From: Mycobacterium sp. EPa45
Lineage (GTDB): Bacteria; Actinomycetota; Actinomycetes; Mycobacteriales; Mycobacteriaceae
DNA length: 64,000 nucleotides
Direction of reading: 5' to 3'
Assembly (NCBI RefSeq): GCF_001021385.1
Contig: NZ_CP011773.1
Location: 6,076,001 to 6,140,000 of the forward strand
Notes under the pieces: model-generated
The model's input: the letters and a program-made list of their open reading frames with translations, nothing else
Database searches by the model: none
What the model was told of the DNA's origin: nothing
Position numbers and translations under genes: made by a program
Part shown: positions 1 through 64,000 of the stretch, piece by piece
Layout: every line of letters begins with the position of its first letter
Position numbering within the stretch: the stretch's first letter is position 1

Positions 1-462
1 GCAGGTCTGCTCGGCGGCAATCTTCGAGAAGCTGTAGTTGGCGCGCAAGGGCACCCCGGGCGGGTCGTCTTCGCGTAGTGGTCGTCGGCCTTGGTAGGCG
101 TAGATCGAGCCGGTCGAGCAGTACACGAACCCTTTGGCCGAGCGGCAGTGGTAGAGCAGGTCACCGGATTTCTGGGCGTTGGTGTCGACGCAACGGACCC
201 AGTCGTCGGCGCCGGGATCGACGGCGGCGTGGAAGACGTAGGTGAAATCGTCGGGCAGGGCGGAGAAGTCGCCCCTGCTGATATCCAGCGCGATCGGGGT
301 GATGCCGGCGGCGCGCAGCCGATCCCGGTCATGCTCGTTGCGCAACCGCGCGGCGCCCCACACCTCGTTGCGCTGCGCCAGCGCACGGGCGATCGGGAAC
401 GCGATCTTGCCGGTGGCGCCGGTGATGAGGACCTTCTCTGCGTCGAGCATCCCATCAGTCAT
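1..462 (-). CDS. NAD-dependent epimerase/dehydratase family protein, 3' part cut by window edge
   Basis: The 154 visible codons begin with MTDGMLDAEKVLITGATGKI, a Rossmann dinucleotide-binding motif (TGATGKI, Gly-x-x-Gly-x-x-Ile) right at the N terminus as in extended short-chain dehydrogenases. The catalytic-type motif YSFSK (Tyr-x-x-x-Lys) lies near residue 148, just before the window edge, and a Ser/Thr-rich stretch (CSTGS) about 30 residues earlier supplies the usual active-site Ser/Thr. The C-terminal substrate domain is outside the window, so the sugar or steroid substrate cannot be named. ATG at 462 is the first in-frame start after the divergent promoter gap (463-506) shared with the acyl-CoA dehydrogenase. 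The family call is secure; the function is unknown. Confidence 0.88.
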   Translation of the reverse strand, partial: MTDGMLDAEKVLITGATGKIAFPIARALAQRNEVWGAARLRNEHDRDRLRAAGITPIALDISRGDFSALPDDFTYVFHAAVDPGADDWVRCVDTNAQKSGDLLYHCRSAKGFVYCSTGSIYAYQGRRPLREDDPPGVPLRANYSFSKIAAEQTC

Positions 463-506
463 AGCGCACCGGGCGGGGAATGTTAAGTACTTGATATGTT
501 GGGTCG

Positions 507-1682
507 GTGCAACTGACCTTCGACCCGGATGTGGAGGCGTTCCGCGCGGAGTTCATCGAGTTCCTCGACCGGCATCTGCCGTCGGAGGCCGAGGCGGCCG
601 AGCGGTCCCGGTCGACGTCGCACGTTCCGGCTTGGGCGCGCCGCTGGCAGCAACTGCAGTTCGACCACGGCTGGCTGCTGCCCGGTAACCCGCCGGAGTT
701 CGGCGGCCGCAACGCCACCGTGCTGCAGCAGTTCGTGCACCGCGAAGAGTTGGCGCGGCGGCGGATCTATCACGTGTTCAACCCGCAGGGCGTCGGCATC
801 ATCGCCGCATCACTGCTGTCGTTCGGCACCGATGAACAGAAGCAGCGATGGGCCGTACCGATCTTGCGCGCGCAGATGACGGCCTCGCTGGGGATGAGCG
901 AGCCGGGCGCCGGCTCGGACCTGGCCGGACTATCGACCCGCGCGAGTGTGGACGGTGACCATTTCACGGTCAACGGGCAGAAAGTATGGACCTCCGGCGC
1001 GCACGACGCCGACGTCATCCTGACGTTCGTACGCACCGATCCAGATGCCCCGCGGCACAAGGGAATCAGTGCGCTACTCATCCCGACCGGCACCCCGGGC
1101 GTCGTCTGCCGGCCCTTTCCGTCGGTGCATGACCGCGAAGTGCTGGACTTCAACGAGGTGTTCTTCACCGACGTGACCGTGCCTGCCGAGAATCTGCTCG
1201 GTCCGCTGCATGGCGGCTGGAAGGTGGCCAACGGCTCACTGGGCCACGAGCGCACCATGATGTGGATGGCGTTCGCCAATCGGCTGGAGCAACTGCTCGA
1301 GGACTTCGATCCGGTCGGTGAAATCAACAGGGATCGCTATGCGACTGCCGTGATGGACTACTACGCGCTGCGGTTGCTCGGGTCGGTGGCGGTCAGCCAG
1401 GCGGCTCGAGGCGAGCGGGATGTGCCGGCGGTGTCGGTGCTCAAGGTCCTGGGTTCGGAGTCCGAACAGAACGCGGCGCGTTATGCGCTCGAGGCGGCGG
1501 GGGCAGACGGGCTGGTGGACCCGGCACTGACCGCGCCGTACAACGCTTACGCCCCAGAGCTTTTCGGTGCGAGCTGGTTCGCTCGGTACATCACCACATA
1601 CGCGGGCACGATTGCGGGCGGAACGTCGGAGATCCAGCGCAATATCATCGCCCAACGGGTATTGGGATTGCCTGCGCGCTGA
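507..1682 (+). CDS. Acyl-CoA dehydrogenase (FadE-like)
   Basis: This is a 391-residue flavoprotein expected to catalyse alpha,beta-dehydrogenation of an acyl-CoA ester, passing electrons to ETF. The family signature GMSEPGAGSDLAG (about residues 130-142) forms the FAD/substrate floor, and the C-terminal signature GGTSEIQRNIIAQRVLG closes the helical domain. At the position where medium-chain enzymes carry the catalytic Glu (E-G-T-S) the sequence reads G-G-T-S, so the base, if present, sits elsewhere, as in several mycobacterial FadE proteins. The start is GTG 507, giving MQLTFDPDVEAFRAEF, the usual N-terminal helix; no strong ribosome binding site is visible. It is followed after 14 bases by a small membrane-protein gene. 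The chain-length or sterol substrate cannot be read. Confidence 0.93.
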   Translation: MQLTFDPDVEAFRAEFIEFLDRHLPSEAEAAERSRSTSHVPAWARRWQQLQFDHGWLLPGNPPEFGGRNATVLQQFVHREELARRRIYHVFNPQGVGIIAASLLSFGTDEQKQRWAVPILRAQMTASLGMSEPGAGSDLAGLSTRASVDGDHFTVNGQKVWTSGAHDADVILTFVRTDPDAPRHKGISALLIPTGTPGVVCRPFPSVHDREVLDFNEVFFTDVTVPAENLLGPLHGGWKVANGSLGHERTMMWMAFANRLEQLLEDFDPVGEINRDRYATAVMDYYALRLLGSVAVSQAARGERDVPAVSVLKVLGSESEQNAARYALEAAGADGLVDPALTAPYNAYAPELFGASWFARYITTYAGTIAGGTSEIQRNIIAQRVLGLPAR

Positions 1683-1696
1683 GGAATAATTCAGCA

Positions 1697-1864
1697 ATGA
1701 AGAAGAAGCCGCTGACGCCGCGCGACAAGCTCGTGCTCGCCGTCGTCGTGGCCATCTTCGTGGCGGTGATCGCCGGATTCGTCGCGCTGTTCGTCGATGG
1801 GTCTTCACCGGCCTTCCACCGCTGCGGGAAGGACCCGTGCCCGTTCAGCATCGGGGCACCCTAG
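1697..1864 (+). CDS. Small single-pass membrane protein (55 aa)
   Basis: ATG 1697 opens a 55-codon frame reading MKKKPLTPRDKLVLAVVV and ending in SIGAP. A basic N terminus (KKK, R, DK) is followed by a hydrophobic segment of about 22 residues (13-33), then a short tail with two cysteines (HRCGKDPC), so an N-in, C-out topology with an oxidisable Cys pair is likely. It starts 14 bases after the acyl-CoA dehydrogenase stop, with a GAGGAATAAT sequence upstream that may serve as ribosome binding site, so it probably shares that transcript. I do not recognise a family. The membrane segment and the position just inside the convergent TetR gene argue for a real gene, but expression is unproven. Confidence 0.6.
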   Translation: MKKKPLTPRDKLVLAVVVAIFVAVIAGFVALFVDGSSPAFHRCGKDPCPFSIGAP

Positions 1865-1868
1865 CCCG

Positions 1869-2543
1869 CTAGGGCAGCTTCGCCTCCAATCCCGCAATGA
1901 CGGTGTCCACGCTGAATTCGAGCTGCCGGCCGTCATCAGGTGACGCGTCGCGGGCCGCCACCACTTGGCGCAGTACCGGAAAGTCTTCTGCAGCAGCAGT
2001 ATTCAGCGCAGTGGCCACCTCTGCAACGTACGGATGCTCCCGGCTTCGGGACAGGAAAACCGCTTCTCGGCCCGCGGCATGACCCAGCTCGCTGACCAGG
2101 CGAAGGATATGGCTGGCGTCCTCGACGGAGAAACCCGCGTCGATCAGGTTCTGCAGCACGCGCTCGACGGGTTCGAGTGCTCCGACGCCGCTGGCGGGTA
2201 GGCGAAAGTAGGTCACCAGCTCCCCGAGCTTGACGGTGGCATCGCGAAGAGCCGTGGCGTAGCGGCGCAGAACGTCGCGCCAGTCGCCGCCGGTGGGCAT
2301 GTCGATGCGGCTCAGCTCGACAGCGAATGCGTCCACCGCAACCAGCTCACGCAGCGCTTCGCGATCGCCGACGTGGTAGTTGAGTGCCTTGGGATCCACG
2401 CCGAGGACGTCGGCGACCGCCTGCATGGTCAGCTCCTCGAGCGGCAACGTCCGGGCTGCGGACAGAATCCGATCACGGGTGATCTGCCGTGGCCGCCCGC
2501 GCTGTCGGGGCGCCGTTGATTCGTGCACGCCGTGCCTTTCCAT
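1869..2543 (-). CDS. TetR/AcrR family transcriptional regulator
   Basis: The 224-residue protein has an N-terminal helix-turn-helix at about residues 20-65: a basic lead (RQRGRPRQITRDRILSAA), then LTMQAVADVLGVDPKALNYHVGDREALRELV, where the usual Y-x-H/Y-F-x-x-K-x-x-L element reads NYHVGDREAL. The rest is the helical ligand-binding and dimerisation half, similar in layout to TetR C-terminal families with large Actinobacterial expansions. The gene is divergent from the molybdopterin oxidoreductase with 90 bases between starts, so it probably controls that unit and itself. The ligand is unknown. Confidence 0.9.
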   Translation of the reverse strand: MERHGVHESTAPRQRGRPRQITRDRILSAARTLPLEELTMQAVADVLGVDPKALNYHVGDREALRELVAVDAFAVELSRIDMPTGGDWRDVLRRYATALRDATVKLGELVTYFRLPASGVGALEPVERVLQNLIDAGFSVEDASHILRLVSELGHAAGREAVFLSRSREHPYVAEVATALNTAAAEDFPVLRQVVAARDASPDDGRQLEFSVDTVIAGLEAKLP

Positions 2544-2583
2544 TCCGAACAGGGTCGAAGCGTGATATTTTCCCGTTCGGGAT
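2542..2583. promoter_or_regulatory. Candidate TetR operator half-sites
   Basis: ATTCCGAAC at 2542-2550 and GTTCGGGAT at 2575-2583 form an inverted repeat matching at 8 of 9 positions with a 24-base spacer, between the TetR start and the oxidoreductase start. The left arm overlaps the TetR start codon. The spacing is long for one TetR dimer, so two half-sites or a chance match are both possible. Confidence 0.35.
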
Positions 2584-2633
2584 TAATTCCAGCACTCAAG
2601 CACGCGATCAGCAATGAGGACAGCCTAGGACCG

Positions 2634-4835
2634 ATGGCGACCACCACCAGACCGGGCATCTGCCGCATCTGCTCGGCGCACTGCGGTGTGCTGGCCACAG
2701 TCGTCGACGGCAGGCTGGCGAAAGTCACCGGTGATCCCGACAATCCCCTGTTCAAGGGCTACACCTGCGCCAAGGGCCGGGCGCTTCCCGAGATCCACAA
2801 CAACCCCGACCGGCTGCTGCACAGCCAGAAGCGGAACGCCGACGGCACGTATGGACCGATCGAAGCCGGTCAGGCGATGGACGAGATAGCGACGACCCTG
2901 CAGCGGCTGATCGCAGAGTTCGGACCGCGATCGGTGGCGCTGTATTTGGGCACCAACGGCTTGCCCTATCCCGCATCGGCGCTGATGGCCAACGCCTTCA
3001 TTCGCGCCATCGACTCGCCGATGTTCTTCACCGCCAACACCATCGACCAGCCCGGCAAGCAGATCGCGCTGGCGGCCCACGGTCATTGGCTGGGCGGCGA
3101 CGTCAACTTTCACGAAGCCGACACCTGGCTGCTCGTCGGTACCAATCCCCTGGTGTCCAAGTCGATCGGCATTCCCGGTCAGAATCCCGGGCAGAGCCTG
3201 AAGGCGGCGATCAGCCGCGGCATGAAGCTGATCGTCATCGATCCCCGCCGGTCCCAGACCGCCGCGCGGGCGGCGATTCACATCCAGCCCCGCCCGGGCG
3301 AAGATGCGGCGATCCTGGCCGGGATCATCAAGATCGTCATCGCCGAGAAGCTCTACGACCGAGAGTTCGTCGAGGAGAACGTCGACGGCTTCGCGGCGCT
3401 CGCCGCGGCGGTCTCGGGTTTCACCCCCGCGTACGTCGCCGAGCGGGCAGATATCGACGAGCAGCAATTGGTCGATGCGGCACGGCTATTCGCAACGCAC
3501 GGTGAGCGCGGTGGCATGGTCAACGCCGGCACGGGAGCGAACATGGCCATGCACGGCAATGTGGTCGAGTACCTGTGTCTTGCTCTGACATCGATCTGCG
3601 GACGGTGGCAACGCGCCGGTGAGCGAGTCACCAGACCCAATACGCTGCTGCCCGCATTCACCGCCAAGGCCCAAGCGCACCCGCCGTATGAGGGGTGGGG
3701 GTACGGCGAACGGCTGCGGGTGCGGGGGCTGACCGACGCGGTGTGCGGAATGCCGACCGCCGCCCTGGCCGACGAGATACTGCTCGACGGCGACGGACAG
3801 GTGAAGGCGCTGGTCTGCATCGGCGGCAACCCGATGGCGGCGTGGCCGGATCAGCGAAAAACGCTGCGAGCGTTGGAGAGTCTGGAGTTACTGGTCACTC
3901 TCGATACCGAGATGTCACTGACATCGCGACTGGCCGATTACGTCATCGCACCCAAGATGCAGATGGAAACGCCCGCCATGACGATGGGCAGCGAGCTGAT
4001 CAAGTACTACACCAGTGGCACCGGCATTCCCGCCCCGTATGCGCAGTACGTGCCGCGACTCACCGAACCGCCACCCGGATCGGACCTGACCGAGGAGTGG
4101 CAGTTCTTCCTGGGTTTGGCGAAGCGGATGGACCTGGAGTTGTGGTTCATCAACTTCTTCGGCGGGGGCGGCGGCAGGTTCATGGAGTCGCCGCCGATCG
4201 TCTGTAACTTCGACGGCGACACGGAGATCACAACCGAAGAACTATTCGAGAAGATGTGCGAGACCTCGCGCATCCCCCTCGACGAGGTCCGCCGCCATCC
4301 CCACGGCCACATCTTCGACGTGGAGGCCGTCGTCGAGGACAAAGATCCCGACTACACCGCCAAGCTCGACGTCGGGAATGCCGTCTTGCTGGGCGAACTG
4401 GCCGAGTACTTGGCGGAGGACTTCCGGCCGAGCAGGGTCGACGCGGACTTCCCGTTCCGGCTGATTCCGCGGCGGCACAACAACTTCATGAACTCCTCGG
4501 GCACCGGCCTGGCCAAGTTGAACAAGGGCAAGGCGTACAACCCCACCTACATGCACCCGGATGCCATCGCGGCGCTGGGGCTCAGGTCGGGTGATGTGGT
4601 GACGGTGACGTCTCCGCATGACAGCATTCCCAGCGTCGTCGAGGCCGATGACAGTCTGCGTCCCGACGTCGTCGCCACCCATCACGCGTTCGGCGGGCTG
4701 CCGACCGAGGACGACGAGGTGCGCGACCGCGGAAGCACCGTCGGCCGGCTGATCCCGACCGAGCTCGACTACGACCGCATCACCGGCCTACCGCGCCAGG
4801 GCAACATCCCCGTGCGCGTCACTGCGCGATCCTAA
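2634..4835 (+). CDS. Molybdopterin-dependent oxidoreductase (4Fe-4S, bis-MGD type)
   Basis: The 733-residue protein belongs to the formate dehydrogenase/DMSO reductase superfamily. The N terminus carries the iron-sulfur motif CRICSAHC followed by a fourth Cys in YTCAKGRALPE. Then come the Moco-binding core (GTNPLVSKS, IVIDPRRSQTA, GTGANMAMHGN, CIGGNPMAAWPD) and a C-terminal molydopterin dinucleotide-binding beta-barrel (RRHNNFMNSSG, MHPDAIAALGLRSGDVVTVTS). No twin-arginine signal is seen, so it is probably cytoplasmic. In the region where the molybdenum-ligating Cys, Sec or Ser is expected (NTIDQPGKQIALAAHG) no Cys or Ser is present. ATG 2634 is chosen because the longer frame would run into the divergent TetR gene. 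A membrane protein follows 13 bases downstream. The substrate is unknown. Confidence 0.9.
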   Translation: MATTTRPGICRICSAHCGVLATVVDGRLAKVTGDPDNPLFKGYTCAKGRALPEIHNNPDRLLHSQKRNADGTYGPIEAGQAMDEIATTLQRLIAEFGPRSVALYLGTNGLPYPASALMANAFIRAIDSPMFFTANTIDQPGKQIALAAHGHWLGGDVNFHEADTWLLVGTNPLVSKSIGIPGQNPGQSLKAAISRGMKLIVIDPRRSQTAARAAIHIQPRPGEDAAILAGIIKIVIAEKLYDREFVEENVDGFAALAAAVSGFTPAYVAERADIDEQQLVDAARLFATHGERGGMVNAGTGANMAMHGNVVEYLCLALTSICGRWQRAGERVTRPNTLLPAFTAKAQAHPPYEGWGYGERLRVRGLTDAVCGMPTAALADEILLDGDGQVKALVCIGGNPMAAWPDQRKTLRALESLELLVTLDTEMSLTSRLADYVIAPKMQMETPAMTMGSELIKYYTSGTGIPAPYAQYVPRLTEPPPGSDLTEEWQFFLGLAKRMDLELWFINFFGGGGGRFMESPPIVCNFDGDTEITTEELFEKMCETSRIPLDEVRRHPHGHIFDVEAVVEDKDPDYTAKLDVGNAVLLGELAEYLAEDFRPSRVDADFPFRLIPRRHNNFMNSSGTGLAKLNKGKAYNPTYMHPDAIAALGLRSGDVVTVTSPHDSIPSVVEADDSLRPDVVATHHAFGGLPTEDDEVRDRGSTVGRLIPTELDYDRITGLPRQGNIPVRVTARS

Positions 4836-4848
4836 GAAAGGTGTCGCT

Positions 4849-5622
4849 ATGACCAATGTTGTCGCACGCGAGCCGAACCTCGTGAACCCGTGGGCACCGC
4901 ACCGGGTTCGGATGTACCTGGCCGCCGCACTGTTCACCGGACTGGTGTTCGTAGGGATGACCATCGGGGTCGGAATCGGGGTGATCGAGCCGACGTTCAC
5001 CTCAGACGTCGTCGCCAACCTGCTCTTCGGCATCCCGGCGATCCTGATTCCCGTCGTGCTGCTGTGGGACGCACCCGGCGAGGTTCGCCTGCGTGAAGAG
5101 CGGGCAGCCGAGCTGACGCTGTTCTATCTGCCCTACACCGCGTTCAGCCAGATCTGCTACGAACTGGTCTTCTTGATCGGCCATCCGCTGGGGTGGTGGA
5201 CACCCACTACCGACCCGGGCATCAAGTGGCTGTGGTGGCAGTACGGGCTCGCCGACACCCGCTATGCCAGCGGCAATCCGTGGACGTTCGCGCTCGAGGT
5301 GGTCGGGGTGAGCACGGGTGTCGTCGTGATCCTCATGTGGACTCGGCTCGTGCGGCAATCGCTTCCGATCGAGAAGCGGATCCGCTCGCTGTGGGTGGCC
5401 TTCGCCGGTATCGCAGTGTTGATGAGCAGTACCGCTGTCTACTTCATCTCCGAGGTCGGCGCCGGCTTCAAAGACATCGGTCAAGGCGCGTTCGGGCTCT
5501 GGTTCAAATTCATCGGAGAGAACATCCCGTTCGTCGTGCTGCCCGCAATGGTCCTGTACGCCATCCACATTCAGATCGACTACTTGACCCGCAAGGCCGC
5601 TCTATCAGGTCCCGAGCGGTGA
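4849..5622 (+). CDS. Multi-pass membrane protein, partner of the molybdopterin oxidoreductase
   Basis: The 257-residue protein has about six hydrophobic segments: near 22-45, 55-75, 92-112, 150-172, 182-202 and 220-243. Between the third and fourth is an aromatic-rich loop with HPLGWW and WLWWQYG. It starts with a clear ribosome binding site (AAGAAAGGTG, then ATG) 13 bases after the oxidoreductase stop, so the two are co-transcribed. The order suggests a membrane anchor, quinone-reactive subunit or substrate channel. However, I see no haem-ligating His pair in opposing helices as in NrfD or gamma-FDH subunits. The residues QICYELVFLIGHPLGWW faintly recall EXPERA/emopamil-binding proteins. Function unassigned. 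Confidence 0.75.
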   Translation: MTNVVAREPNLVNPWAPHRVRMYLAAALFTGLVFVGMTIGVGIGVIEPTFTSDVVANLLFGIPAILIPVVLLWDAPGEVRLREERAAELTLFYLPYTAFSQICYELVFLIGHPLGWWTPTTDPGIKWLWWQYGLADTRYASGNPWTFALEVVGVSTGVVVILMWTRLVRQSLPIEKRIRSLWVAFAGIAVLMSSTAVYFISEVGAGFKDIGQGAFGLWFKFIGENIPFVVLPAMVLYAIHIQIDYLTRKAALSGPER

Positions 5623-5707
5623 CGTAGCGGTCGACCCAGCAGTGATTCGGGACGGCTCCCGGTTTGTGGGCGTTTCGATCGCTGACCGGCGGGGCAATTT
5701 ATGCCCC

Positions 5708-6232
5708 ATGGCTGACATCATCGATCTCGTCTACGCCGATCACGACTGGCTGAGGCGGCAGTTCTTCCGGCTCGACGACGCCACGTCCGACGACGAGCTG
5801 GCGGCGATCTGGAAGACACTCAGTGACCGTCTCGACGCCCACGCCGATGCCGAGGAGACCGTCTTCTACCCCGCTCTGCTCAAGCACGGCGGCGACGACG
5901 ATCCCGGCAATCCCGAAGGTGACCCGGAGGACGAGACCGAAGATGCCATCACCGACCACAATGCGATCCGCGACGCGGTGCGTGAGTCGCGCAAGCACCG
6001 GCCGGGCACGAAGGTGTGGTTTGAAGCCGTCTTCAAGGCGCGTAAGGAGAATGGCGAGCATCTCGACGAGGAGGAGCGCGAGGCCATGCCGGACTTCATC
6101 AAGAGCGCAACCCTGGAGCTTCGCCACGAGCTGGGCATGAAGTGGTTGCAGTTCTACGCCGAGCGGGAGTCGATCAAGGGCGTTGACGCAGACGACAAGG
6201 ACGCCGGCGAGTACATCGAGAAGCACTCGTGA
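5708..6232 (+). CDS. Hemerythrin HHE domain protein
   Basis: The 174-residue protein reads MADIIDLVYADHDWLRRQFFRL at the start. It has an HHE-type four-helix di-iron arrangement: D-H-D-W (first His), LDAHADAEETVFYPAL (His and Glu), DHNAIRD (His), and EHLDEEEREAMPDF (His and Glu). Such proteins bind oxygen, NO or peroxide, and mycobacterial members have been linked to oxidative and nitrosative stress. ATG 5708 was preferred over the longer frame from 5642 because it gives the family's usual N terminus. Its last codon overlaps the next start (GTGA), so the 82-residue gene downstream is translationally coupled. Confidence 0.88.
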   Translation: MADIIDLVYADHDWLRRQFFRLDDATSDDELAAIWKTLSDRLDAHADAEETVFYPALLKHGGDDDPGNPEGDPEDETEDAITDHNAIRDAVRESRKHRPGTKVWFEAVFKARKENGEHLDEEEREAMPDFIKSATLELRHELGMKWLQFYAERESIKGVDADDKDAGEYIEKHS

Positions 6233-6477
6233 CCGACACCAATGCCCGCATCGACGAGGTCGCACCGGGCGACATCGTCGCTCTCGACCGGGGCGCCGGC
6301 GAGCAGGCCTACAAAGTCGTCCACAAAGAGACCGCGGATTCGGGCTTCCTGATCACGTTCGAAGGCGACGACGGTGAGACGTTCGATCTGGAAATGGCCT
6401 CTGGTACAGGGGTCAAGCGGTCGTTGGAATCGAAGTGGGAGTCGTCGCAGAGTCCGACCCCGCATTCGTCGGAATGA
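6229..6477 (+). CDS. Small conserved hypothetical protein (82 aa)
   Basis: The frame starts at GTG 6229, overlapping the hemerythrin stop by four bases, and ends overlapping the next gene by an ATGA. The protein is acidic (MTDTNARIDEVAPGDIVALD) and predicted beta-rich: alternating hydrophobic strands (DIVALD, AYKVVHK, FLITFEGDD, ETFDLEM) suggest a small SH3-like or Tudor-like barrel. No catalytic motif, membrane segment or cysteine is seen. The double overlap shows it belongs to a three-gene unit with the hemerythrin and the hydrolase. Function unknown. Confidence 0.75.
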   Translation: MTDTNARIDEVAPGDIVALDRGAGEQAYKVVHKETADSGFLITFEGDDGETFDLEMASGTGVKRSLESKWESSQSPTPHSSE

Positions 6478-7175
6478 GACAACACGGCAGCGACCCGGGG
6501 GCGGCGGACACCGTCGAGTACGCCCCCGGACGGTGGGCCGACGTATTCGGTGAACGGTCGGACCCGACCGCCCTGCTGTGGCACGGCACTCAGACCGATT
6601 CCCGGGCAGCGGTGCGCGGTCTCGCCGGAGTGATCGCTGACCATGGAATCTGTGTCGTCGCACCGGATTGGGATTCACACGCCGCCGATCGCGGCCGCGC
6701 GGACCTGCTGAGGTCAGCGGAGTTGGCGCACTCACTCGGCGGGGATGGGGGTTTCGTCGTCGTCGGTTGGTCGTTGGGTGGAGTGGCAGCGGCGGGTCTG
6801 ACGTTGCGCGCGCCCGAGTTCAATGTGCGGGTGGCACAGGCGATCTGCCTGGGTGGCGCATTCATGGTCGAAGATCCGATCTCCGGTGGACCTGTGCTCG
6901 GTCGCGTTGCCGACGGCGCCGCACACGCCCCGTTCACACTGTTCTCCGGCCGCGCCGACGACGTCGTCCCGACCTCGGTCGCCACGGACTTTGCCGCATC
7001 GCTGCGGGCGATCGACTGGCCGGTCGAGATGGTCGAAGTCGAGGCTGACCACGGCTCGATAGCCGGTGCACGGTACGACCCCCACCTCGACCGCTACGAC
7101 GCCGCCGACGACCCCGCGACGCGAGCAGTTGTCAACGTGATCGCCGACCACATCGCCACCCTCACGCTCGGATAG
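6474..7175 (+). CDS. Alpha/beta hydrolase (dienelactone hydrolase-like)
   Basis: The 233-residue protein has the alpha/beta-hydrolase layout: oxyanion-loop region LLWHGTQTDSRA, nucleophile elbow GWSLGG (Gly-x-Ser-x-Gly) near the middle, an Asp region in GRADDVVPTSVA and a terminal His in EADHGSIAG. ATG 6474 overlaps the TGA of the 82-residue gene, so it is the coupled start; an upstream in-frame start at 6435 would overlap more and is less likely. The substrate is not evident. The neighbours suggest an ester or lactone clearing role in a stress operon, which is inference. Confidence 0.82.
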   Translation: MRQHGSDPGAADTVEYAPGRWADVFGERSDPTALLWHGTQTDSRAAVRGLAGVIADHGICVVAPDWDSHAADRGRADLLRSAELAHSLGGDGGFVVVGWSLGGVAAAGLTLRAPEFNVRVAQAICLGGAFMVEDPISGGPVLGRVADGAAHAPFTLFSGRADDVVPTSVATDFAASLRAIDWPVEMVEVEADHGSIAGARYDPHLDRYDAADDPATRAVVNVIADHIATLTLG

Positions 7176-7212
7176 GTGCCCCACCACCTTCTGCCCGGAT
7201 GATAATCGGCGA

Positions 7213-8220
7213 ATGGCTTCGCCTGGTTCTACGCCTCCTGCAACCTCCCGGTTGGTCGTGATCTTGGTCTACGACGGCGTCAGTCTGCTGGACGTCGCGG
7301 GTCCGGCAGAGGTGTTCACGCAGGCCAACCGTGTCGGGGCTGACTACCGAATCAGGCTGCTGTCGCCGACGGGAAGCGAGGTCACCTCAAACGTCGGCTT
7401 CTCCATCGCCGTCAACGCATCCGTTGATTCCGGACTCGTCCCCGACACCTACCTGGTCCCCGGTGCCGACCACTATCCCAGGACACCGGTACCTCAAGAC
7501 CTGGCCGATGCCGCCCGATTGCCCGCGGCCGGCGCCCGTCGCGTCGCTTCAATCTGCACCGGCGCGTTCATCCTCGCCGCTGCAGGACTACTTGACGGCA
7601 AACGTGCGACCACACATTGGAAGGTCACCCGGGAACTCGCCCGGAGATGTCCGACGTGCCATGTGGATCCCGATGCCATCTATGTCCGGGACGGCAACAC
7701 CTACACCTCAGCTGGAGTGACCGCGGGCATCGACCTGGCCCTCGCGCTGCTTGAAGAGGATCACGGCCCCGACATCACCCGCGAGGTGGCCCGGGCGCTC
7801 GTGGTGTACATGCAACGCTCCGGTGGCCAATCGCAGTTCTCGGCCCCGTTGCAAGGGTCGCCACCTCAATCTGTCACTCTGCGGAAAGTCGTCGATGTCG
7901 TGACGGCCGATCCTCGCGGCAACTATTCGCTCGATGAACTCGCCAAACACCTGCACCTGAGTACGCGCCACCTCACCCGACTCTTCCGTGACGAACTGTC
8001 CACTACGCCAGCCCGTTACGTGGAGAGCATCCGGTTCGACATGGCCAGGGCCCTGTTGGACCAGGGCTACAACGCGACCGAAGCGGCCGCGCGCGCGGGG
8101 TTTCCCAGCTACGAGAGCATGCGCAGGGTGTTCGCCAGAGAGCTGTCGATCAGCCCAGCTGCATACCAGCGCCGGTTCAGCACGGCTCGGCGCGTTGAAT
8201 CGAGTGCCCGTCCAACCTAG
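7213..8220 (+). CDS. GlxA-family transcriptional regulator (DJ-1/PfpI plus AraC HTH)
   Basis: The 335-residue protein joins an N-terminal DJ-1/PfpI-like domain (about 12-190) to a C-terminal AraC HTH pair (about 230-330). The first domain has the nucleophile-elbow Cys in SICTGAFILAAAGLLDGK followed by ATTHW, as in amidotransferase-like sensor domains. The second shows NYSLDELAKHLHLSTRHLTRLFRDEL and GFPSYESMRRVFARELSISPAAYQRRF. Such proteins usually respond to a small nitrogenous or oxidative ligand and activate nearby operons. It converges with a 4-base overlap on the cupin lipoprotein gene, so its target may be the minus-strand operon beyond it. Confidence 0.92.
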   Translation: MASPGSTPPATSRLVVILVYDGVSLLDVAGPAEVFTQANRVGADYRIRLLSPTGSEVTSNVGFSIAVNASVDSGLVPDTYLVPGADHYPRTPVPQDLADAARLPAAGARRVASICTGAFILAAAGLLDGKRATTHWKVTRELARRCPTCHVDPDAIYVRDGNTYTSAGVTAGIDLALALLEEDHGPDITREVARALVVYMQRSGGQSQFSAPLQGSPPQSVTLRKVVDVVTADPRGNYSLDELAKHLHLSTRHLTRLFRDELSTTPARYVESIRFDMARALLDQGYNATEAAARAGFPSYESMRRVFARELSISPAAYQRRFSTARRVESSARPT

Positions 8221-8678
8221 CCGTGGGAGTCGTCGACCTTGAGCGGAGCACCCGTCGGGCCCACGAAGACCACCAACAACTTTGCCGGATCGGTTGAGCT
8301 GGTGTTCTCCGTGGCGAGGTGATGGGCGCCCGGCGGCTCGGACCAGTTCTCACCGCGGTGGTAGACGTGTGCCGGTTGACCCTCGAGCTCACTGCTGATG
8401 GTGCCCTGGAGAACGTAGGCATAGACAAAGTCGTCGCCGTGCCGGTGAGGTGTCGCACGAGAACCTGGCGGGAAGGTCACGACCGCGGAGGTGAAGGTCT
8501 TGCCAGGCACGTTGGTCAGCGCCTGCTGGAGCAATGGTGTCACCGTCTCGGACGGATGGCTCGAATTCTGCTGTGTCAGAGGTTCTTCCGCCGGAGGCTG
8601 CGGTTGAGAAGCACAGCTGCCCACCGCCAATGCAAATGCGGCACCGAGGATTGCGACAGGAATGGGTAGTCCGATCAT
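8217..8678 (-). CDS. Cupin-domain lipoprotein
   Basis: The 153-residue precursor begins MIGLPIPVAILGAAFALAVG followed by SCAS: a hydrophobic signal ending in a lipobox-like V-G-S-C, so Cys22 would be lipidated and the protein exported. The mature part is a cupin barrel with the metal-binding motif H-R-H (TPHRHGDDFVYAYVLQG) and a second motif containing GENWSEPPGAHHLATEN. The ATG overlaps the stop of the upstream quinone oxidoreductase (ATGA), placing it third in an HD-protein / oxidoreductase / cupin operon. A role in binding or isomerising a small organic compound at the cell surface is inference. Confidence 0.85.
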   Translation of the reverse strand: MIGLPIPVAILGAAFALAVGSCASQPQPPAEEPLTQQNSSHPSETVTPLLQQALTNVPGKTFTSAVVTFPPGSRATPHRHGDDFVYAYVLQGTISSELEGQPAHVYHRGENWSEPPGAHHLATENTSSTDPAKLLVVFVGPTGAPLKVDDSHG

Positions 8679-9610
8679 GATCGTTCTCCTTGATCGGGCG
8701 TCACCCGGATGATCGTCTTGCCCGGGACGCGCTGGCGACCGGCGAAAGCGTCGGGGGTCTCGGTAAGGGGACGGACGGCACTGACGATTGGCGTGATGCG
8801 GCCGTCCCGCACCCGCTGAGCCAATCCCACGAGCTGCGCGCGGTCGGGTTCGACCACGAAGAAGACGGCATGTGCACCGACGGGGTGGACGGGCGGCGGC
8901 ATGGCGATGGACACCAGGGTGCCGCCGGGACGCACCAGAGCGGCTGACCGCTCGAGAACACCTCCGCCGATGACATCGAAGACCACGTCGACTTCTCCAA
9001 TCCCATCCAGGGAATCGGCACCTAGATCGAAGAATTCGTCGGCACCGAGACCAACCACGACGTCACGATCGTCGGCTCGCCCGGTCCCGAGCACCCGCGC
9101 ACCCACCTCACGCGCCAGTTGGATCGCAATCGAACCCACGCCGCCGGCAGCGCCGTGAACCACGACCGTCTGCCCGGCAGCCAAGCCGGCATGTACGAAC
9201 AATCCCTGCCAGGCGGTCAGCCCCGAAATGGGAAGGGCGGCAGCAACCGAATGATCGATGTCTGCCGGCAGCGGTGCCAGATTGCGCGCCTCGACAGCGG
9301 TGTACTCGGCCAGGGAACCGTTTCGAGTCCAGTCGGTGAGGCCGAACACCCGTTGCCCGACGGTGAGCCCGGTGGTGCCGTAGCCCAGCTCGACGACCAC
9401 ACCGGACAACTCGTGCCCGGGAACAGTGGGTGTGCGGTCCCGGCCGGCGCGGTCGGTCCAGGTGGCCGGCCAATCGAGTTCGCCGGGCGTGAACCCGGCC
9501 GCGTGAACCCGGACGATGACGTCATTTTCGGCTGCGTGCGGATACGGCATCTCGGACAACGTGAGCCCGTTGACGCCGCTGTCGCGGTCTTCTACGGTGA
9601 TCGCCTGCAT
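8675..9610 (-). CDS. NADPH:quinone oxidoreductase-like MDR family protein
   Basis: The 311-residue medium-chain reductase has a GroES-like N-terminal half (VIVRVHAAGFTPGELDW, PGHELSGVV) and a Rossmann half with VVHGAAGGVGSIAIQLARE. The structural and catalytic zinc cysteines of alcohol dehydrogenases are absent, as in the QOR branch, so NADPH-dependent quinone or enone reduction is likely. I chose ATG 9610 because AAAGGGG lies just upstream with correct spacing; an ATG at 9625 overlaps the HD gene stop and lacks such a site. The very long open frame beyond 9625 is antisense or out-of-frame shadow. Confidence 0.9.
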   Translation of the reverse strand: MQAITVEDRDSGVNGLTLSEMPYPHAAENDVIVRVHAAGFTPGELDWPATWTDRAGRDRTPTVPGHELSGVVVELGYGTTGLTVGQRVFGLTDWTRNGSLAEYTAVEARNLAPLPADIDHSVAAALPISGLTAWQGLFVHAGLAAGQTVVVHGAAGGVGSIAIQLAREVGARVLGTGRADDRDVVVGLGADEFFDLGADSLDGIGEVDVVFDVIGGGVLERSAALVRPGGTLVSIAMPPPVHPVGAHAVFFVVEPDRAQLVGLAQRVRDGRITPIVSAVRPLTETPDAFAGRQRVPGKTIIRVTPDQGERS

Positions 9611-9624
9611 GTCAACCCCTTTCA

Positions 9625-10263
9625 TCAGCTGGGCCACGCCGAGCCCAGGATGCGCTCGACCGAGGTCGGGCGCCGATAACCCGGCATGAAGTGCTCCACG
9701 ACATCGGAGTTCACGGTTCCGTTCGTCGTCTCGGGGCGGTTCTTGAATCCGTCGAAGTAGGCCTGAAGAAACTCGTTCTTGAAATCGCCGCGGGGGTGGT
9801 GTTGCAGGATCTCGGCCACCTGTTGGGTGTGCAGCCCTTCGAGACCGAACCCGATCACGTCGGTCAACACGCCCAGATAGGTCGCTGCGATCTCTGGGCC
9901 CATCCGATCCGGGATTCCCGGCGTCGTATGCAGAGCGATGGCCGTCCAAACGGTGTCGGCGGCCGACGCGGAGAAACCGTGTTCGACCAAGAATTTTCTG
10001 GCATGGTCTGCGCCATCGACCTCGAATCGCTGCTCTCGGTCGGAGAACGGCATCACTAGACCAGTGTCGTGGAACATGGCAGCCAGGTAGAGCAGTTCGG
10101 CATCGGGCTCGATGCCGAGGCTGCGGGCATGCATCTGCCCGAAGAGGTAGACCCGACGGGAGTGGTGATAGAGCAGCGGACTGGCGATGTCCTGCAAGAG
10201 TCGGGTGGATTGGGCAACTGCCTCGGTAGCGGGTACCTCTATATCGGCGATCACTGTGGACAT
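9625..10263 (-). CDS. HD-domain protein (cyanamide hydratase-like)
   Basis: The 212-residue protein carries an HD phosphohydrolase-type metal site: H-H-S-R-R (about 34), AAMFHDTGLV (His-Asp, about 63), DHARKFLVEHG and IALHTTPGIPD. This spacing is typical of the small HD proteins annotated as cyanamide hydratase or Ddi2/3-like rather than of nucleotide-hydrolysing dGTPases. It is first in a three-gene operon and its TGA overlaps an ATG upstream of the oxidoreductase. The long leader upstream (10264-10654) may hold its promoter. The natural substrate is not known. Confidence 0.83.
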   Translation of the reverse strand: MSTVIADIEVPATEAVAQSTRLLQDIASPLLYHHSRRVYLFGQMHARSLGIEPDAELLYLAAMFHDTGLVMPFSDREQRFEVDGADHARKFLVEHGFSASAADTVWTAIALHTTPGIPDRMGPEIAATYLGVLTDVIGFGLEGLHTQQVAEILQHHPRGDFKNEFLQAYFDGFKNRPETTNGTVNSDVVEHFMPGYRRPTSVERILGSAWPS

Positions 10264-10654
10264 GGTTCGAGCTTTCGTTGGTAGTGGTCAGTTCGGTGTG
10301 TTTCCGATGTTGCCGTTCACCGCCCACGTCACGCCGCCTTAGTCCGGCCACAAATCCCTCGAATGTGGACCTACGGCCGGGTGTGCGCGTCACCTCGGCT
10401 GCGGTCCGCCCCTGTGTCTCCGGATTGCCCCGGTAGCGACGGCAACTGCGGCGGTACGCTGCCCTATCACCCGAATAGTTACCACGAGTGGGTGCCACAA
10501 TCCGGAATTCGATACGCCACCATAATATTTGGCAGCTACTTCGGCCTCGCATGGGGATTTCGCCGAGATGACTTTGCGCACGGCCCGATCCAGATTACGG
10601 CGCGGGCGTGGCGAACTCGATCGCGCAGCTCGCGTCGGCCTAGGCCCCGCGGAT
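10264..10654. other. Intergenic region without a supported gene
   Basis: This 391-base stretch lies upstream of the HD-protein gene and downstream of the acyltransferase gene, both on the minus strand. It is locally less GC-rich around 10505-10535 (GATACGCCACCATAATATTT), which could hold a minus-strand promoter. The open frames crossing it have no recognisable product and atypical composition. No strong hairpin or direct repeat was seen. Confidence 0.5.
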
Positions 10655-11596
10655 TCAGCCGAACAGCGGCAGCGCCCGCTTTCGCGCCAACGCGTCCATC
10701 CCACTTTGAATGCTGTCCTGTACTTCGCGGTGCTTCTGTTCAACGTAGTCGTCATCGTCGGCGCGGGACGGATCGTGATCGACCTCCACGGCGGGCATCA
10801 GCCGGGTGCGGATCTTCGCCGGCAAGGGCAGCTGCGGCAGTGCTGCCGGTGCGATACCCCAGGGCAATGACACCGCCAGCGGAAACACCTTGAGCCGCAA
10901 CAGCTTATCCAGCCGCAGCACCCGCGAGAGCCCGTCACCGCGGATGAGCACCGGCATCGCATCGGCCCCGCCGACCGTAGCGATCGGCACGATCGGGACC
11001 CCTGCCTTGATGGCCATCCGCACGTATCCCTTGCGGCCTGCCAGGTTGGCGACATCGCGTTCACTCCAGGGCCGCAGCGAGTCCACCTCACCACCCGGCC
11101 ACACCGCCACGTCGTGACCCTCTGCCAGCGCCGTCGCCATCGAGTCGGGCGCCGCCGGCAGGACACCCATCGCCCGGAAGTACCGGCCGATCACCGGCAT
11201 GGCCATCAAAGCGTCATGAGCGGTGCCGTGCAGCGTGCGCTCCTGACCGAACCTGCGCCACCACTGCACACCCACCGTCCAGGCATCCCAGACGAACGGG
11301 GCGCCGGAATGGATTCCAACGAGCAGCACGGGCGAGTCGGGCAGGTTCTCCCAGCCGTCGAATTCCATTCGGAACCAGTGATCCACCAGGAAGTTCCACA
11401 GGTACTTCTGCCGCTGCATCGTCGTTTCGTCTTGGCCGCTGAGGTCCCACTGCCCGGTCCGCTCGTTGAGCCATCCGCTGACCCCGCCGCCCTCCGCGCT
11501 TTCGGCGCGGCGCTCAGCCATCTTGCGGCGGGCCTGGTCAGCGTGTTCCTGTGCCTGCCGCCGGACGGCGGCGGGGCGTGTATCGGCGTTGGTCAT
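10655..11596 (-). CDS. Lysophospholipid acyltransferase family protein (PlsC-like)
   Basis: The 313-residue protein has a charged N terminus (about 1-55, with ARRKMAERRAESAEGGG) and an acyltransferase core. In the region of the H-x4-D motif the sequence reads GIHSGAPFVWDAW, with His then Asp five residues on after an insertion. The later PlsC blocks are GVLPAAPDSMATALAEGHDVAVWPGGEVDSLRP and AGVPIVPIATVGG. Such mycobacterial proteins are expected to transfer acyl groups to lysophosphatidate or a related lipid at the inner membrane. There is no strong transmembrane helix, only amphipathic segments. It stands alone between the HD operon and the UvrA-like gene. Confidence 0.85.
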   Translation of the reverse strand: MTNADTRPAAVRRQAQEHADQARRKMAERRAESAEGGGVSGWLNERTGQWDLSGQDETTMQRQKYLWNFLVDHWFRMEFDGWENLPDSPVLLVGIHSGAPFVWDAWTVGVQWWRRFGQERTLHGTAHDALMAMPVIGRYFRAMGVLPAAPDSMATALAEGHDVAVWPGGEVDSLRPWSERDVANLAGRKGYVRMAIKAGVPIVPIATVGGADAMPVLIRGDGLSRVLRLDKLLRLKVFPLAVSLPWGIAPAALPQLPLPAKIRTRLMPAVEVDHDPSRADDDDYVEQKHREVQDSIQSGMDALARKRALPLFG

Positions 11597-11649
11597 GTCG
11601 GCGGAGTACCCGCGCTATGGGGCGCGTCACACTCGTCGGAAGGCGTCGG

Positions 11650-14217
11650 TCATGCGGAACCTAGTCGGGCGGCGAGGTACGGAGCCGTCCGGCTCACCTT
11701 GTCGGCGGCGACCACAGCCGGCGGGCCGGCCACCACCACCGCACCGCCGTCGTCGCCTCCGCCGGGTCCGAGGTCGATGACATGATCCGCACCGGCCACG
11801 ACCGACATGTCATGTTCGGCCACCACTACGGTGTTACCCGCATCGACGAGACGGTGCAGTTGCCGCTCGAGTAGCTCGACGTCGGCGGGGTGCAGCCCGG
11901 TGGTGGGCTCATCGAGCACATAGAGGGTGTGGCCACGGTTGGCGCGCTGCAACTCCGAGGTCAGCTTGATGCGTTGGGCTTCGCCGCCGGACAGTTCGGT
12001 CGCCGGTTGACCCAGCCGCAGATATCCGAGACCGACGTCGCGCAGCGTAGCCAAACTCCGTGCGGCACTGGGTAAATCAGCCAGGAATTCGGCCGCCTCG
12101 TCCACAGTCTGCGCCAGCACGTCGGCGATCGTGCGGCCGCGGTAGGTGACCTCGAGGGTCTCCTCGGAGTAGCGGGCCCCACCACACGCCGGACAGGTGG
12201 CATAGGTGCCGGGCAAGAAGAGCAACTCAACCGCCACGAAGCCCTCCCCCTGGCAGGTGGCGCATCGACCCTCGGCGACGTTGAACGAGAAGCGACCGGC
12301 GCTCCAGCCACGGCGACGCGCTTCGGCGGTGTCGGCGAACGTCTTACGGACAGCATCGAACAAGCCGGTGTAGGTGGCCAGGTTCGACCGTGGGGTGCGT
12401 CCGATCGGTCGCTGGTCCACCGTGACAAGACGGTCGATCATCTCGGCGCCCTCGACAGTCACGCCCACACTGGAATCGGTGTCGATGTCGAGGAGTTCAC
12501 CCTCAGCGTCTGCGCCGTCGTCAGCGGGTTCGACCAGTCTTCCCAGCTGCCTGGCCATCACATCACCGAGCACTTTGCAGACCAGCGTCGATTTGCCCGA
12601 GCCCGACACCCCGGTGACAGCTACGAACGCACTCAACGGGATGTCGACGTCGACGTTTCGCAGATTGTGAAACGTGATGCCGCGCAACCGTATAGCACTC
12701 GACAGCGTACGGGGCCTGCGTTGAGCGGGCGGATCGTCGGCGAACAGGTATTGCCGGGTGACTGAGGGCTCGATCTCCCGGAGGCCGGCCACCGGTCCGC
12801 TGTAGAGTACGTCGCCACCCAGCTCCCCGGCGCCGGGGCCCACATCGACGATCCAGTCGGCGCGGCGGACCACGTCCATGTCGTGCTCGACCACGAACAA
12901 CGAATTGCCGGCTCGCCGCAGCCGATCCAGGACGTCGAGCAGCGGTTCGGCATCGGCTGGATGCAGCCCTGCCGACGGCTCGTCCAGCACGTAGAGGACC
13001 CCGAACAGCCCCGCCCGCAGCTGCGTCGCCAACCGCAGACGCTGCAGTTCCCCGGGCGACACGGTTGGCGTACGGCGATGCAGGCTCAGGTATCCGAGCC
13101 CCAGATCGATCAGCACGGCGATCCGCGCCACCAGATCGGCAGCGATCATGGTTGCGACTTCGGTGAATTCACCGGATTCGGTGGATTCATAGGCCGCGGC
13201 GAATTCCGTTCTGGCTGCCGCCGGTGCCAAGACTTCGGCGAGTGACGTCAAGGGCAGCGCCACCAGTTCGGCGATGTTGCGGCCTGCGAACGTCACCGCG
13301 AGAGCTTCGGGCCGCAGCCCCGAGCCGCCGCACACTGGGCAATCCGCGCTGTGCACGTATCGCAACACCCGGCGTCGCATCGACGCGCTCTGCGAGTTGG
13401 CCAGCGTATGGCGCACGTGCCGCTCGGCGCTGGAGAACGTCCCGTTGTAGTAGTAATCCGCGGTCACCGGGTGCTGGCTCGGATCGATCTCGACGGTGGG
13501 TTGATCGTCGGTGAACAGAATCCAATCCCGTTGCCGTTTGGGTAGTTTGCGCCACGGCTTATCGATGTCATAGCCCAGCGTGATGAGAATGTCACGCAGA
13601 TTCTGCCCCTGCCATGCACCCGGCCACGCCGCGACCGCACCGTCACGGATGCTCAGCGACGGGTCGGGCACCAGCGTCTGCTCGGTCACTTCGTGGATGC
13701 GCCCGAGACCATGGCACTGCGGGCATGCACCGATCGTCGTGTTCGGAGAGAACGCATCGGAGTCCAGACGCTTGGTAGCACCGGGCGGATAGGTTCCGGC
13801 ACGGGAGAACAGCATGCGCAGCAGGTTCGACAGCGTTGTGACGGTGCCAACCGTTGACCGCGACGTCGCCGTGCCGCGACGTTGTTGCAGCGCGACCGCC
13901 GGAGGCAGCCCCGTGATGTCGTCAACCTTCGGTGCATCCTGAGGCAGCAATAGCCGGCGCGCGTAGGGCGCCACCGATTCGAAGTACCGTCGTTGCGCCT
14001 CGGCATAGATGGTGCCGAACGCCAGCGACGACTTACCGGATCCGGAGACCCCGGTGAACACCACGAACTGGTCGCGCGGGGCGACGACGTCCACGGTCTT
14101 CAGGTTGTGCACCCGGGATGCGTAGACGCGGATGTAGGGATCCGGCTGCGGTGTCCCCGTGCCTGTGCCTGCGTCCATCGTGTCCGTTGTGTACCCGCCA
14201 ACGGTTCGGTCATTCAT
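11650..14217 (-). CDS. UvrA-like ABC ATPase (excinuclease subunit A paralogue)
   Basis: The 855-residue protein has two ABC modules. The first has Walker A GVSGSGKSSLAFGT, zinc-type motifs CPQCHGLGR and CPVCGGSG, a divergent signature SPGELQRLRLA and Walker B VLDEPSAGLHPAD. The second has GVSGSGKSTLVCKVL, a zinc module (GRCATCQGEGF then CPACGGARYSEETLEV), the signature LSGGEAQRIKL and VLDEPTTGLHPAD. It is about 100 residues shorter than housekeeping UvrA, and the UvrB-binding insertion between Walker A and the signature of module one seems reduced, as in UvrA2-type paralogues tied to drug or DNA-damage tolerance. GTG 14235 is an alternative start. It is divergent from the phospholipase D-like gene. 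Confidence 0.9.
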   Translation of the reverse strand: MNDRTVGGYTTDTMDAGTGTGTPQPDPYIRVYASRVHNLKTVDVVAPRDQFVVFTGVSGSGKSSLAFGTIYAEAQRRYFESVAPYARRLLLPQDAPKVDDITGLPPAVALQQRRGTATSRSTVGTVTTLSNLLRMLFSRAGTYPPGATKRLDSDAFSPNTTIGACPQCHGLGRIHEVTEQTLVPDPSLSIRDGAVAAWPGAWQGQNLRDILITLGYDIDKPWRKLPKRQRDWILFTDDQPTVEIDPSQHPVTADYYYNGTFSSAERHVRHTLANSQSASMRRRVLRYVHSADCPVCGGSGLRPEALAVTFAGRNIAELVALPLTSLAEVLAPAAARTEFAAAYESTESGEFTEVATMIAADLVARIAVLIDLGLGYLSLHRRTPTVSPGELQRLRLATQLRAGLFGVLYVLDEPSAGLHPADAEPLLDVLDRLRRAGNSLFVVEHDMDVVRRADWIVDVGPGAGELGGDVLYSGPVAGLREIEPSVTRQYLFADDPPAQRRPRTLSSAIRLRGITFHNLRNVDVDIPLSAFVAVTGVSGSGKSTLVCKVLGDVMARQLGRLVEPADDGADAEGELLDIDTDSSVGVTVEGAEMIDRLVTVDQRPIGRTPRSNLATYTGLFDAVRKTFADTAEARRRGWSAGRFSFNVAEGRCATCQGEGFVAVELLFLPGTYATCPACGGARYSEETLEVTYRGRTIADVLAQTVDEAAEFLADLPSAARSLATLRDVGLGYLRLGQPATELSGGEAQRIKLTSELQRANRGHTLYVLDEPTTGLHPADVELLERQLHRLVDAGNTVVVAEHDMSVVAGADHVIDLGPGGGDDGGAVVVAGPPAVVAADKVSRTAPYLAARLGSA

Positions 14218-14338
14218 CGCTGATCGGCCGGCCACTCACGATCAAGCCCGCCCCGTGGCCCAGGGGTAGGGCAGGATTGCAGAAGGGTACGGGCCCGCGC
14301 CGGAACCCGCCGCGCGGTCCCAGAACAGGAGGGCGTTC

Positions 14339-15868
14339 GTGGACACCGACAAGTCGGCAGGCGACGAGCCCTTGTTGGTGTCAGGGGAAACGTGCTGGCG
14401 ATCAGCGCAGGCAGATCGATTCGCCGCGATCATCGACGGCGCCGACTACCTGTCGCATCTGAAGACCGCCCTGTTGGGTGCCCGTCATCGGATCGTCATC
14501 GTCGGGTGGGATTTGGATTACCGAACCGCCTTCGAGCGCGGTGAGAAAACGCTGGACGGCCCCAATCACCTCGGCCCGTTCCTGCACTGGCTGCTGAGGA
14601 GGGAGCGCAATCTCAGGGTGTATCTGCTGAAGTCCAACCTTCGCCTCCTGCCTGCGTTCGACGGTTTCTGGTTCGGCGTCACCCCGGTCAGTGTTCTCAA
14701 CCAATTCACCTCGGCACGTTTGCATTTCGCCGTCGACGGCGCGCACCCCACCGGCGCTGTGCACCATCAGAAGATCGTCGTCATCGACGACGCCATGGCA
14801 TTCTGCGGCGGCATGGACCTGACGCTCGGACGTTGGGACACCTCCGAGCACCTTCCCGCCGATCGCCGCAGGACCGGACTGGGTGGTGCGTACGGGCCCC
14901 GCCACGAGGTGGTTGCCGCCGTGGACGGCGCCGCCGCGGTGGCGCTCGCAGAGCAGGCGTGCGACCGCTGGCAGGCGGCGACCGGGCAGACGCTGCCACC
15001 GCTGAGTCCGTCGCCACCGGCTTGGCCGAACGGTCTGGCGCCCGGGCTCCGCAGCGTCGAAGTCGGGGTGGCACGCACGCTCCCCAAGCTTATGGAGCGC
15101 AGCGAGATCCGCGAGGTCGAATCCCTTGACCTCGCCGCGATCGCTGCCGCGCAGGATGTCGTCTACCTTGAGAATCAATATTTCGCGGCGCGCGGTATCG
15201 CCGAAGCGATCGCCACACGTCTGCGCGAGCCGGACGGCCCCGAGGTCGTGATGATTCTGCCCCGCAGCTCGGAGAGCCGCTTGGAACAGGAATCGATGGA
15301 CAGCGCCCGTGAACTGCTGATGCGGATGCTCAAAGAGGCAGATGTCCATGGGCGGCTCGGTGTGTACTGGCCGGCGGCCGGTCGCGGAGTGTCGGTCTAC
15401 GTTCACTCGAAGGTGCTGGTGGCCGACGGCCGGCTACTTCGTATCGGCTCATCGAACTTCAACAACAGGTCACTCGGTTTCGACAGCGAATGCGATATTG
15501 CGATCGAGGCGCGGCCTGCGCGGGCGGACTTTGACGCGGTCCGCACTGAAATCCTCCGTCTGCGAGACACGCTCGTCTCCGAACACCTCGGCGTTTCGAT
15601 CGATACGTTCCGCGATGAAGTGCGGCGCACCGGAACCTTCCTGGCGACGGTCGAGACGCTGCGCGGCACCGGACGGTCGCTGCGTGCGCTGACCGACACG
15701 ATGGTGGCCGCGGACGCCAGCCCCTTCGCCGAGAACGACCTCATGGATCCCGACCACGTGCCGCAGTCCATCCCGGAAAGCGCGGTCAAGCTCGTGGAGT
15801 CGGTGGTGACGTGGCCGCTGCGGCACACGGTCCTTGGTACGTGGCTGCGGAAACTGCGGGGTTCGTGA
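14339..15868 (+). CDS. Phospholipase D family protein
   Basis: The 509-residue protein carries two HKD motifs: VHHQKIVVIDDAMAFCGGMD (about residues 141-160) and VYVHSKVLVADGRLLRIGSSNFNNRS (about 351-376), the two halves of a PLD active site. It starts at GTG 14339 behind a very good ribosome binding site (AGGAGG, six bases spacing). No signal peptide is visible. Members act on phospholipids or cardiolipin-like phosphodiesters; the exact substrate cannot be read. Its 3' end overlaps by 83 bases the convergent gene of the DinB-fold protein, whose C-terminal tail is therefore antisense to this gene. Confidence 0.9.
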   Translation: MDTDKSAGDEPLLVSGETCWRSAQADRFAAIIDGADYLSHLKTALLGARHRIVIVGWDLDYRTAFERGEKTLDGPNHLGPFLHWLLRRERNLRVYLLKSNLRLLPAFDGFWFGVTPVSVLNQFTSARLHFAVDGAHPTGAVHHQKIVVIDDAMAFCGGMDLTLGRWDTSEHLPADRRRTGLGGAYGPRHEVVAAVDGAAAVALAEQACDRWQAATGQTLPPLSPSPPAWPNGLAPGLRSVEVGVARTLPKLMERSEIREVESLDLAAIAAAQDVVYLENQYFAARGIAEAIATRLREPDGPEVVMILPRSSESRLEQESMDSARELLMRMLKEADVHGRLGVYWPAAGRGVSVYVHSKVLVADGRLLRIGSSNFNNRSLGFDSECDIAIEARPARADFDAVRTEILRLRDTLVSEHLGVSIDTFRDEVRRTGTFLATVETLRGTGRSLRALTDTMVAADASPFAENDLMDPDHVPQSIPESAVKLVESVVTWPLRHTVLGTWLRKLRGS

Positions 15869-16457
15869 GGTGTGGATCTCGGCCCAGGTGCCGCAGGATT
15901 CGGTCCAGGTCACCTGCGCCGTCAACCGGTTCGATGGCCGGGTCGAACGGCACGGCGTCAAGCAGACGCACCTCACCGTCGGGCACCGCAAGCACCAATG
16001 GCATTGCCGCGGTGAGTACGTCAGCGGGTAACGCGTAGTCGACCCCGAGTGAGGCGGCGACGTCCCAGCCGTGCACGACGTAGTCCACAAAGTGGAAGCC
16101 CATGGCGATGGAGCCGGGAAAGAGTGCGTTGTCGCCGAATTCGGGCAGGGTGAACAGAGCGTCGTCGATCCCGGCTTGGGAGAAGGCGTCGAGGACGTCG
16201 TGGGCGGCTTCGGCGTAGGTGTGCGCGGGGTCGTGCCGAACGTCGGCGATGACGGACTCGACGCGCCAGTTGCCGAGGTCACCACCGTGGCCTCGGGCCG
16301 CCGCGGCGAATCCACGATGCTGGACGGTCATGTGCGCAAGGAGGTCGGTGAGGTCCCAGCCCGCGCAGGGGGTCGGGCGGGGCAGGTCGGAGGGTTGAAC
16401 CGTATTGACGAGGTCGACCGTTGCGAGCACGGCGACGCGGTGTTCATTAATAGGCAT
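15786..16457 (-). CDS. TIGR03086-type metal-binding protein (DinB/mycothiol-dependent fold)
   Basis: The 223-residue protein matches the mycothiol-dependent maleylpyruvate isomerase-like group. The N-terminal helix has CAGWDLTDLLAHMTVQHRGF, giving one His, and HFVDYVVHGWDVAASLG gives the further metal-binding His pair of the DinB four-helix fold. The last 25 residues (AVSAATYQGPC onward) run antisense over the phospholipase gene and look unlike the family, so the fold may end near residue 198. ATG 16457 lies inside a 33-base palindrome, so the divergent MarR protein probably represses it. A mycothiol-linked detoxification role is inference. Confidence 0.8.
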   Translation of the reverse strand: MPINEHRVAVLATVDLVNTVQPSDLPRPTPCAGWDLTDLLAHMTVQHRGFAAAARGHGGDLGNWRVESVIADVRHDPAHTYAEAAHDVLDAFSQAGIDDALFTLPEFGDNALFPGSIAMGFHFVDYVVHGWDVAASLGVDYALPADVLTAAMPLVLAVPDGEVRLLDAVPFDPAIEPVDGAGDLDRILRHLGRDPHLTNPAVSAATYQGPCAAAATSPPTPRA

Positions 16458-16482
16458 ATGCGTATGATATGCACATGCCTAT
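16450..16482. promoter_or_regulatory. 33-bp palindrome, probable MarR operator
   Basis: The arms ATAGGCATATGC (16450-16461) and GCACATGCCTAT (16471-16482) belong to a palindrome centred at 16466 in which 14 of 16 base pairs are complementary. An extra half-site ATGCCTAT occurs at 16492-16499. It covers the start codon of the minus-strand DinB-fold gene and sits 27 bases before the MarR start, an ideal autoregulatory position. Confidence 0.7.
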
Positions 16483-16508
16483 CGTAGAGCAATGCCTATG
16501 ATGGCGCG

Positions 16509-16955
16509 GTGGCGGACGATTCCCCGCGCCAGGACCTCGCGGCGATGCTTGCCCCACTGCTGCGGGAGCTGATCGCGGCAGAGGAGCCTGTCCTGGCCGC
16601 GCACAACGTGTCCATGTGGGGCTATGTGGTGCTGGTGGCGCTCGACGGCTGGTCGGTGCGCACCCAGGCCGCACTCGCAGCGGCGATCGGCGCCGACAAG
16701 ACCCGCATCATCCGGGACCTCGACGAACTGCAGCAGCGCGGGCTGATCGAACGGACCCCCGATCCCGACGACCGCCGGGCGCGGGTGCTCGCGATCACCG
16801 AAGCCGGCCGCGCCCTGAAGAACGCGGTCCAGACGGAGATCCAGCGCGGGGAGGAGCGCTGGCTGGGAGAGCTCGATCCGGAGGAGCGAGCTACGTTCCT
16901 GCGGGTACTCGGCCGGTGGTCCGCCCGTGGGAGGCGCTGGACCGGTCGTCAGTAG
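16509..16955 (+). CDS. MarR family transcriptional regulator
   Basis: The 148-residue protein has the winged-helix MarR layout: LSVRTQAALAAAIGADKTRIIRDLDELQQRGLIERTPDPDDRRARVLAITEAGRAL (about 50-106) includes the recognition helix and the wing with the D-x-R-R-x-R signature. The flanking helices provide dimerisation. The start is GTG 16509; no in-frame ATG is nearby. It is divergent from the DinB-fold gene across a 33-base palindrome and is followed, 37 bases later, by the acyl-ACP thioesterase and FAD oxidoreductase genes, which it may also control. Confidence 0.93.
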   Translation: MADDSPRQDLAAMLAPLLRELIAAEEPVLAAHNVSMWGYVVLVALDGWSVRTQAALAAAIGADKTRIIRDLDELQQRGLIERTPDPDDRRARVLAITEAGRALKNAVQTEIQRGEERWLGELDPEERATFLRVLGRWSARGRRWTGRQ

Positions 16956-16992
16956 TGTTGGCGTCTGTAGGAGCTGCCGGACGGAGTCGCCG

Positions 16993-17763
16993 ATGAGATC
17001 CACCGCTGCGGTCGACGTGAGCACACCGCTTCGCGAACTCCCGGCGGATGGGTACGTCTATTCCACGGCATGGAAGATGTCGACCAGCGACATCGATCGT
17101 CACCAGCAGTTGCGGCTCGACAGCGTTGCGCGCTACATCCAGGAGGTCGGCGCCGAGCAACTGATCGACGCCGACTTCGCACATGTGCATCCGCACTGGA
17201 TCGTGCAGCGCACCGTCATCGACGTTCTGACGCCGATGACATGGCCGACAGACATCACCTTCCATCGATGGTGTTCGGCGCTGTCCCTGCGTTGGTGCAC
17301 GATGCGTGTCCGCCTGGACAGTCCAGACGGCGGCCGCATCGAGACCGAGGGCTTCTGGATCAACATGAACAAGGAGACGCTCACCCCCTCGTTGATGGAC
17401 GAAGAGTTCTTCAACAAACTGGCGACCACCACCGACGAACACCGCCTGAAATGGCGCGCTTGGTTGCCCGGCGCAGTCTCACCGGACGCGCAGGCCCTGC
17501 CATTTGCTCTGCGCGACACCGATATTGACATCTTCAATCACGTGACCAACACCGCGTACTGGCACGCCATCCACGAAATCACCGCTCGCTACCCGCACAT
17601 CGCATCGGCACCGTACCGGGCCGTGGTGGAGTACCGGCGACCGATTGCACTCGACGACAACGTGACTATTCGCCACCAGGCCGACGGGGACCTCGTCCGC
17701 TGCTGGTTCTGCGTCGGCGACGACGTCCACGCGGCAGGATTGGTGACACGACTTGAGCGCTGA
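16993..17763 (+). CDS. Acyl-[acyl-carrier-protein] thioesterase family protein
   Basis: The 256-residue protein is a double hotdog. The first half has MSTSDIDRHQQLRLDSVARYIQEVG, and the second repeats DTDIDIFNHVTNTAYWHAIHE, the Asn-His pair typical of acyl-ACP thioesterases of the FatA/FatB-like mycobacterial group. It would release a fatty acyl chain from ACP. ATG 16993 follows the MarR stop by 37 bases. Its last bases overlap the FAD oxidoreductase start, so the two are coupled. Its location opposite a PKS operon without a terminal thioesterase domain makes an off-loading role conceivable, but that is inference. Confidence 0.87.
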   Translation: MRSTAAVDVSTPLRELPADGYVYSTAWKMSTSDIDRHQQLRLDSVARYIQEVGAEQLIDADFAHVHPHWIVQRTVIDVLTPMTWPTDITFHRWCSALSLRWCTMRVRLDSPDGGRIETEGFWINMNKETLTPSLMDEEFFNKLATTTDEHRLKWRAWLPGAVSPDAQALPFALRDTDIDIFNHVTNTAYWHAIHEITARYPHIASAPYRAVVEYRRPIALDDNVTIRHQADGDLVRCWFCVGDDVHAAGLVTRLER

Positions 17764-19180
17764 ACAGACTCTGCAAGCCGACTACCTCGTCATCGGTGCC
17801 GGCGCGGTCGGGATGGCTTTCGCCGACACGATCGCGACCGAGAGCGACGCCACCGTCGTCATCGTCGACCGCGCCGAATCGCCCGGAGGTCACTGGACAA
17901 CGGCCTACCCCTTCGTGCGGTTGCACCAGCCCGCCTCCTACTACGGGGTGAACTCCCGCGACCTGGGCTCAGGCATGATCGAGGACAGCGGTGACAACGC
18001 CGGACTGTACGAGCTCGCCAGTCTCGACGAAATCCGTTGCTACTACGACACGGTGATGCGCGATCTGACGGGCAGCCAGCGCGTTCGGCATTTTCCCTTG
18101 AGCCAATATCACGGCGACGGGACGTTCACTACGGCGTCCGGCGAGCGTATTGCCGTCGACACCGCCCGCCGTGTCGTCGACACCACGCATTCCAAGGTGA
18201 TCGTGCCCTCGATGCGGCCGCCGAATTTCGGCGTCGACCCGGGCGTGGACTGCGTCCCGCCAAACGCGCTGCCTCAGAGTGCGCCCGGCCACGAGCGTTT
18301 CGTGGTCATCGGGGGCGGCAAGACCGGGATGGACAGCTGTCTGTGGTTGTTGCGCAATGGTATTGACCCCGAGCGGGTGACCTGGATCGTGCCTCGCGAG
18401 TCGTGGTTGCTCGACCGCGCGTATGTCCAGCCGGGCGCGGAGTTCGCCGACCGGGTCAAGCTGGCCTTCGCGGCCCGACTGGAGGCAATTGCTGCCGCAG
18501 ACAGCATCGACGACCTGTTCGCCCGGCTCGAGAGCTCTGGATCGTTGTTGCGTCTGCATGACGATGTCGAGCCGACCATGTATCGGTGCGCGACCATCAC
18601 GCAGGCCGAGGCCGAGCAGCTTCGCCGGATCACCGACGTCGTGCGGATGGGTCACGTGCGCACGCTCAGCACCTCCAGTGCGGTTCTCGATCTCGGTGAG
18701 CTTGCCACCGACAAGTCCACACTGTGGATCGATTGCGCTGCTGAGGGTTTGGGGCTTGGGCCGACGAGCACGATTTTCTCCGGGGCAACGTTGACTCCGC
18801 AGTGTGTGCGCGCCTGCCAGCAGGTCTTCAGTGCCGCCTTCATCGCTCACGTGGAACTCACCTATGACGATGACGCCACCAAAAACGCGCTGTGCGAACC
18901 GATTCACCTGCCCGGCGAGCCCCTTGACTGGCTCACCATGAGCGAGATCGAATACCGCAATCAGATCACCTGGTTCGCCGAGCCCGAGCTCATGGAGTGG
19001 CTGCACTCCTCACGGCTCAACGCAATCCGCGCGATGATGGCGCCGGTGATGGAGCGCCCGCGCGTTCGACAGCGGGTGTTCGATGCCATCGCCGGGCAGT
19101 TGCGCGCGGCGAACGACAAGCTGGCGGATCTGCTCGCGGCGCAGAGTGAAGCTCACGCGGCGGCGGGCTCCTCACCGTAG
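17753..19180 (+). CDS. FAD/NAD(P)-binding oxidoreductase
   Basis: The 475-residue flavoprotein has an N-terminal FAD fold, DYLVIGAGAVGMAFADTIA, with the ribose-binding acidic residue in VVIVDRAESPGGHW, and a second dinucleotide site RFVVIGGGKTGMDSCLWLL (about 180-198) for NAD(P)H. The Baeyer-Villiger fingerprint is not evident, so it is best described as a flavin-dependent monooxygenase-like oxidoreductase of unknown substrate. It starts at TTG 17753, inside the last codons of the thioesterase gene, so translation is coupled. It converges with a 28-base overlap on the antiporter at the end of the PKS operon. Confidence 0.85.
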   Translation: MSAEQTLQADYLVIGAGAVGMAFADTIATESDATVVIVDRAESPGGHWTTAYPFVRLHQPASYYGVNSRDLGSGMIEDSGDNAGLYELASLDEIRCYYDTVMRDLTGSQRVRHFPLSQYHGDGTFTTASGERIAVDTARRVVDTTHSKVIVPSMRPPNFGVDPGVDCVPPNALPQSAPGHERFVVIGGGKTGMDSCLWLLRNGIDPERVTWIVPRESWLLDRAYVQPGAEFADRVKLAFAARLEAIAAADSIDDLFARLESSGSLLRLHDDVEPTMYRCATITQAEAEQLRRITDVVRMGHVRTLSTSSAVLDLGELATDKSTLWIDCAAEGLGLGPTSTIFSGATLTPQCVRACQQVFSAAFIAHVELTYDDDATKNALCEPIHLPGEPLDWLTMSEIEYRNQITWFAEPELMEWLHSSRLNAIRAMMAPVMERPRVRQRVFDAIAGQLRAANDKLADLLAAQSEAHAAAGSSP

Positions 19181-20499
19181 GGCTCCTCCCCCGCGGGCCC
19201 GAATCGCGACCCGGATCTCGCCAGGCGACGTTCGAACACTCGCTGCAGTGGGGTGGCGACGAAAGTGGTGATGATCGTCATCACTGCCAGGATCGTGTAG
19301 AGCTTGCCCGAAATGAGTCCGGCTTCGAAGCCGATGTTGAGCAGGATGAGTTCCATCAAGCCGCGGGCATTGGCGAGTGCTCCCATCGATCCGGCTTCGT
19401 ACCAACTCATCCCCTGCCATCGCGCGGCCAGCCCGACGGCACCGAACTTCGCGACGAACGACACGACGAGAACAATGCCCGCCATGAGTAAGGTCGGTCC
19501 GTCGAAGATCAAATTCAGCTGAGTGTTCAGTCCGGAGTAGATGAAGAATGCGGGCAGTAGCAGATAGGCCACCAATGGCTCGAACCGCTCGCGGACCGCA
19601 TCGAGCAACTCACCGCGAGGCATGACCGCACCGGCCACGAAAGCACCGAAGACGGAATAGATCCCGACCAGATCAGTGAACCAGCTTGCGGTGAGCACGA
19701 CGAGCAGGATGATGCTCGTATGCGCGATCGGTAAGCCACCGGTGCGCTCGACGTGGGCGCGGGGTGGGTTCCACGTCTCCAGTCGCGCCAGCAGTGGGCG
19801 GCCCACATAGATCATGAACAGGAGGTAGGCCAGCCCTCCTCCGATGGCCAGAATCGCTCCGGACGCATGTCCTTTGGACGTCGCCACCACCGTTGCCAGC
19901 AGTACCCATGAGCATGCGTCGTCAATAGCGGCACAGGACAACGCCATGGTTCCCAGCCGGGTCTCGAGCAGCCCGGAGTCGTAGACGATCCAGGCCAGCA
20001 TCGGGAAGGCGGTGATGGCGACCGCTGCCGCCACGAAAAGACCGCCCTGCCAATGCACCACCTTGTCGGTGAAGTAGCCGCCGAGGCTCACCATCAGCCA
20101 GCCCAAGACGCCACCGAGGATCAGGGGTACGCCGATGCCGGTGGCCGCGGTGGCACCGGCTTGGCGCATGTGGGCGCCGAGGATGTTCAACTGGAACGAA
20201 GAACCCACCAGGAACATGTAGAGCACGAGGCCGAGCTGGCCGACGACATAGATGACCGTGAGGTTGGGGTGCACGATCGATTCGGCACCGATCGTGAGTT
20301 TTGCGGGGAAGAGCCAGTGTTGAGCGGCCGGCCAAATCCAGCCCAAAACCGAAGGGCCGAGCAGGAACCCCGCGACCATGATGGCGACGACCTGCACCTG
20401 AGCCAGCCGGCGGAACAGCGGCCACAGCAGTCGGTAGGTCAGCAGGATGACCGCGATCTGCAGGAAGAAGTGGTAGGCGATCGACAGCATCGACGGCAT
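19153..20499 (-). CDS. Cation/proton antiporter (CPA2/KefB-like)
   Basis: The 448-residue integral membrane protein has about 12 hydrophobic segments starting with MLSIAYHFFLQIAVILLTYRLLW. The CPA signature region has GTMALSCAAIDDACSWVLLA, with the adjacent Asp pair used for Na+ or K+/H+ exchange, and the pore region has VGIYSVFGAFVAGAVMPRG. No C-terminal TrkA-N domain is present; it ends in a short charged tail. ATG 20499 begins four bases after the ABC permease stop with GGGG upstream, so it is the last gene of the five-gene halogenase/PKS/ABC operon. It may support export by managing the proton or cation gradient. Confidence 0.88.
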   Translation of the reverse strand: MPSMLSIAYHFFLQIAVILLTYRLLWPLFRRLAQVQVVAIMVAGFLLGPSVLGWIWPAAQHWLFPAKLTIGAESIVHPNLTVIYVVGQLGLVLYMFLVGSSFQLNILGAHMRQAGATAATGIGVPLILGGVLGWLMVSLGGYFTDKVVHWQGGLFVAAAVAITAFPMLAWIVYDSGLLETRLGTMALSCAAIDDACSWVLLATVVATSKGHASGAILAIGGGLAYLLFMIYVGRPLLARLETWNPPRAHVERTGGLPIAHTSIILLVVLTASWFTDLVGIYSVFGAFVAGAVMPRGELLDAVRERFEPLVAYLLLPAFFIYSGLNTQLNLIFDGPTLLMAGIVLVVSFVAKFGAVGLAARWQGMSWYEAGSMGALANARGLMELILLNIGFEAGLISGKLYTILAVMTIITTFVATPLQRVFERRLARSGSRFGPAGEEPYGEEPAAA

Positions 20500-20503
20500 C
20501 GGT

Positions 20504-21361
20504 TCAGCCCCTATCCGACCATCGAAAAACATACAAGCAGGCCATCAGTCCGCCGATGCTCCAGGCGGCCAGCACCAGGAAGATGCGGCCATGCTCCCAG
20601 CTGCCCGCCGGCTCGAAGACGACCATCTGCGCGGGCAGCAGCACCGAGCGAAATCCCTGCGCCATCCACTTGACCGGGAAGATCGACCCGACGATCAGCA
20701 TCCAGGTGGGAAGCGCCATGAGTGGCACGTAGGTGCCCGAGACGAACTGCAGGCCGACGGCCGGGCCATTGGTCATGACCGCCGCCGAGACCGCATTGCT
20801 GGCGAAATTGCTCACGAAGATGCCCAACAGCGAACAGCTGATGATGCCCAAGACGAACACCCAGGCCAACGTGAACCACGAATACACGTCGGTGGGCAGC
20901 CGAAGCTGAAAAACCAGCACACCCAACAGCAGCAGGACGACAGCCTCGGCCAGGCTGGCGATCGCGACCAACATGATCTTGCCGATGAAGTACGACGATG
21001 CGGTCGCCGGGGTTCCGCGCAACCGCCGCAGCGCGCCGGTCTCCCGGTCGGCTGCGATGCCGATACCCAGGTTGATGAACGACGTCGACAGGATGCCGTA
21101 GGCCAGCATGCTGGCCGCGATCACCGCACCGGTGCTGGTCTGGGTGCCAGGCAGTTTCGCCGAGAAGATGGACCCGAGAAGCAGACAGATGATCGCGGGC
21201 ATCGAGAAGGTCAGCACGACTTGCTCAGGGCGTCGATAGAACATCTTGAGCTCGGGAAGTACTCGTGACACCCCGATGCGCACCGCCGAGGGCAGTGCGG
21301 TCGGGGCGTCGCCGCGGTGCCTGGGCTGAGCCGCGTCGCGCTGCGTGGAATCGACGGCCAT
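20504..21361 (-). CDS. ABC-2 type transporter permease (DrrB-like)
   Basis: The 285-residue permease has a cytoplasmic N terminus, then six membrane segments (VVLTFSMPAIICLLLGS, MLAYGILSTSFINLG, IASLAEAVVLLLLGVLVF, LAWVFVLGIISCSLLG, ALPTWMLIVGSIFP, LVLAAWSIGGLMACLYVF) and the ABC-2 coupling region ADRETGALRRLRGTPA. ATG 21361 overlaps the stop of the ATPase gene (ATGA). A longer open frame upstream is an out-of-frame shadow of the ATPase. With the ATPase it forms a daunorubicin-type exporter, here presumably for the product of the adjoining PKS. Confidence 0.9.
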   Translation of the reverse strand: MAVDSTQRDAAQPRHRGDAPTALPSAVRIGVSRVLPELKMFYRRPEQVVLTFSMPAIICLLLGSIFSAKLPGTQTSTGAVIAASMLAYGILSTSFINLGIGIAADRETGALRRLRGTPATASSYFIGKIMLVAIASLAEAVVLLLLGVLVFQLRLPTDVYSWFTLAWVFVLGIISCSLLGIFVSNFASNAVSAAVMTNGPAVGLQFVSGTYVPLMALPTWMLIVGSIFPVKWMAQGFRSVLLPAQMVVFEPAGSWEHGRIFLVLAAWSIGGLMACLYVFRWSDRG

Positions 21362-22218
21362 CACGCCATCCCGATCAGTTGCAGATAGGCGTCTTCCAGC
21401 GTTGGCCTGCTGACGGTCAATTGGGTCAGTTCCGTGCCGTCCGCGGACAGCCGCCTGATGAGTTCGGTCGGGTGGTCGGTGTGTTCGACGCGCAACTGAT
21501 CGCCGTCCATCCACTGCACTGTCGCAGCGGTGTTGACGTGTGCCGTCAGCCGTGCGGGCGTGTCCACCGCGGCTACCCGTCCGTCGGCGATGACGGCGAC
21601 ACGGTCCGCCAGAGCTGCAGCCTCCTCCAGGTAATGGGTTGTCAAGAGGATGGTGGTGCCGTCGCCGGCCAGGAGCCTGATGAGGTCCCAGAACTGGCGC
21701 CGCGCTTCGGGATCGAATCCCGTGGTCGGCTCGTCGAGGAAGAGAAGCTCTGGCTCGGCGATGATGCCCAGCGCAACGTCGAGCCGCCGCCGTTGGCCGC
21801 CGGACAGGTTCCTGACCCGGGACCCGGAGCTGGCAGCCAACCCGACGAGCTCCAGCAGCTGCTCGGGTACTCGGGACCGCCCCTCGCCGTAGCACTTCGC
21901 GAACATGTGCACGGTCTCAGACACCGTGAGGACGCCGAAGTCGCTGGTTTCCTGCAGCACGATGCCGATCCGGGCGCGCCAATCACGCCCGGCGTCCGCG
22001 GGATCTTCGCCGAGGACGCTCACTCGCCCGGCGTCGCGTTTCCGATGGCCTTCGAGAATCTCGATCGTTGTCGACTTGCCCGCCCCGTTGGGGCCGAGGA
22101 TCGCGAAGATCTCGCCGTAGCCGACGTCGAGGTCGAGGTCCTGTACGGCCGGCACCCGTCCGTAAGCCTTCGACAATCCGCGCACCTGCACCGCCGGTCG
22201 GCTCACGGTCGGCATCAC
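21361..22218 (-). CDS. ABC transporter ATP-binding protein (DrrA-like)
   Basis: The 285-residue ATPase has Walker A LGPNGAGKSTTIEIL (about 41-55), Q-loop VLQETSDFG, signature LSGGQRRRLDVALG, Walker B LLFLDEPTTGFDPEARRQFW and the H-loop LLTTHYLEEAAALAD. The C-terminal extension (VDTPARLTAHVNTAATVQWMDG) is typical of DrrA-type drug exporters. Its start overlaps the PKS stop by four bases and its stop overlaps the permease start, so it is locked into the operon. Confidence 0.93.
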   Translation of the reverse strand: MMPTVSRPAVQVRGLSKAYGRVPAVQDLDLDVGYGEIFAILGPNGAGKSTTIEILEGHRKRDAGRVSVLGEDPADAGRDWRARIGIVLQETSDFGVLTVSETVHMFAKCYGEGRSRVPEQLLELVGLAASSGSRVRNLSGGQRRRLDVALGIIAEPELLFLDEPTTGFDPEARRQFWDLIRLLAGDGTTILLTTHYLEEAAALADRVAVIADGRVAAVDTPARLTAHVNTAATVQWMDGDQLRVEHTDHPTELIRRLSADGTELTQLTVSRPTLEDAYLQLIGMA

Positions 22219-25200
22219 GAGTGAGCCTCTCCCGCATCCGAATCCGAGCGGGCCTCCAGTTGCGCGAGCAGCTCCTGCAATTCAACATCGGACAGTTCAT
22301 CCATGAGTCGGTCCAGCTCGTCGTCGACATCCGCGGTGTGATCGGACGGCGATACTTCTGGCGTCAACGGAGCCGCGCCGCCGTGGATGAAATGCAGCTC
22401 GGTGAGCACCCGGTCGGCCAATGAGTTGACGCTGACGCCTCGGAGTATCTCGAGGACGGGTAGGTCGATCGAGAAGGTCATGTTGATTCGCACCCGGAAT
22501 TCCATCGCCATCATGGAGTCCAAGCCGATGTCGTCGAGCTGATCGTCCGGCTCGAAATCATCAATGCCGCAGTCGAAGACGGTAGCCACGATCTGCCGCA
22601 ACTGATCGGCGATGACGGCTGGCCGGTCAGCCTCGGGAGTCGCCGCGAGCAGCATGAGAACCGAGCCGTCCGCATCGCCGTCCACGGTGACCGCCTCGGA
22701 CGTGCCGAGTTCGGCGAACATCATCGGTAACCGGGCGCCGAGACCGGCTTGGCGCGCCCGGCCCCAGTCGGCGCTGATGGCGACGACGTTCGGCGGCTGT
22801 TGATTGATCACCCGATCGAGGATCAGCGCGCCGACGGCGGGCGTGATGAGCTCGATTCCGCGCTTGGCATAAAGCTTTTCGAGGTTGAGCTCCTCTACCA
22901 TTCCCACCGACCACGGTCCCCAGCCGATGGTGAGCGCCGGCAGACCCTGCGCTCGGCGATAGTGCGCGAACGCGTCGAGGAAGGCGTTCGCGGCCGCGTA
23001 ATTGCCCTGCCCCGGTGAGGCGATGGTCGATCCGGCGGAGCCGAACATCACGAAGAATTCCAGGTCGTGGTCTTTGAGGGCGTCGTGCAGTACCCGGGTA
23101 CCGGTGACCTTGGGTGCCATCACCGCCGCGAAGTCGGCTTCGTCGATGTTGACCAGCAGTTGGTCATTGACTGTTCCCGCGGCGTGGACGATCCCGCGTA
23201 TCGGCCTGCCGCCACGGAGGGCGTGGTCCCGCAGCCAATCGGCCACCTGCTCGCGGTCGGCGATGTCTACGCTGGCCGTGGTGATCTGGACGCCGAGCCG
23301 TTCGATCGCGCCGATGGTGCTGACAGTCGCGTAGTGGGGATCGTTTTCGGCGAGGCTGGGCCAGCGGTCTCGGGATGGGATGACGCTGCGGCTCAGCAGT
23401 GTGATGTGCCGCGCTCCACGCTCGGCGAGGTAGGTGGCGACCACCCGGCCCAGCGCTCCGGCACCGCCGGTGACGACGTAAGTCGCGTCGCGGCTGAGCT
23501 TGGTGGGGAATGGTCGGGTCAGCTGATCGCACGGTCGCAGACGGGGCACGAACGTCACCCGGCCGCGGATCGCGACCTGGTCTTCGGCCTCCCCGTCGAG
23601 GAGGTGTTCGCAAATCCGCGTGGCGGTTTGGGCGCGGTCGTCAGCGGTGTCGACGTCGATCAGCCCACCCCAGTGCTCCGGCAGCTCTTGATGGCCGATG
23701 ACGCGGCCGAGGCCCCAGATGGCGGCCTGGTCGACTCCGCACAGTTCGGTTCCCGGTGCGGGTTGCGCATTTCCGGTGACCAGGTAGAGGCGGGTCTTCA
23801 CGGCGGAGTCTTGTGCGGCGAGCGCTTTGGCCAGTCGAAGGGCTGGGAGCACGCCGAGCTGTTGTTGTTCGTCGGTGGAGCAGGATTCGGTGATGTTCAG
23901 CGGCCAGCAGTCCACGATCCCGTCGATATCGTCGTGCTCGGCGAGCAATGCACTGAAGTCGGTATCGGTGTCCTCAGAGCGAACCTCGTGAACGCGATGG
24001 CCGCGGCTGCGGATCTCGTCGGCGAGCGAAGCACCCACACCGATGTCATCGAGGAGAACCAGCCACGATTTCGGCTCACCGCCTGCAGTGTCCGGACCTT
24101 GTACATCGTCGTCGAGCGGGCGCCAGTGAACGTGAATGAGCCCCTTGTCAATACGTTCGGGCGACATGCGCGACGACGCGCTCAGCGACTGAACCGCGAA
24201 GCCGGCGATGACGACGAGCGGTCTCTCGGCCGTGCCCATGATGGTGATGTCGCATTCGACCCGCTCCTTGGTCACCGACACCACACGAACGTGAACCTTC
24301 ATGTCCGCTTCGGGTGGACCGTAGACGGCACAGTGGCGTATGTGGGTCGGCAGGAACGGTTCCTCGTTCTGCTCCTGACCCAAAAACGGTGCGCCGAATA
24401 GCGCCTGGAATGCTCCGTCGACGAGGGCCGGATGGAAGCGGAACCCCGGTATCTCGTCGGCGATCGACGCGGGGATCGTGATGTCGGCGACGGCCCAGTC
24501 CTCACCCGCTGTGACGCCGCGGATGGTTCGGAACGCGTCACCATAATCGAATCCGATGGACTGGGTCCGGAGGTAGAAGTCCTCACCGTCGATCCAGACG
24601 ATCGGCTCCGAACTGTCCGCTGCGGCCGGCGGTTCGGGCGCAGGCGGGCGGATATTGAGTTCGGCCGTCGCAGTGATGGCCCACTTTGTTTCACCGTCGG
24701 CCGTTGCCGTGAAGGCTGCGAACTCCAAAGTGCCGTCGTCCTCGTTGAGCGTGGTCCGCAGAATGGGGTCACAGGTGTCGTCGAGGATCACGGCGCGGTG
24801 CAGGACGACGTTGTCCACGCTGAAATCCGACCCGTAAACAGCATTGGCCACCGCCATGCCCATCTCCAGGTACACCGCTCCGGGCACCACCACACTTCCC
24901 TGCACGCGGTGGTCGGTGAGGAACGCGTTGAAGACGGCGCTCAGTTCCGCCTCCCAGGTGAGATGAAGTCCACTGACCTGTTGACCCAGCAGGGGGTGCA
25001 CCGGGTGGTAGAACAGGCTTTCGGTCGCCTCCCGGGTCTCATTCCAGAACCGTTTCGTCTGCCACGGGTAGGACGGCAGCTTCAGGAGACGGCCACCCTC
25101 CCCGCTCCGCAGTGCGTCCCACGCCACGTCACGGCCGCTGCAATGCAGCATCCCAACGCAATTGAGTAGGGAGCGGACATCGTCGGTGTCGCGTCGCTGG

Positions 25201-27710
25201 GCCGCCGACACCGAAACTTTCTGTTGGCCTGCGGTTTCCAGGATGGACGATGCCAGCGCCGGGTGCGGTCCCAGCTCGACGAAGTGGGTGTAACCATCCT
25301 CGACCATCCGTTGGATCGCGGGTTCGAACAACACCGTGGCCCGGGTGTTCTGCCACCAGTAGGCGGCACCGGCCTGGTAACCGTCCAACCGCTCACCGGT
25401 GACCGTCGAGTACAACGGGATCGTGGCGTCCTTAGACGACATTCCATCGAGCGAATCGAGCAGATCGTCCTTGATAGCGTCCATGAAATGCGTGTGGTAG
25501 GGCACCTTTCCGTTGAGATACCGGTTGAAGATGCTGTGCTGGTCCAACTGGCGGGCTAGGTCGGCAAGGACTTCGGCGTCACCGGCGACGGTGACCGCCG
25601 ACGGGCTATTGATGGCGGCTATCGAGAGCCGCCTGCCGAATTCCGCCCGCATCTCGGCATCGATCGTCGCCATCAGAGAATCAGCGTGTGCGCCGACGGC
25701 GAGCATCCGCCCCTGCCCACTGGTGCGCTGCTGGAGTCGGCTGCGGTGGTAGACGACCTCGACCGCTTGCTCGAAGGTGAGCAGCCCGGCGATGTGATGG
25801 GCGGCAACTTCACCGGCGCTGTGGCCGATGACCGCATCCGGTCGAATGCCATATGCAGCCAGCTGCTCGGCCAGCGCGATTTGGACGGCGAAGTTCGCCG
25901 GTTGCGCGACCTCAGTCTCGCCCATACGGGAGCCGACTTCGTCGCGTCGCAGTTCCTCGACGAGCGACCACCCGGTGTAGGCGGCCAGTTCGCGGTCGGT
26001 GCCTAGGATGCTGTCGGTGAAGACGGGAAAGACGTCCATGAGTCCCCGGCACATCTTCCACCACTGCGGTCCCATCCCGGTGCAGACGAACGCGACCTTG
26101 GGTGGGGAACCCACGGTACGTCCGCCCGATATCGGGCCGCCGTCGCCGAGGACTCGAAGTTGCTGTCGCGCATCGTCGATGCTCTCGGCGATGACGACGC
26201 TGCGGTAGTTCAAATGCGCGCGTCGTTGACCCAGTGTGCGCTCCAGATCCGGCAGCGACAGGCCGGGGTTCGCGTCGAGATGTCCGGCGAGCCGAGCAGC
26301 CGTCGCAACGAGCGCCTCCTCGCTGCGCGCCGAAATCGGCAATAAAGCTGGTAACTGTGGGCCGGGATCCTCGGCCACGGGACCGGTGTCGGCGGGCGGT
26401 TCGGCCAGCACCACATGGGCATTCGTGCCGCCGAAACCGAACGAGTTCACGCCCACGACGCGCCGCTTCGCGGTGGGGAATGGCCGCCCGTTCGCGGGAA
26501 TGTCGATCTTGAGCTCGGTCAGGGAAACGTGCCGGGTCGGTTCACCCAGATGCAGATTCGCGGGAATGTAGCCATGCTTGGCCACCAGCGCCGCCTTGAT
26601 CAGACCCGCCACACCGGCACCTGCTTCGAGGTGACCGATGTTGGTCTTGATGGATCCGATCAACAGCGGGTCGGTTGCCGCCCGATCGGCGGTCAGCGCG
26701 CTGGCCAACGCACGCATTTCGATCGGGTCGCCAACCGGGGTTCCGGTGCCGTGGGCTTCGACATAACCAATCTCGTTTGGCTGCACGCCTGCTCGCTGCA
26801 GCGCGGTCGTGATGGCGGCTTCCTGAGCTTCCTGGCGTGGCACCGTGATGCCGTCGGTGTGGCCGTCCTGGGAGACCGCCGTTCCGAGGATCTGAGCGTA
26901 GATGTCGTCGCCGTCGTCGAGTGCCTGCTGGAGGGGTTTGATGATGACGACAGCGCCGCCTTCCCCACGGGCGTAACCGTCGGCGGAGTCGCTGAACGCC
27001 TTGGACCGTCCGTGGGGGCTGAGGAATCCACTCTTGGACTCCGCGATGGCCGTGTTGGGGCCGATCATGATGTTCACCCCGCCGGCGAGCGCGAGATCGC
27101 ATTCGCCATTCCAAATGCTCTGCGCGGCAAGGTGTACGGCGACGAGCGATCCGGAGCACGCGGTGTCGACGGTGACGCTTGGCCCGCGGAAGTCGAAGGC
27201 GTGCGAGATCCGGTTGGCCAGCATTGTCATCATCATTCCGGTGGCGGAATGTGACTTGAATCGATAGCGACTGGTACGGCCTTGGTTCTGGAGCAGCTGG
27301 TAGTCGAGTGTGAACCCGCCGATGAAGACTCCGACGTCACTGCCCGCGAGCCGGTCTGCGGGCAATCCCCCGTCCTCCAGTGCCTCCCAGGCCACGTGCA
27401 ACAGGAGCCGCTGCTGGGGATCGAGAGAATGCGCCTCGCGGGGAGACATCCCGAAGAACTGCGGATCGAATTGGTCTATGCTGCTGAGGAATCCGCCCCG
27501 CCGGGTGACGATCTTGCCCACCTTGGACGGATTGGGATCGTGATAGCGGTCGGCGTTCCAGCGGGACTCGGGAACGACGCGGGTGGCGTCGGTCTCACTG
27601 CAGAGCAGGTTCCACAGGTCGGCGGCCGAATCAGCCTCGCCGGGCAGCCGGCACCCGATGCCGACGATCGCGAGCGGCGCACGGCCACTGGGATCAGTGA
27701 GCGTCGTCAC
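22215..27710 (-). CDS. Type I polyketide synthase, KS-AT-DH-KR-ACP, no ER or TE
   Basis: The 1831-residue protein has these domains. KS, 10-440: active Cys185 in DTACSGSL, His320 in EAHGTGTPVGDP, His360 in NIGHLEAG. AT, 538-830: Ser631 in GHSAGEV, and YHTH at 738-741 where specificity motifs YASH or HAFH are expected. DH, 903-1175: His934 in HRVQGSVVVP and Asp1098 in HPALVDGAF. KR, 1215-1655: TGGAGALG at 1413-1420, Tyr1571 in GQGNYAAANA, VND where B-type reductases have LDD. ACP, 1695-1775: Ser1732 in GLDSMMAM. An acidic helical tail follows (1793-1822, DDELDRLMDELSDVELQELL). There is no enoylreductase, methyltransferase or thioesterase. One set of KS-AT-DH-KR-ACP resembles iterative, partly reducing synthases. 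GTG start three bases after the halogenase-like gene. Confidence 0.93.
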   Translation of the reverse strand: MTTLTDPSGRAPLAIVGIGCRLPGEADSAADLWNLLCSETDATRVVPESRWNADRYHDPNPSKVGKIVTRRGGFLSSIDQFDPQFFGMSPREAHSLDPQQRLLLHVAWEALEDGGLPADRLAGSDVGVFIGGFTLDYQLLQNQGRTSRYRFKSHSATGMMMTMLANRISHAFDFRGPSVTVDTACSGSLVAVHLAAQSIWNGECDLALAGGVNIMIGPNTAIAESKSGFLSPHGRSKAFSDSADGYARGEGGAVVIIKPLQQALDDGDDIYAQILGTAVSQDGHTDGITVPRQEAQEAAITTALQRAGVQPNEIGYVEAHGTGTPVGDPIEMRALASALTADRAATDPLLIGSIKTNIGHLEAGAGVAGLIKAALVAKHGYIPANLHLGEPTRHVSLTELKIDIPANGRPFPTAKRRVVGVNSFGFGGTNAHVVLAEPPADTGPVAEDPGPQLPALLPISARSEEALVATAARLAGHLDANPGLSLPDLERTLGQRRAHLNYRSVVIAESIDDARQQLRVLGDGGPISGGRTVGSPPKVAFVCTGMGPQWWKMCRGLMDVFPVFTDSILGTDRELAAYTGWSLVEELRRDEVGSRMGETEVAQPANFAVQIALAEQLAAYGIRPDAVIGHSAGEVAAHHIAGLLTFEQAVEVVYHRSRLQQRTSGQGRMLAVGAHADSLMATIDAEMRAEFGRRLSIAAINSPSAVTVAGDAEVLADLARQLDQHSIFNRYLNGKVPYHTHFMDAIKDDLLDSLDGMSSKDATIPLYSTVTGERLDGYQAGAAYWWQNTRATVLFEPAIQRMVEDGYTHFVELGPHPALASSILETAGQQKVSVSAAQRRDTDDVRSLLNCVGMLHCSGRDVAWDALRSGEGGRLLKLPSYPWQTKRFWNETREATESLFYHPVHPLLGQQVSGLHLTWEAELSAVFNAFLTDHRVQGSVVVPGAVYLEMGMAVANAVYGSDFSVDNVVLHRAVILDDTCDPILRTTLNEDDGTLEFAAFTATADGETKWAITATAELNIRPPAPEPPAAADSSEPIVWIDGEDFYLRTQSIGFDYGDAFRTIRGVTAGEDWAVADITIPASIADEIPGFRFHPALVDGAFQALFGAPFLGQEQNEEPFLPTHIRHCAVYGPPEADMKVHVRVVSVTKERVECDITIMGTAERPLVVIAGFAVQSLSASSRMSPERIDKGLIHVHWRPLDDDVQGPDTAGGEPKSWLVLLDDIGVGASLADEIRSRGHRVHEVRSEDTDTDFSALLAEHDDIDGIVDCWPLNITESCSTDEQQQLGVLPALRLAKALAAQDSAVKTRLYLVTGNAQPAPGTELCGVDQAAIWGLGRVIGHQELPEHWGGLIDVDTADDRAQTATRICEHLLDGEAEDQVAIRGRVTFVPRLRPCDQLTRPFPTKLSRDATYVVTGGAGALGRVVATYLAERGARHITLLSRSVIPSRDRWPSLAENDPHYATVSTIGAIERLGVQITTASVDIADREQVADWLRDHALRGGRPIRGIVHAAGTVNDQLLVNIDEADFAAVMAPKVTGTRVLHDALKDHDLEFFVMFGSAGSTIASPGQGNYAAANAFLDAFAHYRRAQGLPALTIGWGPWSVGMVEELNLEKLYAKRGIELITPAVGALILDRVINQQPPNVVAISADWGRARQAGLGARLPMMFAELGTSEAVTVDGDADGSVLMLLAATPEADRPAVIADQLRQIVATVFDCGIDDFEPDDQLDDIGLDSMMAMEFRVRINMTFSIDLPVLEILRGVSVNSLADRVLTELHFIHGGAAPLTPEVSPSDHTADVDDELDRLMDELSDVELQELLAQLEARSDSDAGEAHS

Positions 27711-27713
27711 CGG

Positions 27714-29483
27714 TCAACTCGACTGCAGAGCAGGTGACGTCGTGACGATCCAGTCACTGCTTATCGGGTCGCTGCCCTGCTCCCGTCGGTAGGCCGACCG
27801 CAGCTCGTGCAGCAGCGGATCGCGCTGCCATTCCTGGACCTGCCGCATCACCTCGTCGTCGCCGAACATCGTCGACTTTTCGGCAAGCACCGTCTCGACC
27901 AGCTGCCCGGCTAACCGCTTCAGCAAGCGCGCGTTGCTGTCGAACTGTTCGTTGAAGTCCTCGCTCGGATGCATCATCGCGGTGTGCAGTGAGACCATGA
28001 AGTTCAACGGCGCGTAGAGGTCGACGAACGGCACAGTGGGGGTTGTGGTTTCGATGGCGGCCCATTCACGGAAGAATCTCTGGACACGGTTACTCAATGC
28101 GATGACGCCGTCGAGATGCGGGACGAAACCGGGATCGTCCGCCAGGCTCACGAAGCGCCCGTTCATGTAGAGCAGCCCGATGAAGCCCCAATAAAACGCG
28201 ACGTCCCAGATGATCTTGGCCGACATCACGTTCGGCACGCCCATCAGTGAGTACTGGTCCTGGTAGACCGCGAGCCACATTTCGGTGAGTGAGCGAAACA
28301 GCGTGTCGCTGATCTGCGCCCGCGCTAGGACATCCTCGCCGTTGAGTTCCCGGACGATCATGTCGGTGATCAAGCCGTTGCCGATCGCGACGAGATCCAG
28401 GCCCGAGGAGTACAGCGGATCGAGGAAGATTCCCGCATCACCCGTCAGACACCAGCGGGCACCGCCGTCATACACCTTCGCCGCGCCGTGGCTGTATTTC
28501 TTCATGACGCGAAAGTCCTGGATTTGCTCGGCGTGCTCGGCCAGGACCGCGGCACACTGCGGCTCGTGATCCCGCAGCCACGCGGTGGCCTTGGCAAGGG
28601 TGTTGAGCGAGTCGAAAGGGTGATAGGCCGGGTCGGCAACGATACCGACGCTGGTGGCCCCAGATGCCAGCCGAATCAGCCAGACCCAATAGCCTTCGCC
28701 CATCAGGTGATTGGTGGAAAGTGCACGATCGCCCTCTACCAGCCTGCCCTGCCAGTCCGGGTCGTCGCTCCAGCGGCCGACGTCGATCTCTGTCGCGACA
28801 CGGAACCACACGGCGTTGCAATGGTGTTCGTTGGCTTGCCTGATACCCAAGTGCCGGGGTAGCAACCGATTTCGCCCCGAAGCGTCGACCACCCACCGCG
28901 CCGTGGTCTCGGTGACCGCTTGACCATCCTGGACCGAAATCGTGTGGGGACTGTTTCCGTCCGTCACCTGCACCGATCGCACCCGGCCTCGCGTGATCTC
29001 GACGCCCTGCGCAACGCAGCGCCGGCTGAGCTCGTTCTCCAGTCTCCCGCGGTCGATCTGGTAGGTCACCTGCGGAACGAAGGATGAGCTGCCGAGCTCC
29101 ATCCGTTGTGTGATGTCGGTGTTGCGGCCCACGGAGAAGAACATCCGCAAACCCATCTTGCGAATCTGCGCGGTGCTCAAGTGATCGCCCAGCCCCAGCC
29201 GATCGCGGAGATAGTGTGCCGACACCTCGACGGTCGACTCGCCCACCGTGTGGGTGATCTCCGACACCGGGTGGACGTTCGGGTCGATCACCTGCACTCG
29301 GGTGGCGGGCCGCTCCCGGCGAAGTTCCAACGCCAAGGTCAGCGCGGCTGCCCCGCCTCCGACGATGGTGACATCGTGGTCGGCAGGCGACTCATCCGGG
29401 CGCGACATGCGCGACCGTAGGCGCTGTGCAAGGGCTTCCCGCCGTTCGCGACTCAGCTGCGACACTTGCGCCCGCGTGTCCAC
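27714..29483 (-). CDS. FAD-dependent halogenase-like / monooxygenase
   Basis: The 589-residue flavoprotein has the FAD motif VTIVGGGAAALTLALELRRE (about 38-57), a VGEST element at 80-84, the conserved IRKMGLRMFF segment with Lys109 as candidate catalytic lysine, WVWLI (266-270) at the site of the halogenase WxWxIP motif, and the second FAD block CLTGDAGIFLDPLYSSGLDL. The WxWxI element argues against an ordinary hydroxylase, but the terminal Pro is Arg here, so halogenation is not certain. GTG 29483 follows an excellent AGGAGG site. Residues 6-25 (QVSQLSRERREALAQRLRSR) form a basic helix resembling PKS/NRPS linker helices. First gene of the five-gene operon, with a divergent topoisomerase upstream. 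Confidence 0.83.
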   Translation of the reverse strand: MDTRAQVSQLSRERREALAQRLRSRMSRPDESPADHDVTIVGGGAAALTLALELRRERPATRVQVIDPNVHPVSEITHTVGESTVEVSAHYLRDRLGLGDHLSTAQIRKMGLRMFFSVGRNTDITQRMELGSSSFVPQVTYQIDRGRLENELSRRCVAQGVEITRGRVRSVQVTDGNSPHTISVQDGQAVTETTARWVVDASGRNRLLPRHLGIRQANEHHCNAVWFRVATEIDVGRWSDDPDWQGRLVEGDRALSTNHLMGEGYWVWLIRLASGATSVGIVADPAYHPFDSLNTLAKATAWLRDHEPQCAAVLAEHAEQIQDFRVMKKYSHGAAKVYDGGARWCLTGDAGIFLDPLYSSGLDLVAIGNGLITDMIVRELNGEDVLARAQISDTLFRSLTEMWLAVYQDQYSLMGVPNVMSAKIIWDVAFYWGFIGLLYMNGRFVSLADDPGFVPHLDGVIALSNRVQRFFREWAAIETTTPTVPFVDLYAPLNFMVSLHTAMMHPSEDFNEQFDSNARLLKRLAGQLVETVLAEKSTMFGDDEVMRQVQEWQRDPLLHELRSAYRREQGSDPISSDWIVTTSPALQSS

Positions 29484-29824
29484 CGCTTGACCTCCTCGGA
29501 ATCGTGCCGACGGGCACCCGCGAATGTGGCGGGTCCGCATCGCGACGCTCATTCGAGCGAATCACAGCAACGGCACCCCGAGCATGTCGAGAGTGATTAC
29601 CGATTGCTGACGTCTGTGTCGCGTCACGCCGGCCCGCAAACTGAAAGCACCACGCGGAGCTGGCTATCCGATGGCAAATTATGGTTACAGCTACTTCTCG
29701 TGTTGATCGCGAAAGCCGGAGATGCGCTTCGGCTGTATCCCCGGCCACTTCGGCGGCTACGCGGAAAAGTCGGACCAGCCGCTTACCATTTTCACGGCGA
29801 CCCAACCCGATGGAAGGACGAGAC
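29484..29824. promoter_or_regulatory. Divergent promoter region between PKS operon and topoisomerase pair
   Basis: The 341 bases separate the halogenase-like gene (minus) from the gyrB-like gene (plus). The stretch is less GC-rich near 29595-29705 (including ATGGCAAATTATGGTTACAG), consistent with promoters in both directions. The AGGAGG site for the minus gene is at 29490-29495 in plus coordinates and GGAAGGA at 29812-29818 serves the plus gene. No long palindrome was found by eye, and no gene is supported here. Confidence 0.5.
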
Positions 29825-31858
29825 GTGAGTTACACCGCCGCTGACATCACCGAGCTCGACGATGTGCAGCACACACGCCTGCGGCCGGCGGTCAACCTCG
29901 GTCTGGACATCCTGAACACCGCGCTGCGCGAACTGATCGACAACGCCGTGGAGGAAGTGGCAGACCCCAGCCACGGCGGGTCAACCGTCACGATCACGCT
30001 GCACGCCGACGGATCGGTGAGCGTCGCTGACGACGGGCGTGGACTGCCCGTCGACACCGACGCCGCGACCGGAAAGAACGGAATCGTCAAGACGCTGGGC
30101 ACCGCCCGTGCGGGCGGCAAGTTCTCCGCGCACGTCGACGCAACCAGCACCGGAGCCGGCCTCAACGGAATCGGCGCTGCGGCGGCCGTCTTCATCTCGG
30201 CGCGTACCGACGTCACGGTCCGTCGCGCCGGAAAGACGTATGTGCAGAGCTTCGGCCGCGGCTACCCCGGCGTGTTCGAGGGCAACACCTTCGACCCGAA
30301 CGCGCCGTTCACCCGGTCCGACACCCAGAAACTCCGCGGCACCGGCAACCGGAAGCCCGACGCTCAGGGCACCGAAGTGCGGATCCTGTTCGACCCGGTT
30401 GTTGTGCCGGACTCCAGCGTCGACATCGGCGAGGTGCTCCTCCGCGCGCATGCAGCGGCACGGATGTCCCCCGGAGTCCACCTGATCGTCGTCGACGAAG
30501 GCTGGCCCGGCGACTCGGTTCCGCCGGCGCTGCTCGCTCCTTTCCACGGTCCCTGGGGTACCGAGACCCTGTTAGATCTCATGTGCACCGCCGCCGACAC
30601 TCCGGCACCCGTCGTACGGGCGGTTGTGGAGGGTCGCGGCGAGTACACCACCGGCCGCGGCCCTACACCGTTCCGGTGGTCGCTGACAGCCGGTCCGGCC
30701 GAGCCGGCGACGGTGGCCGCGTTCTGCAACACCGTGCGCACCCCGGGCGGTGGCTCACACCTCACCGCGGCGGTGAAGGGTCTGTCCGAAGCGCTGGCCG
30801 ACCGCGCCTCCCGCATCCGCGACCTGGGCCTGGCAAAGGGCGAAGAAGGCCCGGAGCCACAGGATTTCGCGGCGGTCACCGCACTGGCGGTCGACACCCG
30901 CGCCCCCGATGTGTCATGGGACTCCCAGGCCAAGACGGCGGTGTCGTCACGGTCGCTGAACGTGGCAATGGCCCCCGACGTGACGCGCAGCGTCACGATC
31001 TGGGCGGCCAACCCCGCCAACGGTGAAGCCGTGTCGCTGTGGACGAAGCTGGCACTCGAGTACGCCAGGGCACGGCGGAGCGCCGAAGGCGCCAAGGCAC
31101 GCTCACGTGCAGCGTCAAAAGCCAAGGGTCTCGGCACGAACCTTTCCCTGCCCCCGAAACTCCTGCCCAGCAGGGAGACCGGGCGGGGCTCCGGCGCAGA
31201 ACTGTTCCTGTGCGAGGGCGACTCGGCGCTTGGCACGATCAAAGCCGCACGCGACGCGACCTTCCAGGCCGCTTTCCCGCTGAAAGGCAAGCCGCCCAAC
31301 GTCTATGGGTTTGCCTTGAGCAAGGCACGGGCCAAGGACGAGTTCGATTCGATCGAACGCATTCTGGGCTGCGGGGTTCGGGACAAGTGCGATCCCGAGC
31401 AGTGCCGCTATGACCGGATCTTGTTCGCCTCCGATGCCGACCCCGACGGCGGCAACATCAACTCCAGCCTGATCTCGATGTTCCTGGACTTCTATCGGCC
31501 GCTGGTCGAAGCCGGGATGGTCTATGTGACGCTGCCCCCGTTGTTCGTGGTGAAGAACGGTGACGAGCGGATCTACTGTCAGGACGAGTCCGAGCGTGAC
31601 GCCGCCGTCGCCCAGTTGAAGGCGGCCTCGAAGAAGCGGGTGGAGGTGCAGCGCAACAAGGGTCTCGGTGAGATGGATGCCGACGACTTCTGGAATACCG
31701 TGTTGGATCCGCAGCGGCGCACGGTGATTCGTGTTCATCCCGATGACGACGAAAAGAAGCTGCACCACACGTTGTTCGGCGGGCCGCCTGAGGGCCGGCG
31801 CACGTGGATGGCCGATGTGGCCGCCCGTGTCGACACCTCTGCGCTGGACCTCGACTAG
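29825..31858 (+). CDS. GyrB/ParE-like subunit of a second type II topoisomerase (TopoNM-like B)
   Basis: The 677-residue protein has a GHKL ATPase N-terminal part: RELIDNAVEEV with the catalytic Glu, VADDGRGLPV, and GAGLNGIGAAAA in place of the canonical GLHGVG. A transducer and a TOPRIM region follow: LFLCEGDSALG, PLKGKPPNVYG and FASDADPDGGNI for Mg2+ binding. At the PLRGKILNVE segment of GyrB the Glu is Tyr. The region is diverged from the housekeeping GyrB, matching the additional topoisomerase described in M. smegmatis (TopoNM, positive supercoiling and decatenation reported). GTG 29825 follows GGAAGGA; upstream starts lack a site. It is followed nine bases later by the A subunit. Confidence 0.88.
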   Translation: MSYTAADITELDDVQHTRLRPAVNLGLDILNTALRELIDNAVEEVADPSHGGSTVTITLHADGSVSVADDGRGLPVDTDAATGKNGIVKTLGTARAGGKFSAHVDATSTGAGLNGIGAAAAVFISARTDVTVRRAGKTYVQSFGRGYPGVFEGNTFDPNAPFTRSDTQKLRGTGNRKPDAQGTEVRILFDPVVVPDSSVDIGEVLLRAHAAARMSPGVHLIVVDEGWPGDSVPPALLAPFHGPWGTETLLDLMCTAADTPAPVVRAVVEGRGEYTTGRGPTPFRWSLTAGPAEPATVAAFCNTVRTPGGGSHLTAAVKGLSEALADRASRIRDLGLAKGEEGPEPQDFAAVTALAVDTRAPDVSWDSQAKTAVSSRSLNVAMAPDVTRSVTIWAANPANGEAVSLWTKLALEYARARRSAEGAKARSRAASKAKGLGTNLSLPPKLLPSRETGRGSGAELFLCEGDSALGTIKAARDATFQAAFPLKGKPPNVYGFALSKARAKDEFDSIERILGCGVRDKCDPEQCRYDRILFASDADPDGGNINSSLISMFLDFYRPLVEAGMVYVTLPPLFVVKNGDERIYCQDESERDAAVAQLKAASKKRVEVQRNKGLGEMDADDFWNTVLDPQRRTVIRVHPDDDEKKLHHTLFGGPPEGRRTWMADVAARVDTSALDLD

Positions 31859-31867
31859 GAGTATCAC

Positions 31868-34006
31868 GTGACTGCCACCTTGGACATTCCGGAGCAGAAC
31901 GCCGACCTGGTGCTCGACCAGAGTGCCGATGACTACTGGAATCACTACCAGCTGACGTTCGCGCTGTACAGCGTCAGCGACCGCGCCATCCCATCGGCAT
32001 TCGACGGGCTGAAGCCGGGCCAGCGACGGCTGCTGTACCAGATGCACGACTCGAGGCTGCTGCCCGGCAACAAGCCGCAGAAATCTTCGAAGGTCTGCTC
32101 GGCAGTCACCGGTAATCTGCACCCCCACGGCGGCGCGTCGATGTACGGCGCCGCCGCGCTGATGGCTGCCGAGTTCCAGCGCGTGAAAGTCATTGACGGG
32201 CAAGGCGCGTTTCCCCGCATCCAAGGTGACATCCCCGCTGCCGACCGGTACACCGAGATGCGGTTGTCTGCACCCGGGGCGGCGCTGACCGCTGAACTCG
32301 ACGACCACGCGGTCCCGATGGTCCCGACATTCGACGGTGAATGGACCGAGCCGACGATGCTGCCGGCCCAGTGGCCGGTGTTGCTGTGCAACGGCGCCGT
32401 GGGTATCGCCGAGGGGTGGGCCACCAAGGTCCCGGCGCACAATCCCCGCGAGGTCATGGCCGCCTGCCGGGCGCTGCTGAAGACGCCGAACATGACTGAC
32501 GACAGGCTGGTGAAACTCATTCCCGGACCCGATTGGGGATGTGGGGCGACGGTGGTCGGCACCGCCGGACTGCGGGAGTACATCACCACCGGCCGGGGTG
32601 CCTTCACCGTGCGCGGCACGGTCAGCGTTGACGGCAAGAACTGCATCATCACCGAGCTGCCGCCCGGCGTCGCGAGTAACACTGTGCAGGACAGGATTCG
32701 GGCACTGGTCGAATCGGGCGAGATGTCCGGGGTGGCTGACATGTCGGACCTCACCGACCGCCGCAATGGGCTGCGGATCGTGGTGACCGCCAAACGCGGC
32801 CACAGCGCCGACCAGATCCGCGAGCAGCTTCTGGCACTGACTCCGCTGGAGTCGACATTCGCCGCCAGCCTGGTCGCCCTTGACGAGAACCGGGTGCCAC
32901 GCTGGTGGTCGGTGCGCGAACTGATATCCGCTTTCCTGCATCTGCGGGACTCTGTGGTGCTGCACCGCAGCGAGTATCGGCTGGAGAAGGTCACCGCGCG
33001 CCGGCACCTGGTGGCCGGTCTGATGACGATCCACCTCGACATCGACGCCGCGGTTGCAGTGATCCGGGGCTCGGATACCGTCGACGAGGCGCGACAGGGA
33101 TTGCAGGAGCGGTTCGCGATCGACGCTGTCCAAGCTGATTACGTTCTGGCACTGCAACTTCGCCGGCTGACCAAGCTCGACGTCATCGAACTGCGGGCCG
33201 AAGCGGAGAAGCTCGACGCCGAGTTCGCCGCGTTGAACGAGCTGGTATCCAATCCCGAGGCGCGCCGAAAGGTGATCGACGAGGAGCTCGTCGAGACCGC
33301 GAAACTGTTCAAGGGCCCCGAGTTCGATCGACGGACCGTGCTGGACGCCGAGGCCACGCCAGTGACGTCTGGTTCCGATGAGGACGGGCCGCGTGAGCGA
33401 AAGGTGAACACCGCCTGGCGGCTGGACGATCGCGGGGTGTTCTCCGACAGTCACGGCGAGCTGCTCACCTCCGGGCTCGGTTGGGCGGTATGGAGCGACG
33501 GGCGAGTGAAGTTCACCACCGGAAGCGGGCTGCCGTACAAGATCCGTGACATTCCGGTGGCGCCGGACATCACCGGGCTGCTGAGCTCGGGCGTGCTGCC
33601 GGCCGCGTACCACCTGGCGCTGGTGACTCGGCGCGGCAAGATTCTGCGGATCGACCCGGCCGCGGTGAATCCGCAGGGTGCCGCCGGCAACGGGGTCGCC
33701 GGGATCAAGCTCGCCGGTGAGGGTGATGAGGTGATCGCCGCACTGCCGGTGTCGTGCGGTAACGGCGAGGCGATCTTGTCGGTCGCTGAAAAGAGTTGGA
33801 AGGTAACCGAAGTCGCCGATATACCGGTCAAGGGCCGCGGGGGCGCCGGTGTCGGGTTCCATCCGTTCGTCAAGGGCGAGGATGCCGTGCTGGCGGCGTC
33901 GATCTCCGTGAATGGTTACGTGCGCGGCAAGAGGTCCGTGCGCGCGGAGAGCCGTGCGAAGGCGTCGATCAAGGGTTCCGGGGCAGACGTGACACCGGCG
34001 GGCTAG
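31868..34006 (+). CDS. GyrA/ParC-like subunit of a second type II topoisomerase (TopoNM-like A)
   Basis: The 712-residue protein has the GyrA breakage-reunion domain: IPSAFDGLKPGQRRLLYQM (41-59), HPHGGASMYG (85-94) and AADRYTEMRL with catalytic Tyr128. Residues 89 and 94, Asp in mycobacterial GyrA, are both Gly. The Ile-wedge and long coiled-coil follow (RLTKLDVIELRAEAEKLDAEFAAL about 433-456). The C-terminal part has degenerate beta-blades (RGKILRIDPAAV, VLAASISVNGYVRGKRSVRAE) rather than a full GyrA pinwheel with GyrA box, and total length is about 125 residues short of GyrA. The start is GTG 31868, nine bases after the B-subunit stop, so they form one operon. Confidence 0.88.
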   Translation: MTATLDIPEQNADLVLDQSADDYWNHYQLTFALYSVSDRAIPSAFDGLKPGQRRLLYQMHDSRLLPGNKPQKSSKVCSAVTGNLHPHGGASMYGAAALMAAEFQRVKVIDGQGAFPRIQGDIPAADRYTEMRLSAPGAALTAELDDHAVPMVPTFDGEWTEPTMLPAQWPVLLCNGAVGIAEGWATKVPAHNPREVMAACRALLKTPNMTDDRLVKLIPGPDWGCGATVVGTAGLREYITTGRGAFTVRGTVSVDGKNCIITELPPGVASNTVQDRIRALVESGEMSGVADMSDLTDRRNGLRIVVTAKRGHSADQIREQLLALTPLESTFAASLVALDENRVPRWWSVRELISAFLHLRDSVVLHRSEYRLEKVTARRHLVAGLMTIHLDIDAAVAVIRGSDTVDEARQGLQERFAIDAVQADYVLALQLRRLTKLDVIELRAEAEKLDAEFAALNELVSNPEARRKVIDEELVETAKLFKGPEFDRRTVLDAEATPVTSGSDEDGPRERKVNTAWRLDDRGVFSDSHGELLTSGLGWAVWSDGRVKFTTGSGLPYKIRDIPVAPDITGLLSSGVLPAAYHLALVTRRGKILRIDPAAVNPQGAAGNGVAGIKLAGEGDEVIAALPVSCGNGEAILSVAEKSWKVTEVADIPVKGRGGAGVGFHPFVKGEDAVLAASISVNGYVRGKRSVRAESRAKASIKGSGADVTPAG

Positions 34007-34992
34007 TCGGTGAGGCCCTCGCCTTTGACTGAGTGGTCATCGCCCATGCCGTCCGCTGGTTCGCCGACGAACTCCACCCCGGCGCTGATAGCGGGGCGGT
34101 GGCGTAGGACTCGGTAATGAGCCAGTCGGCCCAGCCCCTTTGTGGTCAGTAACCGTGCGCCCTTCCATGCCGCGGCCAGCCGCTCACTGGCGGCGTAGGG
34201 GCTGTCCGGGTCGTCGGGGTCGTGGATGAGAAGCAACGGAGGGTAGTCGGCCCGCTGACCGATTCGGGTCATATTGGTCTCATGCAGCGGCATGGCGATT
34301 CGATCTTCCAGCCGACGCTGTAGGCCCGCGCGGATACGTCGACCGAAGCCGTGGCGTGCGGCGAACAAATCGAGATACAGCGGAAAATCGCCCATGGGCG
34401 CAAAGAAGACCAAGCGTCCCACCGGTGCGCCCTGCGCCGCCGCCAATGCAGTCGCGTTCGCGCCCAGTGAGTGAGCGACCACCGCGTGGGCCGCCCCGTG
34501 GGTCTCGATCATGGCCGCGATCGCATCGGCACACTCGGTGGCTGTGGTACGCCCGGGGGCGAGCGCACCCGGATCGGATTCGTTATGACTGGGCAGGTCG
34601 AACGCCACGACCCGATACCCCTCCGCCACCAGGGGTTTGACGAACATGGCCAGATGCGGGCGCTGCCCGCCCCAACCGTGCACCAGATATACCGGCGGAC
34701 CGTCGCCCCATTCCTCACCAGCGACTCGATGCCCATCCCAATACGCTTCTATCGGCCGCCCTGGAGCCACACCCGGTGGCAGGCGCAGACTCGACTCGAG
34801 AACCGGTGGCGTGCACCACAACTCGACCGCCCATCGTGATCCCAACCACGGCGCGAGCCGCTCGAGCAGCCAGAAGCGTCGACGAACCGAGACCTCGACC
34901 GGGGGAAGAATGCCAGAGCCAACGACGTCGAGCGGGGGGACCTCGCCAGGCTGCCCCTGCGCCGACGCCGGTTGAGGTGCTCCGTCAGTCAT
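34003..34992 (-). CDS. Alpha/beta hydrolase
   Basis: The 329-residue protein has the oxyanion segment VYLVHGWGGQRPHLAMF, nucleophile elbow AHSLGAN (Ser in a G-x-S-x-G-like AHSLG), an Asp in LLIHDPDDPDSPYAAS and a catalytic His in GRLAHYRVLR. An N-terminal amphipathic part (about 38-65) precedes the core and no signal peptide is seen. The stop overlaps the stop region of the topoisomerase A subunit gene by four bases, so the two units are convergent. The next gene upstream (DUF2236, same strand) is 108 bases away. The substrate is not evident. Confidence 0.85.
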   Translation of the reverse strand: MTDGAPQPASAQGQPGEVPPLDVVGSGILPPVEVSVRRRFWLLERLAPWLGSRWAVELWCTPPVLESSLRLPPGVAPGRPIEAYWDGHRVAGEEWGDGPPVYLVHGWGGQRPHLAMFVKPLVAEGYRVVAFDLPSHNESDPGALAPGRTTATECADAIAAMIETHGAAHAVVAHSLGANATALAAAQGAPVGRLVFFAPMGDFPLYLDLFAARHGFGRRIRAGLQRRLEDRIAMPLHETNMTRIGQRADYPPLLLIHDPDDPDSPYAASERLAAAWKGARLLTTKGLGRLAHYRVLRHRPAISAGVEFVGEPADGMGDDHSVKGEGLTD

Positions 34993-35100
34993 GAACCTCG
35001 ATCGTAGTACGACCCTGACAGCGGCTGCCGCTGGTGCTCTCCGATGTGGAACTGCTGCGGCGCCCCTTCGCCGGCGACGCCTCGCATGCAGGCCGGCGGC

Positions 35101-36489
35101 CTAACCGGTGAAGCCCTCACCCGTTGTCGAACGGTCGTGGTGGCTGAACGTCAACGGGATATGCCGGCCGCGGGCGATCTTGTTGAGCATGGCGATCCGC
35201 TCGCGCGCGGCCGCACCGCTCTTCTTTCTGCGCTCGCGGATCGGGTTGGACCACGGCAGGCGGTCGGCCACGATCGCGATGCCGACGTTGAGTTTGGTGA
35301 GGTTGGTGAAGTAGCGCACCCGGCGTTCGAAGTTGTAGCCCAGGGGCTCGAAGAGCGTGCCCGCCACCATCGCTTCGATCTGCTGATACCCGAACACGAC
35401 GCCCGCCGGCGCAAGGGCGACGCTGGCGGTGATTTGGTTGACGTGCCGGGCGATGACCTTCTTGACCAAGCCGGGAAGCGCGTCGGTCAGCGTCGTCAGG
35501 TGCACTGGGCCGGCGATGGCGTCGACGAGTTGAGCGCGCCACGGGGACGGGTTACCGCCCCGGGCCAGAACGTAATTCAGCGATTTGATCAGCTCCAGGC
35601 CGTTGGCCGAATGGAGCAGTTCGGGAGCCCCCCACAGCCGCCCCGAGAAGGACGAGTATTCAGCAAGATCCTCGAGCTGTTGGGCAGTCAGCTTGCGCCC
35701 GAACGCGTGGTCGACGAGGCGGCCGAGCAACATCCCGCTGCCGAAGCCGAGCAACGACGTCACGGGGATGGGTTCGCCGAACTTCAGATAGACGTCGTCA
35801 CCCCACTTTCGCCGCAACCCGCGACTGGCCAGTGCGTGCATCAGCCGCACCCGCACCACATCCTGGAAGGCCTCCGAATGGCGGTCGAAGATGTCCGGCA
35901 GCGTGAATTCTGCGAATACCCGCGCTGTTTCGATGAAGCGACGCGGACCGTCGTCGGCGAATCGTCCCGTGGCGCCGGTGGCGGCAGAGATGTCGCCGGT
36001 CATCGCGGTCTCGTAGAACGCCCATCCTCGGATGATCGTGGTGGCGGCGAACGTGCTAGACATCGCCAGCATCCGCCCTCGTTCGGCAGCGACCAGATCG
36101 AACTGTGCGGGCAGCTGGTCCAGATGCTCGAACAATTCGACCAACTCGTGCTGGGGATCTTGGAGGGTTTCGATGCCTTCGGTCAACGCCTGCTCGAACA
36201 GCGCGCGGCCCTGCTCGTAGCCAAGGCGCTCGAACGCCGCGACCACGCCGATCATCAGTTCGTCCCGCTGCCAGAAGTAGTCATCGCGCAGGCGCGTGAG
36301 GTCGCTGGGTTCGAGCTCCTTCTCGATGTCGATCCACTCACCGAAGATGAACTCCCGCATCTGCCGCCACTGGTCAGCGAAGTGGTCGCGACCAGGTGGG
36401 ATGGGGCGCAAGGGCCGGTCGGGATGATCACGCCGATTGAAGTCGACGTCCTCGAGGAGGATGTCTGGACGCTCACCGGTCACCGTCAT
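35101..36489 (-). CDS. DUF2236 oxygenase MpaB family protein
   Basis: The 462-residue all-helical protein has the DUF2236 hallmarks: IIRGWAFYETAMTGDIS, ARVFAEFTLPDIFDRHSEAFQDVVRVRLMHALASR (the Arg-x-Arg-Leu-Met-His block with a haem-coordinating type His) and FEPLGYNFERRVRYFTNLTKLNVG near the C terminus. Relatives include latex-clearing protein and MpaB-type oxygenases, which bind b-type haem. The present substrate is unknown. There is no signal peptide, so it is cytoplasmic or membrane-associated through helix LLGFGSGMLLGRL. It lies upstream of the hydrolase on the same strand but 108 bases away, so co-transcription is possible but not shown. Confidence 0.85.
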   Translation of the reverse strand: MTVTGERPDILLEDVDFNRRDHPDRPLRPIPPGRDHFADQWRQMREFIFGEWIDIEKELEPSDLTRLRDDYFWQRDELMIGVVAAFERLGYEQGRALFEQALTEGIETLQDPQHELVELFEHLDQLPAQFDLVAAERGRMLAMSSTFAATTIIRGWAFYETAMTGDISAATGATGRFADDGPRRFIETARVFAEFTLPDIFDRHSEAFQDVVRVRLMHALASRGLRRKWGDDVYLKFGEPIPVTSLLGFGSGMLLGRLVDHAFGRKLTAQQLEDLAEYSSFSGRLWGAPELLHSANGLELIKSLNYVLARGGNPSPWRAQLVDAIAGPVHLTTLTDALPGLVKKVIARHVNQITASVALAPAGVVFGYQQIEAMVAGTLFEPLGYNFERRVRYFTNLTKLNVGIAIVADRLPWSNPIRERRKKSGAAARERIAMLNKIARGRHIPLTFSHHDRSTTGEGFTG

Positions 36490-36542
36490 GAAGCGACGTT
36501 ATCGCGGACGCGACTTTCTGGCAACGACCGTTGTCAGTTTGG

Positions 36543-36956
36543 TCAGTTGATGATCTCACCTCGTTCATCAGCGCGGAGCTCAGCGAGCCGGTCCCTCCAC
36601 GTCTGTAGAGCCTCCGGTGTCAACCTCGTCCAGTCGGTGACTTCACGCACGACCCGAAGCGGTGCGCGGCTGCGAAACGAACGCGTGGGATTGCCCGGAA
36701 ACTTCTTGTCGGTGACGTTCGGATCATTCTCGAACGATCCTGTGGGTTCGACTTCGTAGACATGCGGGGTGGACCCGTCCAGCGCCGCCAGCTCTGCCGC
36801 CAGTCCAGCCCCGTCGCGCAGCGCGGTGAAGTAGATGTGATTCATGACGACCTCCGGACGATAGTTCGAATTGAAACCGGGCCGCAGGAGGTCCCCGGGG
36901 CGCAGCTCTGCCTTCGTACCGTGGAAGAACGGCCCCTCGTCCAGCACTTCACCCAT
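36543..36956 (-). CDS. arr: NAD(+)--rifampin ADP-ribosyltransferase
   Basis: The 137-residue enzyme shows the Arr family pattern: FFHGTKAELRPGDLLRPG with the NAD-binding His, then FNSNYRPEVVMNHIYFTAL with the Tyr block, and the strongly conserved ENDPNVTDKKFPGNPTRSFRSR with the catalytic Asp. It inactivates rifamycins by ADP-ribosylating a hydroxyl of the ansa chain. ATG 36956 was chosen, preceded by GGGG at suitable spacing; an in-frame TTG at 36992 would add 12 residues. Arr homologues are intrinsic to fast-growing mycobacteria such as M. smegmatis, so no transfer need be assumed. It is monocistronic. Confidence 0.95.
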   Translation of the reverse strand: MGEVLDEGPFFHGTKAELRPGDLLRPGFNSNYRPEVVMNHIYFTALRDGAGLAAELAALDGSTPHVYEVEPTGSFENDPNVTDKKFPGNPTRSFRSRAPLRVVREVTDWTRLTPEALQTWRDRLAELRADERGEIIN

Positions 36957-37380
36957 GCGCACGCCCCGGAAACCGCGAATCACCCTCGGCAAGAACGGCT
37001 TTCGTGCCGCGAGTTCTCAGACCACTTCCGGCTACGTCACCAGATACACATGGGTTCGCCACACCATCTCCTCGTTCGGCGTCCAATATCTCGTCAGTGA
37101 ATGGGTGCAACACCGGACGATTGTGCAGCAGGTCAGGGGCCTTGCGGCAAGGCCCCCTCCCGGCCCTATAGTGAGAGTGGGAGGGATGCTCGGGCGCACT
37201 CCACCTGCATTGCCGCAGTGCGACACGCCATCCGAAGGAAACTCCGCTCGCCTGTGGCCGGCGACCCGATGTTGGTGCGACAGTTGATAATTGGTGCTGA
37301 TCCGCTACCGCTGGATCAAATGCAGGCCGCCCGTCCCCGACGACGACGCCGCCGCCGATTGGTGGCTACTCCAGCAGCGC
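36957..37380. other. Intergenic region with hairpin and promoter-like cassette
   Basis: The 424 bases between arr and the secreted peptidase-like gene hold no convincing gene. They contain the strong hairpin at 37136-37156, TATAGT at 37167-37172 and GGGAGGG just before an ATG at 37186 opening a 33-codon frame (37186-37287). This looks like a complete plus-strand expression signal in front of a tiny or broken frame. The next real gene to the right is on the minus strand. Confidence 0.45.
37136..37156. terminator. Perfect 10-bp inverted repeat hairpin
   Basis: GGGGCCTTGC and GCAAGGCCCC flank a single G, giving a hairpin with an 8-bp stem and a five-base loop or longer. No T-run follows on either strand. 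It is at once downstream-located for the minus-strand secreted-protein gene (ends 37381) and upstream of TATAGT on the plus strand, so a terminator or a leader-RNA attenuator are both possible. Confidence 0.5.
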
Positions 37381-38325
37381 TCAGGACACCGTGACGTGGA
37401 CGTGGTTGAAGTGGTTGGCCACCCGCCACATCGTGTACGACACCCCGAAGCGTTGGGCCTGGCTCTGGACGTCGGCGTTGATCGCATCGCCCAGCGCCAT
37501 ATCGGAGCCGATCATGATGTCGATGGCGTGGCCGCTCGGATGATCTGGAATCGGGTCAGGGCGCACGCCGCCGATGGACTGCACACCCGGGAATGTCGCG
37601 ATGATGTACGCCGCGAGAGTTCGGGCGTTGGGAACCAGACCGCTCATCCCGACTGTGGGGATCGCGCCGCCGGGGCCCAATAAAGCCTGCTGCGCGGCCG
37701 GCAGCGCGTAATAGGTCGCCCGGACCAATCTGACCTGACTCTCGACTTCCGACTGCTTGACGTCCAGGGTGGTGCGCACGGCAGCAGTAGCGTCGGCGGC
37801 AGCTTTGGCGGTGGCGGCTGATTCGGCCGAGGCGGCCGCGGCGGTCTCGGCCTGTTGCTTGGCTTTGCGGAAGCTCTTCAATTGTCCCGACATCTGGTCG
37901 GTCATCGCTCGCTGGAAGGCCAGCTCGTCGATCAGGCGCTGAGGCGACGGCGCCGTGAGGAATGCGCTCACGCTATCGGTGCGTCCACCGGTGTACATGG
38001 CGGCCGCGGCTCTGTCGACGGTCCCTTGATAATCGGCCAGCTGCGCCTTGGTGGTTTCGAGCGCGGCCAGATCATTGGCGTACTTGCGCTCCGCGTCGTT
38101 CTGCAGCTGCTGCTTCTTCTCGAGGTCCAGCTGAACGGACTGAGCGGTTTCGATCAGCTGCTGAGCCGTCTGGGTCAACTCGTTCAGCTTGGCCAGGTCG
38201 TCCACTTCTGGCTCGGCGAACGCCGAGCCGGCCGACACCACGCAAAGGGCAGTGAGGATCGCGATCGCTCCCGCTGTCCTGCTGGGGCCCGATTTCGGCG
38301 CGAACGGCCGGTGAAACTGCACCAC
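37381..38325 (-). CDS. Secreted coiled-coil protein with M15-like/ARB-07466 C-terminal domain
   Basis: The 314-residue precursor begins with a basic n-region (VVQFHRPFAPKSG), a hydrophobic core (AIAILTALCVVSAGSAFA) and a cleavage site before EPEVDD. Mature residues up to about 200 are a long alanine/glutamine-rich coiled coil (LNELTQTAQQLIETAQSVQ, FRKAKQQAETAAAASAES) like the RipA/RipC N-terminal regulatory part. The C-terminal domain has PDHPSGHAIDIM and HFNHVHV, a His-x5-Asp plus His-x-His set resembling the zinc ligands of M15 peptidases. It may be a peptidoglycan peptidase or a degenerate binder. The start is GTG 38325 behind AAAGGA; the longer frame to 38460 overlaps the neighbouring gene. 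Confidence 0.82.
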   Translation of the reverse strand: MVQFHRPFAPKSGPSRTAGAIAILTALCVVSAGSAFAEPEVDDLAKLNELTQTAQQLIETAQSVQLDLEKKQQLQNDAERKYANDLAALETTKAQLADYQGTVDRAAAAMYTGGRTDSVSAFLTAPSPQRLIDELAFQRAMTDQMSGQLKSFRKAKQQAETAAAASAESAATAKAAADATAAVRTTLDVKQSEVESQVRLVRATYYALPAAQQALLGPGGAIPTVGMSGLVPNARTLAAYIIATFPGVQSIGGVRPDPIPDHPSGHAIDIMIGSDMALGDAINADVQSQAQRFGVSYTMWRVANHFNHVHVTVS

Positions 38326-38435
38326 TGCGCATCCTTTGACTGCCGCCGACGTCGTCTCCGCCGGACTGCCGACCCGTGTGCCTGAGGTCTCGGAAAGGTT
38401 ACGAAACGGTGCGGAGGTTGTCCAACCGGGTCCGC

Positions 38436-39311
38436 CTACCGAACGACGAGCACCGAGCACTCCGCATGATGAATCAGGTTCTGGCTGACCGAGCCAAGCC
38501 CCGCCCCGGCCAGCCGCCCGCGGCCGTGACTGCCGACGACCACCAACTGAGCCTCCCGCGACAGATCGGTCAGGCCCCTCGCCGGACTGATGTCCTGGAA
38601 AACCTCGACGACATGAGCGTTCGGGTCCTTGCGGGCGAGCGGTTCAACCAACTCGTCCATCCGGCGGCGCTGTTGGGTTTCCAACACATCCAGGAGCTGC
38701 CAGTCCATGTTCCCCTGGCCACCGAGATCACCCATTCCGACCGCGGCGTCGATCTCCCACATATGCACCACCGTCAGCTGCGTATGCAACGCGCGGGCGA
38801 TGTCGAAGGCTTCCGCGAGCGCCCGGCCGACCGCCTCGGAGTCGTCGACGCCGACAACGACTGGCAACGGCTTGCCGGTCCGCTTGGCGACGGCGGTTCG
38901 CCAGACCAGGACCGGACACTGAGCCCGATGGGCAATTCGCACCGCATGGCCGCCCAGCGCCCGATGATCCGCCGCGCCGGTGCCCACCACGAGGGCCCGG
39001 GCCGACTGTGAGGCGTCCCCCAAGACGGTCGCGACTGCTCCCTTGATTGTTGATGTGCGGATCACAAGATCGGGATGCGCCGAACGCGCGACCGCTTCCG
39101 CCGCCGCGAGCAAACCGTCGTCCTTCCCCTGGAGTTCGGCGGGCGCTTCAGTGGTGGCGAAGTGCCAGTCGATTCGCGGGACTGCGTACAGCAACGTCAA
39201 CGGAAGGGCACGCGCGGCCGCATACTCCGCGGCCCACCGGGTAGCGCCGAGGGCGGCGTCTGATCCGTCGATGCCGACGACGACAGGCCTATCTTGGGCG
39301 GCGGTGGTCAT
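38436..39311 (-). CDS. Universal stress protein, tandem Usp domains
   Basis: The 291-residue protein contains two Usp folds. Domain one (about 8-145) starts VVVGIDGSDAALGATRWAAEYA with the nucleotide-binding Asp and ends with LVVGTGAADHRALGGHAVRIAHRAQCPVLVW. Domain two (about 155-291) starts VVVGVDDSEAVGRALAEAFD and ends VVVGSHGRGRLAGAGLGSVSQNLIHHAECSVLVV, the G-x2-G-x9-G-(S/T) ATP-binding motif. Two-domain ATP-binding Usp proteins are abundant in mycobacteria, where several respond to hypoxia or the DosR regulon; no DosR-type box was sought successfully here. Confidence 0.93.
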   Translation of the reverse strand: MTTAAQDRPVVVGIDGSDAALGATRWAAEYAAARALPLTLLYAVPRIDWHFATTEAPAELQGKDDGLLAAAEAVARSAHPDLVIRTSTIKGAVATVLGDASQSARALVVGTGAADHRALGGHAVRIAHRAQCPVLVWRTAVAKRTGKPLPVVVGVDDSEAVGRALAEAFDIARALHTQLTVVHMWEIDAAVGMGDLGGQGNMDWQLLDVLETQQRRRMDELVEPLARKDPNAHVVEVFQDISPARGLTDLSREAQLVVVGSHGRGRLAGAGLGSVSQNLIHHAECSVLVVR

Positions 39312-39449
39312 CCCTCGAGACTATGGGGACGCCCTGTGGATGTGCGGCGACCACCGAGACACGTGCGCTGATAGGCGCACGCCGGGGCGCAGAATCAACT
39401 GCGGCGTGGCCCTGACAACGCAGAACGAGTGCGCCGAGAGGAGACCCAG

Positions 39450-39941
39450 ATGGTAGACACCGTCGAACGTCGAGGATCCAAGAGCGCGGTAGCGCTGGGC
39501 TTGTCACTGCTCGCCGTCACCGTCACCGCCGCGGTGGGCGGCCTTGCCACCAACAGCGGTCAGCAGTACGGACAGCTGCGACAACCGCCGTGGGCGCCGC
39601 CGCCGTGGCTGTTCGGCCCGGTGTGGACCACCCTCTACGTGCTGATGGCAGTGGCGGCCTGGTTGGTGTGGCGCAGCGGACCGATCGCCGAAACCCGCGC
39701 CGCGCTCAGCGCCTACGCCGCACAACTGGTCCTCAACGCGATCTGGACACCCTTGTTCTTCGGACTCGGCTGGCGAGGCGTCGCGTTCGTCGACATCGCG
39801 ATCCTGTGGGGGGTCCTGGTCACCACGGTCGTGTTGTTCATTCGCCGTAATGCTGTCGCGGGCTGGCTCCTGGTGCCTTACCTGGCCTGGACCACGTTCG
39901 CACTGTGCCTGAACTTGGCGGTGTGGCACCTCAACCGGTGA
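39450..39941 (+). CDS. tspO: TspO/MBR family protein
   Basis: The 163-residue membrane protein has five transmembrane segments with the TspO signature: GGLATNSGQQYGQLRQPPWAPPPWLFGPVWTTLYVLMAVAAWLVW, then LNAIWTPLFFGLGWRGVAFVDI and LLVPYLAWTTFALCLNLAVWHLN. TspO proteins bind porphyrins and other tetrapyrroles and, in bacteria, link oxygen, light or stress to pigment synthesis. ATG 39450 follows GAGGAGA; an upstream in-frame start is less likely. The lycopene cyclase gene starts 23 bases downstream, so both are probably on one transcript. Confidence 0.93.
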   Translation: MVDTVERRGSKSAVALGLSLLAVTVTAAVGGLATNSGQQYGQLRQPPWAPPPWLFGPVWTTLYVLMAVAAWLVWRSGPIAETRAALSAYAAQLVLNAIWTPLFFGLGWRGVAFVDIAILWGVLVTTVVLFIRRNAVAGWLLVPYLAWTTFALCLNLAVWHLNR

Positions 39942-39964
39942 CGTCGTCACCACGCTGGTGCACG

Positions 39965-41158
39965 ATGATGCCGATGGATGTCTTGGTGGTCGGCGGCGGA
40001 CCGGCCGGGTCGGCGCTCGCGGGTGCCTGCGCTCGCCGTGGGCTGGACACCGGTCTGCTCGACCCGTCGCCAGCACGCCCGTGGACGGCGACGTACGGCC
40101 TGTGGAGCCGGGAGCTGCCCGACGACCTGCCGGAATCTGTGGTTGCCGCCCGAGCCGCCGGACGGGCGATCGCGGTGACGGACCACCGGCTGGGTTGGGA
40201 GTACGCCGTACTCGATGTGCCCGCCCTGCAGACCCACCTTGCCGGTCAACTGACCGGGGTGCGCATCCACACCGGGCGGGCCGTCGGATCCCCGGAACCC
40301 GGGGTCGTCGCCCTTGCCGACGGCACCCAGTTGCGAGCGTCGGTCGTGGTCGACGCCGGTGGCCGCGCCCGACCGTTGGACCCGGCCACGCGACGCGGAA
40401 CCCCGGCCGAACAGACGGCGTACGGCCTGATTGTCGACGAGGATAAGGCCGCACCGTTCACCGCTCCCGGCGAGGCACTGTTCATGGACTGGCGCCGCGA
40501 CCACGGGGAGGACGGGTGGGCGACCTTTCTCTACGCCGTTCCGCTCGGTGAAGGTCGGGTTTTGCTCGAGGAAACCTCGCTGGCACGCCGGCCAGGGTTG
40601 CCCCTTTCGACGCTGCGCCGCCGGTTGCACGCCCGGCTGGCCCATCAGGGCGTCCGCCTACCGGACGAGCTGCGCAGCGAGAAGGTTTCATTTCGCGTGG
40701 ACCATCCACGGCACCGGGGACCGGGGGTGCTCGGCTTCGGCGCCGCTGCGCCACTGATCCATCCGGCCACCGGATTCAGTGTCGCCGCCTCGCTCCAACT
40801 GGCCCCGAAAGTCGCCGCCGCGGTCGCCACGCATCTGGCCGACGGGCCGGAGCGGGCGCTGGCCGAAGCGCGGGAGACGGTGTGGTCCGCCGGGGCCCGA
40901 GCTGTGCACCGGGTGCGCCGGATCGGCCTGGAAGCGCTCCTGCGTATGCCGCCGGCAGACCTGCCAGGGTTCTTCGAGCAGTTCTTCACCCTGCCCGAGC
41001 GGCACCGCTGGACCTACCTGACCGCACGCGACGACATCTGGGGCACTCTGGCCGCGATGGGTTGCCTCTTCCGGTCGTCCAAGGGACGGTTGCGTCGTCA
41101 GCTGGTGATCCCCGCACTGCTTCCCCCGCTGTCCACCAACGAGATGCCCGAATCGTAG
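39965..41158 (+). CDS. Lycopene cyclase family FAD-dependent protein
   Basis: The 397-residue flavoprotein begins with MDVLVVGGGPAGSALAGACARRGLDTGLLDP and has TYGLWSRELPDDLP, the conserved W-x-x-E/Asp region of CrtL-type lycopene cyclases. Further blocks are VVVDAGGRARPL, FMDWRRDHGEDGWATFLYAVPLGEGRVLLEET and FGAAAPLIHPATGFSVAASL. These enzymes cyclise linear carotene ends to beta-rings, which would make beta-carotene from lycopene, without net redox. The window holds no other carotenoid gene, so it must work with enzymes encoded elsewhere or on another polyene. It shares a likely transcript with tspO. Confidence 0.85.
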   Translation: MMPMDVLVVGGGPAGSALAGACARRGLDTGLLDPSPARPWTATYGLWSRELPDDLPESVVAARAAGRAIAVTDHRLGWEYAVLDVPALQTHLAGQLTGVRIHTGRAVGSPEPGVVALADGTQLRASVVVDAGGRARPLDPATRRGTPAEQTAYGLIVDEDKAAPFTAPGEALFMDWRRDHGEDGWATFLYAVPLGEGRVLLEETSLARRPGLPLSTLRRRLHARLAHQGVRLPDELRSEKVSFRVDHPRHRGPGVLGFGAAAPLIHPATGFSVAASLQLAPKVAAAVATHLADGPERALAEARETVWSAGARAVHRVRRIGLEALLRMPPADLPGFFEQFFTLPERHRWTYLTARDDIWGTLAAMGCLFRSSKGRLRRQLVIPALLPPLSTNEMPES

Positions 41159-41202
41159 TGTTGTTGTCGGTCAACGGCTTTCGCTGTCGGGTGTTGTCAC
41201 AA

Positions 41203-41643
41203 CTAGGCCTGGTCCGCCGTCGAGTCTCCGTAATCCCACGACAGTGTTCTGACGGGGGTCATGCGGATGTAGGCGGCGCCCGGTCTGGGTGCCATGGGCC
41301 AGTCGGACTCTGGCACGCCCCGCGCCCGAGCACCTTCCCTCGCGAGCTGAAGTGCTTCAATCGGCTCACGAACAACGCGCGCGTGACCTTGCAACATCAC
41401 GCCGCGGATGTCGGCCATGGTGGAGCCGTCTTCGAGCAGAATGCTCACGTTCGGGTTGCGTTCGACGTTGGCGGTTTTGCGTGTCCCATCCCGCACACCC
41501 ATGACGATGTCGCGGTCCAACCGGAAGTATCCGAGTGGCACGGAATGCGGGAATCCGTCCTTATCGATGGTGCTCAGTACCGCCCAGCCCGGACGGCTAT
41601 CCAGATAGGTCTTGACTTCTTCGTCACTGAGCTTTCTTGGCAT
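41203..41643 (-). CDS. PPOX-class F420-dependent or FMN oxidoreductase
   Basis: The 146-residue protein is a split-barrel flavoenzyme of the pyridoxamine-5-phosphate oxidase-like group: LDSRPGWAVLSTIDKDGFPHSVPLGYFRLD, IVMGVRDGTRKTANVERNPNVSILLEDG, IRGVMLQGHARVV and PGAAYIRMTPVRTLSWDYG. Short members like this in mycobacteria frequently bind F420 and reduce small substrates, but FMN use is equally possible. It is convergent with the lycopene cyclase gene and stands 29 bases from the neighbouring exported CIA30 protein on the same strand. Confidence 0.88.
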   Translation of the reverse strand: MPRKLSDEEVKTYLDSRPGWAVLSTIDKDGFPHSVPLGYFRLDRDIVMGVRDGTRKTANVERNPNVSILLEDGSTMADIRGVMLQGHARVVREPIEALQLAREGARARGVPESDWPMAPRPGAAYIRMTPVRTLSWDYGDSTADQA

Positions 41644-41672
41644 GGAACGAGTTTAGGCTTTCCCGGGAGTCA

Positions 41673-42293
41673 TCAGCTTGACTTGTTGATGGCACGGACG
41701 ATGAGCTGGAACGGGCCTTCCTGCTTGTCGAGGATGTAAAGCGAGACCCGGCTGATGGTCGACGGGTCCAGAGGCGACGTGCTCGGGACGGGATCGAGGA
41801 ACCTGCCCACCGACTCGAAGCCGCCGACCGGAAGGGCGTAGGTCCGCAGGACGCCGGCCTCGGTGGTGAAGCGCTGGATATAGGACCAGGGCTGCCCGGT
41901 CTCGACCCTCAACACGTATGTCTTGCCGTCGCCGAGTGCTCGCACACCCAGTGACGTCGCGCCGGATGCCCGGCGCCCGATCTCCGGGTCGAGCGGACCG
42001 CGGGCCGAGGCGAATCCACCATTGTTGTCCAGCGAGATGTCGCCCGAAAACACCAGGCCGCCGGCACCGAAGGTGACCGCCGAGGTGGACCGGCCGCCCA
42101 TGACCGGATCGTTCACCGTTGTCCAGGTGGCTACCGCGTCGGGATCACCGAGATCGACGAGAACTGCTGGGTCGGACGTCGGCTCGTCGGCGCGGGCGAT
42201 GGGCCCCGTGCTCGCGCACGTCACGATCAGGGCCGCCAGGCAGGTGAGTGCCACACCTGTCCGCGCCCGCCAACGTCGTAGGTAGCTTCCCAT
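41673..42293 (-). CDS. Exported CIA30-family protein
   Basis: The 206-residue protein starts with a twin-arginine-containing n-region (MGSYLRRWRAR), then a hydrophobic core TGVALTCLAALIVTCAS and a cleavage region IARADEP, suggesting export. The mature part is the beta-jellyroll CIA30 fold: VNDPVMGGRSTSAV and GDISLDNNGGFASARGP, followed by VGVRALGDGKTYVLRVET and ISRVSLYILDKQEGPFQLIVRAI. In eukaryotes CIA30 is a complex I assembly factor; bacterial versions have no settled role. ATG 42293 was chosen over GTG 42317, with only moderate certainty. Confidence 0.82.
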   Translation of the reverse strand: MGSYLRRWRARTGVALTCLAALIVTCASTGPIARADEPTSDPAVLVDLGDPDAVATWTTVNDPVMGGRSTSAVTFGAGGLVFSGDISLDNNGGFASARGPLDPEIGRRASGATSLGVRALGDGKTYVLRVETGQPWSYIQRFTTEAGVLRTYALPVGGFESVGRFLDPVPSTSPLDPSTISRVSLYILDKQEGPFQLIVRAINKSS

Positions 42294-42531
42294 TCCCCCA
42301 ATGTAGGGACGTGGCACGAGCGTGAGAATGCCAACGGGATTACGGAATCAGGACGGCGCCCGTTGGGTCCGCGCGTCTCCCGCTGGCTCAGGCAGCTGAG
42401 TTCGGCCGCTGCGTACGCGCCCCAGACCGGATGGCGACAACGGCTGTCGGCCCATACCACTTGCAGCGCAGGGCTATTCGGGCCGAAGCGCTGGTCGCCA
42501 TCCGGCGAGAGCGCGGGTGTTCGGGAAGGAG

Positions 42532-42849
42532 CTACCCGACGAAGCAAGGAGCGTCGCCGGGGGTGTAGTACGGCAACCCGGCCGGGGAGATGCAGGGCTG
42601 CTCCCCCGGGAAGGCCGGGACCAACGAAAACGCGTAGGTCTCCGGCAAGCCGTACCGAGCCCAGTCGGCGTCGGCTACCGCGGCACCCGCGACAACGTCG
42701 CCGGCGATACCCGGGGTACAGCCGCCGACCGACACATGCCGGCCGCCGATGTCACCGCACACGTCGGCCTGGGCCACCGGGGCGATCGCCGTGGGGATTG
42801 CCGCCAATGCGGCCGCGCTGAGCAGGACAGCTGCAGTTTTCTTTACCAT
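42532..42849 (-). CDS. Small secreted protein with six cysteines' worth of disulfide potential (105 aa)
   Basis: ATG 42849 opens MVKKTAAVLLSAAALAAIPT, a clear signal peptide ending at a VAQA/D site. The mature domain of about 77 residues has four visible cysteines (VCGDIGG, GGCTPG, PCISPAG, PCFVG) and many glycines and prolines, ending with Gly. Small exported cysteine-rich proteins of this kind are common in mycobacterial surface proteomes and have no known role. Its upstream gap (42850-43095) and downstream gap (42318-42531) carry no supported gene. Confidence 0.75.
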   Translation of the reverse strand: MVKKTAAVLLSAAALAAIPTAIAPVAQADVCGDIGGRHVSVGGCTPGIAGDVVAGAAVADADWARYGLPETYAFSLVPAFPGEQPCISPAGLPYYTPGDAPCFVG

Positions 42850-43095
42850 GCCGTCATATCGGCGCCCGACGTACTTTGCGTTACCACGCTCAGAGGTCGT
42901 AGCGGCTCGGCGCGGTCGCAGGACCGTTCACAGCCGCAGGTTCGGCGGTGACGAGGCGAGCGTGAGGACCAGCACGCGCAGTTCGCGTGGCCTTCAATTT
43001 CCCGCCATCTTTTGCGCCACACTACCCACCGCAGTCTCTGCCGTGCTGCCGCCCTGGTCCCGTCATCGCCAGGCGATGGACCTGCAATCACGTTG

Positions 43096-43923
43096 TCATC
43101 TGGCGATTTTCGCCATCGTCGCGGACAACCATCGAGCCACCGGCGGGGCGATGCGCGACAGCACGTACATGACATGGGCCTCGGGTGCGATGGGTGCCAC
43201 CGCCCGGTTGTGGTCGACCGCCTTCAGAATGTTGGCAGCCGCTCGTTCGGGGGTATAGCCCCGCTTGACGTAGGTATTGGCCGTTTTCGCCTTGCGCGCG
43301 TCGACATCTCCTCCGCGGTAAGGGCTGTTACGCGTGATGGCAGTGTTGATGATGCCGGGACAGACCGCCGTGACACCCACGTGGCGTGGTGCGAGCTCGA
43401 TGCGCAGCGCTTCAGACAGCCCGACCACAGCGTGCTTGCTGGCGCTGTAGCCACCCAACTGTGGGTTCGCCAGCAGGCCCGCCGCCGAGGCGACATTGAC
43501 CACGTGTCCGCTCCCGCGTTCGGCCATGGCCGGCACGAAGGCGTTGATGCCGTGCACAACTCCCATGACGTTGACCCCTAGGAGGCGGTCCCAATCGGCC
43601 AGGGTGGTGTCCATGATGCCGCCGATCACGGCGACTCCGGCGTTGTTGATCACCAGGTCCGGTGCCCCGAACTGCTCGATGGTGGTCTTGCCGAACACAG
43701 CCATCTGCTCGGCGTCGGAGACGTCCACGACGTGGCCGTCGGCCTCGACTCCCCAATCCCTCACGAGGGTGAGTGTGTGTCCCAGTCCGACCTCGTCGCG
43801 GTCGCATAGCGACAACGACGCTCCCCGGCGCGCGGCGAGCACGGCCAGTTCGCGGCCGATTCCGCTGCCGGCGCCGGTGATGACGACGACCCGGCCGGCC
43901 AGATCCTTGGTGTTGAGGCTCAT
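43096..43923 (-). CDS. SDR family oxidoreductase
   Basis: The 275-residue short-chain dehydrogenase has the NAD(P) motif VVITGAGSGIGRELAVLAARRGASLSLCDRD near the N terminus, an Asp after beta-strand two consistent with NAD(H) preference, NNAGVAVIGG, and the catalytic block VASAAGLLANPQLGGYSASKHAVVGL (Tyr-x-x-x-Lys). It is the last gene of a minus-strand operon (DUF1330, hydrolase, cupin, SDR); five bases separate it from the cupin stop. It probably reduces or oxidises an alcohol/ketone intermediate of that pathway. Confidence 0.92.
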   Translation of the reverse strand: MSLNTKDLAGRVVVITGAGSGIGRELAVLAARRGASLSLCDRDEVGLGHTLTLVRDWGVEADGHVVDVSDAEQMAVFGKTTIEQFGAPDLVINNAGVAVIGGIMDTTLADWDRLLGVNVMGVVHGINAFVPAMAERGSGHVVNVASAAGLLANPQLGGYSASKHAVVGLSEALRIELAPRHVGVTAVCPGIINTAITRNSPYRGGDVDARKAKTANTYVKRGYTPERAAANILKAVDHNRAVAPIAPEAHVMYVLSRIAPPVARWLSATMAKIAR

Positions 43924-43928
43924 GGTGG

Positions 43929-44492
43929 TCAGGCCTCGCCGTGGGACGTCAGCCCGGCGGCGCCGCCACCGACGTAGTTGATCGGCCCGAGACCTTGGGC
44001 TTCGCCCAACACCTCGACGAGGTGCGCACCGCTGACGGCGTCAAGGATCGAGTGGAAGCTACCGTCCTCGTTGAAGTTGATGTTGGCGCCCGCAACCCAG
44101 GTGAGCAGAACGGTGTCTTCGGTGTTGGATTCCGGGCAGACGAACGTGTGCACGGAGCCACCCGGCTCGAACAGGTACGAGCCCGCCGTCTGGAGCTGGT
44201 CCGGGTACTCCAGGTAGTGCCAGGAACCCGACAGCGTGTATCCCTCGGCGATGCCGGTGTGGTAGTGCAGAGGCACCCGGGAGCCGGGCTCGAAGATTGC
44301 CAGCACAACCCAGCGGCCCGCCTCGAGGTCGAAGCGGAGCGGCTTGAAGTGGATGCCCGGCCCAAGAGCGTTCTTGATCACGGGGATGTCGTTGCTGTTG
44401 ACGGTAAGTAGTTCGGCCTGCGGCAGGGCGACTAGCGGTAGAGGCGCGCCGGTACCGGTCGTGGCCGCGCTCGGCGCGATGGTGAGGGTCAT
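43929..44492 (-). CDS. Cupin, 2,4'-dihydroxyacetophenone dioxygenase family
   Basis: The 187-residue protein is a double-cupin-like ring-side-chain dioxygenase relative: EPGSRVPLHYHTGIAEGYTLSGSWHYLEY has the H-x-H metal pair and Glu, and the second motif is GGSVHTFVCPESN with the third His. The DAD family cleaves the carbon-carbon bond of dihydroxyacetophenone using Fe(II). The actual substrate here is not known. It lies between the SDR and the Asp-nucleophile hydrolase genes (43 bases gap), as expected in a catabolic operon for an aromatic ketone or similar compound. Confidence 0.83.
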   Translation of the reverse strand: MTLTIAPSAATTGTGAPLPLVALPQAELLTVNSNDIPVIKNALGPGIHFKPLRFDLEAGRWVVLAIFEPGSRVPLHYHTGIAEGYTLSGSWHYLEYPDQLQTAGSYLFEPGGSVHTFVCPESNTEDTVLLTWVAGANINFNEDGSFHSILDAVSGAHLVEVLGEAQGLGPINYVGGGAAGLTSHGEA

Positions 44493-44535
44493 GATGGTGT
44501 CCTTTCCAGACGGTGTTGTGATGCCGAGATGGCGG

Positions 44536-45405
44536 TTACCGGGAAGCCCCGGTGACAGTTGTGGTGGTGAGGTGGTGACGCAGGAACGGGACGAGGATCT
44601 CGGTGACCCGCTCCGGCTGCTCGAGCCAGACCCAGTGCCCCGCGCCCTCGACCAGGTGGACCTCGGCCGAGGGAAACGGTTCGACCTGGCGGTGAGCCTG
44701 TTCAGTTGGGATGTAAACGTCGTTCGTTCCCCAAATGATTTGGGCTGGAATATTTTTCGCGGTCAACGGTGCGACTAGACGGTTCATCGTCTCCGCCGTG
44801 GTGGAGCGGTACAGATCCAGGATCGCCCTTTTGGTGCCCCACGGGCGGAGCAGACGGGCCAGGTGCTCGACCCATCGCTGGTCCAGCCGCGGGTTGTCGT
44901 GGGCCAGCAGTGTCCGCACTGCGGCGGGTACTGCGGCGGCCTGGAACACATTGCCGATCAGCGGCGTACGCCAGACGCGTGCCAGCCGGTGCCAGTCGTA
45001 GTCGAGGAGGACTCCCGTATTGAGCAGGCTGACGCTGGCGACGCGCTCGACGTTGGCAGCGGCCCACGTCAGTGCCCACGGGCCGCCGAAGTCGTGGGCA
45101 ACCAAGTGAACTCGCTCGACGCCCAGCGCGTCGACGATGCCACCGAGGTGGCGGGCGTAGCCGGCGACGGTGTAGTCCATATCGCGGCGCTTCTCCGCGC
45201 CGCCGAAACCGGGCATGTCCGGGGCGATGACGGCGGCGTGCGGGCACACGGCGTCCAGCAATGGCTGCCAGTCCGCGCCGGACCCCGGGTTGCCGTGGAC
45301 GAACACCACCGCTTCCCTAGAGCCCGCGCCCCGGGGGCTGCCGACAAGAACCGGTGAACGCACGTCGCCGACCAGAAGTTGACGTTGAATCAGCTTGGCG
45401 ACCAC
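44536..45405 (-). CDS. Alpha/beta hydrolase with Asp nucleophile (epoxide hydrolase / dehalogenase-like)
   Basis: The 289-residue protein has VVFVHGNPGSGADWQPLLD as the oxyanion loop and VAHDFGGPWALTWA as the nucleophile elbow, with Asp instead of Ser, as in epoxide hydrolases and haloalkane dehalogenases. IIWGTNDVYIPTEQA supplies the acid and GAGHWVWLEQPE the catalytic His. A cap region with LLDYDWHRLARVW lies between. GTG 45405 begins one base after the stop of the DUF1330 gene, so the genes are coupled. It would hydrolyse an epoxide, halide or ester intermediate; the substrate is unknown. Confidence 0.88.
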   Translation of the reverse strand: MVAKLIQRQLLVGDVRSPVLVGSPRGAGSREAVVFVHGNPGSGADWQPLLDAVCPHAAVIAPDMPGFGGAEKRRDMDYTVAGYARHLGGIVDALGVERVHLVAHDFGGPWALTWAAANVERVASVSLLNTGVLLDYDWHRLARVWRTPLIGNVFQAAAVPAAVRTLLAHDNPRLDQRWVEHLARLLRPWGTKRAILDLYRSTTAETMNRLVAPLTAKNIPAQIIWGTNDVYIPTEQAHRQVEPFPSAEVHLVEGAGHWVWLEQPERVTEILVPFLRHHLTTTTVTGASR

Positions 45406-45406
45406 G

Positions 45407-45802
45407 TCAGTTCGCGATCCACTGCTCGGTCGCAATCAGACCCGAGGTCTGCAGGGCTGCGGTGCGGTATTCAGCGATGTCCCGGTAGCCGGGATCGAGA
45501 ACCATCTCCAGGAATTTCGCCCGGGACGGGTACTGAACCAGGAGGATGGTGTCCCACCACGGCGCGTCCTCGCCGCCGATCACCGTGTGGGTGGCGTCGC
45601 CGACGTACACGATCGAGGCGCCGACGCGGTCCAGATGAGGCTGAACGGCCTGGGCGTAGCGCAGATATGAGTCACGTCCGGCTCCATCGTTGAACGCCAG
45701 CAGGTTCACCATGACAACCGGGGAGTCATTGTGCTGGGCTGCCGTGACAAGAGTCTGTACCTGGGCCTCGGTGGCATCGATATGACGGGTTTCGGTGGAC
45801 AT
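45407..45802 (-). CDS. DUF1330 family protein
   Basis: The 131-residue protein is a dimeric alpha/beta-barrel (ferredoxin-like) fold: VVMVNLLAFNDGAGRDSYLRYAQAVQPHLDRVGASIVYVG, then WWDTILLVQYPSRAKFLEMVLDPGYRDIAEYRTAALQTS, which is the standard DUF1330 core. These proteins often accompany degradation genes and resemble small antibiotic-monooxygenase-type folds, but catalysis has not been settled. It is the first gene of the four-gene minus-strand operon and starts 178 bases from the divergent PucR-type regulator. Confidence 0.85.
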   Translation of the reverse strand: MSTETRHIDATEAQVQTLVTAAQHNDSPVVMVNLLAFNDGAGRDSYLRYAQAVQPHLDRVGASIVYVGDATHTVIGGEDAPWWDTILLVQYPSRAKFLEMVLDPGYRDIAEYRTAALQTSGLIATEQWIAN

Positions 45803-45905
45803 TCGGATCTCCTCGGAAGGTGCGTAGTGCCTGTTCAGGTGTATTTAGGACACTAGGTACCGGCGATTGGTCTGCGCTTGGACCACCGCGCCAGCATCCG
45901 GAAGA

Positions 45906-45928
45906 GTTTTGTACTGGCAGTACAAAAC
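45906..45928. promoter_or_regulatory. Perfect 23-bp palindrome, probable PucR-family operator
   Basis: GTTTTGTACT (45906-45915) and AGTACAAAAC (45919-45928) are exact inverted copies around a three-base centre. It lies in the 178-base divergent gap, 53 bases before the regulator ATG and 104 bases before the DUF1330 ATG, so one dimer could control both directions. Confidence 0.72.
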
Positions 45929-45980
45929 GGGCTGCTGAAACGACCCGCCGATCGGCCTGGTCGGCGCTACTCTCGGACCC

Positions 45981-47246
45981 ATGGGAGAACCCTGGGGCCC
46001 AGCGGCCGACGCCGGCACTCGCCGGTCCTGGGAGCAGGTTCTGCGTCCCGTGGCCACCGAGTTGCGGGCCGAAGCGCCGCAGTTGACGCAATCGATGGTC
46101 ACGCGGATGCAGGCCGCCCTCCCCGCTGTGATGCCCGACGCGCAGACTGTCGCCGAGAACGCGGTCAGCACCCAGCAGACGATCGAGGCGCTCGCCGACG
46201 GAATGTCCGAAGGAATCGATCCGCGTAAGCTCGAACTCCCCGCGGCCACACTGGCCTTCGCGCAGGCCGGAGTCCATCGACAGGTGCCGCCGTCGCAGTT
46301 GGTCCGGGCCTACCGCCTGGGCCACGAATACATCTGGCAATGGTGTTTCGAGCGGATCGCGCTGCGCTGCGAAGATACAGCTGTCCTACGCGCGGCCACC
46401 GAACTGTTCACCCGCTGGACCTTCGCCTACGCCGACACAGCGATCACGCGAGTCGAGGAGGCGGTCGAGGCGGAACGCGAACGGTGGTTGCGCAGCGCTA
46501 TGGCCGCGCGGGGCGCGGCGATCACCGCGATTATTTCCGGCGAAGAACGAAACCAGGACCGAGCGAGCAAACGCCTTCGTTACGCGCTGGGACACGACCA
46601 CCTCGGGGTGGCCGCGGCCGTGGTCAATCGCGTTGGGGATGATGACCCGCAGGAAGTGTTGTTGCAGGCCGTTTCCCGGCTTGCGTCAATCGTCGGGGCC
46701 GCCGCGCACTTGGTAAATCCGACCGGTGTTACGACGTGCATCGCATGGATCAGCCGAGCCGGCGGATTCAGCGCGCGAGATACCACCGCGCTCACCCAGT
46801 GCCATCTGCCCGGTCTGCGGATCGGGGTAGGCGAGCCCGGTCGGGGGCTCGATGGCTTCCGTCGCTCCGCTGTGGAAGCCGGCCATGCCCGCCGCGTCAC
46901 TGCCGACGCCAAACTCACCGGTGTAGCGCTCTACCGCGACCTCGCGGTCCCCGCCCTGGCCAGCGTCGACTCAGAACTCGCCGCCACGTTCGTACACCGT
47001 GTCCTCGGCCCACTCGCGGGTACCGACGGCCCAGCCCGGCGCGCGGCCGAAGCTCTGACCGTCTACCTCGAAGAAAACCGCAGCCGCACAGGGGCGGCCG
47101 CGAGATTGCTCGTGCACCCGAACACCATCACCTACCGCGTCAAGCAAGCCGAACAGATCCTCGGACGTCGGCCTGACGTCGCGTCGCTCGACCTGCGCGT
47201 TGCGCTCGCACTCCTACCTTCATTCCGCGCGAAGGATACGAGCTGA
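45981..47246 (+). CDS. PucR-family transcriptional regulator
   Basis: The 421-residue protein has an N-terminal helical sensor part (about 10-160), a central degenerate GGDEF-like CdaR domain (RWLRSAMAARGAAITAIISGEER onward) and the C-terminal PucR helix-turn-helix: LEENRSRTGAAARLLVHPNTITYRVKQAEQILGRRP (about 362-397). Such proteins act as activators or repressors of catabolic operons. It is divergent from the DUF1330/hydrolase/cupin/SDR operon with a perfect palindrome between them, so it is its likely regulator. Confidence 0.9.
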   Translation: MGEPWGPAADAGTRRSWEQVLRPVATELRAEAPQLTQSMVTRMQAALPAVMPDAQTVAENAVSTQQTIEALADGMSEGIDPRKLELPAATLAFAQAGVHRQVPPSQLVRAYRLGHEYIWQWCFERIALRCEDTAVLRAATELFTRWTFAYADTAITRVEEAVEAERERWLRSAMAARGAAITAIISGEERNQDRASKRLRYALGHDHLGVAAAVVNRVGDDDPQEVLLQAVSRLASIVGAAAHLVNPTGVTTCIAWISRAGGFSARDTTALTQCHLPGLRIGVGEPGRGLDGFRRSAVEAGHARRVTADAKLTGVALYRDLAVPALASVDSELAATFVHRVLGPLAGTDGPARRAAEALTVYLEENRSRTGAAARLLVHPNTITYRVKQAEQILGRRPDVASLDLRVALALLPSFRAKDTS

Positions 47247-47298
47247 GCGGACCAAGGCACCCAGCGCGGCCACACCGCTGCAGCGTGCTCCTCCGCTG

Positions 47299-49557
47299 CT
47301 AGCGCGCCATGTTGGTAAACCGGGACAGGTGCAGCTGATGCGCAACAGTCACTGTCTTCGTCGGTCCCGCACGGTGTTTCGCGACAATCAGGTCGGCTTC
47401 ACCGCCGCGCGGGTCGTCTGTTTCGAAGGCATCGGGCCGGTGCAGCAAGATCACCATGTCCGCGTCCTGCTCGATCGATCCCGATTCGCGGAGGTCGGCC
47501 AGCATGGGCTTCTTGTCGGTGCGCTGCTCAGGACCACGGTTCAGCTGGCTCATCGCGACAACCGGAACTTCCAGTTCCTTGGCCAGAAGTTTGATCTGCC
47601 TTGAGAACTCGGATACTTCCTGCTGGCGGGACTCGACCTTCTTTCCGGATGTCATCAGCTGCAGGTAGTCGAGCACGATCAGTCGCAACCCCGCCTTTTG
47701 ATGCAGGCGGCGCGCCTTCGCGCGAATCTCCATCATCGTCAGGTTCGGTGAATCGTCGATATACAAGGGCGCTTCACTGATTTCGCTCATGCGGCGCGCC
47801 AGTCGCGTCCAGTCGTCGTCCGTCATCCGGCCCGACCTCATGTCGGCGAGTTTGATCTTGGCCTCAGCCGAGAGCAGTCGCATCACGATCTCGGACTTGC
47901 TCATTTCGAGTGAGAACACGATGCTCGGAAGCCTGTGCTTGATCGAGCAGGACCGCAAAAAGTCCAGTCCCAGAGTCGAATTGTGCGTCGGGATCATCGC
48001 TCGCCCCGCGAGGTACATGTGGTCGCCATTGTCGACCTCGACGCACCGCACGGGAACGCTCTCGATCGGTCGAACATCGGTGATGAAGCGCGAGGACACC
48101 CGCGCTGGACGGCCCGCCCGCTGTTCCTTATGCGCCAGCGCCTTCCGCGGTATCTGAAAAACGCCGTCGTCGGTGGAGAAGTTCAGGATGAAGCCCGTCG
48201 AACCATCGGCGCGATGGCACCGGTATCCGAGGCTGACAATCAGTTCGCAGGCTTCGTCGGCGAGCTGTCGGTCGGTTACCGCTAGTTGAACAGCCCCACC
48301 GCTCTTCACGGTTCCGGCGGCATCCAACAGGCCTGCGAGCAACGCGCGGCGCTGGATTTCGGAGGCGCGCAGGTAATTCACCGGAATGTGCGTGGCGTCT
48401 ATCGCATCAACATCAGCACCCTCGGCTTCGACACGCATGACCACTTCGGGATCGCCGTCGATGAGGCCGCCGCCGAGCCACGCGCCCAGGGTGTACGGCG
48501 CGACCGGCAGGTCGGTGTGCGGAGCCTGCAGCGGCTTGGCATTGGTCACCGAGTGATTCAGGCGGTGGTCCGGGGTCGGGCAACGCAGCGTTGCGGCAAT
48601 TTGTCGCGTGGTCCGCACGGCAGCACATGATTGCATCGACGCCCGCGTCTCCGTCAGCCACTGGTGCTCGGCATCGGCGATGAGCACTGTGCCGTCGGAG
48701 AATTCGACCTCGTAGCAGGGCCGACCGAACATGACGTCGGTCGCCGCCACCACCCTTGTGGGACGTCCCTCGGCGTCGATGAGGTAATCGCCGACCTTGA
48801 CCTCTTCCATCGTGGTCCAGCCCGTCGGCGTCGAGAGGGGCGTGTCCAGCCCCAGCGCCTTGCCCATACCGGGCCTGGCCGCCACCACGATCATCTGTCC
48901 CGGATGCAGCCCGTTGGTCAACGCGTCGAGCTCCTCGAAGCCCGTCGGCACGCCCTTGGACAGACCGCCGTTCGAGGCGATGGCGTCGATCTCGTCCATC
49001 GTCGGCTGCAGCAGATCTTCCAGCGGCAGGAAATCCTCCGCGGTCCGGCGTTCGGTGACGTCATAGATCTCGGCCTGCGCACGATCCACGATCTCGTTGA
49101 CGTCGGCACCTTCGGCGCCGGCGTAGCCGTACTGCACCACCCGGGTGCCGGCCTCCACCAGCCGCCGCAACAACGCCTTCTCCGCGACGATGCCGGCGTA
49201 GTAGCCGGCGTTGGCTGCGGTCGGCACCGTCGAAATCAGCGTGTGCAGATACGGCGCTCCGCCGATGCGGCGCAGCAGCCCGCGGCGATCCAGCTCCGCG
49301 GCGACGGTGACGGCGTCCGCCGGCTCACCACGCCCGTACAGGTCCAGGATCGCGTCGTAGACGTTCTGGTGGGCCGGTCGATAGAAGTCACCCGGACGCA
49401 GCCGCTCCAGCACGTCGGCGATGGCGTCTTTGGAAAGCAGCATGCCGCCCAACACCGATTGTTCGGCTGCGAGATCTTGAGGCGGCTGGCGGCCAAAGTC
49501 CTCAGAAGGAGGAGGACTATCCATCCCGGGCTGACCGAGATCGTCGACGACCGCCAT
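47299..49557 (-). CDS. dnaB: Replicative DNA helicase DnaB with in-frame intein
   Basis: The 752-residue precursor consists of extein 1-233, intein 234-526 and extein 527-752; the spliced helicase would be 459 residues. The N-terminal domain (LAAEQSVLGGMLLSKDAIADVLERL) binds primase and forms the ring; the RecA-like motor has Walker A split as ARPGMGK / STLGLD, the Walker B region LRLIVLDYLQLM, and SRQIKLLAKELEVPVVAMSQLNRGPE. Because the P-loop is interrupted, the unspliced protein cannot bind ATP normally. It stands apart from the upstream rplI-rpsR-ssb-rpsF cluster (same strand) by 483 bases. Confidence 0.97.
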   Translation of the reverse strand: MAVVDDLGQPGMDSPPPSEDFGRQPPQDLAAEQSVLGGMLLSKDAIADVLERLRPGDFYRPAHQNVYDAILDLYGRGEPADAVTVAAELDRRGLLRRIGGAPYLHTLISTVPTAANAGYYAGIVAEKALLRRLVEAGTRVVQYGYAGAEGADVNEIVDRAQAEIYDVTERRTAEDFLPLEDLLQPTMDEIDAIASNGGLSKGVPTGFEELDALTNGLHPGQMIVVAARPGMGKALGLDTPLSTPTGWTTMEEVKVGDYLIDAEGRPTRVVAATDVMFGRPCYEVEFSDGTVLIADAEHQWLTETRASMQSCAAVRTTRQIAATLRCPTPDHRLNHSVTNAKPLQAPHTDLPVAPYTLGAWLGGGLIDGDPEVVMRVEAEGADVDAIDATHIPVNYLRASEIQRRALLAGLLDAAGTVKSGGAVQLAVTDRQLADEACELIVSLGYRCHRADGSTGFILNFSTDDGVFQIPRKALAHKEQRAGRPARVSSRFITDVRPIESVPVRCVEVDNGDHMYLAGRAMIPTHNSTLGLDFLRSCSIKHRLPSIVFSLEMSKSEIVMRLLSAEAKIKLADMRSGRMTDDDWTRLARRMSEISEAPLYIDDSPNLTMMEIRAKARRLHQKAGLRLIVLDYLQLMTSGKKVESRQQEVSEFSRQIKLLAKELEVPVVAMSQLNRGPEQRTDKKPMLADLRESGSIEQDADMVILLHRPDAFETDDPRGGEADLIVAKHRAGPTKTVTVAHQLHLSRFTNMAR
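47980..48858 (-). other. Class 3 intein inside DnaB P-loop, with degenerate LAGLIDADG endonuclease
   Basis: The 293-residue insertion begins with Ala (ALGLDTPLSTPTGW), not Cys, and ends MIPTHN before Ser+1. The class 3 triplet is visible: Trp67 in block B (ADAEHQW), Cys272 in block F (PVRCVEVD) and Thr291 in block G (PTHN). Endonuclease motifs are LGAWLGGG (about 124-131) and LLAGLLDAAG (about 173-182): the catalytic Asp of both LAGLIDADG motifs is replaced (Gly, Ala), so the homing activity is probably lost. The insertion point corresponds to the P-loop site used by other mycobacterial DnaB inteins. Confidence 0.93.
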
Positions 49558-50040
49558 GTGGCTGCCCCCACCTCCTCCTGATCCGTCGAACTCATGTTCG
49601 ATGCACTATCGGAGGTTGTACCCCAAGCCCCCGACAAGTACTCGGCGTCGCGATGATGATCCGTCCCGCCGACGGCTCACGGTAGACGTTGCTGGAGCCG
49701 TCGGAAACCTGGGTTGTTCATCAACCTGTTAGTGGTTTGTGGATAGCTGGGGACAGGGGTGTTGAGTCGTTGGGGAGAACCTGTGGATTACTGGCCCTTT
49801 TTGCGTTATCTGCCCAGCTAAACGCACGGTAGCGCCAGGTGTGTGTTGTGGATGGCAACTTCATCGGCGTGTCGGCTCCGGTTGCGATCTCGGGCGTGTT
49901 GTGTTGCCGGACGTTATGCGCCAGGTTAACGGCCGGTTAGATTAGCTGTGCCGACGCCGCCGGGATGTGTTCGCCAGAAATGCAGCAATTCCCCGGGAGC
50001 GGCCGCTGACGGCCACCACCCGGGGAATTGACGCAGACGG
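49558..50040. other. Upstream region of dnaB with DnaA-box-like repeats
   Basis: The 483 bases between dnaB and rplI contain no supported gene. Three copies of TGTGGAT occur at 49738, 49782 and 49847 in the same orientation; each matches the reverse DnaA box TGTGGA(T/C)AA at 7 or 8 of 9 positions. The left part has an AT-richer stretch at 49797-49812. The terminator hairpin of the ribosomal-protein operon occupies the right end. Confidence 0.5.
49987..50029 (-). terminator. Hairpin downstream of rplI
   Basis: AATTCCCCGGG (49987-49997) and CCCGGGGAATT (50019-50029) are exact inverted copies with a 21-base loop that itself contains GGCC pairs. It starts 12 bases after the rplI stop. No clear U-run follows, a common situation in mycobacterial terminators. 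Confidence 0.7.
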
Positions 50041-50499
50041 CTAACTCTGAGCCACGACGTCGACGGTGATGTCGACGTTCACCTCGGGGTGCAGATGCAC
50101 GCCGACGGTGTGGGCGCCAGTCGCCTTGATGTGTGCCTTGGGCAGCTGCACGGTGCGCTTGTCCAGGCTGGGTCCGCCGGCCTTCTTGATGGCCCCGACG
50201 ATGTCGTTGGCGGTCACCGAGCCGAACAGCTTGCCCGAGTCCGCGGCTGACTTCACCGGCAGCTGGATCGAACCCAGCGCGGTGATGGCGGCCTTGATCT
50301 CGTCGGCGTGCGCACGGTCGCGCACGGTCTTGATCTCGCGGGCGCGACGGATCTCGTCGGCCTGCTTCTGGGCACCGCGCGAGGCCACGATGGCCAGGCC
50401 GCGCGGCAGCAGGTAGTTACGTCCGTAGCCGTCTTTCACCTCGACGGTGTCACCGGCTACGCCGAGGTGGTCGACCTCAGCGGTCAGAATGAGCTTCAT
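50041..50499 (-). CDS. rplI: 50S ribosomal protein L9
   Basis: The 152-residue protein starts [40 protein letters not shown], the L9 signature with GYGRNYL-P-G, followed by the long connecting helix rich in A/K/R and the C-terminal domain that ends with [21 protein letters not shown]. It belongs to the large-subunit surface near L1. It is the last gene of the rpsF-ssb-rpsR-rplI operon and starts 17 bases after rpsR. Confidence 0.98.
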
Positions 50500-50516
50500 G
50501 TCGATACTTCCGTTCT

Positions 50517-50771
50517 CTACCGTGCCGCCGACGTGAACGGCAGCAGCGCAACCTCGCGCGCGTTCTTGACGGCGATCGCGATATCGCGCTGGTGCTGCAC
50601 GCAGTTACCGGTCACCCGGCGAGCGCGGATCTTGCCCCGCTCGCTGATGTAGGTGCGCAGCAGCTGGGTGTCCTTGTAGTCGATGTCCTGCCCCTTCTTG
50701 GAGCAGAACACGCACTTGCGGGTCTTGACCGGCTTTTCCGGTGCAGGACGCCGCTTGTTGGTCTTGGCCAT
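50517..50771 (-). CDS. rpsR: 30S ribosomal protein S18 (zinc-binding C+ form)
   Basis: The 84-residue protein has [60 protein letters not shown]. The Cys-x2-Cys and Cys-x2-His pair is the zinc ribbon of the C+ S18. Mycobacteria often keep a C- paralogue for zinc starvation, which is not in this window. It pairs with S6 in the 30S platform. It lies between ssb (61 bases away) and rplI. Confidence 0.98.
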
Positions 50772-50832
50772 GGGTCAATCTCTCTCGTTCTTCACAGTCG
50801 CGCCTTTGGCGCGCAAAGGTTTTCGTTGGTTA

Positions 50833-51351
50833 TCAGAAGGGCGGTTCGTCGTCACCGCCGGCGAACGAACCCGATGCCGGGGCGCTGCCCCACGGATCGT
50901 CATTCGACTCACTGGCCGCTTGCGCCGGACGGGAACCGCCGCCCCCGCCGCCGCCTCCACCGAAGCCGCCGCCCCCGCCGCCACTGCGCGAGGCCTTGTT
51001 GACCTTGGCGGTGGCGTAGCGCAGCGACGGGCCGATCTCGTCGACCTCGAGCTCCACGACGGTGCGCTTCTCGCCCTCACGGGTTTCGAAGGAACGCTGC
51101 TTCAGCCGGCCCTGAACGATCACCCGCGACCCGCGGGTGAGGCTCTCGGCCACGTTCTCCGCCGCCTCACGCCAGATGTTGCAGCGCAGGAACAGCGCCT
51201 CGCCGTCTTTCCACTCATTGGTCTGACGGTCGAACGTGCGCGGGGTAGACGCCACCGTGAAATTGGCGACGGCTGCACCCGACGGGGTGAACCGAAGTTC
51301 GGGGTCGGCGGTCAGATTTCCGACGACGGTGATGGTCGTGTCACCGGCCAC
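50833..51351 (-). CDS. ssb: Single-stranded DNA-binding protein
   Basis: The 172-residue protein has the OB fold: [36 protein letters not shown], then [32 protein letters not shown] glycine-rich linker (about 120-140) precedes the acidic tail ending DDEPPF, the partner-binding tip for RecO, PriA and other factors. It binds single-stranded DNA during replication and repair. It sits in the classic rpsF-ssb-rpsR order, 104 bases after rpsF. Confidence 0.98.
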
Positions 51352-51455
51352 AAGGTCCTCCTGGCATAGGCGGATGGATTCACCGCGAAGCCTACGTAAG
51401 AGCTCCGACGCGCGGCGAGGTTATCCACTGACGCGGATTGTGAGTCGATGAGGAC

Positions 51456-51746
51456 TCAGTGCTTATCGGTCCGCATCACCTTGGTCCGCAGGACGGACTC
51501 ATTCAGGTTCAGCTGGCGATCGAGCTCGGACACGGTGGCCGGTTCGGCCTTCACGTCGACGACGGCATAGATGCCTTCGGCGTGCTTGGCGATCTCGTAC
51601 GCCAGCCGGCGCCGGCCCCAGATGTCGACCTTATCGACCGAACCGCCGTCACTCCGGATCACGTTCAGGAACGTCTCCAGCGACGGGGCCACGGTGCGCT
51701 CGTCGAGAGTGGGGTCAAGGATGACCATGATTTCGTATGGACGCAT
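51456..51746 (-). CDS. rpsF: 30S ribosomal protein S6
   Basis: The 96-residue protein reads [35 protein letters not shown], then [54 protein letters not shown], the S6 ferredoxin-like fold. ATG 51746 is right because GGAGGTGATGAGG precedes it and length matches the family; the longer frame to 51827 lacks a site. First gene of the ribosomal/ssb operon, divergent from the cyclase gene. A leader hairpin lies just upstream. Confidence 0.98.
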
Positions 51747-51777
51747 GGGAACCTCATCACCTCCTATGGTCGTAGCG

Positions 51778-51796
51778 GCCACGGCGTATCCGTGGC
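51778..51796 (-). promoter_or_regulatory. Leader hairpin upstream of rpsF
   Basis: On the minus strand GCCACGG and CCGTGGC flank a five-base loop, ending about 14 bases before the rpsF Shine-Dalgarno. Many bacteria regulate rpsF through an S6:S18-binding leader hairpin. Whether this one has the CCG-bulge of that motif is not established. Confidence 0.4.
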
Positions 51797-51888
51797 AGAA
51801 GGGTCGCCTGCGTCGGCAACCTGGCAAGGCTACTCCAACATGGGCTGATCAGCGAAATCGCTGCGCCGGTCGGATTTAGACTTCGGCC

Positions 51889-53199
51889 GTGTTCGCCGAG
51901 ACGCGGTATGCGCTCAACGGGGGTCTGCGTGTCGCCTACCGGGCGTCGGCGCCGGGTGCCCGCGACATCGTGTTCGTGCCGAATTGGTTCACCTGCTGTG
52001 AGATCGTTCCCGAACTGAAGTCGATACAAGGTTGGGTCGAGGCGATGACGTCGCTGGGCCGGCTCATCTTCTTGGACCAGCCCGGCACCGGGGCATCCGA
52101 CCCTGTTGAACCCGGCGCGATGCCAACCCTCGAGCAATGGACCGACAGCATCGCCGCGGTGCTCGACGACCTCGACAGCAGCGAAGCCGTGCTTGTCGCG
52201 ATCGACGGTGCCTTCGCAGCCGCGGCGCTCTTCGCCGCCACATATCCATCGCGAACCACCGCTCTCGTTGCCCTCGAGGGCTACGCCGAGATACAAACCA
52301 TCCGGCCTCACGAGACCTTCGCGGAGACGATGACCGCGTTGTGGGGCTCAGGCGAGCTCCAGGCCCTGATGAATCCCGACATGCCGTGGAACGAGGAAAT
52401 CCGGGCGCAGTGGGCGCGGATGGAACGCCTCGCGGTCAGTCCCGCCACCCTGGCGGTGATGCTTGAAATGGTGCAGTGGCTGGACGTCCGGGCGGTACTT
52501 CCCAGCATTCGCGTGCCGACCCTGGTCATTAATCATCTCGACGATCCGTTCGTCGTGCCGCAGATGGGTCGCAATATCGCCGACAACATCACCGGTGCGA
52601 AATATGTTGAGCTGCCAGGCCGCAACTTGTTTCATTTCGTCGAGCCCTGGCGCGCGTCCTTTCAGCGGGTCGCCGAGTTCCTCACCGGACATGAAGCCGA
52701 GGTGCCCGACGATCGGGTGCTGGCCACGGTGCTGTTCACCGACATCGTCGACTCGACTCGCCGGGCGGCTGAGTTGGGGGACCGTGACTGGCACGCGCTG
52801 CTCGACGCCCACGACGCCGTCGTCCGCGCCCAGCTCTCTCGCTTCCGTGGCCATGAAGTCAACACTTCCGGCGATGGCTTCCTCGCCACCTTCGACGGAC
52901 CGCAACGAGCGATCCGCTGCGCCATGGCAATTCGAGGCGCGACCGGAGCGCTCGGCATCGAAATCCGGGCCGGGCTGCACACCGGTGAATGCGAAGTCCG
53001 CGGCGATGACATCGGCGGCATCGCGGTACACATCGGAGCCCGGGTCAGCGCACTGGCCGGCCCGAATGAGGTCTTGGTGTCCAGCACGCTGCGCGACCTC
53101 GTCATCGGCTCGGGGCTCGAGTTCGATGACCGCGGCAGCCACCGCCTCAAAGGGGTCCCCGGCGATTGGCGCCTGTTCGCCGTCGCCCCGAACGCCTAG
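51889..53199 (+). CDS. Class III adenylate cyclase fused to alpha/beta hydrolase-like domain
   Basis: The 436-residue protein has an N-terminal alpha/beta-hydrolase domain (1-270): the elbow reads VAIDGAF, with Asp106 instead of a Ser nucleophile and Ala replacing the first and last Gly; GRNLFHFVEPW carries the terminal His. The C-terminal class III cyclase domain (275-436) has LFTDIVDSTRRAAELGD (metal Asp), NTSGDGFLATFDG (second Asp) and GLHTGECEVRGDDIGGIAVHIGARV. Such fusions are typical of mycobacteria, which have many cyclases. The N-terminal domain probably acts as a ligand sensor. The start is GTG 51889. Confidence 0.9.
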   Translation: MFAETRYALNGGLRVAYRASAPGARDIVFVPNWFTCCEIVPELKSIQGWVEAMTSLGRLIFLDQPGTGASDPVEPGAMPTLEQWTDSIAAVLDDLDSSEAVLVAIDGAFAAAALFAATYPSRTTALVALEGYAEIQTIRPHETFAETMTALWGSGELQALMNPDMPWNEEIRAQWARMERLAVSPATLAVMLEMVQWLDVRAVLPSIRVPTLVINHLDDPFVVPQMGRNIADNITGAKYVELPGRNLFHFVEPWRASFQRVAEFLTGHEAEVPDDRVLATVLFTDIVDSTRRAAELGDRDWHALLDAHDAVVRAQLSRFRGHEVNTSGDGFLATFDGPQRAIRCAMAIRGATGALGIEIRAGLHTGECEVRGDDIGGIAVHIGARVSALAGPNEVLVSSTLRDLVIGSGLEFDDRGSHRLKGVPGDWRLFAVAPNA

Positions 53200-53834
53200 T
53201 TCCGCCGGCCGTAGTACTCCAACGCCAGCTGCAGGGTGGCGTCCGAGACCTGGTCCACCGCGCCGGCGTGAAACGGCGGCTGCGGGTCGTACTCGATCAT
53301 CAACTGGCTGGCCTCCGCGGCCCGGCGCCCGATCAGCAACTCCACCAGCCGCAATGCCATGTCGATGCCGCTGGACACCCCGGCCGCGGTGATGATGCGC
53401 TCCGGCAGGTGCTCGACGACCCGCGCCGGGGAGTAGATCGCGCCGAGGGATTCCAACAACTCGGTGGCCCGCCAATGCGTGCCTGCGGTCAGCCCGGTCA
53501 GCAGCCCCGCGGCGGCGAGCACCAGACTGCCCGTGCACACCGAAGTGGTGAAGGTCGTATGGCGGTGCACCTCGCGAACCCAGTCGAGCACCCGCTCGTC
53601 GGTGACGAGGGTCCGGGTGCCGATCCCGCCGGGGAACACCAGGACGTCGGGCTCGGAGACTTCGTCGAAGGTGGCGTCGACGGTCAGACCGAGCATGCCG
53701 TTGTCGCTGCGGACTTCGCCGCGCTGGTGCCCGACGAAGACGACGTCGATCGACGGGATGCGCTGCAGCACCTCGTAGGGGCCGATCGCGTCCAGTGCGG
53801 TGTTACGCGGGAACAGTGCTATCGCGACTTGCAT
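53196..53834 (-). CDS. DJ-1/PfpI family protein
   Basis: The 212-residue protein has the DJ-1 superfamily fold: MQVAIALFPRNTALDAIGPYEVLQRIPS, LVFPGGIGTRTLV and the nucleophile elbow SVCTGSLVLAAAGLLTGLTAGTHW. It lacks the AraC domain of GlxA relatives (C-terminal end at about 212), so it is the stand-alone form, similar to isonitrile-hydratase-type proteins. ATG 53834 overlaps by 32 bases the 3' end of the mannosyltransferase gene on the same strand. Role unknown. Confidence 0.88.
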   Translation of the reverse strand: MQVAIALFPRNTALDAIGPYEVLQRIPSIDVVFVGHQRGEVRSDNGMLGLTVDATFDEVSEPDVLVFPGGIGTRTLVTDERVLDWVREVHRHTTFTTSVCTGSLVLAAAGLLTGLTAGTHWRATELLESLGAIYSPARVVEHLPERIITAAGVSSGIDMALRLVELLIGRRAAEASQLMIEYDPQPPFHAGAVDQVSDATLQLALEYYGRRN

Positions 53835-55446
53835 CGGGTGCCTCTTGCTCCTCGGCCTTGTCTGCCGGCGCCTCACGCGGCCGCAGCCACCGCGGGAACC
53901 ACTTTGGGTGCGCGTCGTCGGCGCCGTCGAACACTCCCCCGGCCGGATCGTCCACCCGGCCACCCCAGCGCACCAAGTCCAATTCGGGCCGGTAGATCTG
54001 GCGCACCACCAACACCATCAGGGCCGCCACCGCGATGTCACGCAGGAGCACTGTGGCGGTGAACCACTGCTCGGGCAGACCCTTGTTGGCCTCGCCGTAG
54101 AGGTAGTACATCCGCGGCACCCACACCAGCATGTCAACGGTCATCCACGCCAACAGAAGTCGCCGGTGTGGCAGCGCGAGCACCGCCAGCGGCACCAGCC
54201 ACAGCGAGAACTGCGGACTCCACACCTTGTTCACCAACAGGAACGCCGCTACCGTCAGGAACGCCAGCTGCGCCACCCGCGGCCGCTGCGGTGCGGTCAG
54301 TGCGATGTAAGCGATTGCCGCACAACACAATAGGAACAGCACCGCGACGAAGGTGTTGAGGATCACCGGCGGTTGCCAGAACCCGAGGTTGGTGTCAAAA
54401 CCACCCCATCCGGTGAACGACTTGACCACGTTGTAGAGCGAGTCCATGTCATCGCCGCGGCGGGAGTTGAGCCGGAAGAACTCCGACCAGCCGCGCGGAA
54501 ACAGGGCCATCACAGGAAGATTCACCACAAACCACGCACCCACCGCGGCCACCACGGTTTTGGCCGCCTCGGGCATTCGGTCGGTGCGAATCGCCAACAC
54601 CACCAACGGGAGGAGCAGGAGTGCGGGATACAACTTGGCGGCCACCCCGAGGCCGATCAGGATGCCGGCGAGCACCGGCTTCTTGCGCGCCCACGCCAGC
54701 AGACCGCCGATCGCGAAAGCTGTAGCCAGCGCATCGAAATTGGTGAAGACCTGGAAGACGAGCACCGGCGACGCCGCCACCAGCGCGGCATCCCACACTC
54801 GCCGGCCCGCCAGCCACGACGACGCCCACACGGTCGCCAGCCACGCCAACGCAAGACCGATCGCCGCGAAGTTGAAGAACATCACCACTTCGGCGACCGT
54901 CGGTAGCGAGACCATCTTGGCCACCGCGGTGTAGGTCTTGGCCAACGCCATCGACACGTACTGGTACACCCCGGTCAGAACCGGATACTCCATGTAGCGC
55001 ACCGCAGGCTTGCCGTCGTACCGGATCTGCGGCCGTCCGCTCGAGTCGGTCTCGAGCCAGCTCGATTTGTACGGAAAGCGGCCTTGGCTCAACAACTCCG
55101 CGCCGTAGAGCGGCACGGTGTCGGAATAGCACAGTTCGAAGTAGGCGCGCTGATTCTGCCAGTTCGCGACCCGCTGATCGGGTGCCCCGTTACCGACGGT
55201 CTGCAGGCACGGCGCCTTCGTCGACCACCCGAGCGCCAGGACCACCAGCGCCATCATGAACATGACCCGCAGCGGAGTGAAGATCCGCGTCCGGCCGATC
55301 AGCGCATGCCGGCCCACCGGGCCGCCCACCACCTCCGACAGCGCAGAACCTAAAGCATCAGTGCGACTTGGCATGTCGCGATCGTCCGCGCTGCGCCGAT
55401 CCTCGGCCAGCGGTTGAGGGGAGACGGTGGCGCGGCCGTCGGTCAC
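53803..55446 (-). CDS. GT87-family polyprenol-phosphate-mannose glycosyltransferase, Rv0051-like
   Basis: The 547-residue membrane protein has about 10-12 hydrophobic segments. The first extracytoplasmic loop has CYSDTVPLYGAELLSQGRFPYKSSWLE with acidic residues, then MEYPVLTGVYQYVSMALAK, as in GT-C enzymes that use polyprenol-phosphate sugars to build lipomannan or arabinomannan. The distal end is Asp/Glu-rich. GTG 55446 overlaps the ponA1 stop by four bases. The genomic position, just downstream of ponA1, is the same as Rv0051 in M. tuberculosis. The exact sugar linkage is not known. Confidence 0.85.
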   Translation of the reverse strand: MTDGRATVSPQPLAEDRRSADDRDMPSRTDALGSALSEVVGGPVGRHALIGRTRIFTPLRVMFMMALVVLALGWSTKAPCLQTVGNGAPDQRVANWQNQRAYFELCYSDTVPLYGAELLSQGRFPYKSSWLETDSSGRPQIRYDGKPAVRYMEYPVLTGVYQYVSMALAKTYTAVAKMVSLPTVAEVVMFFNFAAIGLALAWLATVWASSWLAGRRVWDAALVAASPVLVFQVFTNFDALATAFAIGGLLAWARKKPVLAGILIGLGVAAKLYPALLLLPLVVLAIRTDRMPEAAKTVVAAVGAWFVVNLPVMALFPRGWSEFFRLNSRRGDDMDSLYNVVKSFTGWGGFDTNLGFWQPPVILNTFVAVLFLLCCAAIAYIALTAPQRPRVAQLAFLTVAAFLLVNKVWSPQFSLWLVPLAVLALPHRRLLLAWMTVDMLVWVPRMYYLYGEANKGLPEQWFTATVLLRDIAVAALMVLVVRQIYRPELDLVRWGGRVDDPAGGVFDGADDAHPKWFPRWLRPREAPADKAEEQEAPDASRDSTVPA

Positions 55447-57944
55447 GGCGGCGGAGGCGGTAGGGGTGCGCCTGCGTCACCGCCGCCGATCGGCGCCGGT
55501 TGTTGCGGTCCGCCTGACGGCGGTGGCACCGGGCCACCACCCGGCGGAGCCGTGATGGTCGTCGGCGGTCCGAGCGGAATCGTGATGCCCGGAGCCACTT
55601 CGATACTGGGCTGGATGACCGTCTCAGACGGCGGCGGGGGCGGCGGGGGCGGAGCCGCCGGAACGCCGGCATAGCCACCGATCTCGGTTGGCTTGGGGAA
55701 CGACTCGTTGTCGGTGCCCTTGAGCGCCCCGTCCATCGTCGACTTCCAGATGTCCGACGGGATGCCCGAGCCGTACACCTGCCCGCCCGACGCGGTGACG
55801 AGTGGCTGGGTGCCGTCGGTGGTGCCCACCCACACCGCCGTCGCCAACGACGGGGTGTAACCCACCATCCACGCGTCGCGGTTGGCGTCGGTGTCACCGA
55901 GCTGATTGGTTCCGGTCTTGGCCGCCGACGGCCGGCCTCCGGCCAGGTTGTGTCCCCGGGAGTAGCCGGCGATCGGCTGCATGGCCGCGGTCACGTTGTC
56001 GGCGACCGCCTTGGGGATGCGTTGTTCTCCGGTGTTGTCGGTGGTGCTGGCATCGAAGAGCACCTCGCCGCGGGAGTTGACGACCTTCTGCACGAAGTGC
56101 GGCTTGTGGTAGACCCCGGAGTCGGCCAGCGTCGCGTAGGCAGAGGCCATGTCCAGCACTCGAGACTGGTACTGACCCAGGACCACGCCGTTGTTCGGTG
56201 GCCCGCCCTTGCCGTCCTCGGACAGCGTGTGCTCCACGCCCGGGAAGCTTTCGGCGATACCGGCTCGGTGTGCGGCATCGGCGACATCGCTCGGCCCGTT
56301 CTTGAGCTTGAGCATCAGCCGGTAGTAGGAGGTGTTCAGCGACCGCTTCAGGGCCTCGGCAATGTTGCAGACCCCGCAGCCTTCGCCTTCGACGTTGGTG
56401 ATCTTGATGCCGTTGACGGTGACCGGCGAGCTGTCGATCTGATAGCCCAGGCCCATCCCCTGCTCGAGGGCGGCCACCAACGCGAACACCTTGAACGACG
56501 AACCGGTCGGCAGGCCGGCCTGTGCGAAGTCGAAGCCCTGCGCATCCGAACCGCCGTAATAGGCCTTCACGCCACCGGTTTTCGGGTCGATAGACACCAC
56601 TGCCGAACGCATGTCCGGCATCTCACCCTGGAGATTCTTTGTCACCGCATTCTCGGCGGCTTGCTGCGCCTTGGGGTCGATCGTCGTGGTGATCTGCAGA
56701 CCTTGGGTGTTGAGAGTCTGCTCGTCGATGTTGAACAGGTCGAGCAGTTCCTTGGTGACCTGGCGTTCGATAAGACCGTTTGGCCCGGTCGTCACATTGT
56801 TGGAGCGGGCCTGCTCCGGCGACACCGTCTGCGGGAACACCTGTTGAGAGCGTTCGTCTTTCGAGAGCGCGCCCATCGACACCATGCCGTCGAGCACCCA
56901 GTCCCAGCGCTTGGCGGCGCCGTCGGGATCGATCGCCGGATCCAGGGTCGACGGTCGCTGGATCAGCGCGGCCAGCAGGGCGCCCTCCGCGACGGTCAAC
57001 TGCTCGACCGGCTTGTCGAAGTAAGCCTTCGCGGCCGCTGAGATGCCGTAGGCGCCGCGGCCGAAATAGATGATGTTCAAATACGCCTGCAGCACTTCGT
57101 CTTTGGACCACTCGCTCGACATCTTCGTGGAGATGACGAGTTCTTTGGCCTTGCGCACCACGCCGCCGACGCCTGAGCGGGCATCGCCCACGAGCGCGTT
57201 CTTCACGTACTGCTGGGTGATCGTGGACCCGCCCTGCAGGTCACCGCCGAAGAGGTTGTTCTTCAGCGCGCGGGCGAAGCCGGAGAACGAGAAGCCCGGA
57301 TTGCTGTAGAAATCGCGATCTTCGGCGGCCATCACCGCGTTGCGAACCTGGACCGGAATCTGGTCGATGTTCACGTCGACCCGGTTGCCCTCCGGCGGAA
57401 CGATTTTCGCCAGTTCCGAGCCGTCACTTGCCAGGATCGTCGACACCTGGTTGGTACGCAGGTCACCCGGCTGGGGCACCTTGACGATCAGGTAGGCCAT
57501 CCCGAAGGTCAGCAACGGCAACACGATCAACACCACCGCGGCCAGGTACAGCGACCGGCGCACCCATTTCCAGTTGACCTGCTGCGAGAAGCTCGGGGGC
57601 TTGAACGGCGGACGGCCACCCGGTCCACCGGGGCCACCCGTGCGTCGTGGCGGTGGCGGTGGCGGTGGCGGCTTCGGCGGCGGTGTGCCATCGAGGGCGG
57701 CCTTGACGACGTCGACCGGGTCGCGCAGCAGGGGCGCGGTGTCGTCGCGGATCGGCTCGATGATCGACGTCAGCCGGTCGTCGGGCGGGACCTGCCTGCG
57801 GGGCGCGGACCGCGACGGAACGGAACCCTCGCCGGCCACGGGGAATCGCGTCGTCGGCGGTTCGAAGCTACCGGACGCACCCTCGGCCCCTGATCCCTTG
57901 CGGATGTCAGCGGCAGGCCGGTCGGGACGCCCTTCGCTATTCAC
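55443..57944 (-). CDS. ponA1: Bifunctional class A penicillin-binding protein PonA1
   Basis: The 833-residue protein has a Pro-rich cytoplasmic tail (about 75-120), one membrane helix (LYLAAVVLIVLPLLTFGMAYLIV, about 131-153), GT51 transglycosylase (AAEDRDFYSNPGFSFSGFARALKNN, GGSTITQQYVKNAL), and a transpeptidase with SxxK (TGSSFKVFAL), SxN (LKRSLNTSYY) and KTG (SAAKTGTNQ). A proline-rich secreted tail follows ([12 protein letters not shown] onward), as in mycobacterial PonA1, which works at the poles with RipA. GTG 57944 overlaps the DUF5318 stop; the longer reading frame to 58166 runs antisense over that gene and is rejected. Confidence 0.95.
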   Translation of the reverse strand: MNSEGRPDRPAADIRKGSGAEGASGSFEPPTTRFPVAGEGSVPSRSAPRRQVPPDDRLTSIIEPIRDDTAPLLRDPVDVVKAALDGTPPPKPPPPPPPPRRTGGPGGPGGRPPFKPPSFSQQVNWKWVRRSLYLAAVVLIVLPLLTFGMAYLIVKVPQPGDLRTNQVSTILASDGSELAKIVPPEGNRVDVNIDQIPVQVRNAVMAAEDRDFYSNPGFSFSGFARALKNNLFGGDLQGGSTITQQYVKNALVGDARSGVGGVVRKAKELVISTKMSSEWSKDEVLQAYLNIIYFGRGAYGISAAAKAYFDKPVEQLTVAEGALLAALIQRPSTLDPAIDPDGAAKRWDWVLDGMVSMGALSKDERSQQVFPQTVSPEQARSNNVTTGPNGLIERQVTKELLDLFNIDEQTLNTQGLQITTTIDPKAQQAAENAVTKNLQGEMPDMRSAVVSIDPKTGGVKAYYGGSDAQGFDFAQAGLPTGSSFKVFALVAALEQGMGLGYQIDSSPVTVNGIKITNVEGEGCGVCNIAEALKRSLNTSYYRLMLKLKNGPSDVADAAHRAGIAESFPGVEHTLSEDGKGGPPNNGVVLGQYQSRVLDMASAYATLADSGVYHKPHFVQKVVNSRGEVLFDASTTDNTGEQRIPKAVADNVTAAMQPIAGYSRGHNLAGGRPSAAKTGTNQLGDTDANRDAWMVGYTPSLATAVWVGTTDGTQPLVTASGGQVYGSGIPSDIWKSTMDGALKGTDNESFPKPTEIGGYAGVPAAPPPPPPPPSETVIQPSIEVAPGITIPLGPPTTITAPPGGGPVPPPSGGPQQPAPIGGGDAGAPLPPPPP

Positions 57945-58371
57945 TGGCCGTACGCGCGCCGGAACGCGCCGTCTGGGTGCCCCGGCGTCCGCGCGTCCCG
58001 TTGGTGGGACGCGGCGCTCCGAGCACGTAGGACTTGACCAAGTGATTCCATTCGCAGGTCCGGCATACCTCCACCACGTGTACTGAGAATTCGTCGAATC
58101 GAGTTGCCAGCAACACCAGCTCCTCGGCGGTGCGCGCGGATCCCGAAACCGCACCCAGGTGATCACCGAACACCCAGGACACCAATGTCAGCGGCTCCTT
58201 GCGGCAGATCGGACACATCACCGAACTGGGCTTGCCGTGAAACTTCGCGGCCCGCAACAGATAGGGATTGGCGTCGCAGACCTCAGAGACACCGGTTCGA
58301 CCGGAGTACACCTCAGCCAGCAGGGAGCGTCGCCGAAGGGCGTAGTCCACCACCTGTCGCTGCAATCGCAC
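57937..58371 (-). CDS. DUF5318 protein, Rv0049-like
   Basis: The 144-residue protein starts MRLQRQVVDYALRRRSLLAEVYSG and contains a zinc-ribbon-like set: VCDANPYLL, VMCPICRKEPLTLVSWVFG and EVCRTCEWNHLV (two Cys-x2-Cys pairs). A basic, Arg/Thr/Gly-rich C-terminal tail follows. GTG 58371 corresponds to the M. tuberculosis start. The stop overlaps the ponA1 start, so both are coupled. It is divergent from the DUF1707 protein (58483). The role is unknown but its invariant coupling to ponA1 points to cell-wall synthesis. Confidence 0.85.
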   Translation of the reverse strand: MRLQRQVVDYALRRRSLLAEVYSGRTGVSEVCDANPYLLRAAKFHGKPSSVMCPICRKEPLTLVSWVFGDHLGAVSGSARTAEELVLLATRFDEFSVHVVEVCRTCEWNHLVKSYVLGAPRPTNGTRGRRGTQTARSGARTASE

Positions 58372-58482
58372 GATCACCAGAGTACGTCGGCGATCTGGGC
58401 AACGACGCGCGACCGACTCGAGGCGCCGGAGAATATGTGCCTGGTCTGCACTCTTGCTCGGAGAACTCTTACGATCATCGCC

Positions 58483-59337
58483 GTGGCGACATCGCAGACG
58501 GCCAGCACGCGCGCGAAGGACAGCGACCGCAACGACACGTGCCAGATCCTGGACACCGCGCTGTCCGAGGGGCAGCTGTCGATGAGCGAGCACCAGCAGC
58601 GCGTGAAGGAGGCGACCACCGCGACGACGCTCGGCGACTTGCGTGCCCTCGTCTCCGATCTGCAGACCGCGAACGCCCCGGTGCAGCTACCCACGCTGAA
58701 GAAGCCGCGGCTGTCGGCGCCCGGTGCCGGCGGCAGCTGGGGTATCCGCCTGGCGATCGTGGGTGTGCTGATCGTGCTCGGCATCGGCATCGGCTGGGGG
58801 TTGTACGGCAACACACCGTCGCCGCTCAACTTCACCTCCGACCCGGGCGCCAAGTCCGACGGGGTGGCCCCGGTCGTGCTGACCCCGCCGCGTCAGCTGC
58901 ACTCGCTGGGCGGACTCAACGGGTTACTCGAGCAGATGAAGAAGAAGTTCGGCGACACCCAAGGCAACCGCCTGGTGATCTACCCCGACTACGCGTCGCT
59001 GACCCGGCCCGATCCCAACGACGACCGCCGCGAGCTCAACTACACCTACCGCGGCGGCTGGGGCGACCCGAGCACGTCGGCGGCCAGCAGCGACGCCGCG
59101 CTGGTGGACCTGAGCAAGTTCGACGCCAAGGCCGTCGTCGGCGTTCTGCGCGGGGCTCCCGAGACGCTGAATATGAAGCCCGGCGACGTCAAGAGCACTT
59201 ATCTGATCATCGAACCCAGCCGTGACCCCACCGCCGCGGGCACGGTGACCGCCGAAATCTACGTCTCGAGCGATTTCGGCAGCGGGTACATCCAGCTGTA
59301 TCCGGACGGCACGGTCAAGCAGGTCAACTACCCGTAA
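58483..59337 (+). CDS. DUF1707 membrane protein, Rv0048c-like
   Basis: The 284-residue protein begins with the DUF1707 SHOCT-like domain (DSDRNDTCQILDTALSEGQLSMSEHQQRVKEATTATTLGDLRALVSDLQ, about 11-60), a single membrane helix (RLAIVGVLIVLGIGIGWGLYG, about 87-107) and an exported C-terminal domain of about 175 residues with YPDYASLTRPDPNDDRRELNYTYRGGW. The start is GTG 58483. It is divergent from DUF5318/ponA1 and precedes the PadR regulator. The gene arrangement is that of Rv0048c, whose role is not settled; the N-terminal SHOCT-type domain usually mediates oligomerisation or membrane association. Confidence 0.85.
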   Translation: MATSQTASTRAKDSDRNDTCQILDTALSEGQLSMSEHQQRVKEATTATTLGDLRALVSDLQTANAPVQLPTLKKPRLSAPGAGGSWGIRLAIVGVLIVLGIGIGWGLYGNTPSPLNFTSDPGAKSDGVAPVVLTPPRQLHSLGGLNGLLEQMKKKFGDTQGNRLVIYPDYASLTRPDPNDDRRELNYTYRGGWGDPSTSAASSDAALVDLSKFDAKAVVGVLRGAPETLNMKPGDVKSTYLIIEPSRDPTAAGTVTAEIYVSSDFGSGYIQLYPDGTVKQVNYP

Positions 59338-59372
59338 CCGTCGGGCAGCCATCAGGACCGTTGGCGGATAAG

Positions 59373-59397
59373 TAGCGTTAAATATATCGCTCCGATA
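59373..59397. promoter_or_regulatory. Candidate PadR operator
   Basis: TATCG and CGATA (59385-59397) flank CTC. Just upstream, AGCGTTAAATATATCGCT (59373-59390) is an imperfect palindrome sharing bases with it. The composite AT-rich site lies about 55 bases before the PadR start. Confidence 0.5.
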
Positions 59398-59450
59398 CTA
59401 TCTGCGGAGGTGTCGAAGCGCCGTAACGGTCGAGCAAAGGAGGTGACCCG

Positions 59451-59996
59451 ATGTTGGAGCTTGCCATCTTGGGTCTTCTGCTCGAGTCCCCCATGCACGG
59501 CTACGAACTGCGCAAGAGACTGACGGGTCTCCTAGGGGCGTTCCGCGCCTTTTCTTACGGCTCGCTGTACCCGGCCCTGCGCCGGATGCAGGCCGACGGG
59601 CTGATCGCCGAGGACACCGCACCGGCGGGAACCACGGTGTTACGCCGCGCACGGCGGGTATATGCGCTGACCGATGCCGGTCGTCAACGGTTCGCCGAGC
59701 TGGTGGCCGACACCGGTCCGCAGAACTACACCGACGACGGCTTCGGTGTACACCTGGCGTTTTTCAACCGCACACCGGCCGAGGCACGGATGCGGATCCT
59801 GGAAGGCCGCCGGCGCCAGGTGGAGGAACGTCGCGAAGGTCTGCGGGAGGCCATCGCGCGGGCGAGCAATTCGTTCGACCGCTACACGAAACAACTGCAT
59901 CAGCTGGGCCTCGAGTCCAGCGAGCGGGAAGTCAAGTGGCTCAACGAGCTGATCGCCGCTGAGCGGGTGGCCCAGAGCCATCCAGATCAGGCCTGA
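59451..59996 (+). CDS. PadR family transcriptional regulator
   Basis: The 181-residue protein has the PadR winged helix: MLELAILGLLLESPMHGYELRKRLTGLLGAFRAFSYGSLYPALRRMQADGLI (about 1-52), then RVYALTDAGRQRFAELVAD. A C-terminal Vir-like helical domain (RILEGRRRQVEERREGLREAIARASNSFDRYTKQLHQLGLE) mediates dimerisation. Excellent GGAGGTGACCCG precedes the ATG. It lies upstream of ino1 (58 bases) as in M. tuberculosis (Rv0047c), where the order is kept, suggesting it regulates the ino1 unit. Confidence 0.94.
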   Translation: MLELAILGLLLESPMHGYELRKRLTGLLGAFRAFSYGSLYPALRRMQADGLIAEDTAPAGTTVLRRARRVYALTDAGRQRFAELVADTGPQNYTDDGFGVHLAFFNRTPAEARMRILEGRRRQVEERREGLREAIARASNSFDRYTKQLHQLGLESSEREVKWLNELIAAERVAQSHPDQA

Positions 59997-60054
59997 CGCG
60001 GCCACTGCAGTACCTGACAGCAGCCAGTAGAAGTACGAGTTAGGAGAACGTCCC

Positions 60055-61167
60055 ATGACGGAGCACAACGGAACGTCGACAGATGTGCGGGTCGCCATTG
60101 TCGGCGTCGGCAACTGCGCGTCCTCACTGGTCCAGGGCGTGCAGTACTACAAGGACGCCGACGCGAACGCCACCGTTCCCGGTCTGATGCACGTGAAGCT
60201 CGGCCCCTATCACGTACGCGACGTGAAGTTCGTGGCCGCGTTCGACGTGGACGCCAAGAAGGTCGGCTTCGACCTGTCCGAGGCGATCTTCGCGTCGGAG
60301 AACAACACCATCAAGATCGCCGACGTGCCGCCGACCGATGTCGTCGTTCAGCGCGGCCCGACCCTGGACGGCATCGGCAAGTACTACGCCGAGACCATCG
60401 AGATCTCCGACGAGCAGCCCGTCGACGTCGTCAAGATCCTCAAGGACGCTCAAGTCGATGTGCTGGTGTCCTACCTGCCGGTGGGCTCGGACGAGGCCGA
60501 CAAGTTCTACGCGCAGTGCGCCATCGACGCCAAGGTCGCGTTCGTCAACGCGCTGCCGGTGTTCATCGCCTCGGATCCCGAGTGGGCCAAGAAGTTCGAG
60601 GACGCCGGAGTGCCGATCGTCGGTGACGACATCAAGAGCCAGGTCGGTGCCACCATCACCCACCGCGTGATGGCCAAGCTGTTCGAGGACCGCGGCGTCA
60701 CCCTGGACCGCACGTACCAGCTCAACGTCGGCGGCAACATGGACTTCAAGAACATGCTCGAGCGCGAGCGCCTGGAGTCCAAGAAGGTGTCCAAGACCCA
60801 GGCCGTGACCTCCAACCTCACCGGCTCGCTGGCCGGCAAGATCGAGGACAAGAACGTGCACATCGGCCCGTCCGACCACGTCGCGTGGCTCGATGACCGC
60901 AAGTGGGCCTACGTCCGCCTCGAGGGCCGCGCCTTCGGTGACGTGCCGCTGAACCTGGAGTACAAGCTCGAGGTGTGGGACTCGCCGAACTCGGCCGGCA
61001 TCATCATCGACGCCGTGCGCGCCGCGAAGATCGCCAAGGACCGCGGCATCGGCGGCCCGATCATCCCGGCCTCGGCCTACCTGATGAAGAGCCCGCCCAA
61101 GCAGCTGGCCGACGACATCGCCCGAGCCGAGCTCGAGAAGTTCATCGCCGGAGGGCAGGAGCGCTAG
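60055..61167 (+). CDS. ino1: Inositol-3-phosphate synthase
   Basis: The 370-residue enzyme converts glucose 6-phosphate to myo-inositol 3-phosphate with NAD+, the first step to mycothiol, phosphatidylinositol and lipoarabinomannan. [26 protein letters not shown] is the dinucleotide site; [24 protein letters not shown] and [29 protein letters not shown] are the conserved active-site segments, with the catalytic Lys residues. A ribosome binding site (TTAGGAGAACG) precedes ATG 60055. It is about the length of M. tuberculosis Ino1. It is followed by a strong terminator at 61209-61254. Confidence 0.98.
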
Positions 61168-61208
61168 CGACCCGGGAAACAACCCGGCGAGTAACACCCA
61201 CCGCACAG

Positions 61209-61254
61209 GGTGCGGCCAGATCCAGATGGGACGCCCCATCGCGATCTGGCCGCA
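61209..61254 (+). terminator. Strong intrinsic-type terminator of ino1
   Basis: GTGCGGCCAGATC (61209-61221) and GATCTGGCCGCAC (61242-61254) form a perfect 13-bp stem, and the loop can form a second ATGGG...CCCAT stem. TTT follows. It lies 42 bases after the ino1 stop and 20 bases before the next start. Confidence 0.85.
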
Positions 61255-61274
61255 CTTTCGCGTTAGATGGCTGT

Positions 61275-62195
61275 GTGATCTCCGATGACGAACTGATCCG
61301 CCTCGACGACGAATTCGCGCTGCTGCCCGAGAACGCCGCGCAGGCCGGAGTCAGTGGCGAGTTACCGTCGGTCGCCAGGATCGAATCCGGCCCGATCAGC
61401 GCGCTGAAGTGGGGCGCCGAAGCGCCGCAGGTCGTCTTCCTGCACGGCGGCGGCCAGAACGCCCACACCTGGGACACCGTCATCCTCGGTCTGGGTGTTC
61501 CGGCGCTCGCGATCGACCTGCCCGGCCATGGCCGCTCGGCCTGGCGAGAAGACGGCGACTACGGCCCCCGGCTGAACGCCGAAACGTTGCGGCCTGTGCT
61601 GAACGAATGGGCGCCGAGCCCCCGACTGGTGGTCGGGATGTCATTGGGCGGGTTGACCGCGCTGCGCATCGCGACCGTCGAGCCGACCCTGGTTCCCGAG
61701 CTGGTGCTCGTCGACGTCACCCCCTCGGCGCCCGAGCGTCATGAACAGATGAGCCAGGCTCAGCTGGGCGCGGTCGCCCTGGTGCAGGGCGAGCGCACGT
61801 TCGAGAGCTTCGCGGCCATGCTGGACGTCACCGTCGCCGCCTCCCCGACCCGGAGCCGAGAGTCGCTGCGCCGCGGCGTCTTTCACAACTCAAAGCAGCT
61901 CGACGACGGCACCTGGACCTGGCGTTACGACTCGTTCCGAAAGGGCGCGAAATCCGGCGACGGACTGCCCGAGTCGTTCGCCGGCCTGTGGGACGACGTC
62001 CCGTCCATCACCATGCCCACCACGCTGGTGCGCGGCGCCAACTCGTTCTTCGTCAACGACGAGGATGCCGACGAATTCGCCCGAACCGCACCAGGATTCC
62101 AGCGCGTGATCAAGGTTCCCGACTCAGGTCACTCGGTCCAGGGTGACCAACCCCGCGCGCTGATCGAGATTCTGCGAGACGTGCTCGCCGGCTGA
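61275..62195 (+). CDS. Alpha/beta hydrolase
   Basis: The 306-residue protein has the oxyanion loop VVFLHGGGQNAHTWDTV, nucleophile elbow VVGMSLGGLTAL (Gly-x-Ser-x-Gly), an Asp/Glu region in TLVRGANSFFVNDEDADEF and the terminal His in VPDSGHSVQGDQPRAL, giving a complete catalytic triad. GTG 61275 gives the family's N terminus; the overlong frame starting in ino1 is a shadow. The distance of 20 bases from the ino1 terminator suggests an own promoter or readthrough. The substrate is not evident. Confidence 0.88.
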   Translation: MISDDELIRLDDEFALLPENAAQAGVSGELPSVARIESGPISALKWGAEAPQVVFLHGGGQNAHTWDTVILGLGVPALAIDLPGHGRSAWREDGDYGPRLNAETLRPVLNEWAPSPRLVVGMSLGGLTALRIATVEPTLVPELVLVDVTPSAPERHEQMSQAQLGAVALVQGERTFESFAAMLDVTVAASPTRSRESLRRGVFHNSKQLDDGTWTWRYDSFRKGAKSGDGLPESFAGLWDDVPSITMPTTLVRGANSFFVNDEDADEFARTAPGFQRVIKVPDSGHSVQGDQPRALIEILRDVLAG

Positions 62196-62247
62196 GCGTC
62201 TGCGCCCACCGGGAATACCGGCGCCGACACCGACGTACGGTGGATAG

Positions 62248-63033
62248 GTGACCTTCCCCATTCGCATCGGCGTGCAATTGCAGCCGCAGCATTCCACCGA
62301 TTACGACCAGATCCGCGATGCCGTCCGCCGCTGTGAGGACATCGGCGTCGACGTGGTCTTCAACTGGGACCACTTCTTCCCGCTCTACGGCGATCCCGAA
62401 GGTGCGCACTTCGAGTGCTGGACCATGTTGGGCGCCTGGGCCGAGCAGACCTCGCGCGTGCAGATCGGCGCGCTGGTCACCTGCAACTCGTATCGCAACC
62501 CGGAACTGCTGGCCGATATGGCTCGCACCGTCGACCACATCTCGGACGGCCGGCTGATCCTGGGCATCGGCTCGGGCTGGAAGCAAAAGGATTACGACGA
62601 GTACGGCTACGACTTCGGCACGGTCGGTAGCCGCCTCGACGACCTCGCGGGTGCGCTGCCGCGCATCAAATCGCGGCTGGCCAAGCTGAACCCGGCGCCG
62701 ACCCGGGAGATCCCCATCCTCATCGGCGGCCAGGGCGAGAAGAAGACCCTGCGCCTGGTTGCCGAGCACGGGGATATCTGGCACGGCTTCACCAACGCCG
62801 AGACCTACCCCGGCAAGGCCGAGGTGCTCGACCGGCACTGCTCGGACGTCGGCCGCGAGCCGGGCCAGATCGAGCGTTCCTCGGGTGTGGAAGGCCGCGA
62901 CCGCGACACCATCGTCGCCAACGCGGAGGCCCTGACCGGGTTGGGCGTGACGCTGCTGACCGTCGGCTGCGACGGACCGGACTACGACCTCGGGCCGGCC
63001 GAGGCTTTGGTGAGCTGGCGCGACAGCCGCTAG
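62248..63033 (+). CDS. LLM-class F420-dependent oxidoreductase
   Basis: The 261-residue TIM-barrel enzyme has [43 protein letters not shown], then [52 protein letters not shown], the luciferase-like core with the F420/FMN-binding segment. Mycobacteria use F420 in many such enzymes, several of which act on detoxification or cell-envelope compounds. The start is GTG 62248, 52 bases after the hydrolase. The C-terminal His/Arg-rich loop common to longer members is absent, so this is a short form. Confidence 0.88.
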
Positions 63034-63045
63034 ATCCGATTGCCG

Positions 63046-64000
63046 CTAGCAGGGCTCGAATTCCAGCGGCAGCGACTCCAGACCGAAGGTGCCGGCGGGC
63101 CACAGCGTGGTGGCCTCGCCGGCCAACCGGTAGTCCGGAATGCGCGCGTGGAACTCCTCGATGGTCAGCCGCAGTTCGCGGCGTGCCAGGTGCGAACCGA
63201 GGCACCGGTGGATACCACCGCCGAATCCGAGGTGGACGGCCTTGGCGTTCAGATCCATCTCGTTCGCCGTATAGGCATACGGCCCATCGCGATTCGCGGT
63301 GAACAGCATCAGCATGACCTGTGAGTTCGCCGGGATCGTCACGCCTTCGACCTCGACGTCGGCGGTCGTCACGCGCGGCACGCCCGGTACCGGGCCGTCC
63401 AAACGCAGCACCTCTTCGACGAAAGGCGGGATCAACGACGAGTCGTCGATCAGCCGGTGACGCAGTACCGGGTCCTTGGCCAGGGTGAGCAATGCGAAAC
63501 CGATCGCACCGGTGACGGTGTCCAGCCCCGCCAGGATGATCAGGAAGCACAACCCGAGGATCTCGGCGTCCGTCCAGGCTTCGTCGCCGTCGAGGGCCAA
63601 GATGTTGCTCAGCATATCGTCGCCAGGGTGAGTTTTCTTGATCTCGATCTGCTCGGCGAGGAACCCGAAAAGTGCTATGCTGCAATCGATTACCGACTGC
63701 GACGTCTCCTGGCCCAGTGACGAGATGTCGGCACCCTTGATGATCCCGCTCACCCAGGTCAGGAATGTGGGCAGGTGCTCCAGCGGCAGGCCGAACAATG
63801 TCAGGATCGCCTGGGTGGGGAATTTGTAGGACAGGTCGGCGACGACGTCGCAGCGGCCGAGCGGGGCGAACTTGTCGATGTGCCCGCGCAACTGCGCCCG
63901 CAGATCGCCGTCCATTTCCGCCATGCGTTTGGGGCCGAACATCGGATCCAGCACCCGCCGGTAGTCCGCGTGCTTGGGCGGATCGATCGCGATCGGAATC
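63046..64000 (-). CDS. Cytochrome P450, 5' end cut by window edge
   Basis: The visible part starts inside helix C (IAIDPPKHADYRRVLDPMFGP) and includes the oxygen-binding I-helix FLIILAGLDTVTGAIGF, the K-helix ExxR in VEEVLRLDGPV and the haem-binding loop LGFGGGIHRCLGSHLARREL with the Cys ligand. The missing N-terminal part, about a quarter of the protein, lies beyond 64000; the frame to the edge is open. The substrate cannot be inferred. The gene converges with the F420 oxidoreductase gene, 12 bases apart. Confidence 0.95.
   Translation of the reverse strand, partial: IPIAIDPPKHADYRRVLDPMFGPKRMAEMDGDLRAQLRGHIDKFAPLGRCDVVADLSYKFPTQAILTLFGLPLEHLPTFLTWVSGIIKGADISSLGQETSQSVIDCSIALFGFLAEQIEIKKTHPGDDMLSNILALDGDEAWTDAEILGLCFLIILAGLDTVTGAIGFALLTLAKDPVLRHRLIDDSSLIPPFVEEVLRLDGPVPGVPRVTTADVEVEGVTIPANSQVMLMLFTANRDGPYAYTANEMDLNAKAVHLGFGGGIHRCLGSHLARRELRLTIEEFHARIPDYRLAGEATTLWPAGTFGLESLPLEFEPC

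Follow-up and report, generated by a model that had tools for sequence, protein, structure and literature searches.

Among the systems closest to the locus described here, mycocerosic acid synthase (MAS) is the nearest solved relative of its polyketide synthase (PKS), both being single-protein mycobacterial type I enzymes. Flavin-dependent halogenases are characterised by the motifs WxWxIP and FxxPxxSxG, and PltM, CtcP, PltA, ChlB4, CmlS and Bmp2 share their fold, FAD motif, lysine, WxWxI and FxxPxxSxG with the halogenase-like enzyme of this locus; glycopeptide antibiotic clusters carry halogenases as well. Mycobacterium smegmatis possesses TopoNM, reportedly described by Jain and Nagaraja in 2005 as a second type II topoisomerase and said to be associated with positive supercoiling. 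Two further comparisons concern genes that accompany biosynthetic clusters, namely the coumermycin and novobiocin clusters with gyrB^R/parY^R, where, according to passages of PMC6804068, type II topoisomerase genes lie at the cluster, as here, and the glycopeptide clusters, in which sections of PMC11727664 and PMC8291499 likewise place a gene for an ion or Na+/H+ antiporter (StaN, noc4/dbv35). The latter clusters make NRPS products whereas the present operon has a PKS, the antiporters being compared by their presence in a cluster alone.

Here, we analyse a window of 64,000 nucleotides from Mycobacterium sp. EPa45 (the window being the whole stretch of DNA studied), in which the minus-strand genes from 29483 to 19153 probably constitute an orphan operon for an exported, probably halogenated polyketide and the adjoining topoisomerase pair a separate TopoNM. 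This reading draws on gene order, domains, motifs, predicted fold, co-conservation and distribution. Literature searches of titles and abstract openings returned no description of the operon or its product among the matches listed.

Layout of the locus

The genes of the operon and its neighbours are as follows.

27714..29483 (minus): halogenase-like FAD enzyme, start GTG 29483, the longest frame reaching 29552
22215..27710 (minus): type I PKS, KS-AT-DH-(psiKR)-KR-ACP, from Pfam domains
21361..22218 (minus): DrrA-like ABC exporter ATPase, TIGR01188 at 2.2e-71, under the model's cut-off
20504..21364 (minus): DrrB-like ABC-2 permease, PF01061, start set by the GTGA overlap
19153..20499 (minus): CPA2 cation/proton antiporter with a DD pair, PF00999 at 3.5e-50
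29681..31858 (plus): TopoN-type GyrB/ParE-like subunit, from Pfam/NCBIfam, a neighbour outside the operon
31868..34006 (plus): TopoM-type GyrA/ParC-like subunit, 91% identical to an NCBI TopoM, a neighbour outside the operon
17753..19180 (plus): FAD oxidoreductase, a converging neighbour
16927..17763 (plus): acyl-ACP thioesterase-like protein, PF01643 at 6.2e-19, a converging neighbour

The first-pass annotation had proposed a chain of five minus-strand genes encoding a halogenase-like flavoenzyme, a PKS, an ABC ATPase, an ABC permease and a CPA2 antiporter, and the open frames, protein families and junctions between 29483 and 19153 all bear this out. The junctions, read directly from the sequence, are as tight as had been claimed: three bases separate the halogenase stop (27714-27716) from the PKS GTG at 27710, the PKS and ABC ATPase genes overlap by four bases (GTGA, 22215-22218), as do those of the ATPase and permease (GTGA, 21361-21364), and the permease stop ends at 20504, with the antiporter beginning either at ATG 20499 after a 4-base gap or at ATG 20532 in overlap. 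The GTG at 29483 is favoured as the halogenase start because it gives 589 amino acids, the commonest length among the at least 120 relatives listed.

At the far end, the antiporter gene (ending at 19153) and the FAD oxidoreductase gene (ending at 19180) overlap tail to tail. The thioesterase and oxidoreductase said to converge on the operon are both present, the former being more exactly an acyl-ACP thioesterase-like protein (16927-17763). Only the nearest kin keep them beside the operon, both of them in genome G004 and the oxidoreductase alone in G093. They were considered as cluster members and rejected, occurring in 0/57 and 1/57, respectively, of the loci with complete flanks (57 of 81 loci, with L144 counted among the 57).

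The halogenase-like enzyme and the polyketide synthase

The first gene product matches Pfam PF04820 (Trp_halogenase) at 8.6e-13, above the cut-off, and the NCBIfam CmlS model at 1.6e-21, short of that model's cut-off. Its predicted fold resembles PltM, CtcP and Bmp2, and halogenases or 3nix occupy ranks 1-18 and 1-45 in two lists of structure matches. An N-terminal FAD motif of the GxGxxG type is present as VGGGAA at residues 64-69, and reads xGGG in 72 and xGDG in 3 of 76 sequences (75 rows being read). The candidate catalytic lysine, K132, is invariant in 25/25 and in 76/76 halogenase sequences and aligns with the KKxG lysine of PltA, ChlB4 and Mpy16; the role of the lysine in flavin-dependent halogenases is treated in passages of PMC12400496. 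Counted over the window and 75 further loci, with the best match taken per locus and only segments longer than 480 residues kept, WxWxI occurs in 76/76, followed by proline in 2/76 and by arginine in the window's enzyme, while FxxPxxSxG takes the form FLDPLYS(S/P)G in all 76 best matches; with paralogs counted, its first F is only nearly invariant. The window enzyme differs from known flavin-dependent halogenases in that arginine, in an identity of 13-22% in structure alignments and in the point at which the alignments to them stop, near residues 500-545 of its 612. The conserved operon unit contains no flavin reductase.

An alternative with some weight, if an unlikely one, is that this protein acts as a flavin monooxygenase or a flavin oxidase, leaving the polyketide without halogen. 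The invariance of the lysine, WxWxI and FxxPxxSxG in 76/76, the Trp_halogenase match above cut-off and the top structural ranks, all held by halogenases or 3nix, argue against it.

The PKS consists of one KS-AT-DH-KR-ACP module, its psiKR being deduced from matches to a KR prefix and PF22953, and Pfam and NCBIfam detected no enoylreductase or thioesterase domain in it. A single KS-AT...ACP module in an operon that lacks a second PKS gene fits an iterative type I PKS. In the AT, the stretch at positions that we take to be specificity residues reads YHTH, as against YASH in the DEBS ATs, and we therefore call no extender unit. An enediyne-type PKS was considered and ruled out by the domain order, DH preceding KR in the window and KR preceding DH in enediyne PKSs as described in part of PMC7692728. 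DUF1702 genes adjoin the halogenase in loci from Rhodococcus, Pseudonocardiaceae, Lentzea and Nocardia; within the genus, they were found in 0/148 genomes, a search whose control was likewise without any match.

Compared with MAS, the window's PKS lacks an enoylreductase and keeps different company, namely a halogenase and an ABC exporter. This bears on whether the product is a structural lipid of the envelope, like those of MAS and other mycobacterial PKSs, rather than a diffusible compound, a reading that we regard as distinctly unlikely. MAS is indeed the best solved match, several orthologs of the PKS are annotated as mycocerosic acid synthase and an MMPL gene lies in the Rhodococcus cluster, but the missing enoylreductase, the absence of acyl-AMP ligase, PapA and MmpL from the window's operon genes, the company of a halogenase and a DrrAB-type exporter, and the occurrence of the operon's halogenase in just 41/148 genomes all tell against a lipid of this kind.

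The joint presence of PKS, halogenase-like enzyme and exporter, conserved across loci and backed by fold and motifs, hence favours what had been proposed at the outset, an exported and possibly halogenated polyketide. The single module would act iteratively, giving a chain that is reduced in part and that, with ketoreductase and dehydratase but no enoylreductase, would carry hydroxyls and/or conjugated double bonds; the halogenase-like enzyme, presumably FADH2-dependent, would place halogen on this chain or on a ring formed from it, and the DrrAB-type ABC pair would export the product. A release enzyme and a flavin reductase would be supplied from elsewhere.

The topoisomerase pair

The gyrB/gyrA-like pair reported to diverge from the halogenase gene is found in the frames at 29681-31858 and 31868-34006 on the plus strand, although the B subunit may start at the ATG at codon 44, because the alignments of close relatives begin at query residues 3 to 46. 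Over its full length the A subunit is 91% identical to an NCBI entry named 'topoisomerase subunit TopoM [Mycolicibacterium chitae]', a database name and not the M. smegmatis protein itself. The pair has the TopoNM layout, with adjacent B and A genes that encode a second topoisomerase besides gyrase, the separate gyrA lying elsewhere, at C1:8462, with 36% identity across query residues 28-495. In M. smegmatis, MSMEG_0457/0456, which we take to be TopoN/TopoM, are annotated as topoisomerase IV subunit B and gyrase subunit A. From its sequence, the pair looks like the TopoN/TopoM type, an accessory mycobacterial enzyme already described, and it differs from that of M. smegmatis in adjoining a PKS operon divergently, the likeness being judged through the database-named TopoM.

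The first-pass annotation had gone further and suggested a topoisomerase as the target of the product, the second enzyme serving as a resistant version. Among 148 sampled genomes of the genus, the pair occurs in 59 (counted by B subunit and including G008, a fragment, and G009, in two pieces) and the halogenase in 41 (including G007 and G010, each in two pieces); the halogenase is absent from 33 of the 59 and the pair from 15 of the 41. The pair is thus found without the PKS operon in most of its carriers, which the proposal itself had named as evidence against it. Of 77 named genomes that carry the halogenase, 32 are without the pair; the 77 derive from 80 named loci (L140-L142 left out), overlap with the genus sample, and include MAGs, some incomplete genomes and four non-mycobacteria (L123, L129, L137 and L138). 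Comparison of synteny points the same way: in two close relatives, G043 and G018, the pair keeps its own flanking genes with the operon absent, and it accompanies the cluster in only 5/57 fully flanked loci and so is not retained with it across relatives. The pair is also present on a plasmid of M. intracellulare subsp. chimaera, where the annotation lists no PKS gene in the surrounding 8 kb.

A product that poisons a type II topoisomerase, with the divergent pair conferring self-resistance as in coumermycin producers, is accordingly very improbable. This model would account for the divergent adjacency, which is limited to close kin (gaps of 129, 204 and 276 bases in the window and its closest kin), and for the association of pair and halogenase (26/41 against 33/107, p 6e-4, uncorrected for kinship) and their linkage, the two lying no more than 67 kb apart in 12 of the 16 genus genomes with both on one contig, which exceeds a roughly estimated chance level; among the named genomes, halogenase positions were re-searched for 26 of the pair-positive ones. 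The A subunit also has GGASMYG in place of the GDSACYE of a solved topoisomerase IV chain (2xkj), a stretch we assume to be the quinolone site. TopoNM, moreover, is inhibited 40-fold less by fluoroquinolones than gyrase, as stated in part of PMC9769811. Set against these points are the two-way separation of pair and halogenase, the neighbours that the pair retains when the operon is absent, its membership of a known accessory type and the finding of no operon domain that suggests a topoisomerase ligand. Unlike gyrB^R/parY^R, the window-type pair occurs more often without a halogenase than with one, its resistance role being putative. Since the pair looks like an enzyme type already described and occurs without the operon more often than with it, the pairing of drug and resistant target is not supported, which leaves the initial interpretation as a whole supported in part; setting the topoisomerase aside spares effort on the wrong target. 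TopoNM has a distribution of its own, and its position directly beside the operon is probably peculiar to this clade, within a region that often holds both.

The antiporter and the spread of the cluster

All 57 fully flanked halogenase loci contain the antiporter; the PKS is present in 56, the ABC ATPase in 54 and the permease likewise in 54. The IDD of the antiporter aligns with that of the solved Na+/H+ antiporter 4bwz. Antiporters are of two types, window-like and divergent, set solely by identity to the window's (60% or more, or below that; 74/76 rows being labelled); along the tree of halogenases the type switches three times or more, and there the gene is never missing. The antiporter is most likely a required partner of the halogenase-PKS-exporter cluster, and would most plausibly keep ions or pH in balance in the face of the product. 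A more specific version, a long shot in our estimation, is that the product is a halogenated membrane-active polyketide, either ionophore or uncoupler, and that the antiporter, replaced several times by a divergent one and never lost in judgeable loci, is a self-protection gene that repairs the resulting ion or pH imbalance; if true, mycobacteria would have a class of halogenated ionophore to which an antiporter gives immunity. An antiporter that is swapped but kept offers a testable clue to the product's mode of action.

With the halogenase in about a quarter of the sampled genus genomes (41/148), and the cluster conserved wherever flanks are complete, a halogenated polyketide, if that is the product, would be a mycobacterial natural product that has so far been overlooked. 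A scan of the phylum at E 1e-80 recovered the halogenase in 4/396 genomes, all four in the window's genus, and a scan of the family recovered it in 7/201 genomes and 2/31 genera. Further afield, a Gloeothece plasmid record holds a relative of the halogenase whose surroundings, over about 18 kb, carry no annotated type I PKS, and a Janthinobacterium plasmid record holds an antiporter, a halogenase relative and a PKS in a single run.

The halogenase–PKS operon and its constant antiporter

The operon is an orphan cluster of a known kind, for which no description was found in the literature searched, and the new clue that it offers is an antiporter that is constant at the locus though swapped in form. 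By family profile matches, its five minus-strand genes begin with a halogenase-like flavoenzyme and a type I PKS of one module, continue with the two parts of an ABC transporter (a DrrA-like ATPase and an ABC-2 permease) and end with a CPA2 antiporter. In the sequence, 3 bases separate the first two genes, the next two junctions are GTGA overlaps, and 4 bases separate the last two genes. The locus is laid out as follows:

16927-17763, acyl-ACP thioesterase-like gene, converging on the operon
17753-19180, FAD oxidoreductase, converging on the operon
29483-19153, minus strand, the five-gene operon
29681-34006, plus strand, GyrB-like and GyrA-like genes, divergent from the halogenase

Every gene named here had been proposed in the first-pass annotation and is borne out by its frame and family match; as the frames are long, the matches strong and the order recurrent in many genomes, the set is not a product of chance. 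Further off, at 11650-14235, lies a UvrA-like protein of 861 aa, and in some antibiotic producers short UvrA-like proteins confer drug resistance.

The PKS has profile matches for KS-AT-DH-KR-ACP domains plus a KR-prefix part, and none in a profile search for enoylreductase or thioesterase domains. Its closest solved structure is MAS and several orthologs carry the database name mycocerosic acid synthase, which is at odds with the absence of an enoylreductase. The AT specificity stretch reads YHTH, which matches neither of the two usual forms, and so no extender is predicted.

The surroundings of the halogenase were compared at 80 named loci and on one Janthinobacterium plasmid; 57 of these 81 extend 9 kb or more to either side. 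Of these fully flanked loci, all 57 have a CPA2 antiporter, 56 the PKS, 54 the ABC ATPase and 54 the permease; the locus without the PKS is the plasmid, where a distant PKS lies farther along. As cluster members, the FAD oxidoreductase (1/57) and the thioesterase (0/57) were rejected; the nearest kin retain the converging genes, one genome (G004) having both and another (G093) the oxidoreductase.

The antiporter is one of only 5 matches to its Pfam family in its own genome. A form like it lies downstream of the halogenase in 21 of the 57 loci and upstream in 2, while a divergent form, 41-45% identical to it (30% on the Janthinobacterium plasmid), lies upstream in 34. A quick maximum-likelihood tree built from 76 halogenases, with some long branches marked as uncertain, has the form switching 6 times, at least three of these switches being forced by well supported branches. 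Swapped yet not lost, the antiporter is probably needed. In alignment the operon's own antiporter shares its DD pair with a solved Na+/H+ antiporter, as do most of 75 antiporter sequences compared, some differing at the first position. Excerpts from two papers note that glycopeptide clusters also contain an ion antiporter (PMC11727664, PMC8291499).

Identity of the second topoisomerase

Judged by sequence, the topoisomerase pair is of an already known type, TopoNM. Over its full length the A subunit shares 91% identity with the NCBI-named 'topoisomerase subunit TopoM [Mycolicibacterium chitae]', and a separate gyrA match elsewhere in the genome is 36% identical to it over query residues 28-495. 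We take MSMEG_0457 and MSMEG_0456 to be TopoN and TopoM. A published table lists the former as subunit B of topoisomerase IV and the latter as subunit A of gyrase (PMC12702967). Excerpts from two further papers credit Jain and Nagaraja 2005 with the description of TopoNM, an atypical type II topoisomerase that M. smegmatis has besides gyrase (PMC3510509, PMC9769811), and one reports fluoroquinolone inhibition 40-fold weaker than that of gyrase (PMC9769811). The A subunit aligns GGASMYG with GDSACYE of a solved topoisomerase IV chain. We take this stretch to be the quinolone site, where GGASMYG agrees with the weak inhibition reported.

Four genomes (G037, G087, G112, G124) carry two TopoNM-type B genes each, the second copy being only 75-79% identical in 3 of the 4; G112 is 7% contaminated. 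In another, the TopoN-type gene is broken into two overlapping frames (G009:C1:5929655-5931762).

Linkage between the pair and the operon

The first-pass annotation suggested that the operon could make an exported, possibly halogenated polyketide that acts on a topoisomerase, with the second enzyme as its resistant form. Of 148 genomes sampled from the genus, 41 have the halogenase and 59 the pair, counted via its B subunit (including one fragment and one split gene); 26 have both, 15 the halogenase only, 33 the pair only and 74 neither, a co-occurrence with a Fisher odds ratio of 3.9 (p 6e-4, a statistic that ignores kinship). The two share a contig in 16 of the 26, within 67 kb in 12 and 0.66-4.3 Mb apart in 4, and lie on separate contigs in 10; the spacing is 129, 204 and 276 bases in three genomes and ~2.5 kb in two. 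Named genomes with the halogenase have the pair in 45 of 77 cases and none in 32; when 26 of these pair-positive genomes were rechecked for position, the two shared a contig in 9 and were no more than 47 kb apart in 8 of those. By a rough reckoning the linkage exceeds chance, though gaps and intervening genes vary.

The pair is nevertheless found without the halogenase in 33 of the 59 genomes that carry it, and is present in only 5 of the 57 fully flanked loci. The first-pass annotation had named a pair that mostly occurs apart from the operon as the result that would refute its reading, and this is what the genomes show. The PKS operon with its halogenase-like enzyme and exporter stands; the topoisomerase-resistance reading is not supported. 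In two close relatives with no halogenase match (G043, G018), the pair is accompanied by the same alpha/beta hydrolase and 571-aa gene as here. The linkage is better accounted for by a common chromosomal neighbourhood than by the pairing of a drug with its resistant target. The 571-aa protein (35044-36759) has no Pfam or NCBIfam match; its gene lies near the pair in several relatives (G004, G043, G018, G098, G012, G085) and <10 kb from the halogenase at other loci (L110, L111, L115). In M. intracellulare subsp. chimaera, a plasmid typed mobilizable has a pair at 8007-12179 whose B subunit is 90% identical to that described here, and no gene within 8 kb of it is annotated as a PKS. This plasmid suggests that TopoNM-type pairs can move between species.

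Relatives beyond the mycobacteria

Loci from Rhodococcus (L123), a Pseudonocardiaceae strain (L129) and Lentzea (L137) combine the halogenase and its own paralogs with a close CPA2 antiporter and DUF1702 genes, the first two also having a PKS. On the Janthinobacterium plasmid, 7820-23438 holds a phosphopantetheinyl transferase, antiporter, halogenase relative, Asp/Asn hydroxylase-like gene, hydrolase and a PKS with an AprA-like methyltransferase loading part, antiporter to PKS forming one run. Together, the Janthinobacterium, Rhodococcus and Pseudonocardiaceae loci indicate that antiporter, halogenase and one-protein PKS travel together outside mycobacteria. At a Nocardia locus (L138), a second halogenase and a DUF1702 gene are accompanied by an antiporter match truncated by the locus edge, and the 15.7 kb examined contain no PKS match.

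Two or three halogenase paralogs lie near DUF1702 genes at L123, L129, L137 and L138; where seen, the PKS of these clusters scores like that of the operon, the Rhodococcus one having DH before KR. A published figure legend names DUF1702 as an enediyne biosynthesis protein (PMC7692728). The operon is also present on two MAG contigs labelled Ilumatobacteraceae (L068) and Acidobacteria (L102), which are probably mis-binned, given their placement among mycobacteria on the halogenase tree.
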